A stretch of 64,000 nucleotides of DNA, from positions 496,001 to 560,000 of the forward strand of contig OZ017758.1 of assembly GCA_963969365.1 (NCBI GenBank), given 5' to 3'. The notes below the pieces were generated by a model that had not been told where the DNA came from, did not search any database, and was given only the letters and a program-made list of their open reading frames with translations. Positions 1 to 64,000 of the stretch are shown one piece after another (positions within the stretch are counted from its first letter, which is position 1; each line of letters starts with the position of its first letter). Both the position numbers and the translations under genes were made by a program. The stretch is from Asterochloris sp. CNOR1. Its lineage: Eukaryota > Chlorophyta > Trebouxiophyceae > Trebouxiales > Trebouxiaceae.

Positions 1-1916
1 TGAATTTGTGGCTGACTTCCCCTTTTGTTGAGTACCCATCAAGCCTGCCACAGGGCACACCTGCGATGTAACAAGCCACAGATGTCACCCACAGCCGTGT
101 CCACAATCTGAATCAGCAACGCACGGGCTCACCAGCAAGGTCAAAAGCCTGCCGAAGGTGAACGTTGAGGGTCTGCCCGCTCATGGGCTGATTCCCCTGC
201 ATGCTAGGGGCTGCAACAATGTAGTTGGCCAGATCCTCAAGTTTGATGCCCCTGTGGAAGGTAGCGACAGCCAGGTCGGCAAGCGCTGCCTGAGGACAGA
301 TGCGATGGTCTCGATACCTGCGGCAGAGGAGGCATAAAACTGAGAACACACTGCAGCAAACTGCCCAAGTGCGTCTGACAACATGAATGCGCATACCTGA
401 CGACACCAGGAATATCCACCTGCCCAGGCTTCACAGTCTTGCCCTGCATGCTACCACAGAGGACTGCCACAGAGGGCGTTGGCCCCACAATATCCTGCGT
501 CCTCAGTGCCAGGCAGCTCCAGGGAAGCTTGCGCAGGTCATCAGAGCGGCCCAGTGTGGCTGGCATGAACGTCATTGCCATCCTCAGAAGACAGGCCCAC
601 TGCCACTGCTTCTGCTGGAAAGCTTTTTGCAGGGACTGGCGAAGCTGCCCTGCGCTCAGTGCAGCATCTACCTGCACATTTAAACAGCCACTTGACGCAT
701 GAACACAAGTAGCGGCTGGGCTTGTGCCAGCCGAGCTGATGGAACGTTTCAAGACAGACAGAAAATCTCATGGAGAAGTGGATGAACAAAGCAGAGCTGG
801 GAAGCATGTCAGTCATCTGTTCAGCCAACCCTGAGAACACCCAGCGCTGAGACTTCTTGGCCGATGGCAGCTTGGAAGCCATGGTCAGGGCAAAGACGCC
901 AGCTTCGTTGATCCAGGCTGATGCCAGCCCACCACAGTCCACCGACATCGACCTCAAAACAGGGAAGCCCTCTGAGGTCCATACACACCTGAGCTGCCAC
1001 CTGCGCATTGAGGTTCTCAGCCTGCATCTCCTTGCCACGTGCACGGACCAAGTCTCTAACTGCCTGAATCTCCAGGGGTGCGGGTACATCTGAGGTGATG
1101 CGGCCCTGTGAGTACTGCTCCCTGCGGACTTCCTTGAGGTGGCACAGATAATCACTGCACACACCAGGCCAAAGTTGGGGAGGGCAAGACTTGAGTGCAG
1201 CTCAGACACGGCAGTGGAGTGGCCTCTCATCCCACACTGCTGGATGAGTATCGAGCACCATTCTGCTGCACTGCCTCATCCACAAGCCATATCGAGAACT
1301 CAAGAATCTTGGCCTGGGACATGAGGTCGCCATCAGGGGACGCCTCCTGCTCACAGTATCTCTGCAAGAATGGGTGTGTGTGAGCGACATGTCCTTGTAA
1401 GCATCAAGGGCGCCATGAAGAACGGGATCAAAGGCCTACGGTGTCTACCTTCCAGAGGTTGGCAGCGGATTTTTCAGCCTGGACTGTGTTCTGTGGCTTA
1501 GCCGCACCATGACGTACATTGATGTGCTGGGTGCACCTGAGAATACGAGCTTCCTCCTCAGGAGTGTTAGGCATGGTTGCTGCAAAGCCAACTGCTGCGT
1601 CTGGGATTGGTGCTCCATTCTGCTGGCCCAAGGTCTCTAAACTGTGCATACCAAGGGCAGAGACCGGCACAGGCTGGAGATCATCCACCACGCCAGACAG
1701 GTGTCTGCAGGCTTGATTAATGGCCGCTCTGAGAGAACGGGGGCTGTCTGGGGAGCAACTGCCATGCAGTTGTGCTATGTAGTCCCCAGCCAGCCCCAGG
1801 TTGATGACATGGTTAATGTAGCTGCTGTACTGAGCAGATGGCACTTGGTAGTGCTGCATGAAGATGGATCTGGGAATTTGATGATGATGATTTAAGTTTA
1901 AAGTCCGTAGCCTCAA
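1..1916 (-). CDS. Tyrosine recombinase-like (Crypton/DUF3504-type), spliced, cut by left edge
   Basis: Several minus-strand open stretches line up as exons of one gene: 1916-1430, about 1370-1215, about 1165-820, 752-400, about 330-130 and a last piece entering base 1. The early part looks like a SAM-like core-binding domain (helical, with ILEFSIWLVDE and DYLCHLKEVRREQ). The catalytic part has GRSDDLRKLPW near 630, which fits the box I arginine pattern of tyrosine recombinases. The piece ending at the window edge reads ...KGEVSHKF, the expected start of the box II H-x-x-R. The nucleophilic tyrosine would lie outside the window. Family knowledge: such recombinases cut and rejoin DNA and mobilise Cryptons and some very large eukaryotic elements. 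Not all exon junctions could be fixed with canonical splice sites, so the gene may be decayed. Medium confidence in the family, low in the exact exons. Confidence 0.5.
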
Positions 1917-2434
1917 TGCACGGGCATAGGACTATGATCATTTCATCCTACCAATGAACTTTGCTGAAGGTGTAGGGGTACAAAAAGAAGCAGTACAGGC
2001 ATATCAAGCAGGTCACTGTACTTGGCTGGTAAAGAGGGAGCCGGCGCTCATAGCAGGCCTTGGCACTGTGCTGGGCTTCATCACCACGTTGGACTGCTAG
2101 CTGAGGTTGCTGCCCGCTGCAAACACCCTGGATCCTGTATGGCGCAGGGGGGGGCTCAGCCCCCCTGACTGGCTTGCCACGCCCTCTCAGCTCGTAGACT
2201 TCGCAGTCATGAGAGAGTTATGCTTGGGTATGACTGTGACCAGCAGTCTTCCCCTCGCAGGGCACCAGGCTCCAAAGCGGCACACCCCAAGCAACAACTC
2301 AGCATGGGGACCTTAGGGGAAGACAATCATGTGATGAGTCCAGCGCATTGCTATGAAATTGGGGCTCTAATCAGCAGCTGGTGAGCTGGGGACACGTCAC
2401 GGCACATAGAGGGGTCACCCAGGGTGTCTGTTCC

Positions 2435-3643
2435 TCATTTAGGCCCAGATGTGCCCCCAGTGATGCCCAGCACATCTGCGTGCTGGAGCAGTGCTGCCCT
2501 GATGTACGTGGCCACTCGGTTTGGTGGTTGTTCAAACAGCGTTGCCAACGACTGCTGCTGCTCCGCAAACAGGTGGCTGTGAGCAGACCGGAGGTCTGCA
2601 AGTCCTGGGCAGTGTAGCAGGATATGGCTTTCATCCTCAATCTCATTCGGTGACCCACAGATTCGGCATGTCCGGTCCTCTCGCTTGAGCTGGGGCAATA
2701 GGTATCGCCCAGTCTGTACGCGCAGCTGGTGGCTGCTGCACCTGATGCTGGCATAGGCTCTGCGTAGCCTGAAGCCTCTGATCCTGGTCAGGTATGTCTG
2801 CATGGCATAGGCCGTGTTGGGACCCCGCATCTGCATGTAGGTGGCCACGGTGGCGGCCTGGCAGTCCCTGAAGCGCTGCTCATGCTGTTCCTTGCCAGGG
2901 GCTGTCTCTGCGCTGCCATGTGCCTGTAGTGCACAGAAGGGGGCCAAGGAGAGGTCGCGGTACAGCGGCAGGTAGCAGACGCCGTCATACATAGCCCATA
3001 GCAGGGGCTTCTTCTGAAGCTTCGGCTTGAGGTCCCAAATGCGTTGTCTGAACCTGTCCACTTGCCGCTGCCAATGCACTGCCAGGGGATATCTGCCAAA
3101 CTCAGCAAGTGCAATCAGACTGTGTGTGTGGCAGTGGATGCCAAGCAATCTGCGCAAAAATTGTGCATGCAGAGACTCAAGCTGCGCTGTGGCTTGTGTG
3201 CCTGCTCTGTGGTCCCAGAACCAGACCTCACAGCCATAGCTCAATATGGGCAGCACCAAGGCATCAAACAACTTGCAGATGCGGCGCGGGCACGTCAAAC
3301 TGATCTGTGCACAGCGCCTGAGCATGTTGTTCATGGTTTTACGCGCAGCTTCCAGGTGCTCGCCAAGGGATTTGGCAAAGCCCTCCTTGGTGGCTTCAAA
3401 CCACAGGCCCAGGTACTTGAATGAATCCGAGCGCGTCAGGGGGTGCCCACTGTATGTGAAGGTGCTGCATTCTTGGCGCTGTGTCTCAAACACCACCACT
3501 TCCGTCTTGACCAAACTGACTCTGAGCCGCCTGTTTTCACAGAATATCTGTAAAGCATTCAGCAATCGTTGCAGTCCTTCTTCACTTGTGCTCATGAGCA
3601 CCAAATCGTATGCGAAGAGCAGCAGCGGCACATCATGAAACAT
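2435..3643 (-). pseudogene. LINE reverse transcriptase, C-terminal half with altered catalytic box
   Basis: The open frame begins at RT block C, which reads LLLFAYDLVLMS. Functional LINE enzymes have FADD or YADD here; the first aspartate is tyrosine (TAC, one base from GAC), so one metal ligand of the polymerase site is lost. Downstream come SFKYLGLWFEATKEG (block D/E thumb), LPILSYGCEVW, a long helical thumb/connection region and the RT-associated zinc finger near the end. The frame closes at 2435. Together with the upstream frameshifts this is a dead copy. Bases downstream to about 2100 are presumed 3' untranslated sequence. Confidence 0.85.
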
Positions 3644-4941
3644 GAGCGTGGGTGCATGGTTCCTTTAACTTTGCGCATGACCTTGTCCAGCACATCGATC
3701 AGCAGTCCAAAGAGGAGTGGGCTGAGGGGGCTGCCTTGCTGCACTCCTTGCAGGCACCTGAATGCCTCAGATATGCCCCCTCCAGCCCTGACCGCTGCTG
3801 TGGGCTGTCCTACAAAACCTGGGGGTGTGTGGACACTTCATGAGCTGCCTGCAAAGCATGTACGCCCAAGACTTGGCACCCCGCGATCCACTGTGTCAAA
3901 GGCCTTCTCAAAATCAACAAAGCAGCAGAAAAGCTTGCTGTTGTGCCGCCTATATTTTCTTACCAGAATGTTCAGTGTGCTCAGCTGTCCAGCTGTGCTG
4001 TGGCCCCTGCGGAAGCCAGCCTGCGGTGGTGCTCTGAGATTGAGCGCTTCCGCCCACCGGGTCATGCGCTGCTCCATCACTGTGGCAAATAGCTTGGCCA
4101 GCACAGGAACGACCGTGATTGGCCGGTAGCTGTTCATGTTGAGAGGATCCCTCCGTTTTCCCTTGTATACTGCAGTGACTAGGCCAGTGCTGAGCGACGT
4201 GGGATAGGTCCCCTTGAGCATGCTGGTGAACAGCTTGGCTAGGCAGTGTTGCATGTGGAATGGCCCATGCTTCAGCAGCTCTGCACTCATGCCATCGATG
4301 CCAGCTGCTTTGCCAGCACTCAGTTTGCGCAGACCAGCCCGCACATCAGAAATGGTGCAGTCAGCATTCAGGAAAGCATCTGTGCCAATATGTACTCCTG
4401 TGATGGTGTCTTCAGGGAGCAGCTTTGGGACGGCAGCAGATGCGGGATGGCTGCCCAGCACCTTCTGCATGTGCGCAGCCTGGATGGCACTGGACAGCGG
4501 GCACCCAGGGCGCCTGCGCCACCCTGCTATGCGATGAAGATCCGGCAATGAGAGGTGATCCATGCGGCGCATCTCGTTGGTCAGAAACTGTCGATATTTG
4601 CGGCGTCGGACAGCCCGGTGCCTGCATCTTAAACTGTTAGCAGCAGCGTGGTGGGCAGTCAGCACAGGAGCCCTTGCTGCTGCTTTCCACTCACGCCATG
4701 AGGCCCAGCATTCTGCATCAAACCACACCGGAAACTGGCGGGGTTTCTGGCCCCTTCCCTTCTTCAGGGCAAAAGTCTGCACAGCAGCGTCAGCCAAGCA
4801 TCGTGTCATAGTCAGGACCCCAGCCTCTGGGTCTGCACAGGCCGCATCTAGCTGCTGCTGGTCTGCAGCACACAGAAAATGCTGCCAGTACTGCTCCTCC
4901 CTTTCGGCCTCAAACTTCACACAGCAGGCACTTGCAGACAC
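3643..4941 (-). pseudogene. LINE reverse transcriptase, N-terminal half (broken)
   Basis: Contains RT motifs in order: GKAAGIDGMSAELLK (block 1), SYRPITVVPVLAKLF (block 2), PPQAGFRRGHSTAGQ and CCFVDFEKAFDTVDR (block A, first catalytic aspartate present). Just after block A the frame breaks: a stop at about 3841 in the main frame, while LGVHALQAAHEV continues in another frame, and GVQQGSPLSPLLFGLLID (block B) returns to the first. A further frame change near 3655 is needed to reach block C. At least three frame lesions mean no functional enzyme is made from this copy. Confidence 0.85.
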
Positions 4942-5070
4942 GCTGCCTTTGAGTGGGCTGGCTGGTCAGCCTGGCCATTGTAGGCTGGGGGCTCCTGTGC
5001 AGCAGGCAGCCTGAACCGTGCCATCACAGGGTGGTGGTCTGAGCAGCTCATGTATGGTGTGCTTACTTTC

Positions 5071-5474
5071 TTACTGTGCACCTAGCAAAGCTTCAACATA
5101 AGTAGCAATAGTTTTGTTAGTGAGTGTACTGCCATTGGCTGTGAAAAGGTCAACCTTGCCTTGCAACAAACCCAGGCGCTCATTGGTGATGTATGTCTGT
5201 GATCGAGAGTGAAGGTCACTGCTGCTATCCACGTTGCGTGCTACCAGTTCCTTGACCACATAGTACTTGAGCGCAGCATCTCCAATCAGTGCAAGCTTGT
5301 CCCTCCTTGGTTTGTCAAACACAATCTCATGCCAGATATGGTTGCAACCCTGCAACTGAAAGAACTCAAGCAACTGCTCAACTGCCTGGTCTCTGCTGCT
5401 TGCTGCTTGGACAGCTGTAGCGGCTGTGCCCAGAAGTCGCAGACCTTCCAGCAAGTCCATGGGTACAGGAGCAC
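5071..5474 (-). pseudogene. RNase III-like domain exon, 3' part lost at the LINE junction
   Basis: Encodes a helical domain with RNase III landmarks: LALIGDAALKYYVV (signature block, catalytic aspartate of GDA kept), LHSRSQTYITNERLG, and VEALLGA (the downstream glutamate kept). In the signature block the usual acidic residue of RLEFLGD is alanine, so activity is doubtful. The exon has an acceptor-like CCTCTGCAG just upstream (about 5475-5483). The domain stops right after EALLGA, where LINE sequence starts, so the 3' portion of the gene is missing or displaced. RNase III enzymes cut double-stranded RNA; whether this came from host Dicer-like, organellar mini-III or viral stock cannot be told. 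Confidence 0.6.
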
Positions 5475-5483
5475 CTGCAGAGG

Positions 5484-6118
5484 TACCACAGCAAGATCAG
5501 AGAAGCGAAGCCAAACTCAGCTTCGAACTTCAGCAGGCTGCTCACCCCCAGCAGTGCCTGCTACCACCATCTCCTGTCACCTGCTGCGGCAGATCTGGAC
5601 CAACAGCCTTCAGATGTCTTGACCCTGTGTATCCTCAGAAAGTGAAGTTTTCTCCAACACGCGTCAAACAACTTAGACGTTGGCTGCGATCCGTGAAGTA
5701 AGGGTACGTCTCCTGTGTTCGTTACGCAACAGTGGGCCACTTTTGTGAACCCTAGAGGGTTTTGGCAGTTGAGGCGGTGTAAGACTCAACAGACCAGCAG
5801 TCTTGCAGAACTGTGGCTCAGTGTCAGCACTGTGCTGTCAGCTTCAGTTGGAAAGTTGTTCTTAGGCCAGGGTGAGCAGTTGCTTGATTGTGCAACTGCT
5901 TGGCGCCCTTGTGCGCTTTGGAACCTCTGTGCCATGTCAATATCAGCAGATTGCCTCTTGGCAGCACCTCACTGGATGTTTGGCTGTTCAGACTGCAGGG
6001 TCTGGGCTGAGTCATCACACCATCATCACAAACATGCACATGTGAGTGCTGTGTGTGCAACAGTAAGGACTCAAGTAACAGGCTGACTCAACTCATTGAC
6101 TTCAGATCTATCTGGAGC
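5484..6118. other. Intergenic / upstream region without clear gene
   Basis: Short open stretches on the minus strand near 5490-5690 could be an upstream exon of the RNase III-like gene (donor-like sites at about 5530 and 5572), but none carries a recognisable motif. The plus-strand open frame at 5715-6086 has no recognisable domain and biased composition. I see no RNA gene or repeat here. Confidence 0.4.
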
Positions 6119-7134
6119 ATGTTGGCAGTCATCTGCCTCAGTGCTGTGCCTGATGCCCAAGGCCTTAACTACAGAGTGCAAGGCCAGGTGTTCTGCAAAG
6201 ATAAGCCAATGGCAGGCGCCAACATGACCCTAATCGGACCTGTGTATGCTCACTCCATCTTCAACACCACTGATGCTGATGGGACCTATATGTTCGATGT
6301 CCCATTGCGGAGCTACTACGAAGAAGCTATGCACGAAGTTCCTCTTGTCCGAATCAACAGCGCTCAGAGCTGTTCCACTGGGCAGCTCTTTTTCTTGTCT
6401 GACCAAGCAACTCCTGCCCTCCAAGGACCAGACCCTTTGTTCAATTCAGCCGGCAGCTGGCACTGGTCTCAAGAAAATATGACAGAGAGAGCGCCAACGC
6501 TTCAGGTGATGAAGATGCCAACGTGACATCTCTTGTTGCATGGAAACCTACGACTATCATTCATTGCAGGTGACTGACTCATCTGGAGTGTGTGGGGTGG
6601 ACAGCAGATTCCTTATATACAGCCCATCCCTGGTTCCAGGGACAGGTCTACTTACACCACCACTTGACATATACAGCCATGTAGTGGTCTGTGCTTATAA
6701 CAGGCTGGTTTACAAGGAATACCTCTCAGACTGTACCAACGACGCTGATTGCGGTCCAGAAGAAACATGCATGGCGCCACCACAATGGCATGAACACAAA
6801 GGCTTGCGTCCCAGTGGCTATGTGTCTGGAACAGCCTGTGCTAGCGACGCCGAGGCAGCCAAGACCTTCTGTCTCTTGGACAGAGATTGTACTGCAGTTG
6901 TGGCAGAGTATGGCTTATCAGCGCCACCTTTCGAGAAGGCCTGCCTTTACCATGGGCCAATCCTGCCCATGGACCAGTCAGCAACTTTCACCACCTTTAC
7001 AAAGCCCCCTGTACAGCACATTGGCCACTGTGTTCGCTATGCAATGCTTGAAGTGCCCGCCCCTGCTCCTGCTGGACTTAGAGAGATCACCAAGGCATCT
7101 CTCAAGCTTGAGTTGAAAAACCAGCCGACTTCCT
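6119..7134 (+). CDS. Secreted two-exon protein with transthyretin/CarboxypepD_reg-like domain and Cys-rich tail
   Basis: Exon 1 runs to 6505, the intron is 6506-6569 (64 bp, GTGATG...TTGCAG) and exon 2 is 6570-7134. The join keeps the reading frame exactly. The chosen ATG at 6119 opens a hydrophobic signal peptide (MLAVICLSAVPDAQG); an in-frame ATG at 6053 would extend it. After the signal comes a beta-sandwich pattern (YRVQGQVFCKDKPMAGANM ... DADGTYMFDVP), as in carboxypeptidase-regulatory or Cna-B-like folds. The C-terminal half holds paired cysteines such as DCTNDADCGPEETC. This suggests an extracellular or secretory-pathway protein; no enzyme motif was seen. It ends about 130 bp before the D5-type gene on the same strand. 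Confidence 0.65.
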
Positions 7135-7138
7135 GAGA

Positions 7139-7151
7139 AACCCCAAACGAC
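7139..7151 (-). repeat. 13-bp dispersed motif GTCGTTTGGGGTT, copy 1
   Basis: Plus strand reads AACCCCAAACGAC, the exact complement of the copy at 10436-10448. It sits between the stop of the secreted-protein gene and the start of the primase-helicase gene, so a promoter or 3'-end signal is possible. See the finding on this motif family. Confidence 0.6.
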
Positions 7152-7263
7152 AATGTTCAGAAATGTTGACTCTGCTTTGTTTCTGCAAGGAAGTTCACAC
7201 CCGGTACCATCAGCTTGAACTTAAAGACAAGCAATATGCTTACCAAAGCAAGATCAACACGTT

Positions 7264-9717
7264 ATGTCTCGCTGCATGGCGACTTCTCGGCAGCAGCGCC
7301 TTGTTTGGGATGAGGCCCAGACCCTTCACAGCAAAGGCTTTGTTGTGTTTCCTGTGACTCTATGGGATGACAACGGGCAGAAACGTGCCAAGTTTCCAAA
7401 CGCCTGGCAGAGGTGTGCAACACTCTCAACATGTCTCTCTCTGTTTGACGACTTTGACTTCAATGGCCTGGCAATCAAGACCGGGAAGGAGAGTGACATA
7501 TATGTGGTTGACGCAGACGTCCTCAAGCCAAAGGATGCTGAGGAGGGCTTGAATGACGGCGTGGAAATCCTGGAGAACAAGTTTCAACAGAATGGAGAGA
7601 GCATGGAAGATTATCTGATGGCAAGCACAGCCAACAAGGGGAAGCACCTGTATTTCTCATACAGCAAGAGTGACGCCGCTGGCCTCAGACAGCTCAGCAA
7701 CACCGCCAAGATCAGCGTGGACGGCATCAAGACGACCATTGACGTCAGGGGAGAGGGCGGATGCGTTTTTGCAGCCCCCACATCATTTAATGGGAAGAGC
7801 TATGCTTGGATGAGTGAGGTTCCAAGGACGGAGGATCTCTCACCCTGCCCTCCCTGGCTGATCAGCCTACTGAACGATGGCGCCAAGCAGAGGCCTAAGG
7901 CACCTAAGCGCAACCTCAATGATAGTGCCACACCAGGACAAACAAACAGTGTGACGAGGCAGCGCATGATAGAGGGAGATGGCAGTATGACACTCTATGA
8001 AAACCCTGGCCTGGAGCTCCAAGATGTGCAACCACGGATAGAAAGTGAGCTTGGCGTGCAGATCAAGAACTGGTATCCCAGGCCCTATGGAGGTGACTTC
8101 CATGTCGTGGACAAGCTCGCCCATTGCGGCATATGTATTGTACACGTTCATACATCCAACGGCTACACCTGCAACGTCATCATACCGCCATGTTGCATCA
8201 TCAGGAACTACTCACCTCAGTGCCATGCAAAAGTCATCGGTTTGGAAGATGTGCCATCGCTTCAGGCCATCAGGTTTGACCCTCACAGCGATGATGCCTT
8301 TGTCGACATGTTTGTTGAACACCAGCGATACCGCGGCAGAAAGTGGCTGTGGTTCAAACAGGAGGCTTGCTTCCTCAAGTACGATGGCACCTTGTACAAG
8401 CGCATGGATAAGGAAGACATTGGGCAGGACATCATCGCAGACTGCTCTGACCTTGTGACCAAGCTTGCAATAGCCTTCAATCATACGCTCTACCTGCTGA
8501 AGCTCAAGAACGAGACCCCTCCAAAAGATATGGACAAGTGGAATGAAAGCCTCATGAAGGCCAGCAGATATCTGCACAAGGCCGCTGCCCTCGACCACAT
8601 CATCAAGCGAGCAGTGTACAAGTTGTATGACAGCTCGCTGCAAGACAAGATGGACATGGACCCCAACCTCATTGGCTGCAAGAATGGCGTCATCAATCTG
8701 GAGACGGGGGAGCTGATCAACAACAACCCTAAGATGTACGTCAGCAGGCAGGCTGGAGTGGAGTACAGGGGCCTGAACCATCCATCACCTGACATAGATG
8801 CCTTCCTGTCCAGCATCTTCAACGACGACGAGGGCGTCATCAAGTACATGCAACGTCTGCTAGGCTATGGCATGACGGGCCTGTGCCGTGAGGAGGTCTT
8901 CGTCGTCTTCTATGGAGCTGGAGGCAACGGCAAGAGTCTGTTGAATAAGCTGATAAAGGGTGTCCTTGGGCCTTACTGGAGCACCATGTCCCGTGACTGC
9001 GTCTTCAAGAGCGAGCGCCGCGCCGGCCCTGGAGCTCCCAGCCCGCACCTTGCCATGCTGAGGGGATTGCGCATTGCTGTTCTGGATGACTGCAATGAGC
9101 AGGAGGTCCTTGACGATGGCACCATCAAGAAGATGACCAGCGGAGTGCCTATGGAAGCTAGAATGCTGAACCAGAACCCAGTGATCTTCACCCCCACCCA
9201 CCTCGCCATCGTCTGCACCAACCACCTGCCCAAGATCAACGTGGATGATGAGGCTATTGAACGCAGGCTGGTGCTGACCCCGTTTGCAAACAACTACCGC
9301 GCTCCAGACAAGTTTGACCCTGAGAACCCCACTCACAGGCCCATTGACATGACTCTGGGCGAGCGCTTGGATACACCTGAGGTTCTGGAGCAGTTCCTGT
9401 CTTGGATGGTGAGGGGAGCAGTGGCCTGGTACAAGGAGGGGCTGGGAGCTAAGCCAGCGGCCCTGTCGGCGGCGCAGGAGGAGTACTACCAGGAGAATGA
9501 CGTCTTAAGTCGGTTCATCAGTCATCATTGCAGTGTGGGGTCAGAGTACAGAGTGCACAAGACAGTATTTCAGAACGCCTGTTATGCTGTGTCTGAGTCA
9601 CACATAACACCTGGTGAAATGGAGAAGAAGATGGCAAAAAGGGGATTCCCTGTCAGACAAGTCACCATTGATGGTGTGAAGAACAGAGGGTACATTGGCA
9701 TTGCACCACTGATGTAG
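7264..9717 (+). CDS. D5-type primase-polymerase / SF3 helicase (virus-like), intronless, 817 aa
   Basis: N-terminal part is an archaeo-eukaryotic primase/PrimPol domain: IYVVDADVL (metal-binding acids, about residue 80), GKHLYFSY (histidine motif, about 130), and IDVRGEGGCVFAAPT (about 160). A D5_N-like linker follows (WLWFKQEACFLKYDG). Then comes a complete superfamily-3 helicase: Walker A GAGGNGKS (about 555), Walker B RIAVLDDCNE (about 605) and sensor/motif C HLAIVCTNHLPKI (about 645), with the arginine-rich ERRLVLTPF. The C-terminal 70 residues resemble the winged-helix end of phage and virophage primases. It would prime and unwind DNA for replication. The ORF has no intron, unlike nearly all neighbours. 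The layout is known in polinton-like viruses, virophages and giant viruses. All key motifs look intact. Confidence 0.93.
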   Translation: MSRCMATSRQQRLVWDEAQTLHSKGFVVFPVTLWDDNGQKRAKFPNAWQRCATLSTCLSLFDDFDFNGLAIKTGKESDIYVVDADVLKPKDAEEGLNDGVEILENKFQQNGESMEDYLMASTANKGKHLYFSYSKSDAAGLRQLSNTAKISVDGIKTTIDVRGEGGCVFAAPTSFNGKSYAWMSEVPRTEDLSPCPPWLISLLNDGAKQRPKAPKRNLNDSATPGQTNSVTRQRMIEGDGSMTLYENPGLELQDVQPRIESELGVQIKNWYPRPYGGDFHVVDKLAHCGICIVHVHTSNGYTCNVIIPPCCIIRNYSPQCHAKVIGLEDVPSLQAIRFDPHSDDAFVDMFVEHQRYRGRKWLWFKQEACFLKYDGTLYKRMDKEDIGQDIIADCSDLVTKLAIAFNHTLYLLKLKNETPPKDMDKWNESLMKASRYLHKAAALDHIIKRAVYKLYDSSLQDKMDMDPNLIGCKNGVINLETGELINNNPKMYVSRQAGVEYRGLNHPSPDIDAFLSSIFNDDEGVIKYMQRLLGYGMTGLCREEVFVVFYGAGGNGKSLLNKLIKGVLGPYWSTMSRDCVFKSERRAGPGAPSPHLAMLRGLRIAVLDDCNEQEVLDDGTIKKMTSGVPMEARMLNQNPVIFTPTHLAIVCTNHLPKINVDDEAIERRLVLTPFANNYRAPDKFDPENPTHRPIDMTLGERLDTPEVLEQFLSWMVRGAVAWYKEGLGAKPAALSAAQEEYYQENDVLSRFISHHCSVGSEYRVHKTVFQNACYAVSESHITPGEMEKKMAKRGFPVRQVTIDGVKNRGYIGIAPLM

Positions 9718-10240
9718 TATAGGAACAAAGGATACGATTCAAAACAGAACATTCATAAAAAAATCAACCGCCCATAGAGTCCTCCTAGAGCATAGTGTCA
9801 AACATTGTATCCGCTGAATCCCACACCAGTGTCATGATGTGTGTTTCTTATCAGTCCATCAAATGCTGCTGATAGCTGGTATGTTGCCTCAAGCATTGTG
9901 ATTTGTGTCTCCTTGTGCTGCCAAGTTCAATGATACGACACCTGTGTTTTTGTAACATGATAATGATATTTGCAAATCACATCCTTGATACTGACAGCAC
10001 TACAAATTGCCGCATAAGACAAGTCCACAGTAACTCTTCATCTTAACGCCATCGATAGCCAGCGTTTTGTTGCAGAAACCCTTTTTCAACATGATAGAGC
10101 TGAACATGCGTGGAGTGTCTTGAGTACTGTATTCTGCAAATGCTTTCTGAAAGTCTGACACTGCCACACGGCCATTTGAGACTACTTTGCAGTTATTGAT
10201 GATGAATTCGTCTAGAGAAGGCTTGCAAGCCTTGTCATCC

Positions 10241-10300
10241 AGCCGTGAGTTGCAGTTATGTCAGCGACTGCGTGGCTTCTGCAAATGCTGACCCAGCTTG
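10241..10300 (+). repeat. Relative of the 26-bp iteron-like repeat near 20.3 kb
   Basis: Shares CCAGCCGTGAG-TGCAG, TGTCAGC-ACTGC and the exact 17-mer GCAAATGCTGACCCAGC with the array at 20261-20430. Only one expanded unit is present here. It lies about 520 bp after the stop of the D5-type gene. Confidence 0.65.
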
Positions 10301-10401
10301 TAGGAATGGCATATGACAGGACTGTGTGTTCAACTTAGAGAAGGCATTGCAACACACTTAAAGGGGCAAAGGCAAGGCCCTATAGTAGCTGGTTGGGGCT
10401 T

Positions 10402-10448
10402 GTTTGGGGTTTTCTTTATTATAACCCGTCAGGAAGTCGTTTGGGGTT
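10402..10448 (+). repeat. Dispersed GTCGTTTGGGGTT motif, copies 2 and 2b
   Basis: GTTTGGGGTT at 10402-10411 and the full GTCGTTTGGGGTT at 10436-10448, 34 bp apart in the same direction, within a T/G-rich tract. The full copy shares GAAGTCGTTTG-GGTT with the copy at 19583. Confidence 0.6.
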
Positions 10449-10961
10449 ATCGTTATGGGTTTCTCCAGAACCCCTGATCGCCATACTGGTGCCACCACCC
10501 TCATATGTGACTGCATTTCAAAAAGCACTTGTTCAGACTTCGGCTGGCGGAAAGGGGTACTCATGCCTGATGATGTGTGTTTTACATCCAGCGAATTTGC
10601 CCATACTCAGACTACACAGATATGCTCAGACCTAGGTGCCTAACTATGGACAGCAGAACCAGACAGTATCTGAACCAGACAGTATCAGCCTATTTGTGGA
10701 TCTGAGGACACCTGTTGCAGATCACTTTGACCACTGAGCTTCCTACACCAGGAACCAATTGCATTCTATCGATACATGAATTTGATGAAGTCACAACATG
10801 AATGAACTGGGTCAGGGGAGTGTTTCAAAGCTGCAAGCTCGAAGTCATTACGGTTGATGATCTAAAGCTGGGAGCCAAAGAGTCCTGGCCACTTTTCACT
10901 GCCTGATTAATCGCAGTCTCCCTTGGCAATCTGGCATACATGAGTGCAATATGCTTCTACA

Positions 10962-11633
10962 CTACTTGTGTATGTGCCAAAAGAAATCAGTCATTGCCTT
11001 GATGTCACTCCAAATGGTTGCTTCATATCCGTCAATGGGGCCATAATGCTGGATATACACTTCTCTGTAATGTGATTCAAGGAGGCACTTGACTACAACA
11101 GGACCCCCTGTGCCCAAAACAAGTAGGGGTGTAGCATAGATGGCTTGCAGCACCCAGTGGTCTGGTAAAGGTCTGGCAATGCCTTGCAGAAAGATGCTTG
11201 TGCCAACATTGAGAAGGTGCAGGTGAAGACAAGAGACCAGTCTATTGTCTGAAAAAACCAGCAGCCATCCATGACAGGCATACACAATGCTAGTGCAGTC
11301 TGTATCAGATAAAACAACAACTGCCACAAATGCGATCAAGCTCAGGGTGAAGACACGGCCGCTGGCACGTTCATCGACTGAAACCATGGGGTGCTGCCAG
11401 CAGACCTTGATGGACAGCAGAGCACCCATGAGTGTGGTCGTGGCAATCATTGCAGCTAGCTGATACCTTGCTAGATTGTGCATAAAACATGCCATGATCA
11501 AGGAAGCTGCCACGCACAACCAGATGATGGCAGCAAAGACCGCTGTGACCAGTGGCAACAGCCAGGTCTGCCTATGGTGGAACACTGAGTAGAGATGTTC
11601 GTCCTCTGAATGTGGAAACGTGCGCAGCAGCAT
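10962..11633 (-). CDS. Polytopic membrane protein of unknown function, 223 aa
   Basis: Uninterrupted frame with at least five hydrophobic helices: WLLPLVTAVFAAIIWLCVAA (about residues 25-50), YQLAAMIATTTLMGALLSI (57-75), a pair around VFTLSLIAFVAVVVL and YACHGWLLVF (95-130), and YATPLLVLGTGGPVVV near 170. The hydrophilic ends suggest an integral membrane protein with a short cytosolic tail (YEATIWSDIKAMTDFFWHIHK). A TCTGCAG just before the ATG could be an acceptor, so 5' exons are possible. No family recognised. It is transcribed toward the D5-type gene. Confidence 0.55.
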   Translation of the reverse strand: MLLRTFPHSEDEHLYSVFHHRQTWLLPLVTAVFAAIIWLCVAASLIMACFMHNLARYQLAAMIATTTLMGALLSIKVCWQHPMVSVDERASGRVFTLSLIAFVAVVVLSDTDCTSIVYACHGWLLVFSDNRLVSCLHLHLLNVGTSIFLQGIARPLPDHWVLQAIYATPLLVLGTGGPVVVKCLLESHYREVYIQHYGPIDGYEATIWSDIKAMTDFFWHIHK

Positions 11634-12230
11634 CTGCAGAGCACCACAACATCACAAGACTGCTTCTTGTGAGCCTCTGACGACAGATTGCAGTGGCCTC
11701 ACCCTGATGCCAGTTGCCTCACTGCACCACAAGCTCCCAGAGGACTAATGTGGCTCCTGCACAGGGCAGTCAAAAGGAAGGCTCTAATCCTAGCATCAGC
11801 ACAGCCTTGGCATGCCAGGCAGAAGCCAGAGAGGATAGCACCCACCTTGTGTAGGCTGCAGGTTGCGAAGGGGGCCGCTAGGATCGGAGAGTGGGTGCTC
11901 TAATGCTCTGATGTGCTAAGAAGAGTGCCTCAGACACATCGAAATCCTTATCACTAAAGCAGCTTGACTTAAAATTCAAACCCTGCTAGAGTCCCACAGC
12001 TGTGGGCTGTTATCGAAAATTCGCGGGGAAGGACACGACTGATCATCACACAACAATCACAGAAGGACAGACAAGCTATGAGCAGCTTGGCCAATGTAGG
12101 CTCACATCGCGTGGACTGCAACTCATTTGCTACAGGTTGGTTGGTTGTTGATGGCCAAGTTGTGGGGCATTCATCTGCACAATGCACTATAATCCTGCCT
12201 GCTCGAGGCGTGTTGGGCTCACATTGCTCC
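11634..12230. other. Intergenic region, divergent upstream sequence
   Basis: Lies between the minus-strand membrane-protein gene and the plus-strand F-box gene, so it should contain both promoters. Short open frames (for example 11688-11903 and 12078-12449) have no motif or neighbour support. No repeat or RNA gene seen. Confidence 0.4.
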
Positions 12231-12231
12231 A

Positions 12232-13432
12232 TTGTGCAATGCAGACCTGTCAGTGGACCTGCTTGTGCTGATACTGTCCTGGATTCCCCTCAGCAAGAGC
12301 AAGCTGGCTCTACTGTTGGTCGGGAAAGTGTGGCATGCTGCCATGACCAATCCAGCGGTGCATATGCGCATCCCAGCAGATTGTCTCAGCATGGGGCCTG
12401 CAGCACCCAAGTTGCAGAATGCCATCCTCGTTGCCATCCCCGCGCTTGAGGTGACATGTGGAATGGGGTGAGCTGCTGCTGCCGCTGCACACGCGTTTGC
12501 TCGGCACAGCCCATCTGGCATCGCCTTCGCGACGGCGGCGAAGTGCTGACCGAAGGTCAGGTGGCAGCTAGAATGCCTTTGGCATTCCTGCGGGGACTAC
12601 GTCCCCCTAAAAGCTATGCTTTGTGATCGCCCTGCGGCGATGCTAGCGAAGGCCAGAGCGAAGCTCACATCGTGCGCCAGGGGCGACCATTGACTCCATT
12701 GCCGCATGCAGGAATAACCTTGGCTGGCTTCCAAAAGGCCTCCGCTGGCTAATGTTGCGCCACGAGCCCAGTTATGCCCTGGTGGCAAGCCCAGGGGACT
12801 TCTCCATGTACCTGGGCTACCTGCCTCATCTTGAGACTCTCGCGCTGTGCGATGGCTGGCTGCCTCAACTGTGCCTTGTCGCGCCTGCGCTTAAGCTACT
12901 CAGCATCCGAATCTACGAGCACATGACCTCCAAGCTACAGTCACTGCAGCGCCACCCTACCTTGCAGACAATCATGATGAGTATTGAGACCTTGCCAAGC
13001 CCTAATCATCTCCCTCTGTTCCTCCCTGAAGCTTGCACGGTGAGCAACCTGACGACAAGATTTCGCCTTGGAGATGTCTCAAGTGGCCTGCCACCTCCAC
13101 CATTTTTGCCCCGCATCTTCAACATGACAGCCTCCACACACGAGCCGACTGAACTTCACAAAACAGACCTTGCTCCCGTCAGCGCCTGCTCCATGTTGCG
13201 TACGCTCACCATCATTGTGCTTGGGGACAAGCTCACCCTGTGTGGCATCCATACTCTGCCTCCCAGCCTCAGCCTGATCATGATTCGCTGGGAACCAGCA
13301 CACCCGCCAGCTCATCTGTTCTACCAGATAGTCCCCGGCTGGGGTTGCAGGCTTGCTAGGCCCAACACGCAAGACATGCTCCACCTCTATCGCATCCCTG
13401 GAGTTCCTCAGCTGAGCAATGTTGCCATGTGA
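12232..13432 (+). CDS. F-box / leucine-rich protein, two or more exons
   Basis: Exon ending at 12467 carries a canonical F-box: LSVDLLVLILSWIPLSKSK followed by LLVGKVWHAAM. The intron is 12468-12711 (GTGAG...TGCAG) and the frame resumes exactly at 12712. The second exon (to 13432) holds degenerate leucine-rich segments (LGYLPHLETLALCDGW, LVAPALKLLSIR, SACSMLRTLTIIVLG, LPPSLSLIMIRW). F-box proteins serve as substrate receptors of SCF ubiquitin ligases; the leucine-rich part would bind the target. No in-frame ATG is seen right before the F-box, so a 5' exon is probably missing from this call. The intron carries an array of six perfect hairpins (12525-12641). Confidence 0.7.
12525..12641. repeat. 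Array of back-to-back perfect short hairpins inside an intron
   Basis: Six stem-loops follow each other in 117 bp: CTTCGC/GCGAAG (12525-12543), CTGACC-GAA-GGTCAG (12546-12560), GAATGCC-TTT-GGCATTC (12571-12587), GGGGAC-TAC-GTCCCC (12592-12606), AAAGC-TAT-GCTTT (12610-12622) and ATCGCC-CTGC-GGCGAT (12626-12641). Stem sequences differ, but stem length (5-7 bp) and loop length (mostly 3-4) are conserved. It sits in the intron of the F-box/LRR gene. Confidence 0.85.
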
Positions 13433-13798
13433 TTCATTCAGACCCGTGCATGCACAATAACAAGCAAAGCTCAAAGGTTGCTCAAAGATGCTTACTAGTA
13501 GCCCCCTTATACTTGCCAAATGGAATCAAGCCCAATTGGCTGCTGGGGTTTTGCGGCAAAGCGTTGCCGTTTGGCAACACTAGCGTTAGCATAGCGGCAG
13601 GGCCTCTGACCCCGCACAAGAACCTTGGGTTCTCTGCCTTTGCCGCATCGCCGCAGGGCGTTGGCAACTGGGGGTGTAGCTGTAGTCATCTGTTTGTACA
13701 TAGCTTGAAGTGTCCTGATATTGAAGTTGTCTGTTCCTCTAAACTCAACCCAACTAGCAGATGATGTATGCCAAGAGTATTGAACAGGAAGTTGGACA
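13433..13798. repeat. Convergent intergenic region with hairpins
   Basis: Lies between the ends of two convergent genes. Contains perfect hairpins CGGCAA/TTGCCG (13554-13569), GTTGCC-GTTT-GGCAAC (13563-13578; the two overlap and could be alternative folds) and GAACC-TTG-GGTTC (13620-13632). No gene recognised. Confidence 0.65.
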
Positions 13799-14553
13799 TC
13801 ATCCTTCATAAAACCCTGAGGTAAGTGACATGAACTTGAATGGCGCTTCCAGCAGGTCATGGAGGGCAGACAGGGTGGCAGGAGCTTTGCCGTTGAACCT
13901 CTCAAGGACCACCTTCTGGACAACTTTATCCACCTCCCTCGTCAACAGCGCTTCCCCAAAAAAAATCCAAATGGCACCTTTATTCCCTGGAAAATCAGGG
14001 TGCGTCTGCCGCCTCGCCAACTGTGGGGACCAAAATCTACCTCCCAACGCCGGCTGCTGCTTTGCCAGCTGTGGGGGGTCCATGAACAGACGCGTTGCCA
14101 GCTCCTTGGGGTCCAGATCGACAGCCTGCAGTGAAAGCAAAGCATACTGGCCAGCGGTACTACTAGCATCGCAGGTGCGCAAGTTCCTGCAAAGGCCTTT
14201 TGCCCTGCCTATCCCACCTTCATGTCCTGCATGATGCCTGCAGAGTAGTAGGGTGTGCCAAGCATGCGCTCTGCTTCAGCAGCCACAGCAGACGCCTCCA
14301 GGTTTATATCGTCTGCCAGCTGTCGCAGACGGGTTCTATGATCCATGAGGTCTTGAGGCAGGTGCTGCAGCACCGGGGCAAGCTCTGCTCTCTGCTGCAG
14401 CAGGGCCCCTTCCTTCACAGCAGGGTCTTCCAGATAGGCCTTGAGGCATCCCTGAGTAGCCCAGGCCACTGCTTCCAGGTAGGCCACAAAAAGCAAATCT
14501 GACCTTCGCTGACCACTTGCATCACTAGCCTTGCTTGAAGCTGAAGGCAACAT
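13799..14553 (-). CDS. Two-exon protein of unknown function, 220 aa
   Basis: Exon 1 is 14553-14218, the intron 14217-14126 (GTGGGA...CTGCAG, 92 bp) and exon 2 is 14125-13799; the frame is kept exactly and gives 220 residues. Exon 1 is helical (LLFVAYLEAVAWATQGCLK, RLRQLADDINLEASAVAAEAER). Exon 2 has VDLDPKELATRLFMDPPQLA, GAIWIFFGEALLTREVDKVV and a helical end. No family recognised and no membrane helix is certain. Immediately 5' of the ATG lies a cluster of six ACGT cores (14554-14594). It follows the zinc-finger gene on the same strand by 167 bp, so the two might be co-regulated. Confidence 0.65.
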
Positions 14554-14594
14554 ACGTGAGACGTCACACGTCGAACGTCACATACGTAGAACGT
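14554..14594. promoter_or_regulatory. Six ACGT cores at 7-bp spacing directly upstream of a start codon
   Basis: ACGT occurs at 14554, 14561, 14568, 14575, 14584 and 14591, so the steps are 7, 7, 7, 9 and 7 bases. Contexts include GACGTCAC and CACGTC. ACGT is the core bound by plant and algal bZIP and bHLH factors. The cluster abuts the ATG (14553) of the 220-residue gene on the minus strand, in its 5' leader or promoter. Confidence 0.6.
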
Positions 14595-14720
14595 GTTCAG
14601 AGGGATCGGTAGTAATAGTTGACTGTGAGATTTAGAGTCTGATGCCAGAGTTCCCAGCAACCCCTGCTATCTTGAGAGAGCTGAGGAGGTGCTCACTGTT
14701 TCATTGGCTTTGAGGTCGAC

Positions 14721-15918
14721 TCACTCAGAAATCTCAGGCAAACCATCAGGAAAAGAACATTCATCAAACTCATTGATCTCATCAACCTGCTTTCTCTTGA
14801 GGTCCTCATAGTCCTCAATTGCCAAGTCATGCCTGTCTTCAACCGTGTTTATCAGAGCAATGATATCCTCCTGCAGATACTAGGATTGGTGAGTGGCAAG
14901 GCGAAGCAGGACTATTCCACGCAAAGCAAGACAAATCATCACCCGCTTTTTCTTCAGCGATGACAGCTCGTTAGCCACCTTCTCCACAACCTTGCGCTTC
15001 TCCACACGTTGGCGGCCATGGACCTCCCGCAGTCTAGCTCTGTCGGCAAGATTTCTGGCACTGATGCTCATGCGGCCACTCTCCAGGATCTCGTCAACAT
15101 GCATCTGATAGGGAGAGGGCGAGGGGTGGGGTAACCCCCCCGCTGATGGGGAGTTGCCAGGCTTTGGTGAAGTTGGCCCCTCTAAATCCCCCCCATTGCT
15201 TGTGCCAACGTACGGGTCCGCGGCGCGGATGCTAGTACCAACCTGCAGAGTGGGTGTTCTTCAAGTCTGCCATGCATAGAGCTGCATGCTGGCAGGTTTT
15301 AGGGGAAAGGGACTTTGTCCCATGAAAGCACCTCTGTAAGCGCTTACCTCCTCATCTTCAATGGGTCTCTGGGCCACAGACGAAGACACCTGCGGGCAAG
15401 CCTCAAGCAGCTGCTTCACCGCAGCAGATGGCTTGCTGATCAGCTTGGTGGGTCTGATGATCTTCTCCCCGGCCTCGTCCACGGCCTCCAGCTGACAAAG
15501 ATGATGTTGAGCCCCTCTGCCCTTAGGCAGCTTCCTGCAAGGTGGTTGGAATCTCCGTTGCAAATTGAGTGAGCACACAGCAGTGTCAGTTAGGTGGGAA
15601 ACAAACTCACATCTTGTGTGTTTTCATGTGCTCCCTCCAACGCTTAGGGTCAAGGTATCCTAGCACTGGGCACTCTGCCACAGGGCAGACGTGTGCAGGC
15701 CTGAGAGCCCCAGCACCATCACTGGACTCCCCATCTACCAGCCACACTGCATAGTTGGCTTGGAGCTGCTCCAAGGTGATGCCCATGAAAGGGTTCTTGT
15801 GGCCAGCCTGGCGCCAGGTGCCAAGGTCTGTTGCATGGTTGGCAGAGACTTTGTGCTGCAGCCATTGTGGTGGCACCATGCTCTGCTTTTCACATACGGT
15901 TTGCAAACTGTCACACAA
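14721..15918 (-). CDS. C2H2 zinc-finger protein, four exons, 314 aa
   Basis: Exons 15918-15611, 15534-15348, 15242-14943 and 14870-14721 join in perfect phase (lengths 308, 187, 300 and 150) with GTGAG/GTAAG/GTGAT donors and TGCAG acceptors. Exon 1 ends in one C2H2 finger: CPVAEC then REHMKTHK (spacing C-x4-C-x12-H-x3-H). Exon 2 contains LEAVDEAGEKIIRPTKL. Exon 3 is Pro/Gly-rich, then basic and coiled-coil-like (REVHGRQRVEKRKVVEKV). Exon 4 is acidic (EDIIALINTVEDRHDLAIED) and ends FPDGLPEISE. A nuclear DNA- or RNA-binding regulator is likely from the finger; partners are unknown. The upstream start could be longer. Confidence 0.7.
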
Positions 15919-15972
15919 AGTGCAACCTCAGTGCCTAGGAGCTGACATAAGGCAAGGGTCTGCTTGAAAGCA

Positions 15973-16043
15973 GGCTACGTAGCTGGCGTTCCGCCTTAAG
16001 GGGTGTGGTGAAAGCAAAGCTTTCACACCCGACCTATGGTCGG
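15973..16043. repeat. Hairpin cluster in a divergent intergenic region
   Basis: Contains the palindrome GCTACGTAGC (15973-15982), GGCG-TTC-CGCC (15985-15995), a long stem at 16001-16030 (GGGTGTGGTGAAAGC paired with GCTTTCACACCC around an AAA loop, with one 3-base bulge) and CCGACC-TAT-GGTCGG (16029-16043). It lies between the divergent zinc-finger gene (start 15918) and the 188-residue gene (start 16290). A low-complexity CCCTGTGCCTGCG-like tract follows to about 16095. Confidence 0.75.
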
Positions 16044-16183
16044 CCCTGTGCCTGCGCCCTATGCCTGCGCCCTCTGCCCTGTGCCCTCTGCCCTAGGCCT
16101 GGGAGGCGCTCTTTTCCTTATTTAGAATCCCAGCTGATCAATCAACTGCAAGCACAAAGGGGAGGCCTGTTGTCCCTCGAACA

Positions 16184-16199
16184 CCTGCTACGTAGCAGG
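16184..16199. repeat. Perfect 16-bp palindrome
   Basis: CCTGCTACGTAGCAGG reads the same on both strands. It lies about 90 bp upstream of the start codon at 16290 and echoes the CTACGTAG core at 15973-15982. Confidence 0.8.
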
Positions 16200-16289
16200 C
16201 GCTCTGCTCCTTATTGAGCAAACACCACTGCTAGGTTGTCTGCTGCAACGCCCTGTGCCACTGGAAATCGTGTAGGTTTTGCTGGCGTG

Positions 16290-17079
16290 ATGGCAGGGAC
16301 TTCCAAGCAAGAGGTAAGCTGCAGCGATATGCACAAACTTGCGACGCTGGGCAAGCAGGCAGGCAAGACATCAGAGCATGGGCCATTTGCAGCTGCCCCA
16401 TGACATGCAAATACTGCTAGCAATGTACGGAGCTTGCCTGCCCTGCACTGCAGGAAGAGTTTGAGAGAAAGCTGTCTGCCCTCCCACAAGACACAGCCAA
16501 CAAGATCGCGATGTGCCTTCGCTGCGACGCTGCAGAAAGCCGCCGCCAGCTGGAGGCTTGCAGGGCAGACTATGCAGCGCTGGAGGCAACCAACCATGAC
16601 CTCATGGACCGTGAAAAGTCCCTCAGGTGAGTCTCACCTGCTGGCTGTGTGACTTGCATCAAAGCATGGCGACCACAATACCTGCCCACACCGTTCCTGC
16701 TGCGTTTAGGGGCCGGGCAGTCTACGACTGTGCCAGAGGCTTCCTGCATTCAGGCAGGCAGGGCGGGCAGATCCTTGCGGCGCAGAGAATGGCGGAGCTC
16801 ATGGTGGACAAGCTCAATCTTCCAGTGCAATCTCTGGTGTATGCTTTGATCAGGACACCGCTCAATGAGGACTACCCATACCTTGCAGACGCTCTGCACA
16901 AGAGGCTGCGCCAGATCCAAGCCCCGCCCTTGGATGGCCTGCAGCTCTTCTACAAGACATGGAACGAGGAGCACTCGTGCGAAAGAGATTGCCCACTGGG
17001 AGAAGCCCTCCACGAGTTTGCCTGCCAGATGCATGGCGAAGAGCTGATGCTGAATGACATTGAAGGTATCATCTCCTAA
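16290..17079 (+). CDS. Three-exon protein with N-terminal coiled coil, 188 aa
   Basis: Exons 16290-16313, 16454-16626 and 16710-17079 join in exact phase (24, 173 and 370 bases) with GTAAG/GTGAG donors and CTGCAG/TTTAG acceptors. Residues about 8-65 form a charged coiled coil (EEEFERKLSALPQDTANKI ... RRQLEACRADYAALEATNH). The rest is globular and helical (VYDCARGFLHSGRQGGQI, LNEDYPYLADALHKRLRQI) with an acidic C-terminus. No family recognised. It converges on the first F-box-like copy, whose 3' end is about 150 bp downstream. Confidence 0.65.
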
Positions 17080-17234
17080 ATGGGAGACCTCCACCTCAGC
17101 ACTGAAGATGAGAATGCTGCTGTGGCTGCCATCCCAGAGGAAGAATAGGCTGCCTCTTCTGTGTGGTAACAGCAGTCATGCTTGTGTTCACGTATGCCAA
17201 CCTTGTGCTTTGTGTCCAGAGGTGCCCGTTCAAT

Positions 17235-17964
17235 TTAGAGGTGCCTTTGCGACTCAAAGAGTTCAGCCCATTTGAAAGGCTGCAGCTTGAACATGGGTGC
17301 AGGCCACAGCGTGATGTGTCCCTCCTGATAACAAGTGCTCTGCCAGTCAAGCAGAACTGAGTGGTTCAGCTGATCAAACAGGTGCATGTGGGCCATGTTG
17401 CTGACGATGCAAACTTTGCCATTGGCAATGTGCTTGACAACATAAGCTAAGAGAGAACTGAGGTCCATCTTGCCTGGTAAATGTGCTTTTCTGGGAAAAT
17501 TGACCGCAACACCTCAACAGCTGCCTCAGAAGCAGCCTCTAGGCCTTCTGTGGGCTCCAATGTGTCGTCCTCCATCACAGGGGTTGTATAAACAACACTT
17601 AGCCACTCTGCAACCAACCACATAACACAGCTAGCTGGTGTGTATTGGCCTGCTGTCACTGCTGCTCACCAGTGAAGTCCACCAGGTAGCTCCACTGCAC
17701 ATGTGCATTGCTTCCAGACCACCCACTCTCCACAGCTGATCTCAGAGCTTCGCTGATGTCTGGAATTGCTGACTGTGGAACTCTCCATGTTCCTGGGCAG
17801 AGCTGAGTGGTTTTGGGTGGCTTGATGCCTCTGTGCAGCTGTCTGCAGCAGAACCGAAGCTGCACAACATCGTAGTCGCACAGGAGTGCAGCTATGCACT
17901 GCAGCAACACATCCTGCAGAGCTGTGATGTTGACCATGGCCGCTTCTTGGGGCCTTGCGTTCAA
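17235..17964 (-). pseudogene. F-box-like protein gene, copy 1 (frame-broken by 1 base)
   Basis: Begins with an F-box-like helix set, ITALQDVLLQCIAALLCDY then VVQLRFCCRQLHRG, continues with TWRVPQSAIPDISEALRSA, and is split by an intron (donor after DFTG, acceptor TTGCAG before WLSVVYTTPVMED). Near 17471-17474 it has one base fewer than copy 2, so the last part (DLSSLLAYVVKHI ... HITLWPAPMFKLQPF) is in another frame. A rare GC-AG intron could in principle rescue this. The copy at 25907-26594 is uninterrupted here but broken elsewhere. The original protein was probably an SCF receptor-like protein. Confidence 0.65.
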
Positions 17965-18039
17965 TGCCTGAAAGCTGGGGCTTGGGGTTGAGTTCGCAAG
18001 AAGCCCACAGCTGTGGCAACCCTAGCTAGGTTTTTGACA

Positions 18040-18400
18040 GTCTTGCTAAATAAAGGGCTCATTCATCCTCCTGAGGGGCTTAGCACCTTGAGCTGCACAA
18101 AATGAGACAGGGTGGAGCGCCTTGTCCAGGATGATGATGACTCAGCGCGTCAGACTCACAGTCAGCGATTGCTCAGCGCACATCCAGATTCAGCGTCATG
18201 GAGTCCCTATCTAGATTTTGTGACATTTTACAGCACACTTTGTGAAGGCAGCAGGTGTATCTACAGCTTGAGGTGAGATCGGCCTACGCCGATATGGCCG
18301 CATGGCCATCTGAGCTGTTGCTGACCCTTTCTGTCTCCTGTACACCTGCCTAACAGGCCTGCTGCAATTGCCAAGGCTTGACTACTGCATCCTGTGACTG
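18040..18400. repeat. Intergenic region with two adjacent perfect hairpins
   Basis: ATCGGC-CTAC-GCCGAT (18278-18293) and ATGGCC-GCAT-GGCCAT (18294-18309) abut with no gap. They lie between F-box-like copy 1 (minus) and the peptidase gene (plus). Another hairpin, GCCGC-ATA-GCGGC (18511-18523), sits in the next gene's presumed intron. Confidence 0.7.
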
Positions 18401-18402
18401 TA

Positions 18403-19416
18403 GGAAAATCCAGCGGCGCGGCTTTGCTGGGCGCATTCAGGGAGGTACTAGGAGCGTTGCACACCTCAGAAGTGAGTATGGGGCTGTGTCTGGGCGCGAC
18501 TACGTTGCTAGCCGCATAGCGGCGCCAACAGCTGACTGTGTGTCTGAACAGATGTGCTTTGTGCTGCAGAGGCCATGTTCCCCAGCCAGGGCTGCCAGAA
18601 TACTCTTCGTATTGCCGTGCTGCCCAACAGCAGTGAGCAGCCACCCCCCCCTCCAAAAGCTTTTGGGACGGGGTTCCTGCTCAAAAAGGCCTTGCACCCT
18701 GAGCGCAGCGACATCCGCCTTGTTCAGACCAACGAACATGTGCTCAATGCGGCAGGAAAAGCGCCTGGTGCCATTGTGGTCATTGATGCCAGTGGCATTT
18801 TTGCCCTGGTCAGTGCAGTGGTGTTTGACACAACACTTGACCTGGCTGTGCTCCTCACGAAGCATCCCTACGATGAGCGAGAAGGCCTGGACATAGTGGA
18901 CACAGACCATATTGAGGTTGGCTCACAGGTAAAGGTTTTCTTAACAACTGCTGAGCCCCTCGACGCCCCTCTTCATCCTGATATGCCTCAATGCAGGTTC
19001 ACACATGGGGCTTTCCGTCACCATATGATAGGCTTGTGCCATTACTGGCTGTGGGCCACATTTCTGGTCATACAGAACGGGACGTATTCCTCAACATGGC
19101 CATCAACGCTGGCAACTCTGGAGGTGCTGTTCTTGACGAGAATGGCAAAGTGGTAGCTGTTGTTAAAGAAAAATATATATCAGGTTATGCCGAGCTGGCA
19201 GTGGATCTGTCAGGCTTGCAAGCCGTCACTGGTGCAGCTCAGCTGTCGGTTGGGGACCACAGCGTAGATTTGGGTGCTGTGATCCACAGAGCAATCACCT
19301 TTACCCATGAAGCATCACAGCTGGTTATGGGGATTGCTATCAGAGCTGAAGTTGTCAGGGGTTTTCTTGTTGCCCACATTCCAGCTTTGTATGCTGTCTC
19401 CCCCCAGCAGCAATGA
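18403..19416 (+). CDS. Trypsin-like (Deg/S1C-like) serine peptidase, spliced
   Basis: A likely first exon (about 18403-18470: SSGAALLGAFREVLGALHTSE) precedes exon 18570-18928 and exon 18997-19416; the last intron (18929-18996, GTAAAG...TGCAG, 68 bp) joins in phase. The fold's landmarks are in order: FGTGFLLKKA (start of the first barrel), VQTNEHVL (histidine), TTLDLAVLL (aspartate), then INAGNSGGAVLDENGKVV (serine in GNSGG). The full catalytic triad is present. Family knowledge: such peptidases act in protein quality control or, in mobile elements and viruses, in maturation. No transit or signal peptide could be assigned because the start is uncertain. No PDZ domain is seen, so it is shorter than typical Deg proteins. 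Confidence 0.78.
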
Positions 19417-19582
19417 TCTTCGCCCGCTCGGACAGTGGCTGTTTATTGAGCTCGTTGATGAAGCGCTGTGCTTTTGCATCATGAGCTAGAACAAAGCTGC
19501 CTGATATGATCTTTGGCATGTTTGTTCCTCCTTAATTACAAAATATTTCTTGTGTCAAATTGTGCAGCTATGTCGTCAAGAA

Positions 19583-19595
19583 GTCGTTTGAGGTT
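19583..19595 (+). repeat. Dispersed GTCGTTTGGGGTT motif, copy 3 (one mismatch)
   Basis: GTCGTTTGAGGTT; with flanks it shares GAAGTCGTTTG-GGTT with the copy at 10436. It lies 3' of both the peptidase gene and the convergent 19634-20242 gene. Confidence 0.5.
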
Positions 19596-19633
19596 CATTA
19601 ACATGCCAGATGTGTACAGACTGCCACAGCTCA

Positions 19634-20242
19634 TCATGTGAAGCAACTCAGCAACCAGCACTTGCTCTCATGCACAACATCTGCAGTGTTCCAAGGACCA
19701 CCGTCTGCACAGTCTGCTATCAGCTGCAAGCGGGCAGTCAACCCTTTGTTTGGCTTGGCCTCTTCTTGTGCTGCCTGTAGCAAGTCTTCATTGGCAGCAA
19801 CAAGTCTGCCTTCAGAGATCTGTGTGGCCATAGCATGCAGGGTAGGGAATGCCTCTGGTCTCAGTGTTGAAGCCTTCTTCCAGTTTGGTGCTCCAGTCCC
19901 CTTGCTGCGAAACTGGTACTGGACCAGATGTTGTGCGGCCTTCGCCGCCATTGCAAATGCGATTGCAAGCGCATTGACACTGTTCAGTCCAAGTGCATCT
20001 AGGCTCTGGATAGCAGCCTCAATGCCAGCAATGTGAGCACAGCTCACGGCGTGCGCGCAGGCGCACTTCGCCAGGCGCGGAGGCGTGCCAAGCACCCTGG
20101 AGCAATTCTCCAGCTTCTCTGCTATCACTCTCAACTTGCTCAAGGCCTTCCTGCAAGTTGAGTCGCTGTCATACAAGTTTTGTCTGGCAGGGCTCTGCCC
20201 GTGTGCGCATGCACAACCCAGCATCAATGCAGCAGTTGCCAT
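19634..20242 (-). CDS. Alanine-rich helical protein of unknown function, 202 aa, intronless
   Basis: Single frame from ATG at 20242. It has a hydrophobic Ala-rich start (MATAALMLGCACAHG), a helical middle (RKALSKLRVIAEKLENCSR, VNALAIAFAMAAKAAQHLV) and a C-terminal part with LRPEAFPTLHAMATQISEG and LLQAAQEEAKPNKG. No domain recognised. The start codon lies within the perfect hairpin 20235-20250, and the coding region contains further hairpins (GTGCGC-GCAG-GCGCAC at 20051-20066; GCGGC-CTTC-GCCGC at about 19935-19948). A decayed relative of its 3' part is found at 25530-25860. Confidence 0.55.
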   Translation of the reverse strand: MATAALMLGCACAHGQSPARQNLYDSDSTCRKALSKLRVIAEKLENCSRVLGTPPRLAKCACAHAVSCAHIAGIEAAIQSLDALGLNSVNALAIAFAMAAKAAQHLVQYQFRSKGTGAPNWKKASTLRPEAFPTLHAMATQISEGRLVAANEDLLQAAQEEAKPNKGLTARLQLIADCADGGPWNTADVVHESKCWLLSCFT

Positions 20243-20250
20243 TTGGCAAC
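20235..20250. promoter_or_regulatory. Perfect hairpin over a start codon
   Basis: GTTGCC-ATTT-GGCAAC: a six-base stem and four-base loop. The ATG of the minus-strand 202-residue gene (20240-20242) lies at the stem/loop junction, so the hairpin, if formed in the transcript, would occlude the initiation site. Confidence 0.55.
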
Positions 20251-20260
20251 AGTCTCCTTG

Positions 20261-20430
20261 GCAAATGCTGACCCAGCAGTGAGTGGCAGGTGTGTCAGCA
20301 ACTGCATCGCTTCGGCGAAGGCAGACCCAGCCGTGAGCTGCAGATTTGTCACCCAGCCGTGAGCTGCAGATTTGTCACCCAGCCGTGAGCTGCAGATTTG
20401 TCACCCAGCCGTGAGCTGCAAATTTGTCAT
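20261..20430 (+). repeat. 26-bp tandem repeat array (iteron-like) upstream of the primase/OBP gene
   Basis: From about 20326 four near-identical 26-bp units follow in tandem; each reads ACCCAGCCGTGAGCTGCAG then ATTTGTC, the last with one change (CTGCAAATTTG). Just before (20261-20325) is a diverged expanded unit, GCAAATGCTGACCCAGC ... TGTCAGCAACTGC, matched by the single element at 10241-10300. It lies about 330 bp upstream of the presumed primase/OBP start. Confidence 0.85.
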
Positions 20431-20569
20431 CAAGCTTTCAGGCAGTGAGTCCCCTTTTCCTGTTCTGATTCAACATCATCACAGCCACCAGGCAGCTACA
20501 AGAGCCCATGCCCATCATTGCATGTTGTAGGCTTGTGGCATCGACAGCCCTTGTCACACTCTCGTTGCC

Positions 20570-20600
20570 CTTCGGCAACAGTGGGCAAAGGCCCACGACA
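20570..20600. repeat. Two adjacent hairpins upstream of the primase/OBP gene
   Basis: GTTGCC-CTTC-GGCAAC (about 20565-20580) is followed by GTGGGC-AAAG-GCCCAC (about 20581-20596). The first stem is the same GTTGCC/GGCAAC as at 13563 and 20235. Confidence 0.7.
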
Positions 20601-20761
20601 TTGATTGGCCGTGGGGCACTTTGACCTGCCGTGACCTCCTTTGGGCACTTCATAATGGACTTCGCCCCACTCTTTTTACACAAACATCTGAGACACTCCC
20701 ACCTCCACAATGCCATCAATCCCAGCCCATTGGAGCTCTGTGGCACCATCGCAAAGCACCA

Positions 20762-23700
20762 ATGAGAGAAGATGCTGCCCTCATGAATGCCAAGGCGGAG
20801 CTACAAGTCAATGAGCCTGACCATGGCTGGCATATGTTTGGTTGCTACAAAGACTGGCCAACAGCAATGAAGTCCCTGAGGCCACTCAAGACTCAACACA
20901 GACATCTCTTCGAGCTGATTGTGAACCAGAAGCCATGCAAGCCTCATGCTGATTTCGACAGAAAAGCTGGTCTGCCAGAAGGCTGGACAGTTGAAAGCTT
21001 CATGGCAAGAGCGACATCGATCATCATTGACATCTTCAAAGGTGACTATGGCCTGACTTTATTGCCATCTGATTTCTGCTGGACCTTGTCTCCAAACCAG
21101 GCAAAGTTTAGCATGCACTTGGTGATTTCCACGCACAGTCCTCAGTATGTCTTTGCAACTAACATGTGGGATGGAGCTTGGCACCTGGCAAGGCGCATTG
21201 TGGAGCTTGATGAAGAGATGCGCGAAGTTGTTGATTTGGGCATCTACACCAAGGATAGAGCCATGAGGATGCTAGGCAGCAGCAAGTATGACAAGAAGCA
21301 GTCTGTACTTGAAGCATTGGACCCCTCTCAGGAAGTGCGCGACCATGTCATCACCTGGTTGGACGACAACACCCAGGTCATAACAGTCCCAGAACAGATC
21401 CCAGTTGCTCTGAAACGCCGAGCAAAGCCCAGAACTGTCTACGACTTGTCAAAGGCAGCCAGAGAGGACCCAAGTGTCTTGTCCCTCAGAATGCTTGAGC
21501 TCTTCCAGCAGCAGGTGCATGCCTCAGGCTACATTTGGAGCGCTGGCGATTTTGACCCCTACAACTCTGGAGTGGGCGTGCGTCTCAACTACACTGACAG
21601 GACTGAGAAGTGCTACACCGGTAATGTACACTCTGGCAACCAGAACCTGCGTGCCTGGGTTGAGGGAGAGGAGATCTTGCTTAAGTGCTGGAGCGACCGA
21701 TGCAGTTCAGCACCGCCATATCGATTGGGCCCAGTGGCTCCCATACCCACCACCTATTTAGAGCAGGCTGTACATGTCAACATGAAGTACTTGACCAGAG
21801 ATAAGCATGTGGCCACGGCTGGGACCATTGACAACCTCTTCCAAAAGAGGGAAGAGGACGTCTACAAGCTGAACCAGGTCATGGAGGACTGGAGGAGTGG
21901 TGACTTTGCTGCACTTAATATCAAGGCACCCATGGGTGAGTGGAATTGCCATCTTTGATGCTGGTAATGCTTGTGGCAAAACCCCAAACGACGAAAACTC
22001 CAAACGACGACGATAACCCCAAACAATATAAACTTCAAACAACAACAACCCAAAACGATGCCTATATAAGAGCAAAGGCAATCTCATCCTTGATGCTCGG
22101 CGGGTCTCTGACTGTCCCTAGCGCTGACTTGCAGGCTCAGGGAAGACCACGCTGCTCAACACGCTCATTGACGAATGCGCGCCAAACACAGTGTTGATAA
22201 TCACATATAGACAATCACTGGCACAGGAGCTGGGGAGGAAGCTGAAAGACTTTGACGTGTACCTTGATGTTGACCCAAATGACTTCCCAGGCTTGGAGAG
22301 CGAAGAGAAATACCCCGAAGTTGTAGTGCAACTGGACAGTCTGGGACGCCTGTCTCCAACAACAATCAGGCGGTTTGACATTGTTGTTGTTGATGAGATG
22401 GTCTCTGTGCTCAGGCACATCTCTGCAAATACCTTAAGCCATGCCATGCACATGGTTGGCTTGCTGATGCACCATTTGCAGAAGGCGTCCAAAGTCATCA
22501 CCATGGATGCCTTCTGGAATGAGGACTGCTTCCAGTTCCTGAAGCGGCTTGATATACCTCAGAAGCTTGTCATCAATGACTTCAGGCCACCCCCAAGGAC
22601 ATACAGATGGACAAGAAATGAGGCATTGCTTGTGCAACACATCAAGGAGGACCTCATTGCCGGCAAGAATGTTGCAGTAACATCCATGTCCAGTGAGTTC
22701 TGCCATCGCTTGATGCGCCAGCTGCTGGACGAAGGGATACTGACAGAAGAGGAGATCATCATGCACACTGGCATGACTGATGACAAGTTGCGGGCGAAGC
22801 TTAAAGATGTAGACGTACTCTGGGTGCTAGCCAGACTCCTCATCTACTCGCCAACCATTGAGTCAGGTGAGAATGGCTTTCAACACTAGTAGCAAGAAGG
22901 GCGATCCCACAGCATAGAAGCTGTCAGTTCCCCTAGCGCTTCCTCATCGGGGCCTGCTGTCCCGGCCTTCGTCAGTATCATGTGCCAAGCACAGTACAGT
23001 ATATGGTGCAAATGTCAAGATGCAAAGCACTTGCGTAAGGTCTCTGGTATGGCAAGGCTTGTATCTTATATAGCACCCATGATGCGCTCCGTGCCACACC
23101 ACGAGAGAGCATATACAGTACCTCAACCCACAGAATGCTACCTGAGTGTAGGTGTCGACTTCTCAACAAGGCATTTTGACAAGCTGTATGTCTACGCCTG
23201 CCTCATGTCAACCTCGCCGCATGGGCTCATGCAGATGACTGGTAGAATCAGACATCTTGGGGATAGCACAGTCTTGTGCTGCGCCGCACCTTCCATCTCC
23301 TTTCGACCAAAGGACCCCTCACCCAAGATTCTGGCCCTGGAGCAACTGCAGTTCCTGAGGTGGGTGGAAAAAAAGGTTGGCGGTGCTGGTGGTAACATCA
23401 ACACTGAGCTGCACAGAGTTGAGGGAGGTGGCGAAATGCTTTTGCCTCTGGATGATGCAGCAGCCTATGCCTTTGCTGCGAATGAGGCTGAACGCATCAA
23501 CGGGCAGACTCGATTTTTCCTGGAGCTTCAGCATCTCATGCAAGAGGCAGGACATATTGTGGTCATCAATGATGAGGCAAAGGTTGAGGCGCCCAGTCAT
23601 GACTTAAGTATAAGAAAGCAGTGGTTGCTGCATGGTCGCGACATCAGCGAGGAAGAGTATGCAACAATGCAGAACAACATCGTCAGGCGTCAGGCAAGCG

Positions 23701-24338
23701 AAGAAGAAAAGTGGTTAGCATATCGTTTTGAGTACATGGAGGCCTGGGGCCTTAGCAAAATCAATGAGGAGTTCATCTCTGCAAATGGAACGCGTTGTGG
23801 TTGCCCGAAGCTGTCAAGGCTTCGCAGATTGCTTCAGCCTGCAGCCGCACGCTACTGCATTGCAGAGCGTGAGTTGACGCCTGCACAAAAGCAAGATATC
23901 ATGCGCATTGGGGCAGTGGAAGAGGTCATTGAGGCGCTGGGGCTCAGTGGACCCTTTGACACTGCTCACACTGTTGAGGACATCGCATCTGGCGAGGTAA
24001 ATGAGCGCTTGCTGAGCACTGAGTGCTTCAAAACATGGAACGACATGCGAAAAGTGTTCAGCTCACGTATCGGCAAGGTGGAGGACTGGAAACTGACATC
24101 CATCAGGACAACCATTGGCTCAATTCTCGACAGCATTGGCCTGCGATTGGTCAGAACTAAAAGAGTCAGAAAGAAATGTGAGGACTCAGTCACGACCACT
24201 TACCAGTATCGCCTCAGTCCAGATGATGTCACAACCATGAGGGAGCTGCTGGCATTGAAGGACGGCGATGTTGAAGGTGCAGGCAAGTGGAAGGACCTCG
24301 TGCCTCCCCCACAACCCTGTGGTATCAAGCCCACATGA
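20762..24338 (+). CDS. Archaeo-eukaryotic primase fused to UL9/OBP-type SF2 helicase, three exons, about 1030 aa
   Basis: Exons 20762-21935, 22135-22866 and 23152-24338 (1174, 732 and 1187 bases) splice in exact frame through GTGAG...GCAG and GTGAG...GTAG introns. Exon 1 is a PrimPol/UL52-like primase: PHADFD (metal site), KFSMHLVIS (histidine motif), DLGIYTKDRAMRMLGSSK, then a zinc motif with CYTGNVHSGNQNLRAW and LLKCWSDRC. The join creates Walker A PMGSGKTT; exon 2 gives FDIVVVDEM (motif II), VITMDAFW and AVTSMSSEFC; the second join completes SPTIESGVDFSTRHFD, and exon 3 has QMTGRIRH (motif VI). Giant-virus and herpesvirus origin-binding proteins have this helicase. It probably initiates DNA replication. 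The start is the first good ATG; a longer N-terminus is possible. Confidence 0.9.
21936..22134 (+). other. Intron 1 of the primase/OBP gene with degenerate AACCCCAAACGAC repeats
   Basis: 199-bp intron (GTGAG...TTGCAG) that interrupts a glycine codon of the P-loop. It contains five degenerate copies of the dispersed motif in reverse orientation, starting at about 21980 (exact), 21996 (AACTCCAAACGAC), 22015, 22031 and 22047, spaced 16-19 bp. The tract is strongly A/C-biased on this strand. Confidence 0.8.
23044..23102 (+). repeat. 59-bp direct repeat, copy A (inside intron 2 of the primase/OBP gene)
   Basis: Reads CTGGTATGGCAAGGC..., has a central TCTTATATAG and ends GTGCCACACCAC. It matches 24359-24417 with four differences in 59 bases. 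The host intron is 22867-23151. Confidence 0.85.
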
Positions 24339-24358
24339 TGTGGTCACTCATGGCACTG

Positions 24359-24417
24359 CTGGTATGGCAAGGCGTGTATCTTATATAGTACCCATGATGC
24401 GCACTGTGCCACACCAC
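24359..24417 (+). repeat. 59-bp direct repeat, copy B (20 bp after the primase/OBP stop codon)
   Basis: Same orientation as copy A, about 93% identical by eye, ending GTGCCACACCAC. Its location just downstream of the gene suggests a duplicated cis element or remnant of a small insertion. Confidence 0.85.
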
Positions 24418-24794
24418 ATTTGTAACATAAAGTCTCAATCTGTGTACCTGGTGTATGTCACGTTCAAGGCATAAGTAGACTTTATAGTGATTGCTTTCAG
24501 GTAATTCTGGTTGAATCTTTACAGTGCATATGCGTCACAGCTAAAAGAACGCAGTGTGTCAGGAGATGTACCAGTTGTAAAAGGGGCAAGCAGTATCACT
24601 TGGTTTCAGATTTTGCAAAGTGTTTCGCAAATTGCTGTACGCGCTGAATATGGTAGCGCATGTGCTGGTGGGCGGTGTGGAGTTCTTCACTGTACAGCAA
24701 ACGCGGCGACTGGTTGGCACTCATTATGCAGACCAGAAGGACTAAGACTGACGATGACAATTCAGTTCATTGGGGATGGGTGTGACTGGGTATC
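24418..24794. other. Intergenic region, nothing recognised
   Basis: Follows the primase/OBP gene. Open frames here overlap the antisense of the next gene and have no motif. No hairpin array or tandem repeat was seen. Confidence 0.35.
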
Positions 24795-25403
24795 CTATGC
24801 TGCAATCCAAATGCCTGCACTGGCAAATAGAAATCCCAGCACAATTCCTATAAGTCCGACAATAGGGCCTGCACATGGGGCTTTGTGACAATCTATGGAG
24901 AGGCTGCCTCCCACAACAGCCACGACACCAGCAAGGACGGTAAGCCACGTGGCAATTGTCAGCCTGACGTGTTTGGAAAGCTGCGTCCACCTTGCTGTCA
25001 GGCGCCATACAAACAAAACTTGCACAGTGTACCATGTAGATCTGCCTTGATGCTGCCAGTATGTGTCAGTGGAAGGGCCATCTGCAAGGTGCACAACACA
25101 GATGTCATGCTGCACAAAAGGAGTGCCCCAGAGCATATCACATGTGTCTGCCTGCCTGAAACAACAACAACCTTGATGTTGGGCATCTCTGGCCGTTCTC
25201 CGGTGAATTTGGGCAAATTCTTTTTCACCCTTCAGCTGTGCCTTCCTTGCACCATTTGCATCCGGAGTATTGTTTATCTCTGCTTCAAGTTCGACTATTC
25301 TTGCATCGGCAGAGGCAACAAGATTTTGAGCAGCATTACTAAAGGCTTGTTTAGTAGTATTGAATTGTTGTATGGCATCTCTCAGGGCAACTACGTGCGC
25401 CAT
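24795..25403 (-). CDS. Coiled-coil protein with two C-terminal membrane helices, 202 aa
   Basis: Starts MAHVVALRDAIQQFNTTK and forms a coiled coil through AARIVELEAEIN-like heptads to about residue 65 (seen as ASADARIVELEAEINN). A variable middle (about 70-140) may include an intron, since TTGTTTCAG occurs in it. The C-terminus has two strongly hydrophobic segments, LTIATWLTVLAGVVAVVGGSL and GPIVGLIGIVLGFLFASAGI, separated by a short loop with two cysteines (DCHKAPC). This is a tail-anchored hairpin topology. No family recognised. It converges on the primase/OBP gene. Confidence 0.55.
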   Translation of the reverse strand: MAHVVALRDAIQQFNTTKQAFSNAAQNLVASADARIVELEAEINNTPDANGARKAQLKGEKEFAQIHRRTARDAQHQGCCCFRQADTCDMLWGTPFVQHDICVVHLADGPSTDTYWQHQGRSTWYTVQVLFVWRLTARWTQLSKHVRLTIATWLTVLAGVVAVVGGSLSIDCHKAPCAGPIVGLIGIVLGFLFASAGIWIAA

Positions 25404-25529
25404 GGATCGGTCAAAGATCTTAGTCTGCCCTACTAGGGTTTTGGAGGCGGTGTACAGGTACCTGCTTTACTTCTGCCGCCTCGCGTGTGCCGTTGCTCAG
25501 CGTCCTTCTTTGGTTACTAGCATATCTGC

Positions 25530-25870
25530 CCTGCAGCGGCCTTAGCCGCTATCGCAAATGCGATGGCAAGCCGGGCCTTCAAGTCGCGAACCTCTCCCGA
25601 TGCCAGAAGCTGGACCTCACCGGGACCCCCAGCACTGTTGGGAACTGATATTGACAACTGCTGTGGCATTTGCTGTTGATGTATTTCACTTGCACTTCAC
25701 TTGATGAACTTCACTCACAATGTAAAGCAGCTCAGCAACCAGCACTTGCTCTCATGTACAACATCTGCAGTGTTCCAGGGACCTCATGTATAACATCTGC
25801 AGTGTTCCAGGGACCTAAGCGGGCCTCTTCTTGTGCTGCTTGCAGCATTCAAGAGATCTCCAGCAGCATG
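25530..25870 (-). pseudogene. Decayed fragment related to the 19.6-20.2 kb gene, with hairpins
   Basis: 25715-25782 matches about 19635-19700 (AGCAACCAGCACTTGCTCTC and following bases), and 25815-25850 matches GGCCTCTTCTTGTGCTGC near 19760. Intervening sequence is missing. Around 25535-25564 the equivalent of the GCGGCCTT-GCCGC coding stretch is AGCGGC-CTTA-GCCGCT directly followed by ATCGCA-AA-TGCGAT, both perfect hairpins. A 32-bp unit (CTCATGTACAACATCTGCAG...) is tandemly duplicated at 25751-25814. No intact frame remains. Confidence 0.65.
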
Positions 25871-25906
25871 TTTGTTCATAGGTGCCCAATCAACTCAGAG
25901 GTGCCT

Positions 25907-26594
25907 TTACAAGTCAAAGAGTTCAGACCATTCGAAAGGCTGCAGCTTGAACATGGGTGCAGGCCACAAAGTGATGTGTCCCTCCTGATAACAAGTGCTC
26001 TGCCAGTCAAGCAGAACTGAGTGGTTGAGCTGATGAAACAGGTGCATGTGCGCCATGTTGCTGATGATGCAACTTTTTTCATGGGTGATGTGCTTCACAA
26101 CATAAGCTAAAAGAGAACTGAGGTCAGTTTTGCCCTGGTACAACTGCTTTTCTGGAAACATCAACTGCAACACCTCAACAGCTGCCTCAGAAGCAGCCTC
26201 TAGGCCTTCTGTGGGCTCCAATGTGTTGTCCTCCATCACAGGAGTTGTATAGACAACATTGAGCCACTCTGCAATCATCCATATAACACAGTAAACTGAT
26301 GTGTTCTGTCCAGCTGTCACTGCCGCTCACCGGTGAAGTCTACTAAGTAGCTCCACTGCAAGTTTGTGTTGCTTCCAGTCCACTCATTCTCCAAAGCTGA
26401 TCTCAGAGCTTCCGTGATGTCTGGAAGTGCTGTATTGGGAACTCTCCATGTTCCTGGACAGAGCTGTGTGGTTTTTGGTGGCTCTGTGCAGCTGTCTGCA
26501 GCAGAACCGAAGCTGTACAACATCGTAGTCGCACAAGAGAGCTGCTATGCACTGCAGCAGCACATCCTGCAGATGTTTGAGGGTGATCATGGCC
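25907..26594 (-). pseudogene. F-box-like protein gene, copy 2 (8-bp deletion)
   Basis: Close relative of the copy at 17235-17964. It begins KHLQDVLLQCIAALLCDY then VVQLRFCCRQLHR, but at 26482 lacks eight bases (TTGATGCC on the plus strand of copy 1), shifting the frame after CRQLHR. The remaining protein, including the second exon (WLNVVYTTPVMEDNTLEPTE ... TDLSSLLAYVVKHI ... LWPAPMFKLQPF), stays in one frame where copy 1 is broken. Same orientation as copy 1, about 8.6 kb away. Confidence 0.65.
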
Positions 26595-26687
26595 GCCCTT
26601 CGTGGCTTTGCACGAATCCTTGAAAAGCGACTTGGCCAACAAGGCCACAGCTGTGGCAACCCCGATTAGGGCTTGGCAGTTGACTTC

Positions 26688-26800
26688 GAGCAGATCTCGG
26701 CAGAGAGAATTTAGCAGGTGAGCACGAGCCTACAGGTCAAGTCTTGACTGCCTTTGCGGCAAGTGTGCTCGTGCAGATCTTCCCTTGAGGCCTGCAGGCA
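26688..26800 (+). repeat. Diverged ~110-bp direct repeat, left copy
   Basis: Shares TTAGCAGGTG, CTGACTGC-like and CTCGTGCAGA blocks in the same order with 29188-29296. Roughly 70% by eye. The pair brackets the gene-poor 26.7-29.3 kb stretch. Confidence 0.5.
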
Positions 26801-26975
26801 ACATTTGTGTTCATATGAGACTGACATAGCTTGCTGTGTGGTTGCAGTAGGCTGGTATTTTCCCTCAGAGTGCCATTGATGCTATCACCTAATGACTCTG
26901 TTGCACATGGCCACTTTTCGATGGTGTTGCCCATTACACTCTTCACATCAAGCATTCTGCAAGTAAAGCTCTGCT

Positions 26976-27239
26976 TCAGGGCAGGTCAATTCGAATGTAA
27001 CTATTGAACAATAAAGGTGGGATCGCACAGTCTCCAGCAAGATTCCATGTTGCACCATTGCTACAACTACTGGCAGCTTGAGTAATAGCTCTGATCTCCT
27101 TTACTGCTGCTGCACATCGCTGCTTCATCATGTGGTCATGAATGAAAAACGAAACACCACATGTGACAGAGCCAAGTAGGCACAAAAAGCAAAATTTATT
27201 TAGCGGGCCTTTTCTGAGACTGTCAAAGGCCTGCAACAC
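26976..27239 (-). CDS. Small single-pass membrane protein or exon, uncertain
   Basis: Encodes 87 residues with one hydrophobic helix (KFCFLCLLGSVTCGVSFFI) followed by VKEIRAITQAASSCSN. It may be an exon of a larger minus-strand gene together with 27279-27611. No motif supports a function. Confidence 0.3.
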   Translation of the reverse strand: MLQAFDSLRKGPLNKFCFLCLLGSVTCGVSFFIHDHMMKQRCAAAVKEIRAITQAASSCSNGATWNLAGDCAIPPLLFNSYIRIDLP

Positions 27240-27251
27240 GTCGCCACTGTT

Positions 27252-27297
27252 AGGGTCACAACCAACTATGGAAAAGGGTCACAACCAACTATGGAAA
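27252..27297 (+). repeat. 23-bp tandem duplication
   Basis: GGTCACAACCAACTATGGAA followed by AA(G/A) is present twice head to tail. Confidence 0.8.
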
Positions 27298-27611
27298 AGT
27301 GCCAAGCAGGCAAGCTCACCCTTGCAGTGGGGGCCTTCACTCACCAAGAGTGCAGGGCAAGTGTTGATGTCATGGAGGATGGCATTGTAATGCTGGGGGG
27401 ACATGGAGTTGCTCAAATTTGCACTGTATGCAGGCCTGTATTGCCACAATTTGAAGTCAAACTGGATGATGTGCATGTCTCTAGTGCTTGCTGGTGGAGG
27501 GACCAGGTGTGTGTGGGTGACAATCTCCATCAGCAGTGCTCTGCAATGACGCACACTGTCAGCTTGCAAGTCATGATCACGAGACGTTGTTAGCCCCACA
27601 ATGGCATACAC

Positions 27612-30400
27612 TCCTGGTCAGCTCTTGGCCATGACACGTCACTGGAACACACCACTGAGCTCTTTACAGTCCAGGTCACATGGGCTGCACACAGCCAGGA
27701 TCGGGCTGCTGAGCAGGCATCTCTGGCGGGCCTGCTGCCACAGGGGCCTTGTGGACACTGGTGGGAGCCTCCATCGCACCCTGAGGTGAGCTCACCTGAC
27801 GGGTTAGAATGGCAGCTCAGTGCTTCAGAGGCGGTGTGTTAACCTGCATGGCCAAACAATCATAGCTGACAAGTGAATAGCCTTCAGGCTGCAGCCAGCT
27901 GGCACAGTCAAGGTGAGGTGTTGCACATGTTCACATAAAGGGGGATCAGAAAATTTCATGCACCAGGAGCCTTGTCAATCAAATAGTCCCCAGCCCAACC
28001 ACAGAGAGCCTGCTCCTGATACGCAACAGGTGTAGGTGAGCAAGGAAAGTAATGAGAGAGAGACATGGGGGCTGGTGCTGAAGTTTCACCTCTTGTGGCC
28101 AGAATAACAACCCACAGAAGCTCAGCTTCTGCCCAACATCAAAGGCCAGCCACACATGAACGTGCTACTGAGCTGTGTTGGACAACCAAACTGACCTGAA
28201 GAGTCGGGAATAAGCTGCAGATGTGTGCCTTACAGACGGGCTGTTAGCCTGCATGGCCCAACAATAAGCTCTGACAGGTGAGTCGCCTTATGGCAGGCTG
28301 GTGCGGCCAAGGTTGCCTGGCCTGCTGACTAGGAAGGCAATGCATCAGCTAATAAGCACTCTCATCTTCGGCGCAGATACCTGAGCGCAGCTTGAGCCCA
28401 CCTTTTAAGCCTGCAGCTGCAGCCTCAGCTACGAAGTTCTTCTGCTAACCTGGTACCCTTGCCTGCAGCCAGGTAACTGCCATTTCAAGGCAAACTGCGC
28501 ATGCCACCAGCATTCGCCAAAGCTCCCAGTCAAGACCTCAGATGCCGATGCCCTGACATGCCCACAGCATCTGCAAGAGGCCCAGAGCACATAAGCACTC
28601 ACCTGAAAGCTCCTTTGTTGAGCCGGCAACCTGCAGCCCTGAGCAGGGGCACGTGTAAGCCACCACGATCAGGTTGCTGAACTAGGATGACAGGCAGCTA
28701 GCAAGCAGCGCTTTCGATATTGCTGCACACCAAGGCACAGGATAATGACGAGTCATCGCACAGCTGTCAAGTCAGACTCAAGCAGCAATGCAAGCTTGAG
28801 CATAAGGCCTGGCAAGGGCTTGCCTGGGGTGTGGCAATTGTCAAGCCTTGGCTGACATGCTGTCACAGCGAGAGGAGGTGCTAGGTGCGTCAAACTGTGT
28901 GCTGCCGCGCCCTGCCAGAGTTTCGACCACCTGCTTCTCCTGCAGTTGAGCTGCATGTGATTGTGTAAAGCGCCCTAGAGACTGCCACCCTAGAGACTGC
29001 CACATCCTCAAGGGCAGCCCACCTTGTCTTTACTGCAGCAGGCTACTGCCTTTGGTCAGCTCCTCAGATCTAGCCTGTCACTCTAGACACACCGCATATA
29101 GCCAGTATATTCAGAAGTGAAGACACCAGATAGGGGTTGGCTTTTTTGTTTTTTGAAAATTCTTTATAATGTAATGTTTATCGCGGGGGATCTCTGCAGG
29201 GAGGACTTAGCAGGTGTACACAAGCCCAGAGGTGAGGTCCTGACTGCTTCAGACACCTTTTGTCTCGTGCAGAAGTTGCCTTGGAGAACTGCAGAGTGGG
29301 CAGGCATTTCGCCCACCCTTCCTGTAGTTTGAGACATCTGTGTGTACCGGCGCAGCCTTGCCTGCTCAGCAAGGCAGTTGCTTGCCAGGGACAGTCCTGT
29401 TTGTGGTGCAGAGCATCTTCAGCAGCAGCCCCCCTCACTTGCAGTGTGTCCTGAGATTATGCTTAGAGGCGCAAATTGTGATGCCCATCTGCCTCAGGGG
29501 CACCTGCAGATGTGGTGGTTTTGCTGCTGGCGTTGGTGTGTCTTGCAGAAGGGGCAGCAAGATTGGTGATGGTTTTTAGCTGTGTGTCTTGCACATATGG
29601 TGCCTGAGGCTGTGGTGCATGCTAGTACGTCCTGGATCTAGCTTGAATTGGCCTGTTGAGTGCTCCAGATGGAGTGTGTCCTGGAATCTGAATGTGAGAC
29701 TTCTGTGTCAACTAGGTCGGGAGTCTGACTGTTGACCACATGAAACACCATTGAGTGACTGCACACCGGACATGGATCTGGCGGCAAGAGTCCGAAGCTG
29801 TAGAATGGCTTGGCCCACCAACAAGATGGAAACCTTTGCTGTACACTGCCCAGCAGCCAGGCGCAGACTCGACACGGGGACCTGCAATTTGCTGAGATAG
29901 AGGGCTTGTTTAGCTGATGTGCCTGCAGCCGTGCATGCTGCAAATGGCTGGCTTTCTTGCTGCAGGCCTCAGGGAGTGGTATGGACTGGTCTTTCGAGCA
30001 GCAGCAGGAAGGGTAGATCACAGAGAGCAGCCAGCAAGAGCACAGGGGGCCCTTCCTCACAGGCAAGCTATGTGGTGCCACATGCTGGCTCTGTCCAAGC
30101 AGGGGCGTCAGAACAGAGCGCTCTGATGTGAGCTTAGTGGGAGTGGTAGCCAGTGGAGCAGTGCGGTGCCCCAGTGGGGTGGTTGCAGCCACATCTTGTG
30201 CCCTCTCTCAGGTGGCAGACACCGGGCAACCCAAGCGCCCACTGTGCCAGTCAGGCTTCTTTCAGGCACCCTCCTGCATGCTGACAGGGTTGACAGTGCT
30301 GCAGGCTGGAAGTCACGGATATGCGAGGTCGCCGTCACAGAATGCTGGCCAAGGCCTTCTGACAGTGACCTCTGCATGCTCTGAGCTGTGGTAGCACACA
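27612..30400. other. Gene-poor, repeat-bearing stretch
   Basis: No ORF with a recognisable domain in 2.8 kb. It holds a diverged direct repeat (27836-27920 and 28237-28320, sharing CCTGCATGGCC-AACAAT and TGACA-GTGA-T-GCCTT), a 16-bp tandem CCCTAGAGACTGCCAC at about 28972-29003, and the right copy of the 26.7-kb repeat at 29188-29296. A minus-strand open frame at 29638-30192 has biased composition and no motif. Some may be untranslated or 5' exon sequence of the effector-like gene that follows. Confidence 0.5.
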
Positions 30401-30422
30401 ACCTTGAGCTGGCAGCTTTTGC

Positions 30423-33345
30423 ATGCAGGCGGAGCGGCTGCAAAGGGTGCAGGAGGAGCTGCTGGCCGTCAGGCAGAGCCTGCAGCCTTTGCAGACGAGG
30501 CAGCAGACGGAGCTGCTCAAGGACAAACCAAACAAGGCTATGCTGAAAGAACTAAAGGAAGCCATTGCGCCGCTGGCCGCAGAGCAGCAGCAGCTGCTGA
30601 ATGAGCGGATAATGCTGGAGACCCAGCCTCAAGGTGAGCATTGGGGCACAGCGCCTATGCATGGCCCACCTTGTGTTGGGTCGAGTCAGCATCCTGCGGC
30701 AAGAGGACCCGTTGGCACCTGAGTTTCCAGGTAGTGGCGGTGGCTGCGGTGGTCCACCTGCTGGACTTGGCGGCACCAGCAGAGGTCGGGGCCATGCACG
30801 CAACAGGGCACCTCAGGGCACAGGCTGCGTGCAATGATTTGCATGCTGCGCACCACACCTTGCAGAAGCCACTTGTCCCTGCCGCCGCGTCTTCGCCTTG
30901 TCAAGTGACCGCAAGGCATGATGGTAGGGCGGCTCCTTGGAGGTGGCAGCATGGTGGCAAGTGCTGGAGCAGGCGGCATCAGCTTGCACTGCACCTTCGC
31001 GGGTGAATTCACAGCGCTCAGAAGCTGGACCATGGTGCCCACTGTGGCTTGCAGGAGGCTGGGGGCGCCCGCTGCATGTGGCTGACCTGACAGCTGCACA
31101 ATTGCACGGAAGCCATGCTGCCCTGCTGGTCGCTGCACCCTTTCAAAGAATCTGGTGACGCGGTGTAGCATCCTAGAGACGTTGATCAGCTCTCAATCGG
31201 TGGAGCCTTGGGTCTTTGCAAGACCTGCTGCTGCCCAGCATGGTGTGACGGCCCGCCACCTTCGATCGGCTGCTAGAAGGAGGACTGACCGCGGGATGCT
31301 GCCTGCAGGGCTGCAAATCACTGAAGAATTCACTAAGTTTGCAGCGGCCATCCCTGACCTCTGTGAGCAGCCAGACAAGCACGGCTTCCTGCACTTCACT
31401 GTGCCGGTCCCATTTTTGCGGGGGAGACAGGACATGTTTGTGCGCGAGGTGTACGAGGCTCTCTGGGACCACGTCACCAACAGCAGCTTGAAGGCCTTTG
31501 TGGTTAGCGGCAACGCAGGCATCGGCAAGTCATGGTGGCTGGTGTGGGTTCTCACTAAGTGAGGGCAGCTCATGGTGCTTGGGCCACGTACACAGTGAGG
31601 TTTTGCCTGGATATCACTGTGCGACCATTGCCCAGGGCAGGCCAGTGCTTGGGGAGCCATGCACCCTGCTGCTTTGCAGTCCTCTTTCTGGACAATGCTG
31701 CAGGTTGCTCAAAGCTGGCAAGGAGGTGCTGTGGCATGCTGAAACTCAGGGTGAGAAGGATTATTTTTTCTTTGACGGCAAAGGTGGAGCCAAGGCGGTC
31801 AGCTATGAGCAAGCCAGCAAGGTAGGCTTCCAGTCATCTGGCACAGAAGACAGCACTCAGATCAATGCGCCACAACCTCAAGCGCCCTGAGCCTACAGTA
31901 GGTGCCAGCATGTGATCCTTGCTGCAGTTGCTCCAAGAGGGTGGCTTGTGCTACCTGGTGGATGGTGCAGTCCCCCACGCCAGTGCAATGTACAGGCCTG
32001 ATCTGAGCCTTGTGGCTCACTCCTACAAGCCTGCCCGCTTCCGAGGCTATCAGAAACAAATGAGTGATGTCTACGGCGGCACCCTCTTCATGGATCCTTG
32101 GACCTCAACTGAGATTTCCAAGGTGGCGGCAACACTGCACCCACAGCTGAGTCGCTCGCTGGTGAGCTGGCAGCAAAGACTCATTCAATTTGCCCAACTG
32201 TGTCATCTCGCTCTCCTGCTCACCATGCAATTGTAGAGCGTTGCTTCAGGCCCAGGTTTGCCACCACCACAAGCTGCATGCAGGTCGAGGAGCGCCTCAG
32301 TGTTCTTGCTGGCATCCCCCGGCAGGTCTTTGCCAACTTAAACCATGACCCTTTGGCTGATGTTCAGAACGCTTTGGACAATTATGAACGGGAAAAGTTG
32401 ATCTCAGGCTTCACGCCTGACGCAGTGGGGGTCCCTGACACTGCCAGCCATAGGCTACTCATGATCTCAGCTCCTGCCTGGAGGTCTGGTAAGCATTCCT
32501 GTCTGGTGATGAGCCGCACTGCAGTCATGTGACTGCAGAGTTTGCAGTCACCTAACCCTGCCATCACTGCTGTGCAGGCGATTTCCAAACCCGTCAAGTT
32601 GAGTTCAGGTCCTATGAGATCAAACGCAGAGTATATGAGCAGATCACACAAACTTTGGGAGACCAGCAGCGCGCTTTTCTGGCTGCGAGTGACGACAAGG
32701 CCACCTCAGTGAGTGTCCCATTCTTTCAGCAAGCAATGCCACAGCACATGCAGGCGGCGCCTAAATTTGCTTTGCAGGGCATGAGAGCCTTCAAGGGGCT
32801 GATGATGGAGTTCCAGATGCATGAGACCATTCCACGTGGGGGCGTGTTCAAGATTAGGTAAGGTCTAAGCAAGTAAGTGAAGCAGGAGAATCAGCACTGA
32901 TATTCTTGGCCCGGGACGGCCAGTCAAAGCAAGTCCTGGCGCCGTTGCCATCAAGGATACTGATCTGCGTCTGCCGCCGCTCCAACGAGTCGAATTCACG
33001 AACTTGAGGCAGCTGCCGTCAATTGCAGATGCATATGCTGTTCCAACCCAGCGCACTTTCCCTTGCATTGATGCTTTACATCCCAGCAGTGGGCGCATGT
33101 TCCAATGCACGGTCTCCACGGAGCATGACATCAAAGCTGGCATCTTTGACACACTGGAGCAACTTGACAGCAGCATCAACCCAGCTCTTTTTGTGGTAGT
33201 GCCAACCCTCGGCACATTCAAGAAATGGACAAACGGGATAAAGCTCCCCAATTTGCCTCCATCAGCTTCAGCCAAGGTTCAGCAGCACTGCAAAAAGCTC
33301 AAGCAGTACGTTCTGTTGCTTGAGTCAATGAAAATAGACCCTTAG
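30423..33345 (+). CDS. Crinkler/RHS-type protein: coiled coil, P-loop NTPase, restriction-endonuclease-fold nuclease
   Basis: Multi-exon. An early exon (to 30633) is a coiled coil (AERLQRVQEELLAVRQSL). Exon 31307-31558 carries VPVPFLRGRQ, YEALWDHV and the P-loop FVVSGNAGIGKSWWL. Exons from 31704, about 31925, 32290 and 32578 follow; the joins at 31558/31704 (LTK-LLKAGKEVLW) and ASK-LLQEGG are in phase. The last exon has YAVPTQRTFPCIDALHP, FQCTVSTEH and PALFVVVPT, the D...QxT...H pattern of the nuclease common in Crinkler and trypanosome RHS proteins. Family knowledge: these are effectors in biological conflict or guards against mobile DNA. An intron of about 37 bp near 32860-32896 is needed, which is short. 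Catalytic residues look present. Start uncertain. Confidence 0.78.
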
Positions 33346-34079
33346 ATATTCTGATATCTTTAGTTTGCTCAAGGGCAGGAGCAAGCAGACAGAAACTGTG
33401 TGAAAAGTCATGGCTGAGCTCAACACCACATAATGGGTCTGTTCAAGGGTCTGCAGCTTGGTTGCTGCCTCACCTGCTGGTAATGTGTCCAGGGACACTG
33501 ACGCATCTCCCTTTGACGGCACGCTGCAGAGCCTGGTGGCCCTGATGCATGCTGATGGAGGCAGCTCCTCATGACCAACTGCGTATGTCTGGGGGCCAGC
33601 TGCAAGTAGCAAGCTTGTTGTGCACTGAGACACGTGCAGATGTGGTGTGGCAAGTAAAGTGCCTACTGGAAGCGCCGAGCCATACTCCTGGAGCAAGCTG
33701 CGCCTTAAGTCTGCATGGTTGCCTGCGGCTGTCACATGTCATGCTGCCTCCAGGAGGTAGAACACTTCCTCAGACATGCACCAGATAGGCTTGATGGTAG
33801 AGGAGCAGCTGCAAGAAGTTGAGGGTCATGCCTTCAAAGAGGCCTGACAATCTGTGCACCAGCTGATGGACAAGAAGGTGTCAGTCATGGGCGCATCGAA
33901 GCATGCCAGGCTGTTGTGAACATCTTGATGTGTGCAAAACGACATTCAGTGCGGTGAGCATGTGTGTGTACACAGGGTATTGACGACAGTCTGGGTCATC
34001 TGTATCATTTAAGAGGCCTACAATATGGTGACATGCCATGTAGCATGTGATGGTTTAAGGGCATGTTGCGGGGTGTCAC
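33346..34079. other. Intergenic, possible minus-strand ORF at 33325-33735 of unknown kind
   Basis: The minus-strand frame 33735-33325 overlaps the 3' end of the effector-like gene by a few bases and includes CTTSLLLAAGPQTYAVGH and VSLDTLPAGEAATKLQTL, faintly like RCC1-type blades but too weak to call. The rest (33790-34079) shows nothing recognisable. This gap separates the accessory left half from the compact host genes. Confidence 0.35.
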
Positions 34080-36742
34080 ATGGCCTGTGATAATGTGACC
34101 CATGAGACCAGGAAGCTGTCTCACGCAATTTCTGACACCAGAAAGCGGGGCCCTGACTCTGTTGCATTGAAGAACACCAGGCAGATCATCACGATGCAGC
34201 AAGTCGTGTCACAGGCTTTGTCCTCCACTGGGAAGGCCATTGCCAAACAGCAGCGAACAGCCCATATTGCCAAGGCAGCCACACTTGACAGGCCTGCACA
34301 GAAGCAGAGGTCCATGCCAGCAGAGCGACAGCCTAGGAAGGAGAATGTTGCAGGCAAGTTTGTGTGGCCGGCCTGGCAGTGCTGCACACGTCTGAGCTGT
34401 GAGACATGCCTCCTTTCTGTTGCAGGTTCCTTCTATGTGGACCACACCTGCATAGGTGAGCTGGCCTGGCGTTCAGTGCTATTTGGCAACAGTATTGCTT
34501 CCCAGGCGTGAGTGTGCCCACATGGTGCAGACTGTGACACCTGCCGCTGGATGGACCCTGCCACGTTCGACAGGTCCAACGAGATGTCGCGGGTGCACCA
34601 CCAGCCAGAGACGCCCGCGGCACGGAAAAGGGCCATGCAGGCCCTGCTGTCCTGCCCCACGTGAGGACCTGCCTGGCCATGCTATCTTGCACTGGGTTTC
34701 AGCGTGAGGGCAGCCTGTACATGGCACAGTGTCTGGCCTCATGGGTCCTGGTCATCTGCTGCAGGTTCAGCATTCATGTGACAGACAGCCAGCCTGGCGA
34801 AACACGGGCTGCAGTAGAGGGCATGCCCATGCTGGTGCCGGGAGGCCTGCAGAGTGTGTTCCACTGTGGCTTCTCATCAGAGGTAAAGCTCTGCAGCACA
34901 GTGCTTCAATTCTGCCCTAGCTCTGAAGGCCCTGACTGAGCTGCTGCCTGCTGCCAGCCACCTGAACCAGCGACACCTGCAGGGCTCCTATGGCTCCACC
35001 AGCTGGCTCATAGTGCGCCCTGAGGGCAACATCCTGGTGAGCCTTGCAGACCTTCTGGGGGCGCCATCGCCCCAACACAGCGCTCGCTGCAAGCAGCGCT
35101 TTGCACAGCTGCTGCTAGCAGATGCATCCGTGCCACAGGCTCTGGCTGCCTCTGAGCTGCTTGAAGCAAAAACTGTTGCTGCAGGTGGACTCGCCCAGGT
35201 GGAATCCACAGCTGGCTGAAAGGATCAAGGTCAGCGTGGGCAGTGCGTGCTTCTGCACTGAGAGAGGTTTCTGCTGATGCATGGGAAGTCCTGCCTGATG
35301 TCTCAGAACACAGGCTTGCTCTGCAGGCCATGGGGGGTGTCAAGTACCAGTTCCTCACGCACAGGTGAAGAGGCACTTTGTGTTTTTACTTCCCTGCCCC
35401 TCTGCTCCTCCCAACCATCATGTTCAGCCGCCAGCTCGTGCTGCTCATCTCCAATCTGAGGCTTCTCGCCACAGGACTGGGTGTGCATGCTGATCTGCAC
35501 CTGCCACTTGCTCCTTTTGAAGCTCTATTGTTCATGCCAGCGTGTGATGCCCCAACCATTGCTGCCATTGCTTTTGCATCTTCCCCAGCTGATGCTGTGT
35601 GTCTATGGCCTGTACGTCTGCTTCATTGTCGGGCTTATGCCATCTGCCTGAGGCCTGCAGAGATGATGTCATCTTTCACGACAGATGGGCAGCAGTCATG
35701 GGATGTGAGCGACTGATGCACAAGACTGAGGTCAACAGGAGGCAGAAGACCAGGTAAGTGTGTGTTCTGCCTTGCTCTGCCTTCTTGTCTCGCATGGTCA
35801 GACCCTGCCAAGCTGCCACTGCAGCAGTCTTGGCTCCAGCCATCTCTTGTCCTGCTGATTGCTGGTGTTACAGCTGGAGTGTGCAGTGTTCTGCCCAGAT
35901 CCAACTCAGCCTGGCTTTTGGCCTGCTGCTGTTGCCTGCTGGCTGGAGATGCAATATCATCATTGCAATGACAAGCTCACCTCAGTGACACGGGCATCTT
36001 GCTGCTTCTTTTCTGCACTGCGTCCCTGCTGCTAACAAGTCTAGCTGCAGTGAGCTGAAGTACAAGTACCTAAGCAGATGAGCTTTGCAGCCGTCCCTTC
36101 AGCCCTTGCAGCCCCCGCCAAGCTCCAGGCTTGCTGATAGACTGTGTGGTGTGGCTGCAGCGAGGTGGAACATCAGCTGGAGGGCACAGGGCCCTGGCAA
36201 CTGCCAGATGGCTCAGAGGACATCAAGCTCATCCATGTGCCTGGCCACACCGAGGGCAGTCTGTGCCTGCTGTACAAGCCCGAGAAGGCGCTCTTCACAG
36301 GGGACCACCTCAACTACAGGGCTGCCCTGGGCAGGCTGAACTGCTCACGGTGGGTGCAGACTTGTGCTTTGGGTGCTGAGTGATGCAAGTGCCCTCACAT
36401 CACAAGGCTGCTCCAGGCAGCTTGCCTGCTCACCTGGCTGCTGAAAATATGTGTTGTGCTGGGTCTGGAGCTGCAACTGGCAATGCACACAGTGGGCCAC
36501 ACCCAGCAGAGGTGTCTGACCATTATCAGCAGCCGCCCTTCCCCTGAATTATTGCGTGCATGCCTGGCAGGGCTTACAACTGGTACTCCTATGAGGCCCA
36601 GCTGGAATCGGTGCACAAGCTGCTGGACTGGGAGTGGCTGCACGTGTTCCCCGGCCACGGGCGGCAGGCGCATCTGAAGGATGCATCTGATCGCCTCAAA
36701 CAGGTCACAGAGCTCCTGCAGGCCGAGGGGTACCAGGGCTGA
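34080..36742 (+). CDS. Ferredoxin-like plus metallo-beta-lactamase-fold protein, multi-exon
   Basis: The N-terminal exon (ATG 34080) is basic and could be a transit peptide. The next exons build a ferredoxin-like cluster: SFYVDHTCI joined to DCDTCRWMDPATFDR and ending QALLSCPT, cysteines spaced as in plant metallo-hydrolases of the At4g33540 type. Later exons give the beta-lactamase fold: YGSTSWLIVRPEGNILV, GGVKYQFLTH, DDVIFHDRWAAVMGCERL, LIHVPGHTEGSLCLLY, ALFTGDHL and WLHVFPGHG. In the first metal motif the usual H-x-H-x-D-H is partly split over exons and appears as TH...DDV; the HTEG, GDHL and PGHG metal ligands are clear. Hydrolase or oxidoreductase, probably plastidial; substrate unknown. 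Confidence 0.85.
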
Positions 36743-37104
36743 TTGTGTCCACTACCATAGTGTCATTGCAGCCATGAAGCAAGCAGCGTGGGTCGCTGTG
36801 CATTCCTTTCATGGAGGCTGCCAGGCTGCAACCTTTCTCTCTGCTGTTGATGCCAGACGTTCGATTGATGCTTAATGTGCATCGGCGAGCTGGAACTGAA
36901 TTGTTTACTTTTGGGTTCTTCCACCTAGAGTATTGTTTGTGTAACATACACGGATTATGCCGGTAGTACTTCAGCCATTACTTGCAAGTGCCCTGGCCAC
37001 ACCATCGCCAGCTGAATTCTGTCAGAAAATGTCACATAGGTGATTATTCACAAACATATTTCACATGCCGTGCGTCAGCGATGCCTGACAGGAAGGGCTG
37101 ACCA
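36743..37104. other. Intergenic, tandem genes on the plus strand
   Basis: Between the metallo-beta-lactamase gene and the carboxypeptidase gene. It probably holds the 3' untranslated region of the first and the promoter of the second. No motif seen. Confidence 0.4.
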
Positions 37105-39600
37105 ATGAATCACAGGGGTATCCGGGAAGAAGCAGCTTCTGAAGGCAGTCATGTCCAAGCTGTGCTTCAAGAATACATGTCCAATGCAGAGCTGGTGAGC
37201 TCTTGTCTTGCTACAGCACCGTCACCACCTGCCTTTGTGACCGCAGTTGCACCCTGGCTGCAGGCTCAGCACATGCAGGGCTTTGTCAAACGATGCAGCA
37301 GTATTGCGCGCATGTTCAGCATTGGCAGGAGCGCCCATGGGCGTGAATTGTGGGCGCTGGAGATCAGCCGCTCCCCTGGTCAGCAGGAAGCAAAGCCCAA
37401 TGTCAGATTTGTGGCCAACATGCACGGCGATGAGCCAGTCGGCAGGTCAGGTGTGGACTCAGTACAACATCACATGAGCGAGGCCACACAGTATTGACAT
37501 GCAACTATACTGATGGCACATGCAGGACAGGCAGTTCTGCAGACAGACTGTGAGCCCCCAGCTGTGTGGTACGTGCAGGCAGGTGCTTCTGGCATTTGCC
37601 GAGTACCTGTGTCAGCACCAGAGCACCAGTGAGCACGCACAGCACATTGTGGAGGACATGAACCTCTTCCTGCTGCCATCTGCCAACCCTGATGGCTTCG
37701 AGGCCATGACAAGGGAGAACAGGTGCATGCAGGCACCCAGTGCATCACACTCGCCCGCTGCTGCCGACGATCTGGTACTGATTGCCCAAGATGCTGCTGG
37801 ACCTGCCAGTACATTCACCTGCAGCATTTGGCACCCACCTGGGGTAAGCAGCTTCTGAGCATTGCCTGAGGCCTTTGCTGACTTACTCGCTGGGAAGACC
37901 CTTAGACCCTTTGGGTGGCAGCTTAAATTCCTGACCTGCGCCTTTGACTGCCCAGCAGAATGCCTTGCTGTTGGCAAGCAATCTGCCAAAATTGAGTTGC
38001 ACCTGCAGTGCGGGCGTGGACCTCAATCGCGACTTCCCTGACACTGTGCACCTGAGGGGGCAGGACCTCGGGCCCAAGGGCACCGAGCAGCCAGAGACGC
38101 TGGCGCTGATGCAGTGGCTGACAGACACCCACTTCATCGCCTCGGCTGTCATGCACGAGGTGGGTTGAGGTCAGCATGGCTGCACATAGTGGCAGCAGCG
38201 CTGCACTGGCAAGGCATCAGCCTTGACGACTTGCACTGCCCTCATTGCAGCTCTTAGCGCCCACAGCAGGGCTGAGCAAGCATGTCAGCAGCCCAATACC
38301 TTCTGCTTGGCCTATCAGATCAGCCTATGGTATGGGCCGTGCTGTCAGCCCAAGATACTTAATACCTCTGGGAGGATGCTCAGACCAGGATAGCCTCGCG
38401 TTATGTGCCCGGGCCTTTAGCTTGAGCCGGGAATGCCCTGCAGGGCGCCCTGCTAGCCAACTTTCCCTGGGACGGCAATGAGGATGGGCAGGCCACCTAT
38501 GCCGCCTGCCCAGACGATGCAGCCTTCAGGCACCTTGCCTCGACCTATGCCCGTGCCCACAGGAAGATGCACAGGTCCAAGGATTTCCCAGGCGGTATCA
38601 CCAATGGGGCTGCCTGGTACCCTGTGTGGGGCGGCATGCAGGTGCAGATGAACCCCGCTCTGCATCAGGAAGTCTGCATCAGACTGCCCATGCAGCCTCA
38701 TGCCAGCGCAGCTGGTAGCATTGCAGGCCTCAGGCAGCCTGCATCTGACACCAACTCTGTCGCTGCAGGACTGGGCATATGTGGTGGGGAAGTGTTTTGA
38801 ACTGACCCTGGAAGTTAATGATGCTAAGCATCCCCCTGCACAGCAGCTTCCCGAGCTCTTTGCTGACAACCTGCCAGCCCTGCTGCGCTTTGCCATCACA
38901 GCAGCATTTGGAGGTCTCAGGTGACGACTGGTTTAGCACTGCTCTGTCGAGACGCAAAAAGTCTGATGGACATGTTCAAGGCACCTGGCCAATGGTGTGT
39001 TGCTGGCTGAACTGCTGGAGGACTCCTCATTCGAAATGACTATTCTGCAGGGGCTCAGTGATAGGTGACCTCCCAGCCTTGCAGCATCGCAAAGGCCTGA
39101 ACCTCCAGCACACGCCTGTGCCTGCCATCATCACTGTGGATGGCATTGACTGGAGCACCCATGCCAGTGGGCTCGGAGACTATTACAGGTGACGCCTGTG
39201 TGTGAAGGCACAGGCACATGCTGCAAGCGTGAAGCCAAGCTGCTGTGCTACAAGGAAAGGCATGAGGCAAGCTGCTGTACTGCAGGCCCCTGGCCCCAGG
39301 CCAGTACCAGGTGTATGCTGCATTTCCAGGCTTTCGAAATGAGACCTCCTCTGTCACAGTACCCGCAGACGGCCGCGGAGCGTTGCACAACTTTGTGCTG
39401 CAGTGCAACGGCAGCTGTTCTGCAACAGTGACTGCACTGCAGAGCGCCATCGAGGTGAGACGCATTGCCTGCCATTGCTCACCAAGCAATAACAAGCTGA
39501 TGTCTTTGTGAAATCAGAGATGAATGATGCTTTAAGGGTCTGCTGCACTTGCTGCAGGGTCATGCAGTGCCTTGGTGGCAGCTCTCAGAATCGATATTCC
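37105..39600 (+). CDS. M14 metallocarboxypeptidase (CPD/CPN subfamily-like), multi-exon
   Basis: Motifs in order: FSIGRSAHGRELWALEIS, NVRFVANMHGDEPVGR (zinc ligands H and E of HGDE), joined in phase to QVLLAFAEYL, MNLFLLPSANPDGFE, GVDLNRDFPD, VMHE (third zinc ligand), then LLANFPWDGN, CPDDAAFRHLASTYA, DFPGGITNGAAWYPVWGGMQ and CFELTLEVND (catalytic glutamate). After the catalytic domain comes a transthyretin-like domain: LNLQHTPVPAIITVDG and GQYQVYAAFPGFRNET. This is the two-domain plan of B-type carboxypeptidases (as plant SOL1), which trim C-terminal Arg/Lys from peptides in the secretory pathway. A clear signal peptide is not seen at the chosen ATG, and the last exon after SAIE is uncertain. 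Confidence 0.88.
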
Positions 39601-39843
39601 CGCTGCTTGGTGAGTGGTGGCTGGCCCTCTGCTGGATCAATTCCCCTGTGATGCCAAATTTCTGTTGCGAATTGTGCCACATGGTGTGCAGGCCTCCTCC
39701 TGTGTCTCTCTGCTGTGCTGGTTGTCAACACAGGGCAGATAGGCAAAAGGCTGAGGAGACGGTGTTATCTTTCTTTCTATGTGGGCCGTTGACTATTTTG
39801 ATTCAGCGTGTTTCTGCCCCTCGAGTCAATTTTGCAGGACAAC

Positions 39844-41584
39844 ATGCAGCTGCGGTGTCAGTTCCACACAGCAAGCCTTAGATCGGGAAGCGCGAGCGTA
39901 CAGGCTCGTCTCCCACCTATCAACAGACGTGAGTTGAGTCAGTCTGGCATGCTATTCAACTTTGCCAGGGATAGGCAGGCCGCATTTGAGCTTGGGGTGG
40001 CCACTAAAGTTACTGGCTTTGCTTCTGCAGATCTTGCTGTGCGTGTCACTGCAACAGCAGCAGAGGTGGCAGCAGCACCCGTACAGAGCAGTAGCAATGG
40101 CAGTGTGGCCCCTGCAGCAGCGCCTGCCCAAGCCATCCCAGGCGTTGTGACACCCCCTGAGGCATTCCAGAAGGTGCACAGGGCATGCCCAGGCCGGTGA
40201 ACACTCTCCATAGCCTGCCCTGCTCCCTGCATGGGGAGCAGGTCCCATGTTGACCTCACAGCAACCTGCACGTGCAACGTCACTGTATTGAGGCCTGCAA
40301 AGCGGTCAAGCATGCCTCCTGCATGATGCTTATGCATGCAGTCGCCCGGTTGCCTGTCTGGGGCAAAAGGTCCCCCGCCGTGACTAATCCCCTTGTCCCC
40401 TGCAGGCAGTTGCATCTGGACAGATGAAGGCCGGTCTGCCTGCCTGGAAGACCTTCCTGTCCGCCATCATAGCGGGCTGCTTCATCAGTCTTGCAGCCTT
40501 CCTGGCAGTCACTGTTGGCACAAATGTTCCAGCTGTGGCCTCTGCCAACCCAGGCCTCCAAAAACTCATCTATGGTGTCTTTGGCTTCCCCATGGGGCTT
40601 ACTGCGGTGAGGGCCCGCCGTTGAGGCTAGTGCACACCTGATCTGACCAAGACCTGCATCGTTGCAGCTTCTGCCGCCCAACATGACCTGTGCCTTTCCT
40701 GTGTGGACAAACTGGCAGACCTGCTGCCTGTCACTGTGCCACTTGGAAATCGACAGTATGGCGTGCAGGTGTTGGTGTGCGGCGCGGAGTTGTACACTGG
40801 TAACACCTGCATGCTGCCAGCAGCTGTCTATGAGAAGAAGGCCACTATGCAGCAGCTCGCGAAAAGCTGGATCTGGAGCTGGCTGGGCAATGTTGTGGGC
40901 GCCTTTGCAATGGTGGCAGCAGTGTCGGCCACCGGCATGTTGACTGGGTCCTGGTCCAATGGCATCGTTGCCATGGCCACAATGAAGGCAAACCTGCCCC
41001 TGGGCCAGGTGGGCTCCAGCTTGCTGTGGTCACATTTGACTTGAGACATCCATGGAAGCGTATGACGTGGTCACCCGCCAGCTTCCCAGGGGAAAGCTGA
41101 GCAGCCTACACCTTTTGGCTCCCAGCATGAGAACCCACATCTATTTTTCTGCCCTGCAGTTGCTGGTACGGTCTATCCTCTGCAACTGGCTGGTGTGCAT
41201 TGCCATCTGGCAGGCAAACGCATGCAGCACCATGCCAGGTGAGCTGCTGCCAGCGTGTTGTTGCTGAGTATGATCAGCGCAAGCACACTGCTCAAGTGTC
41301 TGCTGAAGACGTGCATCCGCCTTTACCCTCCTGCAGGCAAGTTCATCAGCGTTTTCCTGCCCATCTCGGCATTTGCAGCACTGGGCCTGGAGCACGCAGT
41401 GGCAAACATGTTCCTGGTGCCCATGGGCAAAGCAGCTGGCGCCAACATCACCTGGAGCCAGATCTGGCTCAACAACCTGCTGCCTGTGACCCTCGGCAAC
41501 ACTATTGCTGGAAGCTGCCTCATGGCCCTGCCATTTGCCCTCATCTATGGGCGCCTGGGCCAGCCCAAGGCTGCCATAGCATGA
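39844..41584 (+). CDS. NAR1: Formate/nitrite transporter (NAR1/FNT type), multi-exon
   Basis: Exons 39844-40173, 40406-40606, about 40770-41010, a short exon near 41160-41240 and one from about 41337. Exon 1 has a transit-peptide-like N-terminus (basic, Ser/Arg-rich) and ends VVTPPEAFQK. The pore regions follow: WKTFLSAIIAGCFISLAAFL, FPMGLTA joined to VLVCGAELYTGN (the FNT signature), WLGNVVGAFAMVAAV, ILCNWLVCIAIWQA and FALIYGRLG. Homologues move nitrite or formate through a pentameric channel; in green algae NAR1 proteins supply nitrite to the plastid. It ends at 41584 within a 34-bp tandem duplication. Confidence 0.9.
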
Positions 41585-41630
41585 CCAAACCCAACAGCCC
41601 AAGGCTGCTGCAGCATGACCAAGCCCACTC
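41561..41630 (+). repeat. 34-bp tandem duplication spanning the FNT stop codon
   Basis: CAGCCCAAGGCTGC..GCATGACC at 41561-41594 is repeated at 41595-41630 with a few changes. The first copy encodes the last residues and the TGA stop; the second repeats them in the 3' untranslated region. Confidence 0.8.
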
Positions 41631-41639
41631 TAAAAGATT

Positions 41640-42371
41640 GGAGAGACCTCTGCGTACCAGAAGGCAGCAATCACAGATATTCAATTCGAGAGGACTGTAA
41701 GAGGCTCAGACGTGGTCAACACTCGTTGAGGTCAATTGAGAGAGGTCAATTGTGGTTGTGGCAAGCAGGTCGAGTCTGTGCAGCTGCCCTGCCCGCCAGG
41801 AGGATCCTGGAAGGGCGATCTGCTGGCGCAGAAGTCCGGGAGCACCCAGGGGCGCTTGTCTGGTACGCTGGAGCTCTCAAGGCTTGCATGCACTCTAGAC
41901 ATTGGCCTGCCCCTATGCTGCTGCCCTGCCGCTCACCACATGCAAGGCTTCAGCATCACTTTGGATGAGGCATTCATGAGGGATGTCTGCATGGGGCGAT
42001 GGGGCAGGGCACATGTCCAGCAGGCCACTGGCTGGTCACGACAGAGCATTGCATCGCTCAATCTGGGCTGCATGCCCCAGAAAAGTTGGGGCTAGGGCTT
42101 GCCTCAGTGCACTCTAGCCTGCGCCTCACGGGCCATCATTACCGCCCTGCCACCGTAGGTGGCCTGCCAGGCCGTTGGTGAGGGCTAGAGGCTGGGTCGA
42201 GCCCCGCCCCAGCGTTCCGCTAGTCAACCTGTGAGCTTGCAATTGAAACCTTCCCGTGATACTCGCAGGTTCGCTGCACACCATCCCTTCCCCAGCTGAC
42301 AGCTCGAGCAGATTCAGCAGCCCTCATTTAGTAAGCTGTTGGTGCAGCCTGGTCTGCCGCAAGGGAAGACA
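41640..42371. other. Intergenic between FNT and H+-ATPase genes
   Basis: No motif-bearing ORF. Expected to contain the FNT 3' end and the ATPase promoter; an upstream non-coding exon of the ATPase is possible. Confidence 0.4.
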
Positions 42372-45300
42372 ATGTCCAGCGGAGGACCTGCTGGCCCAGC
42401 AGGGCCAGAGTCCCAGCCTCTGTCCAACGCAGCCCAGAATGGTGAGTGATGCATCATGCACTCGCCCCCAGCTGCTGCAGGCATGCTCGCCATGATGAGC
42501 CCTCTGCATGCCATTCTGCCCTGAACCAGCATCCCTTCTAGTTTTCCCGGTGCTTGTGTGAAGTGGGCTTTCTCTGCAGCCCATCAGCCAACGCTCATGT
42601 GTTTCAGGCCACACTACCCGCTGCAATCTGCATCAACGTGTCTGACATCTGCATCAGCAGGTGTTGGTCATGGCCTGAGCGCCAATGGTCCCAGCGCCAA
42701 TGGTGCTGCCAGCCAGCAGCGCAGCAGCACCAGCCCTGCTGGCACAGCCCAGAATGGGGTGGCTCCCAGCAAGAACTCTGCCAGCGGCGCAGGGGCTGGC
42801 GACAGCCCTGAGAAGGAGAAGGAGAAAGAGAAGGACGGGGAGGGGCAAGCTGAGACCGTTGCACCCACACCCACCGGGGAGGAGGTCGACTTCAAGAAGA
42901 TCTCTATTGCGGAGGCCCTTAGGGTCCTCAAGGTGGGCCTGCTGGAGACTGCTGTGCACAGCGTGTACCCTAGCAGTCCTGCAGCCAAAGCACCAGCCGC
43001 CAGGGCAGGACAGCAGTGCGATGTAGGTCATGTTTCGCCAGAGCCTGGGTGGCTTTTCCAGCTGCATCAGCTCATGCTGCACGCTCACTGGCTTCCTCAG
43101 CAGCAATCTCCCAGAGCAATGAGGTGTACCCTGCTTGCTGTCCTCCAATCTTGGGCGGTCCGTTCCGGTGCACCTGCAAAAGTCGTTGTGTAAGCCAGTC
43201 GATCCAGCATGCGAGCATGCAAGCACCTATGGAGATCACTGATCTCCTGCAAGCATTCTGGCTGAGTTGATGCAGCAGAGCCTGGGTAAGATGGCCACAA
43301 ATTTGGGCCTCTTACATCTGGTTCTATGACTCATGTAGATCGGTCGCATGCAACATGGCTGCTGCTGGGCTGCTTGCAAGTGTCCATGTCTGCTTCTCAT
43401 GCAAACATACATCCTGTGGGGTGGGGGGTGCCTGCCAGGCACAGCGTGGCGGGTTGCTTGCCAGCTGCCGTCAGCATCTGCAGATCGGCTGCCAGGGCAC
43501 AAGCTGCCTGGGTTTTGAGCGCAGCCATGTGCTGCATCCCTGAGCAGACCTTTTGCCATACCCACACCTCGCTTAATGCCTGGCTGCACTGGGCCTTGCA
43601 GGTCAATGAGGGTGGCTTGACCAGTGACGAGCATGCCAAGCGGCTGGAGGAGTATGGGCCCAACAAGCTGCCTGAGAGCACCAGAAACCCCATCTTGGTG
43701 TACCTGGGCTACATGTGGAACCCCCTGTCCTGGGCCATGGAGTGCGCCGTCATCCTGGCAGTGGCACTGCTGGACTACGCTGACTTCTGTCTCATCATTG
43801 CCCTGCTGCTCACCAATGCCACCATCTCCTACGTCGAGGTGGGTCTCTGCTTGCAGCAAGACGGCAGCTTGTTTGTGCAGCTCAGCCTAATGTCTGGGTC
43901 ACACAGGGCTGTGCCGGCTGCACAGCCAGTATCAGCTTGTGTTCATACAAATGCAGAGTGCTGCATTGCACAGGCCCAGCTGAAGTATCGTGCAGCACTG
44001 TCTAAGTGTGCACTCCCATGACTTCCTGCTGGCTGTGATACAGGAGTCCAATGCTGACCAGGCCATCAAGGCCCTGACTGCTGCACTTGCACCCAAAGCC
44101 AAGGCCATTCGAAATGGGAAGCCTGAGGTGGTTGACGCCACCCAGTTGGTGCCGGGAGACATCGTTGTTGTCAGGCTGGGTGAGATTGTGCCGGCCGACA
44201 TCAAGCTCATGGGCGAGACCGGCGAGGAGGACCACCCCATGCAGGCAAGGGCTCCTGCCATGCTCAATGACCCAAGCAGAGATGCGCCTGCTGCATCCCC
44301 TGCTGTGTAGCTCGGCCTGCCCGGTGCAGTTGGCTTGCCTCATGTGCCACATCTGAGTATTGCAGCATCACGCAGTGCATGGGTGCTGTTGACGGGGGCA
44401 GTGGCAGACAATCGGGGCCCTCAGCAAAGTTCATGTCCCTCCTTCAGTACATGTCAATTTGATTTAGCTTGCCCAGGCTGCAGTTGTTGGCGTCCTCTGC
44501 CGCAGTGGCCAGGCAGCCCTGGCTTTACGTGCTGAGCGCTCTGCCGGCCTCTCAATCTTGCAGCCAGTTCAGCTCCTCCTGAGCTGAGGGGCGCCTCCCT
44601 GTTTGGTGGACTGACGTGGTCCTCCACCTGCCTGCAGGTTGACCAGGCAGCCCTCACCGGCGAGTCCCTCCCTGTCAAGAAGTTCTCCGGCGATGTCTGC
44701 TTCTCCGGCTCCAGCATCAAGCAGGGCGAGAAGCATGCCATTGTGTACGCGACTGGGGCCAACACCTTCTTCGGCCGCGCAGCTGCCCTCATCTCTGGAA
44801 CCAACAACGTTGCCAACCTTCAGAAGATCATGACGCGCATCGGCGCCTGCTGCCTGATCACCATCGGGGTCTGGGTGTGCATCGAGGTCATTGTCGCCTT
44901 CGCTGCCTACCACCACACCTGCCAGGCTGGTGCAGGTGAGCATTGTCCGCCACGGCCGGCCTGTGTAGGGCTTCACAGCTGCCTCAACCTGGAAGCAGCT
45001 GTGCATGTTGCATTGGCTGGTCCTTCTGGGCTTGCTGGGTGATGCCCTGCAAGGGTGTCATGCTAGCTTGACCATGCGCTGCAGCCAAGCCGTGGTTGCC
45101 GCCCAGGCTGAACTGCTTAGTACCTTTGCTTGCTGGAGTCCCTCTGTGAGCCAGCTCTGCAGCTGGCTGAACAATGCGTCGCACTCCGCTCCTAGCATGC
45201 AATTGCGTGCCCTGGTTGCAGCTGCTTCCGCTGGCATGTCCAATGTCAGCTCTGCCCGGTGCCCTGCAGACAGGTGTCCTGCCCTCACCAACCTGCTGGT

Positions 45301-48300
45301 CATCATTGTGGGTGGCATCCCCATCGCCATGCCCACCGTGTTGTCCGTGACGCTGGCGCTGGGCGCCTTCAGGCTGGCCAAGGAGGGTGCCATTGTGGCT
45401 CGCATGTCTGCTGTGGAGGAGATGGCAGGTGGGCAACCCATCCAGCCTGGCCTGGATGACATGAGATGGAATGTGCTGCTGAGGGACTACATGCCATCTG
45501 TCGAGGAGCTGGCTGGGGTGCCCTTCAGCAGCCATGGCGACTGTTCACTGCAGACCACTGCTGAGCTGCATTGATGATGACGCATGCTTTCCTTCTGAGC
45601 ACCTGCCTGACCTGGCTGGGTGGCTGCTGCCCAGGCTGCTGGCGGGTGGCAGCCTGAACGCTTGCCAGGCTGCAATGCACAGTCAGGGGATGCTGTTGCA
45701 CATATCGCTCTGGTGCAGCTGCACTTTGGCTCATCATTCTGGCTTTCCAGGTGTGGAGGAACCTCTGACTACATCAGGTGAAGTGGCCGCAGCAGAACTC
45801 TGACCATGCCCCTGTTTCTGCAGGCATGGACATCCTGTGTAGTGACAAGACTGGCACCCTCACCCTCAACAAGCTCTCTGTTGACGCCAACACGGTGTTT
45901 GCCATGTCTGGCCACTCTGTGGAAGATGTGCTCAAATTCGCTGCCCTCAGTGCACAGAGGGACTCTGATGAGGCCATTGACAAGGTGGGCTGCCCCAAGA
46001 GAATCTGCAGGCCTGCTTACCCTCAAGCTTCAGTCTCCTGGCAGCAGACCTGGCTCCACAGCCAGTTGCATGCACCGCTGCTCAGGCTCAGTTGAGCTCG
46101 AAGCATGCTTGATTTCAGCTTGGCTGCCACTTGCGCAGCTCCCTTCTTGTCTGTCTGCTTCGTGTCAAAGCTCGCCTGCATGTCTTGGCTTCCTGATGAG
46201 TCTGGCAGAGTCTGGAAGCAACATGGTTGTCATTTGGTATCTGTCTTGCCAGTGTTAAGTATAGCGTGCGGCGGTGCCTTGGGGGCTGAGAGCGCTCAGC
46301 AGGCAGCCGCTGTGCCACACTGGCTTGGCACATCCTCAGAGCTTTGGCCACCTTGCCTCCTATCTGGCTGCAGGTGCTGCAAGAGAGCTACCAGAACGTG
46401 GAGGCTCTGTACGAACAGTATGAGTTCGTCAAGTTCATCCCCTTCAACCCCACTGACAAGTACACCATTGCCTTCATCAAGGACAAGCACTCTGGCGAGA
46501 CCATCCGGCTGATGAAGGGAGCACCGCAGGTGAACCCGCCCTCCCAATTGCTGGGCTGCCTGCTGTCTCTGACCAGCCTTGCTTTAGTCACAGCTTTAGG
46601 AGGAGCAGGCAGCACATGCTGGCATGCACCAGGCTCCAGACCCTCACAGGTGGACTGCTGCAGCCTTCGGCAGGGACCAAATCACCTGCAGCATGCTCAA
46701 GCCTCCACACGGCTGCGTGGCTAAACACTGTTGCTGGTGCAGATTGTGCTCAAAAAGGCGCACAACCACCAGGAGATCGTGACTGCGGGCACCCAGAAGA
46801 TCACTGAGTTTGCCAACAGGGGTTTCAGGGCTCTGGGCATTGCTAAGGGCCCTGCCACTGGCCCTACCACCGACGTGAAGTGGGAGATGATGGGCCTTCT
46901 GCCCCTGTACGACCCACCTCGCCACGACACTAAGGATACCATTGATCGTTGCATTGACAAGGTGGGGCACCTCCCTCCAGCCATCCAGGCACCGCTCACG
47001 TCAGTCTGGACACTGCTAGCAGCTGCATGGCGCGCACCAGCAGCTGCTCTGCGGCTGTGGTCTGGTACAGCAAGATCCAATTGCTGTACCTGGCCAGCAT
47101 GTGAACACTGCAGCAGCCACTCAGCGCAGTCCTGCATGGGGACCATCTATCTGCATGTGCCTTGCTGCCTTGCCAGGAGCAGCCCTGTGCTTCTCCTGGC
47201 CTGCTTGTCTAATCTGCCTTGCAAAACTCGGGCTTTCTCCCAGCTGGGTGTGGCCACCATCTATCCTCATCTGCCTTGCCGACTTGCCAGGAGCAGCCCT
47301 GTGCTTCTCCTGGCCTGCATGTCTGATCTGCCTTGCAGAAATTCGGGCTCTCTCCCAGCTGGGCGTGGCCACTGGTGCTGAGTGCAGGCGCCTTGTGCTG
47401 CAGGGTCTGATGGTGAAGATGATCACGGGTGACCAGGCCCTCATTGGGCGGGAGACGGCCAAGCAGTTGGGTATGGGCAGCGGCGGTGTGGTCAACATTT
47501 TCAACACTGAGGTGTTGCTCAAGGTGAGCAGTGCAGCAACTGCTTGACCCACCAGCCTGACAATGTTACAGGCGGGGCACCCTGCTTGTCTTGCTTGCGT
47601 CACTTGAGACACTGCAGGGTGGGGCAGCTGCCCATAGTATGCTGTGCTGCGCTGGCATGGCCCTCCTGCCAGTTTTGGTGCACATTCTCCTCCTTGCCTT
47701 GGGTGCCAGCTTCTTGCTGTATCTGTCACAGTGACAGCCTGCTCCCCGAGCTGCTCCTGCGCGTGCCTGCAGGCCAGGGATGGCAAGGGCTGCCCCGAGG
47801 GCTTCAAGGACGCTCAGGACCTGCTGGAACGTGCTGATGGCTTTGCAGAGGTGTTCCCTGAGCACAAGTTCCTCATTGTGGAGCTGCTGCAGAAAGCCCA
47901 CCACATGGTGGGCATGACTGGCGACGGAGTCAATGACGCTCCTGCCCTGAAGAAGGCCGATGTGGGCATTGCTGTGGACGGTGAGTGCTGCCTGCAACAG
48001 ACCTTTGAAGGAACAGCAGCCCAGATCTGCTCAACTGATGTGTGTGTTGCTGCCTGCATGGCAGCCCTAGCTGCCCTGAAAGCTGTGCAATACATAAAGG
48101 GTCTGTGTACCGTTTGTTGGGGCGTGCAGTGCATGCTGGCCACGACTTCAGTCACAGGTAGCTGACCTGAATCTGCAAAGTACCATTCAACACAGGGTGC
48201 TCTGAGCTGTGCCCTGGCTGGCTGCTTGGCCTCAGCCCTCCTGTGCCAAGGCTGCCGCTGCTGTGTAGGTAGCAGGCGGTCCACACAGCTTGCAGCCCCC

Positions 48301-51300
48301 TGATTCACCCCTGGTGTCTCTGCAGGTGCCACTGACGCTGCTCGTGGAGCTGCTGACATTGTGCTGACCAAGCCTGGCCTGTCCACCATTGTGTCTGCCA
48401 TCATTGGCTCTCGCAAGATTTTCCAGCGTATGACGACCTACTCCAAGTACACGGTTGCCATGACCTTCCGCATCTGCTTCACCTTTGGCCTGCTGACCTG
48501 CATCTACAACTGGTGAGTGAGTGGGCACTTTCTTGATGTGGAGACCTGTTTGCTGACCTGTGTGCCTGGACTGCATGCGTTGCCCAGACCTGGTGTAGCC
48601 TGAACTCCCATGTTGAGCTGCAGCTGAAAACCTGAAAGTTGGGCATGGGCCTGCTGAAGCCCTGTGACTGTTCCTTTGCGAGAGTCACCTCAGCCCTGTG
48701 ACTCTCTCATGCTCTGCTTTGCACACATCCGTGATCACAGCTATTGACATCCAGGACTCCCTCGCAGTCTCGTCTCCTACCTTGCCTGCAGGTTCTTCCC
48801 CACCATCCTGATTGTGCTGCTGGCCGTGTTCAATGACGGCGCCATGATTGCCCTGTCCAAGGACCGCGTGGAGGCCTCAGCCACCCCTGACCAGTGGAAC
48901 CTTGCTGGCATCTTCACGACCGGCATCGTGTACGGCCTGTACCTTACCCTGTCCACATGGGCGCTGTACTTCACTGCCACCCACACCCAGGTAGCACATG
49001 TGCAGGCATCTCTGCCTGCTCTGTGCCGCTGTCGTGACAACCTGTAGGTTAGGAGAGTTGTGCATTGAGGGTTCAGGGCACTGCCCCTTGTCTTTGTGCC
49101 CCAAGAGTCCTTTAAGAAATCCATGTCAGTAAGAGTATGGCTGACCACTGAAGCCCCCTGCATGGCGCGCCTGCACCACCACGATGCTGAAGCATTGGGC
49201 AATGCTGCGCTGTCAATGCGCCTTGTGGCCTGGGGAGCATGCTTGTGGCCCAAAGGCTGGCCTGGCTTTCAGTCCTGCAGGGGGCACTCAACAAGGTGCT
49301 GCCAGCTGTGCAGCATGCTGAGCCTCTGGTGCTGCCTGGCTGCAGTTCTTCCGTGACAGATGCCACACCTTCTCTTTGAACACGCGGGCCAAGGAGCTCA
49401 ATGCCTACTGCTACAACTTCATCAGCTCTCTGGGTTACAGCCCCACTGACAACATCTGCATCGTGAGTGGCTGTGTATGCATGGAAACACCCTGCATCAG
49501 GGCCCTTGCCTGCGTCGCAGGGCCCAGACACACAGGCCGCTCTTCTGGCCCAGACACATATGACGCTCAACTGTGACAGCAGCATGAGCACACCTGCTTT
49601 GCGCAGCTGAGCCTGCTGCAACCTGGATGGGTACATAGCTCCAGCCGCCACTACAGGGCTGTGTTGTCATTCCCTTGTGCTACCGTTTGCTGTCGCAGAC
49701 TGCCCTCTGCTGTGCAGGTGCCTGAGTACCGTGGCCAAGGTCCCTGTGTGACAGGTGGCACTGGCAGGTCCGCCACTATTCAGGAGCAGTGCTATGCTGA
49801 GCAGTTCTGGGTTCGCAACTCCATGACCAGGTCTCTGCTGTATGCCCAGGTGAGCACCTACTGCAGCCGCAGCTGTTTTGAGCCTGACATCAGGGTAGGT
49901 AGGGGAAGCTATAAGAGCAGGCTCGTCGGAGGCTAGCAGTCTGACTTTGGCTGCAAATGATCATCAATTTGAGCGCAGCACACTATGCCTGTACTATGTC
50001 ACTGTGTGACCAAAGTGATGTCATGGCATCTGCTGGTTGCTCCAACACCTCTGTGCTGCTTTGCAGGTGTCCATCAGTGGCCAGGGGCTGGTGTTTGTTG
50101 TACGCACCGTCAAATACTCCGTCTTCCAGAGGGCTGGCCTATACACCTACATTGCCTTCTTCTGTGCCCAGGTGTGCCGTGGCTGGCCTCCTTTCCTCGC
50201 TGGAGTATGCTGCAGCCAATGTCGTCCTGTTGTGTGCCCCTTCCCTTCCCTGCATGGTGCCTGCTTGCAGACGCTTGCAGCTTCTGGTCTGTCTCCTGCG
50301 TCTTGCCCGCAGCATCCGGCTCTGTTGGCCAGCATTGCCTTCCCTCACTCTGGGGCACCAAGCTGCGCTGCTTTTGCAGCACAGCTGCCCAGTCAGTGGT
50401 CGCAGCACCTTTGCTTCACATCTGCCCTCTATGCAGCTTGCTGCGGCTCACCAGCCATCTTCCCCTGCCTGCAGATCCTGGCTTCCATCATTGCTGGCAT
50501 CGGCTTTGGCGGGTACGACTACCCTGTGGATGGCTTCGGCAACTGCCAATTCTGCCGCCTGTCATACAGGTGGGGATGCAGGCAGCCTCTCACAAGCTGC
50601 ACTCTGTGCACTTGCCCTTCATGAGGACTTGCGCAACTGCGCAGGTAACACTGCTGTTTACTGTGCAACCTCAGGTGCCCTGTCTCCTGTGGCCTGGCAC
50701 AGGCAGCACCCTTCAAAACCTGTACTTCAGACGGCGGTGCTGGCACTGCTGCAGGCATGGAACTGGAGGCTGGCCGTTTGCCATGATCAAGTCCCACAAT
50801 GCCCCAGCTGCTGGCACTGAGTCGGTGTTCCTCGCCTCCGTCGTAGCCTGCACGTGAGTGTCTTTGCCTTGATCTATCCATGGCACACCTTGAAGTGTGG
50901 CTTGGGTGCTGCCTGCCCCAACTGAAGCATACAGCTGCATAGAGGCTCACAGTGTGTCCAAATTTCCTACAATGCGAGCTGAACCCTGTCTGTGACTGCT
51001 GTGTCAGCAGCTTCAGCTGCAGCGAGCTGGCCTGGCATAGCTGGTCTGCCTGTAGCAAGCTTTTCCTGCACCTTGCAGCATCGCCTTTTCCCGCTGCAGG
51101 GGTTACGTCATTGTTGCCTGGGTGTGGGCGCTGATGTGGTACGTGGCTCTGGACCCCATCAAGTGGGCCATGGCCTACATCCTGGATGAGGAGGGCATCC
51201 GTACAGGTGAACAGCTCAGCGGACAAGCCTCTTGGTCAAACAGGACATTTCCCTTGGACAGGGCTGTGTGTGGGCCTGTCACTCTTCCAGTCACCCTGCA

Positions 51301-51793
51301 CCCCATTCTGTCACAGCAAGCAACCTGGGCAGCAGTGCAACAGCTGATGCTGCACTGGACCCTCTGGTGTCCAGCTCTCACTCCTGGCTGGAACGTCATG
51401 CATGCGTATCCATCCCCACAGCTGCACCGGTTGAGCATGCTGTCTGGAGGATGCTTCAAGCGTACACCTCTTGCTGCCTCCTGTGGCTGCATGAAGCACT
51501 GCCACTACCTGCTTACAGGCAAGCGTGGCATGATTGACCCCGCCCAGCGTTCCAAGGCCAATGAGGAGCAGCAGCACGGAATGTACATGGGTCGCGTGAG
51601 CAAGAACAACCCGCTGGGCCGTGTGTCAGTCTCCCGCCCCAGCCCTGCGCAGCTAGAGCGTGCCAGCGTGGCCCGCGTTGGGCCACCCCCGCCCGGACAG
51701 AGGAACAGCATTGGCAGGAACAGCCTGGGCCGCACCAGCTTGGGCCGCACCTCCGCGGGACGCCCTGGTGCAGCCAAGGGCAGCATGTCATGA
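42372..51793 (+). CDS. PMA: Plasma-membrane P-type H+-ATPase (P3A), about 20 exons
   Basis: First exon 42372-42441 joins in phase to [10 protein letters not shown] at about 42661. A low-complexity acidic/lysine-rich N-terminus leads to [57 protein letters not shown], the A-domain LTGESLPV (44656), [15 protein letters not shown], the phosphorylation site CSDKTGTLT (Asp codon 45844-45846), [33 protein letters not shown] and further membrane helices. The pump exports H+ and energises nutrient uptake at the cell surface. The C-terminal tail, which in this family is regulatory, carries Arg-Ser/Thr repeats ([20 protein letters not shown]). All catalytic motifs are intact. Between [14 protein letters not shown] and the end the introns are many and often shorter than 250 bp. 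Confidence 0.95.
47142..47370 (+). repeat. 114-bp tandem duplication in an H+-ATPase intron
   Basis: Two head-to-tail copies start with ACCATCTATC at 47142 and 47256 and share CCAGGAGCAGCCCTGTGCTT. They lie in the intron before the exon encoding [12 protein letters not shown]; each copy brings its own TGCAG- or TGCAA-type site. Confidence 0.85.
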
Positions 51794-52309
51794 GCAGGGG
51801 CCAGTCGGCGACACCGGGCTGCGCTGCGATGAAGCACCCTGCAAACTCTGTTGCCCAGGTCACCTTGATCTTGAAGGGACCCGAGTGGATTCAGTCTGCA
51901 GCATGAAGCGCGCGAGAGTGCATCCCCGAGTCCCTTCCCTCCTCACGTAGCATCGATCACCATGAACCTTTACAGGCGTTTCATGCAAAATTCCAATCCA
52001 TCCCGGTTGTGCACGAGCAGCTGCTTATGCACGACAACCCACACGGGTGCTGTGCTCGACGCCCCGGTGCTGAATTCGTCCTGCATGTGAAGTATGCCCG
52101 TCCCACTGTCAGTGTCAAATGCATCACCATCATCCAGGGGGTGGCCACTTTTAGACATGTTTCACAGCTTTGTTCTAGCCCTGTCATGCCACTTTTTGTT
52201 GTTTGAGCTGTCAATACATCCTGGTGAAGGTCCAGTCATCTACAGAACACTGACTCAGATGGCTCACAGCACAGGTGCATGCATGGCAGGACGAGGAGCC
52301 GTGTTAACT
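51794..52309. other. Convergent intergenic region
   Basis: Lies between the 3' ends of the H+-ATPase gene and the minus-strand zinc-module gene. No motif-bearing ORF; probably 3' untranslated regions. Confidence 0.4.
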
Positions 52310-55300
52310 TCACTGGGCCGTTTGCAGTTGGTGGCCGCATGTGGCAGAGAGATGCACATTGGGGTCCTGTAGCTGAGGCTGGCCCTGGGCATGCTGCTGG
52401 ATCATCTGTTGCAGCAGTTGAGGGTCCATCTCTTGTCCAGTTGCCCAGTCCACGCCCATCGCCTGAGCCTGCAGGGACACGCGCATGTCGGGGCCGGTGC
52501 ACACCATATCTGTCACAATGTGGCAGACAGCCCTGTGGCACCAGAGAAGTCAATTGGCTGCCCAACGCACGGCAGGTGCGAGGCATGGGTCTAGCCCGGC
52601 TCGTGACATGGGTTGCATCTGACTGCAACACCTGCATGCACGTCCTTCAGCCTTGTCAAGGCTGGGCCTGCAAGCAGTCGATCACCTGCGCCCCCACAGC
52701 CTGCTGTCCCTCCAGCTCTACCTCCGCCTGCAACCCCTCGGGTGTGTGACGCAGTTTCTGGCGTTTGTAAACAGGGTGTGTTGGCACGATGCCCGCCTGC
52801 CCCAGCGACAGCGCCTCCACAGCGGCCTTGCGCTGCCGCCGGTCCCGCTTGATCTCCCGCTCACACACCCTTTAGCAGCAAAAACACCTGGCTGGGCTGT
52901 CAAGCAGAGCAGCGTCGGACCATTGCGATGGACCTGTGCACTTATGCAGCCTTGCCACCCGCTCACGCAAGCTGCAGCATGGAAGTAGTGTCTGGCGGCT
53001 GCTGATCAGTGCAACTCTGCTGCAGTGTGTTCTCACACACAGTGCAGCAGCAACCAAATCTGGCAGTTTCTGAGCAGAGCAGCAAATCTACTGATGGACA
53101 AACACAAACTCCGCACCAAACGCATAACAACATAAAAGAGGCTGTGAAGCCCTGTCAGAGCTCTTGCTTGGTGTTCATGGCCAATCACACAGCACATAAA
53201 GGAAGGCACAGCATTTTCACACTCTGCTATGGCTGGTGGCAGCACAAGTGTGGCTGACGTGCCCGCCCTGCCAAATGTACATTTGCTGCCGTTGCCACAG
53301 TCACCACAACAACAAGCGCTTACTTGCAGTGCGGCTTCAGCCCGTTGCTCTGAGACCTGTCCCCATAGAACTCTGTGGACGCCTTCACCGATTTGCAGTG
53401 CGTGCAGTGCGCCGTGTCGGGGAGTGCCTTCCTCAACTCAGACTTGGCCTTGTTCTGCAACGGTGGCCAGGTGATATATTGCGTATCCCACCAGCATGCT
53501 TATTGTACCGGCAAAGAGTGGGTTGTGCACAGTGACCAGGGCATGACGTCCTGCACTTTTGCCGGCAATTTAGCTTGTGCAATGACAGAGGCCTGCAGCA
53601 TGGCTGCCACAGTAGTCAACACACAGCGCCCGGCAGTAGTTGGGGGCAGTGGGGCGCCCACCTGCTGGCGGTGCTTGTGGTGCCAATTTTTGGTGTTGCG
53701 GTTGGCGCAGGGGCGGCAGGTGCAGGCCAGCCCGTCCCCGCGTGTTTTGTCCTTGTTGAACTGGTCTCGCGGCTTGAAGTCCTTGCAGCTGGTGCACCTC
53801 TTGGTGTCCTGCAGCAGCAGCAGTCTCAATGTTGACTGCTGAGCAGCTGACAGCCCAGGGCCAGATCGTGAGGCTGGCTGGACGAGGGCAAAGCTCCGCA
53901 CCGCCATCAGTGTTCTGAGCTTCCAGCCTTGGAGTATATGCGTGATGGTGCTCAGCTTGATGTCCAGCACAGCAGCGATGAAGTCGGCTGCAGCAGCTGA
54001 GGAATGGCAAGTGCACCACATGTTTGCAAAAGGGCATCACTCATTGGTGAAGGAACATGCAGGCGCTAGCTGTGAGCAGAAGTCTTCAAGCCCTCCTGTG
54101 CAGCGGCAGCCCCACAGAGCTGGCCTGCCGATACCTGGTCTTCTTGCACAGGCAAGTGCCTGCAAAGCAGCTGGCACCCCGCACATGCGCTTTGGCTGCA
54201 TAGCACATGCCTAAGGGGCTCAGCTGCAGCCCACACAATGCGCATGAGCAAGGAACTCTTCTGGACAGAGCCACCTTGCAACAATATGATCGACAGCACC
54301 TCCCTCAGCCTCCTGCATATGCCCTCCCCTGCTCAAGTCAGGCGCTAGGCTCCCCTGTATCAGCGTAGGCACCACCCACAGCACTCCTCAAGGAAGGGGC
54401 TCTCTGCACAGCATGACACCTCACCAGCGGTGCATCGCTCAGCGTCCTGGCATGGCCGCCTGCCCGATCCCCGGGCGACCCACCCTGCTGCATCTGCGCC
54501 ACCAGGTGTGCCGCTGCCACCTGCTCCGGCATGCCATAAACCCCCCCACCCACCTCAGCTGCTGCCGCTGCCGCCGCATCATGCTCAGCCTCAGGCCTTG
54601 CACCACTTGGTGCCAGGACATCCATCCCTGCAACGCACACAGGCGGCGTGGCTGCCTTCTCAATGCAATCATGTGTGTGACATGCCTGCAGCAGCCACTG
54701 GGTGGCTGCACTCCCATGGCCTGCTGCGCTGAGCAGAGCTTGCACAGCAGCATGCACCATGAAGACCCTGTGCAGGGAGGCCCAGAGCGCGAGGGCCAGA
54801 CAGGCACGGAGGCGTGTTCATGCCCAGCATGACAGAGGATGCCACCAGACGTCAATGAAGCCAGCCTATGCACAGGCCAGGCAGCAGCAATGCATGCAGG
54901 AGCGCTCCTGCACCTGGGTGGCCCTGCACGTGCACGCTGGCCATGTGCTGGTGCCCTCCTGCGCGGTCGAACCCCTCGGGCGCAGACTCCTCCGGGGGCG
55001 GCAGCGGGGGCATGACGCCCCCCTGAGGCCCGCCACCGACTGCTGGTGGCAGTGGCGGCATGGGACCCTGCAGGTGCCAGCAGCAGTCCTGTCGGGGGAC
55101 ACATCTTGAGACTACGGTGCTGCTGACCTGTTGTGCAGCCTCAAACAGCCTCGCCATGTGCATCTTGCAGCATTGCATTGGTCAGGGCTGCACCCGATAA
55201 AGGGTGAACAGCAGAGATTGAGGCCCAGGAAATCTCACAGCATCAGAGTGTGCACGTGGATGTGTAAACTGGCACAGCCCTTGGCTGACCTGCTGATAGT

Positions 55301-55700
55301 CGGAAGCGGGAGAGCGCTGCTGCCCAGTCGCGAGCGGCACTTGAGATGACCCTGCAGAACAGACTGGGTCCTGTCAAGCCGGGCCGCAGGTCGGGGCACG
55401 GCAGGGCCGGGCATGCACATGCGCGCTGGCCCTGCTGCACTGGCGCCTGCCGTCAGTCCCATGCAGCTCCGCTGCATCGGCCTGCCTCCCTCAAGTCCAA
55501 GAGTGTTTGCTACTGTGCTGGGCAGCAGATCACCTCCAAGTCCCAGGTAGGCTCCTGCCAGGGCGGGCCAGTTGTCCCCAAAGGCTGCCTGCAGCTGTGC
55601 GACGTCCTCTGGCCTCAGCTCCGAGTAGCCACGTTGGTACATCTGCTGAATTGTGCCTGAGGTCAGAGGCTGCGTCTGCCCATGCTGCTGGCTGTAGGCG
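52310..55700 (-). CDS. Putative regulator with two CxxC zinc modules, multi-exon
   Basis: Minus-strand exons run from about 55700 (GQTQPLTSGTIQQMYQRGY, then LRPEDVAQLQAAFGDNW) through a Pro/Gly-rich exon (GPMPPLPPAVGGGPQGGVMP), an Ala-rich exon (EHDAAAAAAAEVGGGVYG), to two similar cysteine modules: CTSCKDFKPRDQFNKDKT with DGLACTCRPC (about 53830-53700), and CTHCKSVKASTEFYGDRS with GLKPHC (about 53430-53335). The pattern C-x2-C-x3-K-x4-F ... GL-x3-C is a small zinc ribbon found in phage-type and eukaryotic DNA-binding proteins. A basic patch (NTKNWHHKHR) follows the first. The end is Gln-rich (LLQQMIQQHAQGQPQ), stop at 52310. Likely nuclear; no target known. Exon joins and start are approximate, and exons may extend up to about 56040. 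Confidence 0.6.
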
Positions 55701-56208
55701 CCTGCAGGTCATCATGGGGTTGCAGGCGCCTTGCACAAGCAGACAGCCTGGCGCAACCCTCAGCATGGGTGCATCATCTGCATGCTGCTGTGGCAGCTCT
55801 AGAACCACTGCAGGGAGCTGTTGAAACCAACAATGCGCAGGCACAGACTTTCACCTTGCTGGAGCTGTGCTGACGCAGGCAGAGCCTGCCCTCCTCCTGG
55901 GCCAAATGGCTGATCTGCTGACCGGGAGGTGGGGCCACCCTGAGGTGCCATCCTCTGAAGGGCTGAGTTTCAAGAGCGTCAGAACGTCCTGGGATCCGTT
56001 GCCTGGCCGACAAGTTCAACTTCCAGCACTGCACAAGATGCAACTGTGAGCCGGGGGCAAATCAGTCAGGGACTCGAAATCTTGGCTGATAGCCCTGGTG
56101 CCAAGAGCAGCTGACAAAGAGGTGAGGAGCACTGCCTGGCAGCCGCTGGTTGCATGGCACTGCCCACTTGGCCCAGCATGACAGCTTCATTGCTTGCAGG
56201 CAGCTTCA

Positions 56209-58178
56209 ATGTTGCATCTGTGCCTGCTTGCAATCTGCTGCACGCTATTGCAGCCTGCCACATGTCTGTTCCATGGCAGGCTGGGGCGCACACCCACGCT
56301 TGAGCAGGCCTTCTACAATCATGACCCAGCACCACTGGCAAAGCGGGAGGACCTGCCCAAAGCTTTCAGCTGGTGCCACGATCGTCAACTCTGTGTCTCA
56401 AACTGGAATCAGCACATCCCAGTCTACTGCGGTAGCTGCTGGGCTCACGGCACCCTCTCCATGGTCCAGGACAGGTGACTGCCAGACTGGCTGCTGGCAT
56501 TGTTGATGTCGACATATATCTCACAAAAGTCTGGGGGCATGCAGGCTCAAAATTGCAAAGAAAGGTATGGGCCCTGACGTGATGCTGAGCCGCCAGACGC
56601 TGCTGAACTGCGGGGCATTTGAGGACTTTGGAGGCGGCTGTGGAGGAGGTGAGCCTGCACTGGGGCTGCTTCTGCAGCGTGAGCAGCCCCGTTGACCTCC
56701 CCGTCTCACACGGGACAGCCAGGGGCAGCACCCTCTCGCTGCATGGCACCTGGGGCCCAACATGCCTCAGCAGCGCTCACGCCAATCCCAGGGCCGGCTG
56801 TGCAGCAGGAGCCCGCTCAAGGCTCTGCGGCTGCCAGTAGAGGCGCTGGAGGTGCAAAAATACCCAAACAGGAAGGTTGAGACATCAGAGCCTGGCTCTT
56901 CACACTGAGCATGCACACAACACAGCCTGTGTTCTGCAGGTGATGTGTTTGACGCATTTGGCTACATGAAGGAGCACGGTCTGCCCGACGAAAGCTGCAT
57001 GACCTACTCAGCCACTGACCACAGCAATGTCACAGCCGACTGGAAGCAGCTAAAAAGGTGCCCTCTGGAAGCCGTCTGCCGGAACTGCATGCCCCTCAAT
57101 GACACCGACCCTGGCACCTGCTGGGCTGTCAAGGAGCCTGTCCTGTACAAGCTAGCCAGCTACGGCAAAGTGGAGCCCCCTGGCGAGCATGGTGGGTGCA
57201 GGGGGTGTGCTCAGCTCCTCTTGCTTTGAGGAAGTCCTGGTACCTTCTCTGGCCTGCGCCTGAGCTGCTGCCATGGCAGCGTTGAGAGCCCATGCAGCCA
57301 GCCTACACCCAGGACCAGGCAGGCCCCCCACCCAGCTGCTACTCCTGCAGGGATGATGAGTGAGATCTATCAGCGCGGCCCCATTACCTGCTCAATTGCA
57401 ACTCCAGACTCCTTTGTCTATGGCTACAGGTGAGCTAGCACTATCCCTGCTGTCCTCTCCCCTCACGCTGCAGCGTCACTGTGCTTGAATCTCTGCATGG
57501 TAACCCCCAGCTGGCAAAGCCTCAGCATGCAGCAAGCCCATGACTCCAGCAGTGTTTACATTGCCAGACTCACTCTGCATTGGTTGGCAGGTCTGGGATC
57601 TGGCATGACAACACCTCCAAAAAGAAAGACATTGACCATGATGTTGAGGTGAGCATGGTGGGAACACTGGGCAGCTCTGCTCTCAATATCCAGCCTGCCT
57701 CCTCCAAAGTACCCTGCAGCCACCTACTCAGCTGTTGAACATCCCATCAGCGATCTGGGCAGGTGGCACTGACTGCCCTACTGTAATTGCAGGTTGTTGG
57801 GTGGGGAGAGGAGGATGGAGAGAAGTTCTGGACTGTGCGTAACAGGTGTGTGCCAGTGGGGAGTCGATGCTGTGCTGCACAGCTGGCATGATGCTGACTG
57901 AGACCTGGCCAATGCATGGCACTCCCATTGCCGCCAGCGGGGGCTCTCACTGCACAGTCTGCCCTTCCTGCAGCTGGGGCACCTTCTGGGGTGAGCTCGG
58001 CTTCTTTCGCCTGGCCCGAGGCGAGAACACCTTCTGGATAGAGGAAGGTGACTGCTGGTACGCCAAGCCCACGTTTGAGATGGAAGAGGACGTCAGGGAA
58101 GGGAAACTCTCAGGATCAATGTACGGCTTGATTGACAAGAAGCGCAGCCCAGACATCACAATGCTCTCCACAGCGTGA
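56209..58178 (+). CDS. Cathepsin Z/X-like cysteine peptidase (C1A), multi-exon
   Basis: ATG 56209 opens a signal peptide (MLHLCLLAICCTLLQPATCL). A short propeptide precedes REDLPKAFSW and NQHIPVYCGSCWAH (oxyanion Gln and catalytic Cys in CGSCWAH). The next exon gives LSRQTLLNCGAFEDFGGGC, then GLPDESCMTYSA, CRNCMPLND, MMSEIYQRGPITCSI, DIDHDVEV (catalytic His), VVGWGEEDGEKFWTVRNSWG (catalytic Asn) and a glycosyl-free C-terminus ending at 58178. NQHIPxYCGSCWAH and the cysteine pattern are diagnostic for cathepsin Z rather than papain-type enzymes. It acts in a lysosome/vacuole-like compartment as a carboxypeptidase. The propeptide is short, as in this subfamily. Confidence 0.92.
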
Positions 58179-58423
58179 TCTTCAAACCGGAATATTTTGT
58201 TGGATGCTTTCAGCTCAACGCCATGCTTGACTCCTAGAACAGCTATTTTCTACTGGCAGGATGCGAGTGAGTGCAGGCACATGCTCGACTAAGGGTGAAA
58301 AGTAGAGATGTAGTTTACTATGCTTAACTTGCACATTGAACTCAGTGTAAGCAAGTCTTTCTCATGTATCTGAGTCCCGACCTGTGCTAAGAAGGTTTGC
58401 AAAGAACTGGGAGCCCTTGAAGG
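58179..58423. other. Convergent 3' region, nothing recognised
   Basis: Short gap between the cathepsin stop and the argininosuccinate lyase stop on the opposite strand; presumably overlapping 3' untranslated regions. Confidence 0.4.
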
Positions 58424-61485
<3,062 letters not shown>

Positions 61486-61862
61486 TCATGCAGGTTTGCT
61501 GATGCAGTATGCCTGATGACCTGTCTGTTCCTGTCAGGTCTGATGCCAGGAGGGGATGGTGCCTGGAGTTTCTGCAGGCACCCTCCTGTTCTGCTGCTGT
61601 CCAGCAGGCCTGGCAATGCCAGGGGCATGTTGCTCTAGGTCAACCAGGCGGGTGGGGGTTCCAGATGTCAAGCTGTGCTAAATATGCAGGGGCCTGTTCA
61701 GTCAATTGACAGACAGCCCTGCCAAAGATGTCAAGTTTTTGGAACCTAATTAGATGACCGTTGACTGCAAGAAAACAACGACATCCACCAGCAGTGAAGC
61801 TCACGTCAAGCCTCGCTGATCGGATCTGGTTCAAGTCGTGGCGTTTCGTTGAACCCTGAGAA
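61486..61862. promoter_or_regulatory. Divergent promoter region
   Basis: Lies between the start of argininosuccinate lyase (minus) and the start of the coiled-coil gene (plus). No clear TATA box or repeated element stands out. Confidence 0.4.
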
Positions 61863-64000
61863 ATGCACAGGCCAAGTCAGCAAGAGCACAAGGAGCTGCT
61901 GGGCCAGCTTCAGAGACTCAGTGATCAGGTCGCCCAGCAGGAGTGAGTGCCTGGCTGATCAGCTGACAGTTGATGGGGCTCCACCAGTCTGCATTTCAGG
62001 ACTGCACAGCGGTGGATGCATACTGATTTATTGGCTGACATGCGGCTCCTCACGCACTATATGATGCTTGCAATGTGCTGGCATCTGTCCAGAGCTGCTG
62101 TCGAAGTGCATCAGGATTGCCAGGATTTAGTAGCCTTGCTCCCATGACTGACTGACATCTCAGCTTGCACCCTCTTCCTGACAGAGCTGCCCCACCCACT
62201 GCGGACTGCTTGTGCGCATCAGTCCAGCAGCGCCTGGGAGGGCTCCCTCGCCTAAGCGCCCCTTGTGGCGTCCGGCGTGTCTCACTCCTATAAAACAGCC
62301 TTGCTGACTGCACTGAGGCTGTGCCCTGCAGGCTGATGCTGAAGCAGGCTGAGGAGCGCACCCTGCAGGCGGAGCACTTTGCCCAGGAGCGAGTGCGGCG
62401 CATGGCAGTTCAAAATGTGGAGGTGGTCCGTGCCAATGGCCGCCAGCAGGAAGTGATTCGGGAGCTCAAGCGCCACGTACGTCAGTTGTTGGCGTGGCAG
62501 CTTAATCAGCTGTATATTCGTAGCCTGCATCTACCCTGCTGGCTACCTGAGCCCAGCATGTATGACAGCTGCTGAGGTGACGTTAGCATCTGATAAAGGT
62601 TTGCGGCAGTTTTCAATCATGTTGTTTGGCAGGGCACAAGCGAGGTGGCCCTCGCGGGTCGCCTCCTGCCACATTTCCAGGCCCGTGGCTGACGCCGTTG
62701 TCACCGCCTGCCTGCAGACTGAGCAGCTGAGGCTGGAGAATACCTGCCTGCGCGGCTCTGCCAAGGTGGGTCAACTTACGAGACAGACTTACTGCCGCAT
62801 CGCAAATATGTTGGTGTGTTGTAGCCACTAGCAGGGCCTGCTGCAGATCTCCACTAGGCAAGACAGGTTACACATTCATGTGTGCCACCTGTAGTTCCTG
62901 AGCCCAGCTGAACCTCTGCTCACACATCAATGTGTGCAGTCCTCCCAGCCATTTGTCATGCTGCTTCTGCCGCAAATTTTGAGATTCCTGACCAACCCTG
63001 CTGCAGGCCAAGGCGGGGGAGGATGCAGAGGTCATTCGCCGATTGCAGCGCCAGATAGGGCGCCTCCAGCAGCAGCTGCGTGCTTTCAGCAAGCAGGCCC
63101 ATCGTGCTAGGGGACGGAGAGCTGAGAGTGGTGTCCTGATCAAGGCAGGCCACCCTGGGCGCCAGCGCGAAGCCTCCCACAGGCCAGCCGCAGAGGCCAG
63201 CACGGTGCGCGGGGCCCTGGACGAGCAATCATCGGTACACCTTGATCAATGCCTCTTGCTGCAGCAGTTCCTCTTCAGCATCCAACATGGCTGCTGTGAT
63301 TGCATGCGTGTCGCTGCCCCTTGAGAGGTGCACATTGCTTCGCGAGCATATCAGGCTGGTCCTGGCAGTGTCATGCTTGCATCATTGCTGCCTGAATGCC
63401 TATCATTCCATGTTGTAGGACGAAGCCCAGCCGCACAGCGACGAGGAGTCTGCCACATCCTCAGAGGCTGCAGCCGTCAGCGTCGAGGCTCGCGGCAGCT
63501 CTGACCTGGAAACAGCCCCCGCAGAGCCCCAGACAGCAGTCACCACAGCTGCACCCGCTGCAGACCCCCCAGGCTCTGAGACTGCTCCCGGCCTCCAGTG
63601 CTTTCCCCTGGTCAGCCAGGTTGCCCAGCAGCAGGACATTCTTGAGACTGCCCCCAGCAGCCTGCTGTGGGAAGCTGCCAAGCAGGCTGCAGAGGACGAC
63701 GAGGCTGGCCCCACATCAGTAGGCAGGGACGATGCGGTCTGCTGCCCCGCGGCACATGCGAGCCTGCCGCAGCTGCTCGCTGAGGAGTCCCCTGCCAGCT
63801 CTGTGTCTGCCATGCCTGCGGCATCAGAGGCCCAGCAGGAAGCCGCCACCAGTGGCTCTGCCCTGCAGAAGCTGTGGGACAGCCTCGACCGCGCAGGGAG
63901 CTTCACAACCCTGGCCCCACCGCTGGTGCGCACAATGCCCTGTCACATCTGCCTGGCTTGCAAGGAGTCCTGGCATGCATGCACAGCTGCAAAAGGGCTG
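61863..64000 (+). CDS. Coiled-coil protein, multi-exon, continues past right edge
   Basis: First exon starts MHRPSQQEHKELLGQL and ends at a GTGAGT donor (about 61940). Further exons encode heptad-rich segments: LKQAEERTLQAEHFAQERV and NGRQQEVIRELKRHV (about 62335-62478), EQLRLENTCLRGSAK (about 62720-62765) and EVIRRLQRQIGRLQQQLRAF (about 63030-63090). The last, long exon (from about 63420) is acidic and Ala/Pro/Ser-rich (DEAQPHSDEESATSSEAAAV), then has SALQKLWDSLDRAGSF and a final CHICLACKESW with three cysteines near the edge, perhaps the start of a zinc module. Likely a structural or scaffold protein; function unknown. The C-terminus lies outside the window. Confidence 0.65.

Follow-up and report, generated by a model that had tools for sequence, protein, structure and literature searches.

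Two open replication-initiator genes in a probable, eroded giant-virus relic of Asterochloris sp. CNOR1

Introduction

Why does the chromosome of a green alga carry two replication initiators of virus type within one neighborhood? The question is raised by a stretch of 64,000 nucleotides (hereafter the window) on a 2.57-Mb contig (C13) of the 56.4-Mb assembly of Asterochloris sp. CNOR1. The window bears the genes for a D5-type primase-helicase (D5) and for a protein with an AEP primase domain and a UL9-type helicase (OBP). Excerpts of a published survey call D5 universal in Nucleocytoviricota and list AEP-UL9 proteins in mimiviruses and ASFV, and the two kinds therefore coexist in such viruses (PMC11253617). 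The initial annotation considered the locus either a relic of a large virus or a replicative mobile element. Our analysis makes it highly probable that it is an eroded and rearranged insertion, or set of insertions, of Nucleocytoviricota type, from viruses of an Asterochloris-like green alga, with the initiators still intact.

Results

The island and its neighbors

The island spans ~24 kb, at about 6-30 kb of the window. Its GC content is 0.521 (52%), compared to 0.584-0.588 (58-59%) in the flanks, where exons of a guanylate kinase and a calpain lie on the left and those of a carboxypeptidase and a lyase-family protein on the right. A composition unlike that of the host and host genes at both borders are features of giant endogenous viral elements. 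Such elements, however, run to tens or hundreds of kb in which viral genes predominate, whereas the island has ~24 kb and few intact viral genes; we therefore file it as a relic, without the status of a full element. Misassembly joining viral to algal DNA is not suggested, given the host genes on both sides and the relatives at other loci. The BRO, RNase III and other viral-looking genes at this locus are fragments, while the two initiator frames are open (Table 1). No Bro-N domain was found beside the BRO-like frame in the window.

Table 1. Positions of features in the window
Feature	Position	Strand	Remarks
RNase III-domain fragment	5071..5493	-	85% identical piece on C15, 4.5 kb after D5
AACCCCAAACGAC, 13-bp motif	7139..7151	+	112 nt before the D5 start codon
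D5-type primase-helicase: Prim-Pol, D5_N, SF3 helicase; 817 aa, intronless	7264..9717	+	open frame, Pfam, family alignment
Convergent open frame (86 codons), similar to the D5 C-terminal domain	10000..10260	-	E 7e-6 against D5
AACCCCAAACGAC motif	10436..10448	-	upstream of the convergent frame, same strand as that frame
Broken frames	13510..14577	-	similar to C15:977239-979106 (one 312-codon frame there) and C3:3773683-3774832
Blocks without recognized gene	14698..15835	.	89-94% identical to C3:3782107-3783239 (reverse)
Direct repeat flanking the OBP gene, left copy	17213..17958	+	86-89% between copies
Frame like the C-terminal part of a BRO-family protein	19637..20374	-	relatives on C15 and at C13:2.05 Mb
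Four 26-bp iterons	20325..20429	+	upstream of OBP
OBP exon 1, AEP primase domain	20762..21935	+	sequence comparison
AACCCCAAACGAC motif in OBP intron 1	21980..21992	+	within a 16-bp tandem repeat
OBP exon 2, UL9-type SF2 helicase motor with P-loop	22135..22866	+	Pfam
OBP exon 3, later SF2 motifs and C-terminal domain	23152..24338	+	sequence comparison
Direct repeat flanking the OBP gene, right copy	25873..26611	+	86-89% between copies

The statement that no recognizable genes of host metabolism lie between D5 and OBP agrees with a Pfam scan of the 11 frames there, a scan that intron-split genes could escape. Its sole signals, both below cut-off, were a trypsin-like match at 18548-19413 and Rap1_C (E 0.035). 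Across 25 distinct Pfam-scanned frames (window 1-34 kb, where intron-split or diverged genes could likewise escape), no integrase, transposase, capsid, packaging ATPase or polymerase was seen, a LINE reverse transcriptase being the exception. The hallmarks of polinton-like viruses, virophages or transpovirons (double-jelly-roll capsid, packaging ATPase, integrase, protein-primed polymerase) were also absent from these frames. Genome-wide, the capsid profiles PF04451 and PF16903 had no match, nor a control match, and VLTF3 had none while its control stayed silent; both are weak negatives. The A32 profile gave no match in the genome search, yet the same search missed a frame on contig C19 that hmmscan matched; none of the scanned window frames matched it.

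The D5-type gene

D5 is intact, as initially annotated, being a single open frame of 817 codons, and its start codon is supported by a homolog (P0002) that opens with nearly identical residues. The Pfam matches to D5_N (E 1.7e-13), Prim-Pol (3.5e-12) and DUF5906 (1.4e-6) all exceed the curated cut-offs. The residues D83, D85, H128 and D160 and the P-loop N555-G-K-S558, which we take to be catalytic, are invariant in a 10-row family alignment. A profile of the window D5 (P0001) matched structures of C962R, presumably the ASFV protein (E 1.3e-15), the primase 7ola (1.3e-8) and Primase D5 (1.1e-4). The island thus holds a further feature of giant endogenous viral elements, a hallmark D5 related to the viral ones.

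After scoring of 7,995 candidates, 10 proteins were listed as relatives of D5, and an alignment search listed the same 10; eight are 50-78% identical to it over 89-100% of its length. Two of these eight are named as gene models of A. glomerata (assuming that the label Astpho2 denotes this species), with the scaffold numbers 00080 and 00120. Scaffolds 80 and 120 of A. glomerata hold an integrated NCLDV of ~540 kb, according to excerpts of its description (PMC6652019). The D5 tree has long branches for the C15 copy and both outgroups, and three open forks. Scans of IMG/VR with D5 and with the D5 alignment produced 33 and 79 pattern matches, none of them confirmed. A frame similar to the convergent frame of the window follows D5 on C15 (E 3e-12), and the longer convergent gene after the C19 D5 has no significant similarity to it (E 0.91).

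The OBP gene

The initial description of OBP as an intact gene holds for its three exons, which, once two GT-AG introns (199 and 285 nt) are removed, form a frame of 1,030 aa without internal stop; it does not hold for the 5' end, as the ATG at 20762 is probably not the true one. Homology to P0013 extends upstream of this ATG to about 20729, a candidate 3' splice site (~20728) lies just before it, and no in-frame ATG is present there, so that an extra 5' exon is likely. Two spliceosomal introns are unusual for a viral gene.

Judged from its sequence, OBP combines an AEP primase domain and an SF2 helicase of UL9 type in a single chain. Exon 2 matches Herpes_ori_bp (Pfam, 8e-21). In two runs, the family profile matched solved UL9 structures (best 1.2e-28 and 1.2e-31) as well as human PrimPol, with E values of 1.1e-5 and 3.3e-8; in the second run the aligned part took in the 'DLGVYT' region of PrimPol. 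The AlphaFold model of exon 1 was poor (pLDDT 53.5, no fold match at E<=0.001), and the primase assignment accordingly comes from sequence comparison. The best of six matches to OBP was Astpho2/5840, whose number is 12 above that of the D5 model 5828 and which is thus probably on scaffold 80. The OBP alignment found three distant loci in IMG/VR among 600 pattern matches listed; in one of them (L040), a viral contig, PriCT_2 and UL9 occur with a gene resembling a telomere resolvase and with an A32 ATPase. Among relatives in phage records, none of the best 8 of 14 aligns to more than roughly a quarter of OBP. That D5 and OBP are host replication proteins was rejected, as the relatives found were viral, phage, or from algal-virus-like and other contigs.

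Recurrence of the pair in the genome

Matches to D5 occur at four places of the genome, on C13, C19, C15 and C3, and matches to OBP exon 3 on C13, at two places on C15, at 2.06 Mb on C13 and on C3. The arrangement of D5 followed by OBP on the same strand recurs: the window and C15 both have it, and C3 has it in fragmentary form. It is not strict, as C15 also bears an OBP C-terminal fragment ahead of its D5 (C15:980104). The D5 of C15 is split over two overlapping frames, and its OBP exon 1 has a frame break near the end, where a sequencing error or an intron is possible. Both OBP intron positions are identical in the two copies. Blocks common to the islands are ~6-14% different between two copies, one 99-bp stretch being identical, and lie in scrambled order. 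Bro-N genes are present in the islands of C15 and C13:2.05 Mb; a T5orf172 domain passes the cut-off at C13:2.05 Mb and falls short of it on C15.

Identity between the window and C15 copies is 36% for D5 and 76-91% for OBP, and the islands are therefore not simple duplicates of one another. The single history that the initial annotation implied for the pair is doubtful in view of this discordance. OBP may have spread or been homogenized on its own between islands, by ectopic recombination or gene conversion, a reading that is compatible with viral origin and that we hold as a tentative possibility; the nearness of D5 and OBP would then be partly a by-product of insertion hot spots. The unequal identities favor it, as do the dS of OBP, which runs from 0.11 to saturation along the gene, and the start of DNA similarity between the C13 and C15 copies only 11 nt before the shared ATG, with none significant in the 1 kb further upstream. 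The same D5-OBP order at three loci speaks against it, as does AACCCCAAACGAC, which lies in OBP intron 1 and also on both sides of D5. A recent single segmental duplication between C13 and C15 was rejected on the unrelated DNA upstream of OBP and on the identities of the two proteins.

Contig C19 (43,319 bp, GC 46-49%, long frames) looks virus-like. It encodes a D5 57% identical to that of the window, a UvrD-type helicase, TBP, a kinase, EsV-1-7 motifs and AAA ATPases. TNB (TnpB/Fanzor-like) was matched there below threshold, and A32 narrowly above its cut-off (E 5.5e-5). OBP was not found on C19, and with D5 at just 57% we rejected this contig as the direct parent of the window island.

Repeats and the mobile-element reading

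Six of the seven exact genomic copies of AACCCCAAACGAC lie in the window island (three) or on C15 (three, of which two are in OBP intron 1 and the third lies 25 kb before D5). Since the reversed control reaches a count of 8, the genome total is not elevated, the placement alone being notable, and three of the seven copies lie in the OBP introns where the motif was first seen. All six genome matches to the 26-bp iteron, with up to 3 mismatches, fall in the C13 (four) and C3 (two) islands. Both repeats are candidate origin or promoter elements, testable directly with purified OBP.

These placements, the recurrent order and strand of D5 and OBP at three loci, and the direct repeat flanking OBP would suit a mobile element of less than giant-virus size, able to replicate itself with D5 and OBP as its module and now dispersed over C13, C15 and C3. 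We consider such an element quite improbable: common boundaries are not seen, the shared blocks are scrambled, the D5 copies are far more diverged than the OBP copies, and the scanned frames hold none of the integrase, transposase, capsid, packaging ATPase or polymerase genes named above. It is more improbable still, to the point of being a long shot, that a D5-OBP module of viral origin works in the alga today, with spliced OBP recognizing AACCCCAAACGAC and/or the iterons and, together with D5, replicating or amplifying the islands or related elements in the nucleus.

Selection on the open frames

The suggestion that both genes may still be under selection is compatible with a dN/dS of 0.16 (bootstrap 0.13-0.20) for OBP between window and C15, yet this constraint may have arisen while the gene was still viral. 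The alga may have kept D5 and/or OBP, for example for virus defense or for replicating related elements, under purifying selection today. This value, the shared intron positions and the intact window frames, set beside the split D5 and frame-broken OBP exon 1 of C15, would fit such domestication. So would a simulation of neutral decay (400 runs per gene, substitutions only), in which 7/400 D5 and 1/400 OBP frames were still open at 5% change and none at 10%. We nevertheless regard domestication, itself compatible with viral origin, as unlikely. Any selection could have preceded insertion, in the virus, and at 1% change 167/400 D5 and 133/400 OBP frames stayed open; with shared blocks only ~6-14% apart, and one stretch not at all, each lineage may have seen few changes. 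Domestication and the separate spread of OBP can both be true of a viral relic.

Discussion

The reading of the locus as a relic of a large virus, the first of the two initially offered, is upheld by the A. glomerata scaffold names, the 57% identity to the C19 D5, the viral-looking neighbors, the low GC content and the succession of D5 and OBP on C15 and C3. Counted on the other side were the weak genome-wide negatives for capsid, VLTF3 and A32, the OBP introns, the discordant divergence of D5 and OBP, the OBP fragment ahead of the C15 D5, the failure to find OBP on C19, the extent of only ~24 kb and the D5 matches to 7ola and phage primases.

The preferred reading, a viral relic, would begin with an old insertion, or several nested ones, of Nucleocytoviricota-type DNA, later rearranged and mostly eroded. 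Viral origin and the order of insertions would be our interpretation of the gene content, motifs, introns, recurrence and host flanks observed here. In the virus, as family knowledge suggests, the OBP-type protein would have recognized and opened replication origins and could have primed synthesis, and the D5-type protein would have acted as a hexameric primase-helicase at the fork. In the chromosome, the recognizable viral-looking neighbors would have decayed to fragments while the D5 and OBP frames stayed open, their integrity probably reflecting constraint in viral life plus either a short time since insertion or some host use. The locus thereby offers a natural experiment on the persistence of viral replication initiators, with introns, in a host genome. 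Our data suggest that giant-virus DNA in Asterochloris-type lichen algae goes beyond one insertion, to several older eroded islands of different virus lineages.

Comparison with known systems

The locus is probably a small and much degraded viral relic, and relics of this kind have been described from such algae before. The closest case is the ~540-kb integrated, Phycodnaviridae-like NCLDV of A. glomerata, whose scaffold numbers (80, 120) recur in the names of D5 homologs and which has, in the excerpts of its description, a low GC content (49%) within an algal chromosome and 36/462 genes predicted with introns (PMC6652019). The window island differs in being ~24 kb and eroded and in the introns of its OBP; its D5 is 52-57% identical to those two homologs and groups with other contigs. 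By description, OBP resembles the AEP-SF2 (UL9-like) proteins that excerpts of PMC11253617 give for mimivirus R8, ASFV pF1055L, Ostreid herpesvirus 1 and some Yaraviridae, in which an AEP primase likewise stands N-terminal to an SF2 helicase of UL9 type; unlike these, OBP lies in an algal chromosome and has two introns. The window D5 shares the D5_N/SF3 helicase with C962R and poxvirus D5 but has a Prim-Pol (PF09250) N-terminus, and its helicase part is also ~30% identical to Lactobacillus-phage primases. The giant endogenous viral elements of Euglena gracilis, in the excerpted account (PMC12455990), are similarly eroded, transposon-invaded giant-virus insertions; the window island is much smaller, and its long intact viral frames are those of the replication pair.

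Island setting and erosion

At this locus a lichen-alga-like genome (56.4 Mb in 21 contigs) carries giant-virus-type DNA in the form of an eroded relic; the window corresponds to C13:496001-560000. The GC content is 0.521 at 6001-30000, 0.584 at 34001-64000 and 0.588 at C13:476001-492000 on the same contig, with intermediate values (0.55-0.565) in the first 6000 nucleotides of the window. Host exons flank the island, those of a guanylate kinase and a calpain on the left, and of a carboxypeptidase and a lyase-family gene on the right. Genes that are longer in the virus-like islands on contig C15 or at C13:2.05 Mb are represented in the window by partial versions only (a BRO C-terminal-like frame, and a 312-codon frame that is in pieces here), and its RNase III piece is a fragment. 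The order of elements is not conserved between the islands. The partial genes and the altered order fit old, rearranged insertions.

The Bro-N-containing stretch at the left of the window belongs to a dispersed chromosomal family that holds only BRO N-terminal residues ~63-94; such short pieces account for 26 of the 28 Bro-N matches listed for the genome. Separately, two 384-codon frames on C13 are very similar over their first 110 residues, and the one nearer the window had no Pfam match.

Features of the window and their relatives in the assembly (positions without a prefix are window coordinates; C-numbers are contigs, C13 being that of the window; percentages are identities to the window gene)
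Feature	Location	Remark
Bro-N family member	541-1275 (-)	Bro-N part 832-918
LINE-type reverse transcriptase	2435-4965	broken
D5, Prim-Pol/D5_N/SF3 primase-helicase gene	7264-9717	single open frame
D5 match	C19	57%
D5 match	C15	36%, two overlapping frames
D5 match	C3	44%, fragment
Convergent frame resembling D5 C-terminal domain	10000-10260	3' of D5; similar small frame 3' of D5 on C15
OBP, AEP-primase/UL9-type helicase gene	20762-24338	three exons
OBP exon 3 match	C15:1001619	76%
OBP exon 3 match	C15:980104	39%
OBP exon 3 match	C13:2061126	
OBP exon 3 match	C3	
~60-bp stretch in OBP intron 2	about 23047-23105	
Its repeat	about 24359-24420	shortly after OBP stop
Match to parts of each	C15:981015-981076	
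384-codon frame	C13:492925-494076	just left of window
384-codon frame	C13:2046293-2047444	beside C13:2.05-Mb island
AACCCCAAACGAC copy	112 nt 5' of D5	
AACCCCAAACGAC copy	5' of convergent frame	
AACCCCAAACGAC copy	window OBP intron 1	
AACCCCAAACGAC copies	C15 OBP intron 1	two
AACCCCAAACGAC copy	C15:959953	
AACCCCAAACGAC copy	C6	

The two replication genes

The initial annotation had described the D5-type primase/SF3 helicase as intact, and this was borne out: its 817 codons are open, and Prim-Pol, D5_N and DUF5906 each score over the Pfam cut-off. The best solved relatives are the ASFV primase C962R (E 1.3e-15), 7ola, annotated as 'DNA primase' (1.3e-8), and poxvirus D5 (1.1e-4). The protein search scored 7,995 candidates and listed 10, the same 10 as an alignment-based search; eight of these are 50-78% identical to D5. 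Six of the eight come from sources whose longest contigs are 29-74 kb, in one case 2.0 Mb, and the other two are gene models labelled Astpho2, presumably A. glomerata, with scaffold numbers 80 and 120. Scaffolds 80 and 120 of A. glomerata carry an integrated NCLDV of ~540 kb (PMC6652019), and the species was listed earlier with NCLDV markers in a table of PMC5294986 and in PMC7909515. The viral-looking neighbours, the low GC and the numbering of these relatives support the large-virus alternative of the earlier proposal. In the tree, the window D5 clusters with its relatives P0002 and P0003 (support 98/99), separate from C19 and both Astpho2 proteins.

The second initiator, OBP, has GT-AG introns and encodes a 1,030-residue protein with no internal stops. 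Exon 2 matches Herpes_ori_bp (Pfam, E 8e-21); with the family profile, UL9 structures are found, as is human PrimPol for the N-terminal part, the 'DLGVYT' region included. The fold prediction for exon 1 was poor (pLDDT 53.5), gave no structural match at E<=0.001 and lends no further support. The open frame stands as initially annotated, with its UL9 and primase matches, but that model probably lacks a 5' exon, because similarity to the relative P0013 carries on beyond the first ATG on its 5' side, as far as about 20729. Six proteins were listed in the OBP search, Astpho2/5840 being the best among them; exon 1 of the C15 copy is 97.6% identical to an Astpho2-labelled protein over 250 residues. 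An AEP-UL9 protein, 26% identical to the OBP query in its best segment, is also encoded on a 34.7-kb IMG/VR viral contig (IMGVR_UViG_3300037485_001433). On that contig the PriCT_2 and UL9 protein has an A32 ATPase and a ResT/TelK-like telomere resolvase as neighbours, all inside 10 kb. By eye, we also spotted the ~60-bp repeat of intron 2 after the OBP stop.

Related copies, constraint and age

At three loci (the window, C15 and, in fragments, C3) OBP lies 3' of D5 and shares its strand; on C15 an OBP C-terminal piece also precedes D5. For OBP exons 1 and 2 the only copies detected were those of the window and C15, the C15 exon 1 having a frame break close to its end. Between these two islands D5 is 36% identical, whereas OBP is 91%, 86% and 76% identical in exons 1, 2 and 3, and the DNA upstream of OBP showed no significant similarity past 11 nt. 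The islands are therefore not simple copies of one another. Distinct D5 lineages may have been combined with the same OBP lineage, or OBP may have been homogenised. The dS along OBP ranges from 0.11 up to saturation, and this unevenness suggests recombination or conversion.

The unplaced contig C19 (43,319 bp) reads as a piece of a large virus genome. It encodes D5, a UvrD-type helicase, TBP, a cyclic-nucleotide-binding protein, a kinase, EsV-1-7 repeats and AAA ATPases; a TnpB/Fanzor-like TNB domain was sub-threshold and an A32 match barely exceeded the cut-off. Comparison of its first 5 kb with its last 3.3 kb revealed no terminal repeats. A longer convergent gene lies 3' of its D5, weakly similar to D5 C-termini (E 0.002 and 0.012) and without significant similarity to the convergent frame of the window (E 0.91).

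The piecewise comparison of OBP between the window and C15 (986 codons, omitting 24 exon 1 codons beyond the break in the C15 frame, plus 11 of 394 exon 3 codons) gave dN 0.10, dS 0.62 and omega 0.16 (bootstrap 0.13-0.20). For D5 against C19, omega was 0.157 at a near-saturated dS (2.25); against P0002, 284 of 305 aligned residues are kept in the helicase part and 18 of 68 at the C-terminus. It had been proposed that both enzymes may still be under selection. The values above are compatible with this and show constraint at some time, possibly in the virus alone. In neutral simulations with substitutions only, frames stayed open in 167 (D5) and 133 (OBP) of 400 runs at 1% change, in 7 and 1 at 5%, and in none for either gene at 10%; a young insertion is therefore possible.

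Candidate cis elements

Allowing <=3 mismatches, a genome search with a 26-bp iteron from upstream of OBP gave six matches, four in the window and two at the C3 island; the reversed control had none. The 13-bp motif AACCCCAAACGAC has seven genome copies and its reversed control eight, so only its placement is remarkable. Since the motif was picked from the OBP introns, the independent observations are the four other copies, two of which flank D5. Its exact 10-base core was absent from the stretches examined on C19, C3 and C13:2.04-2.08 Mb. Judged by sequence, both repeats are candidate elements that may reflect an origin, a promoter or chance.

Relation to known systems

AEP-SF2 proteins of the OBP design are known from mimivirus R8, ASFV pF1055L, Ostreid herpesvirus 1 and some Yaraviridae, according to PMC11253617, and a table in PMC3493329 gives a polyphyletic origin as probable for the UL9-like NCLDV helicases (NCVOG0024). 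Among the best-ranked literature, the supplementary tables of PMC6652019 apart, we found no report of D5-OBP islands beyond the known A. glomerata insertion. This type of relic is already published for the genus; less ordinary are the intact initiator pair, the two introns common to both OBP copies, the recurrent gene order and the island-placed repeats.
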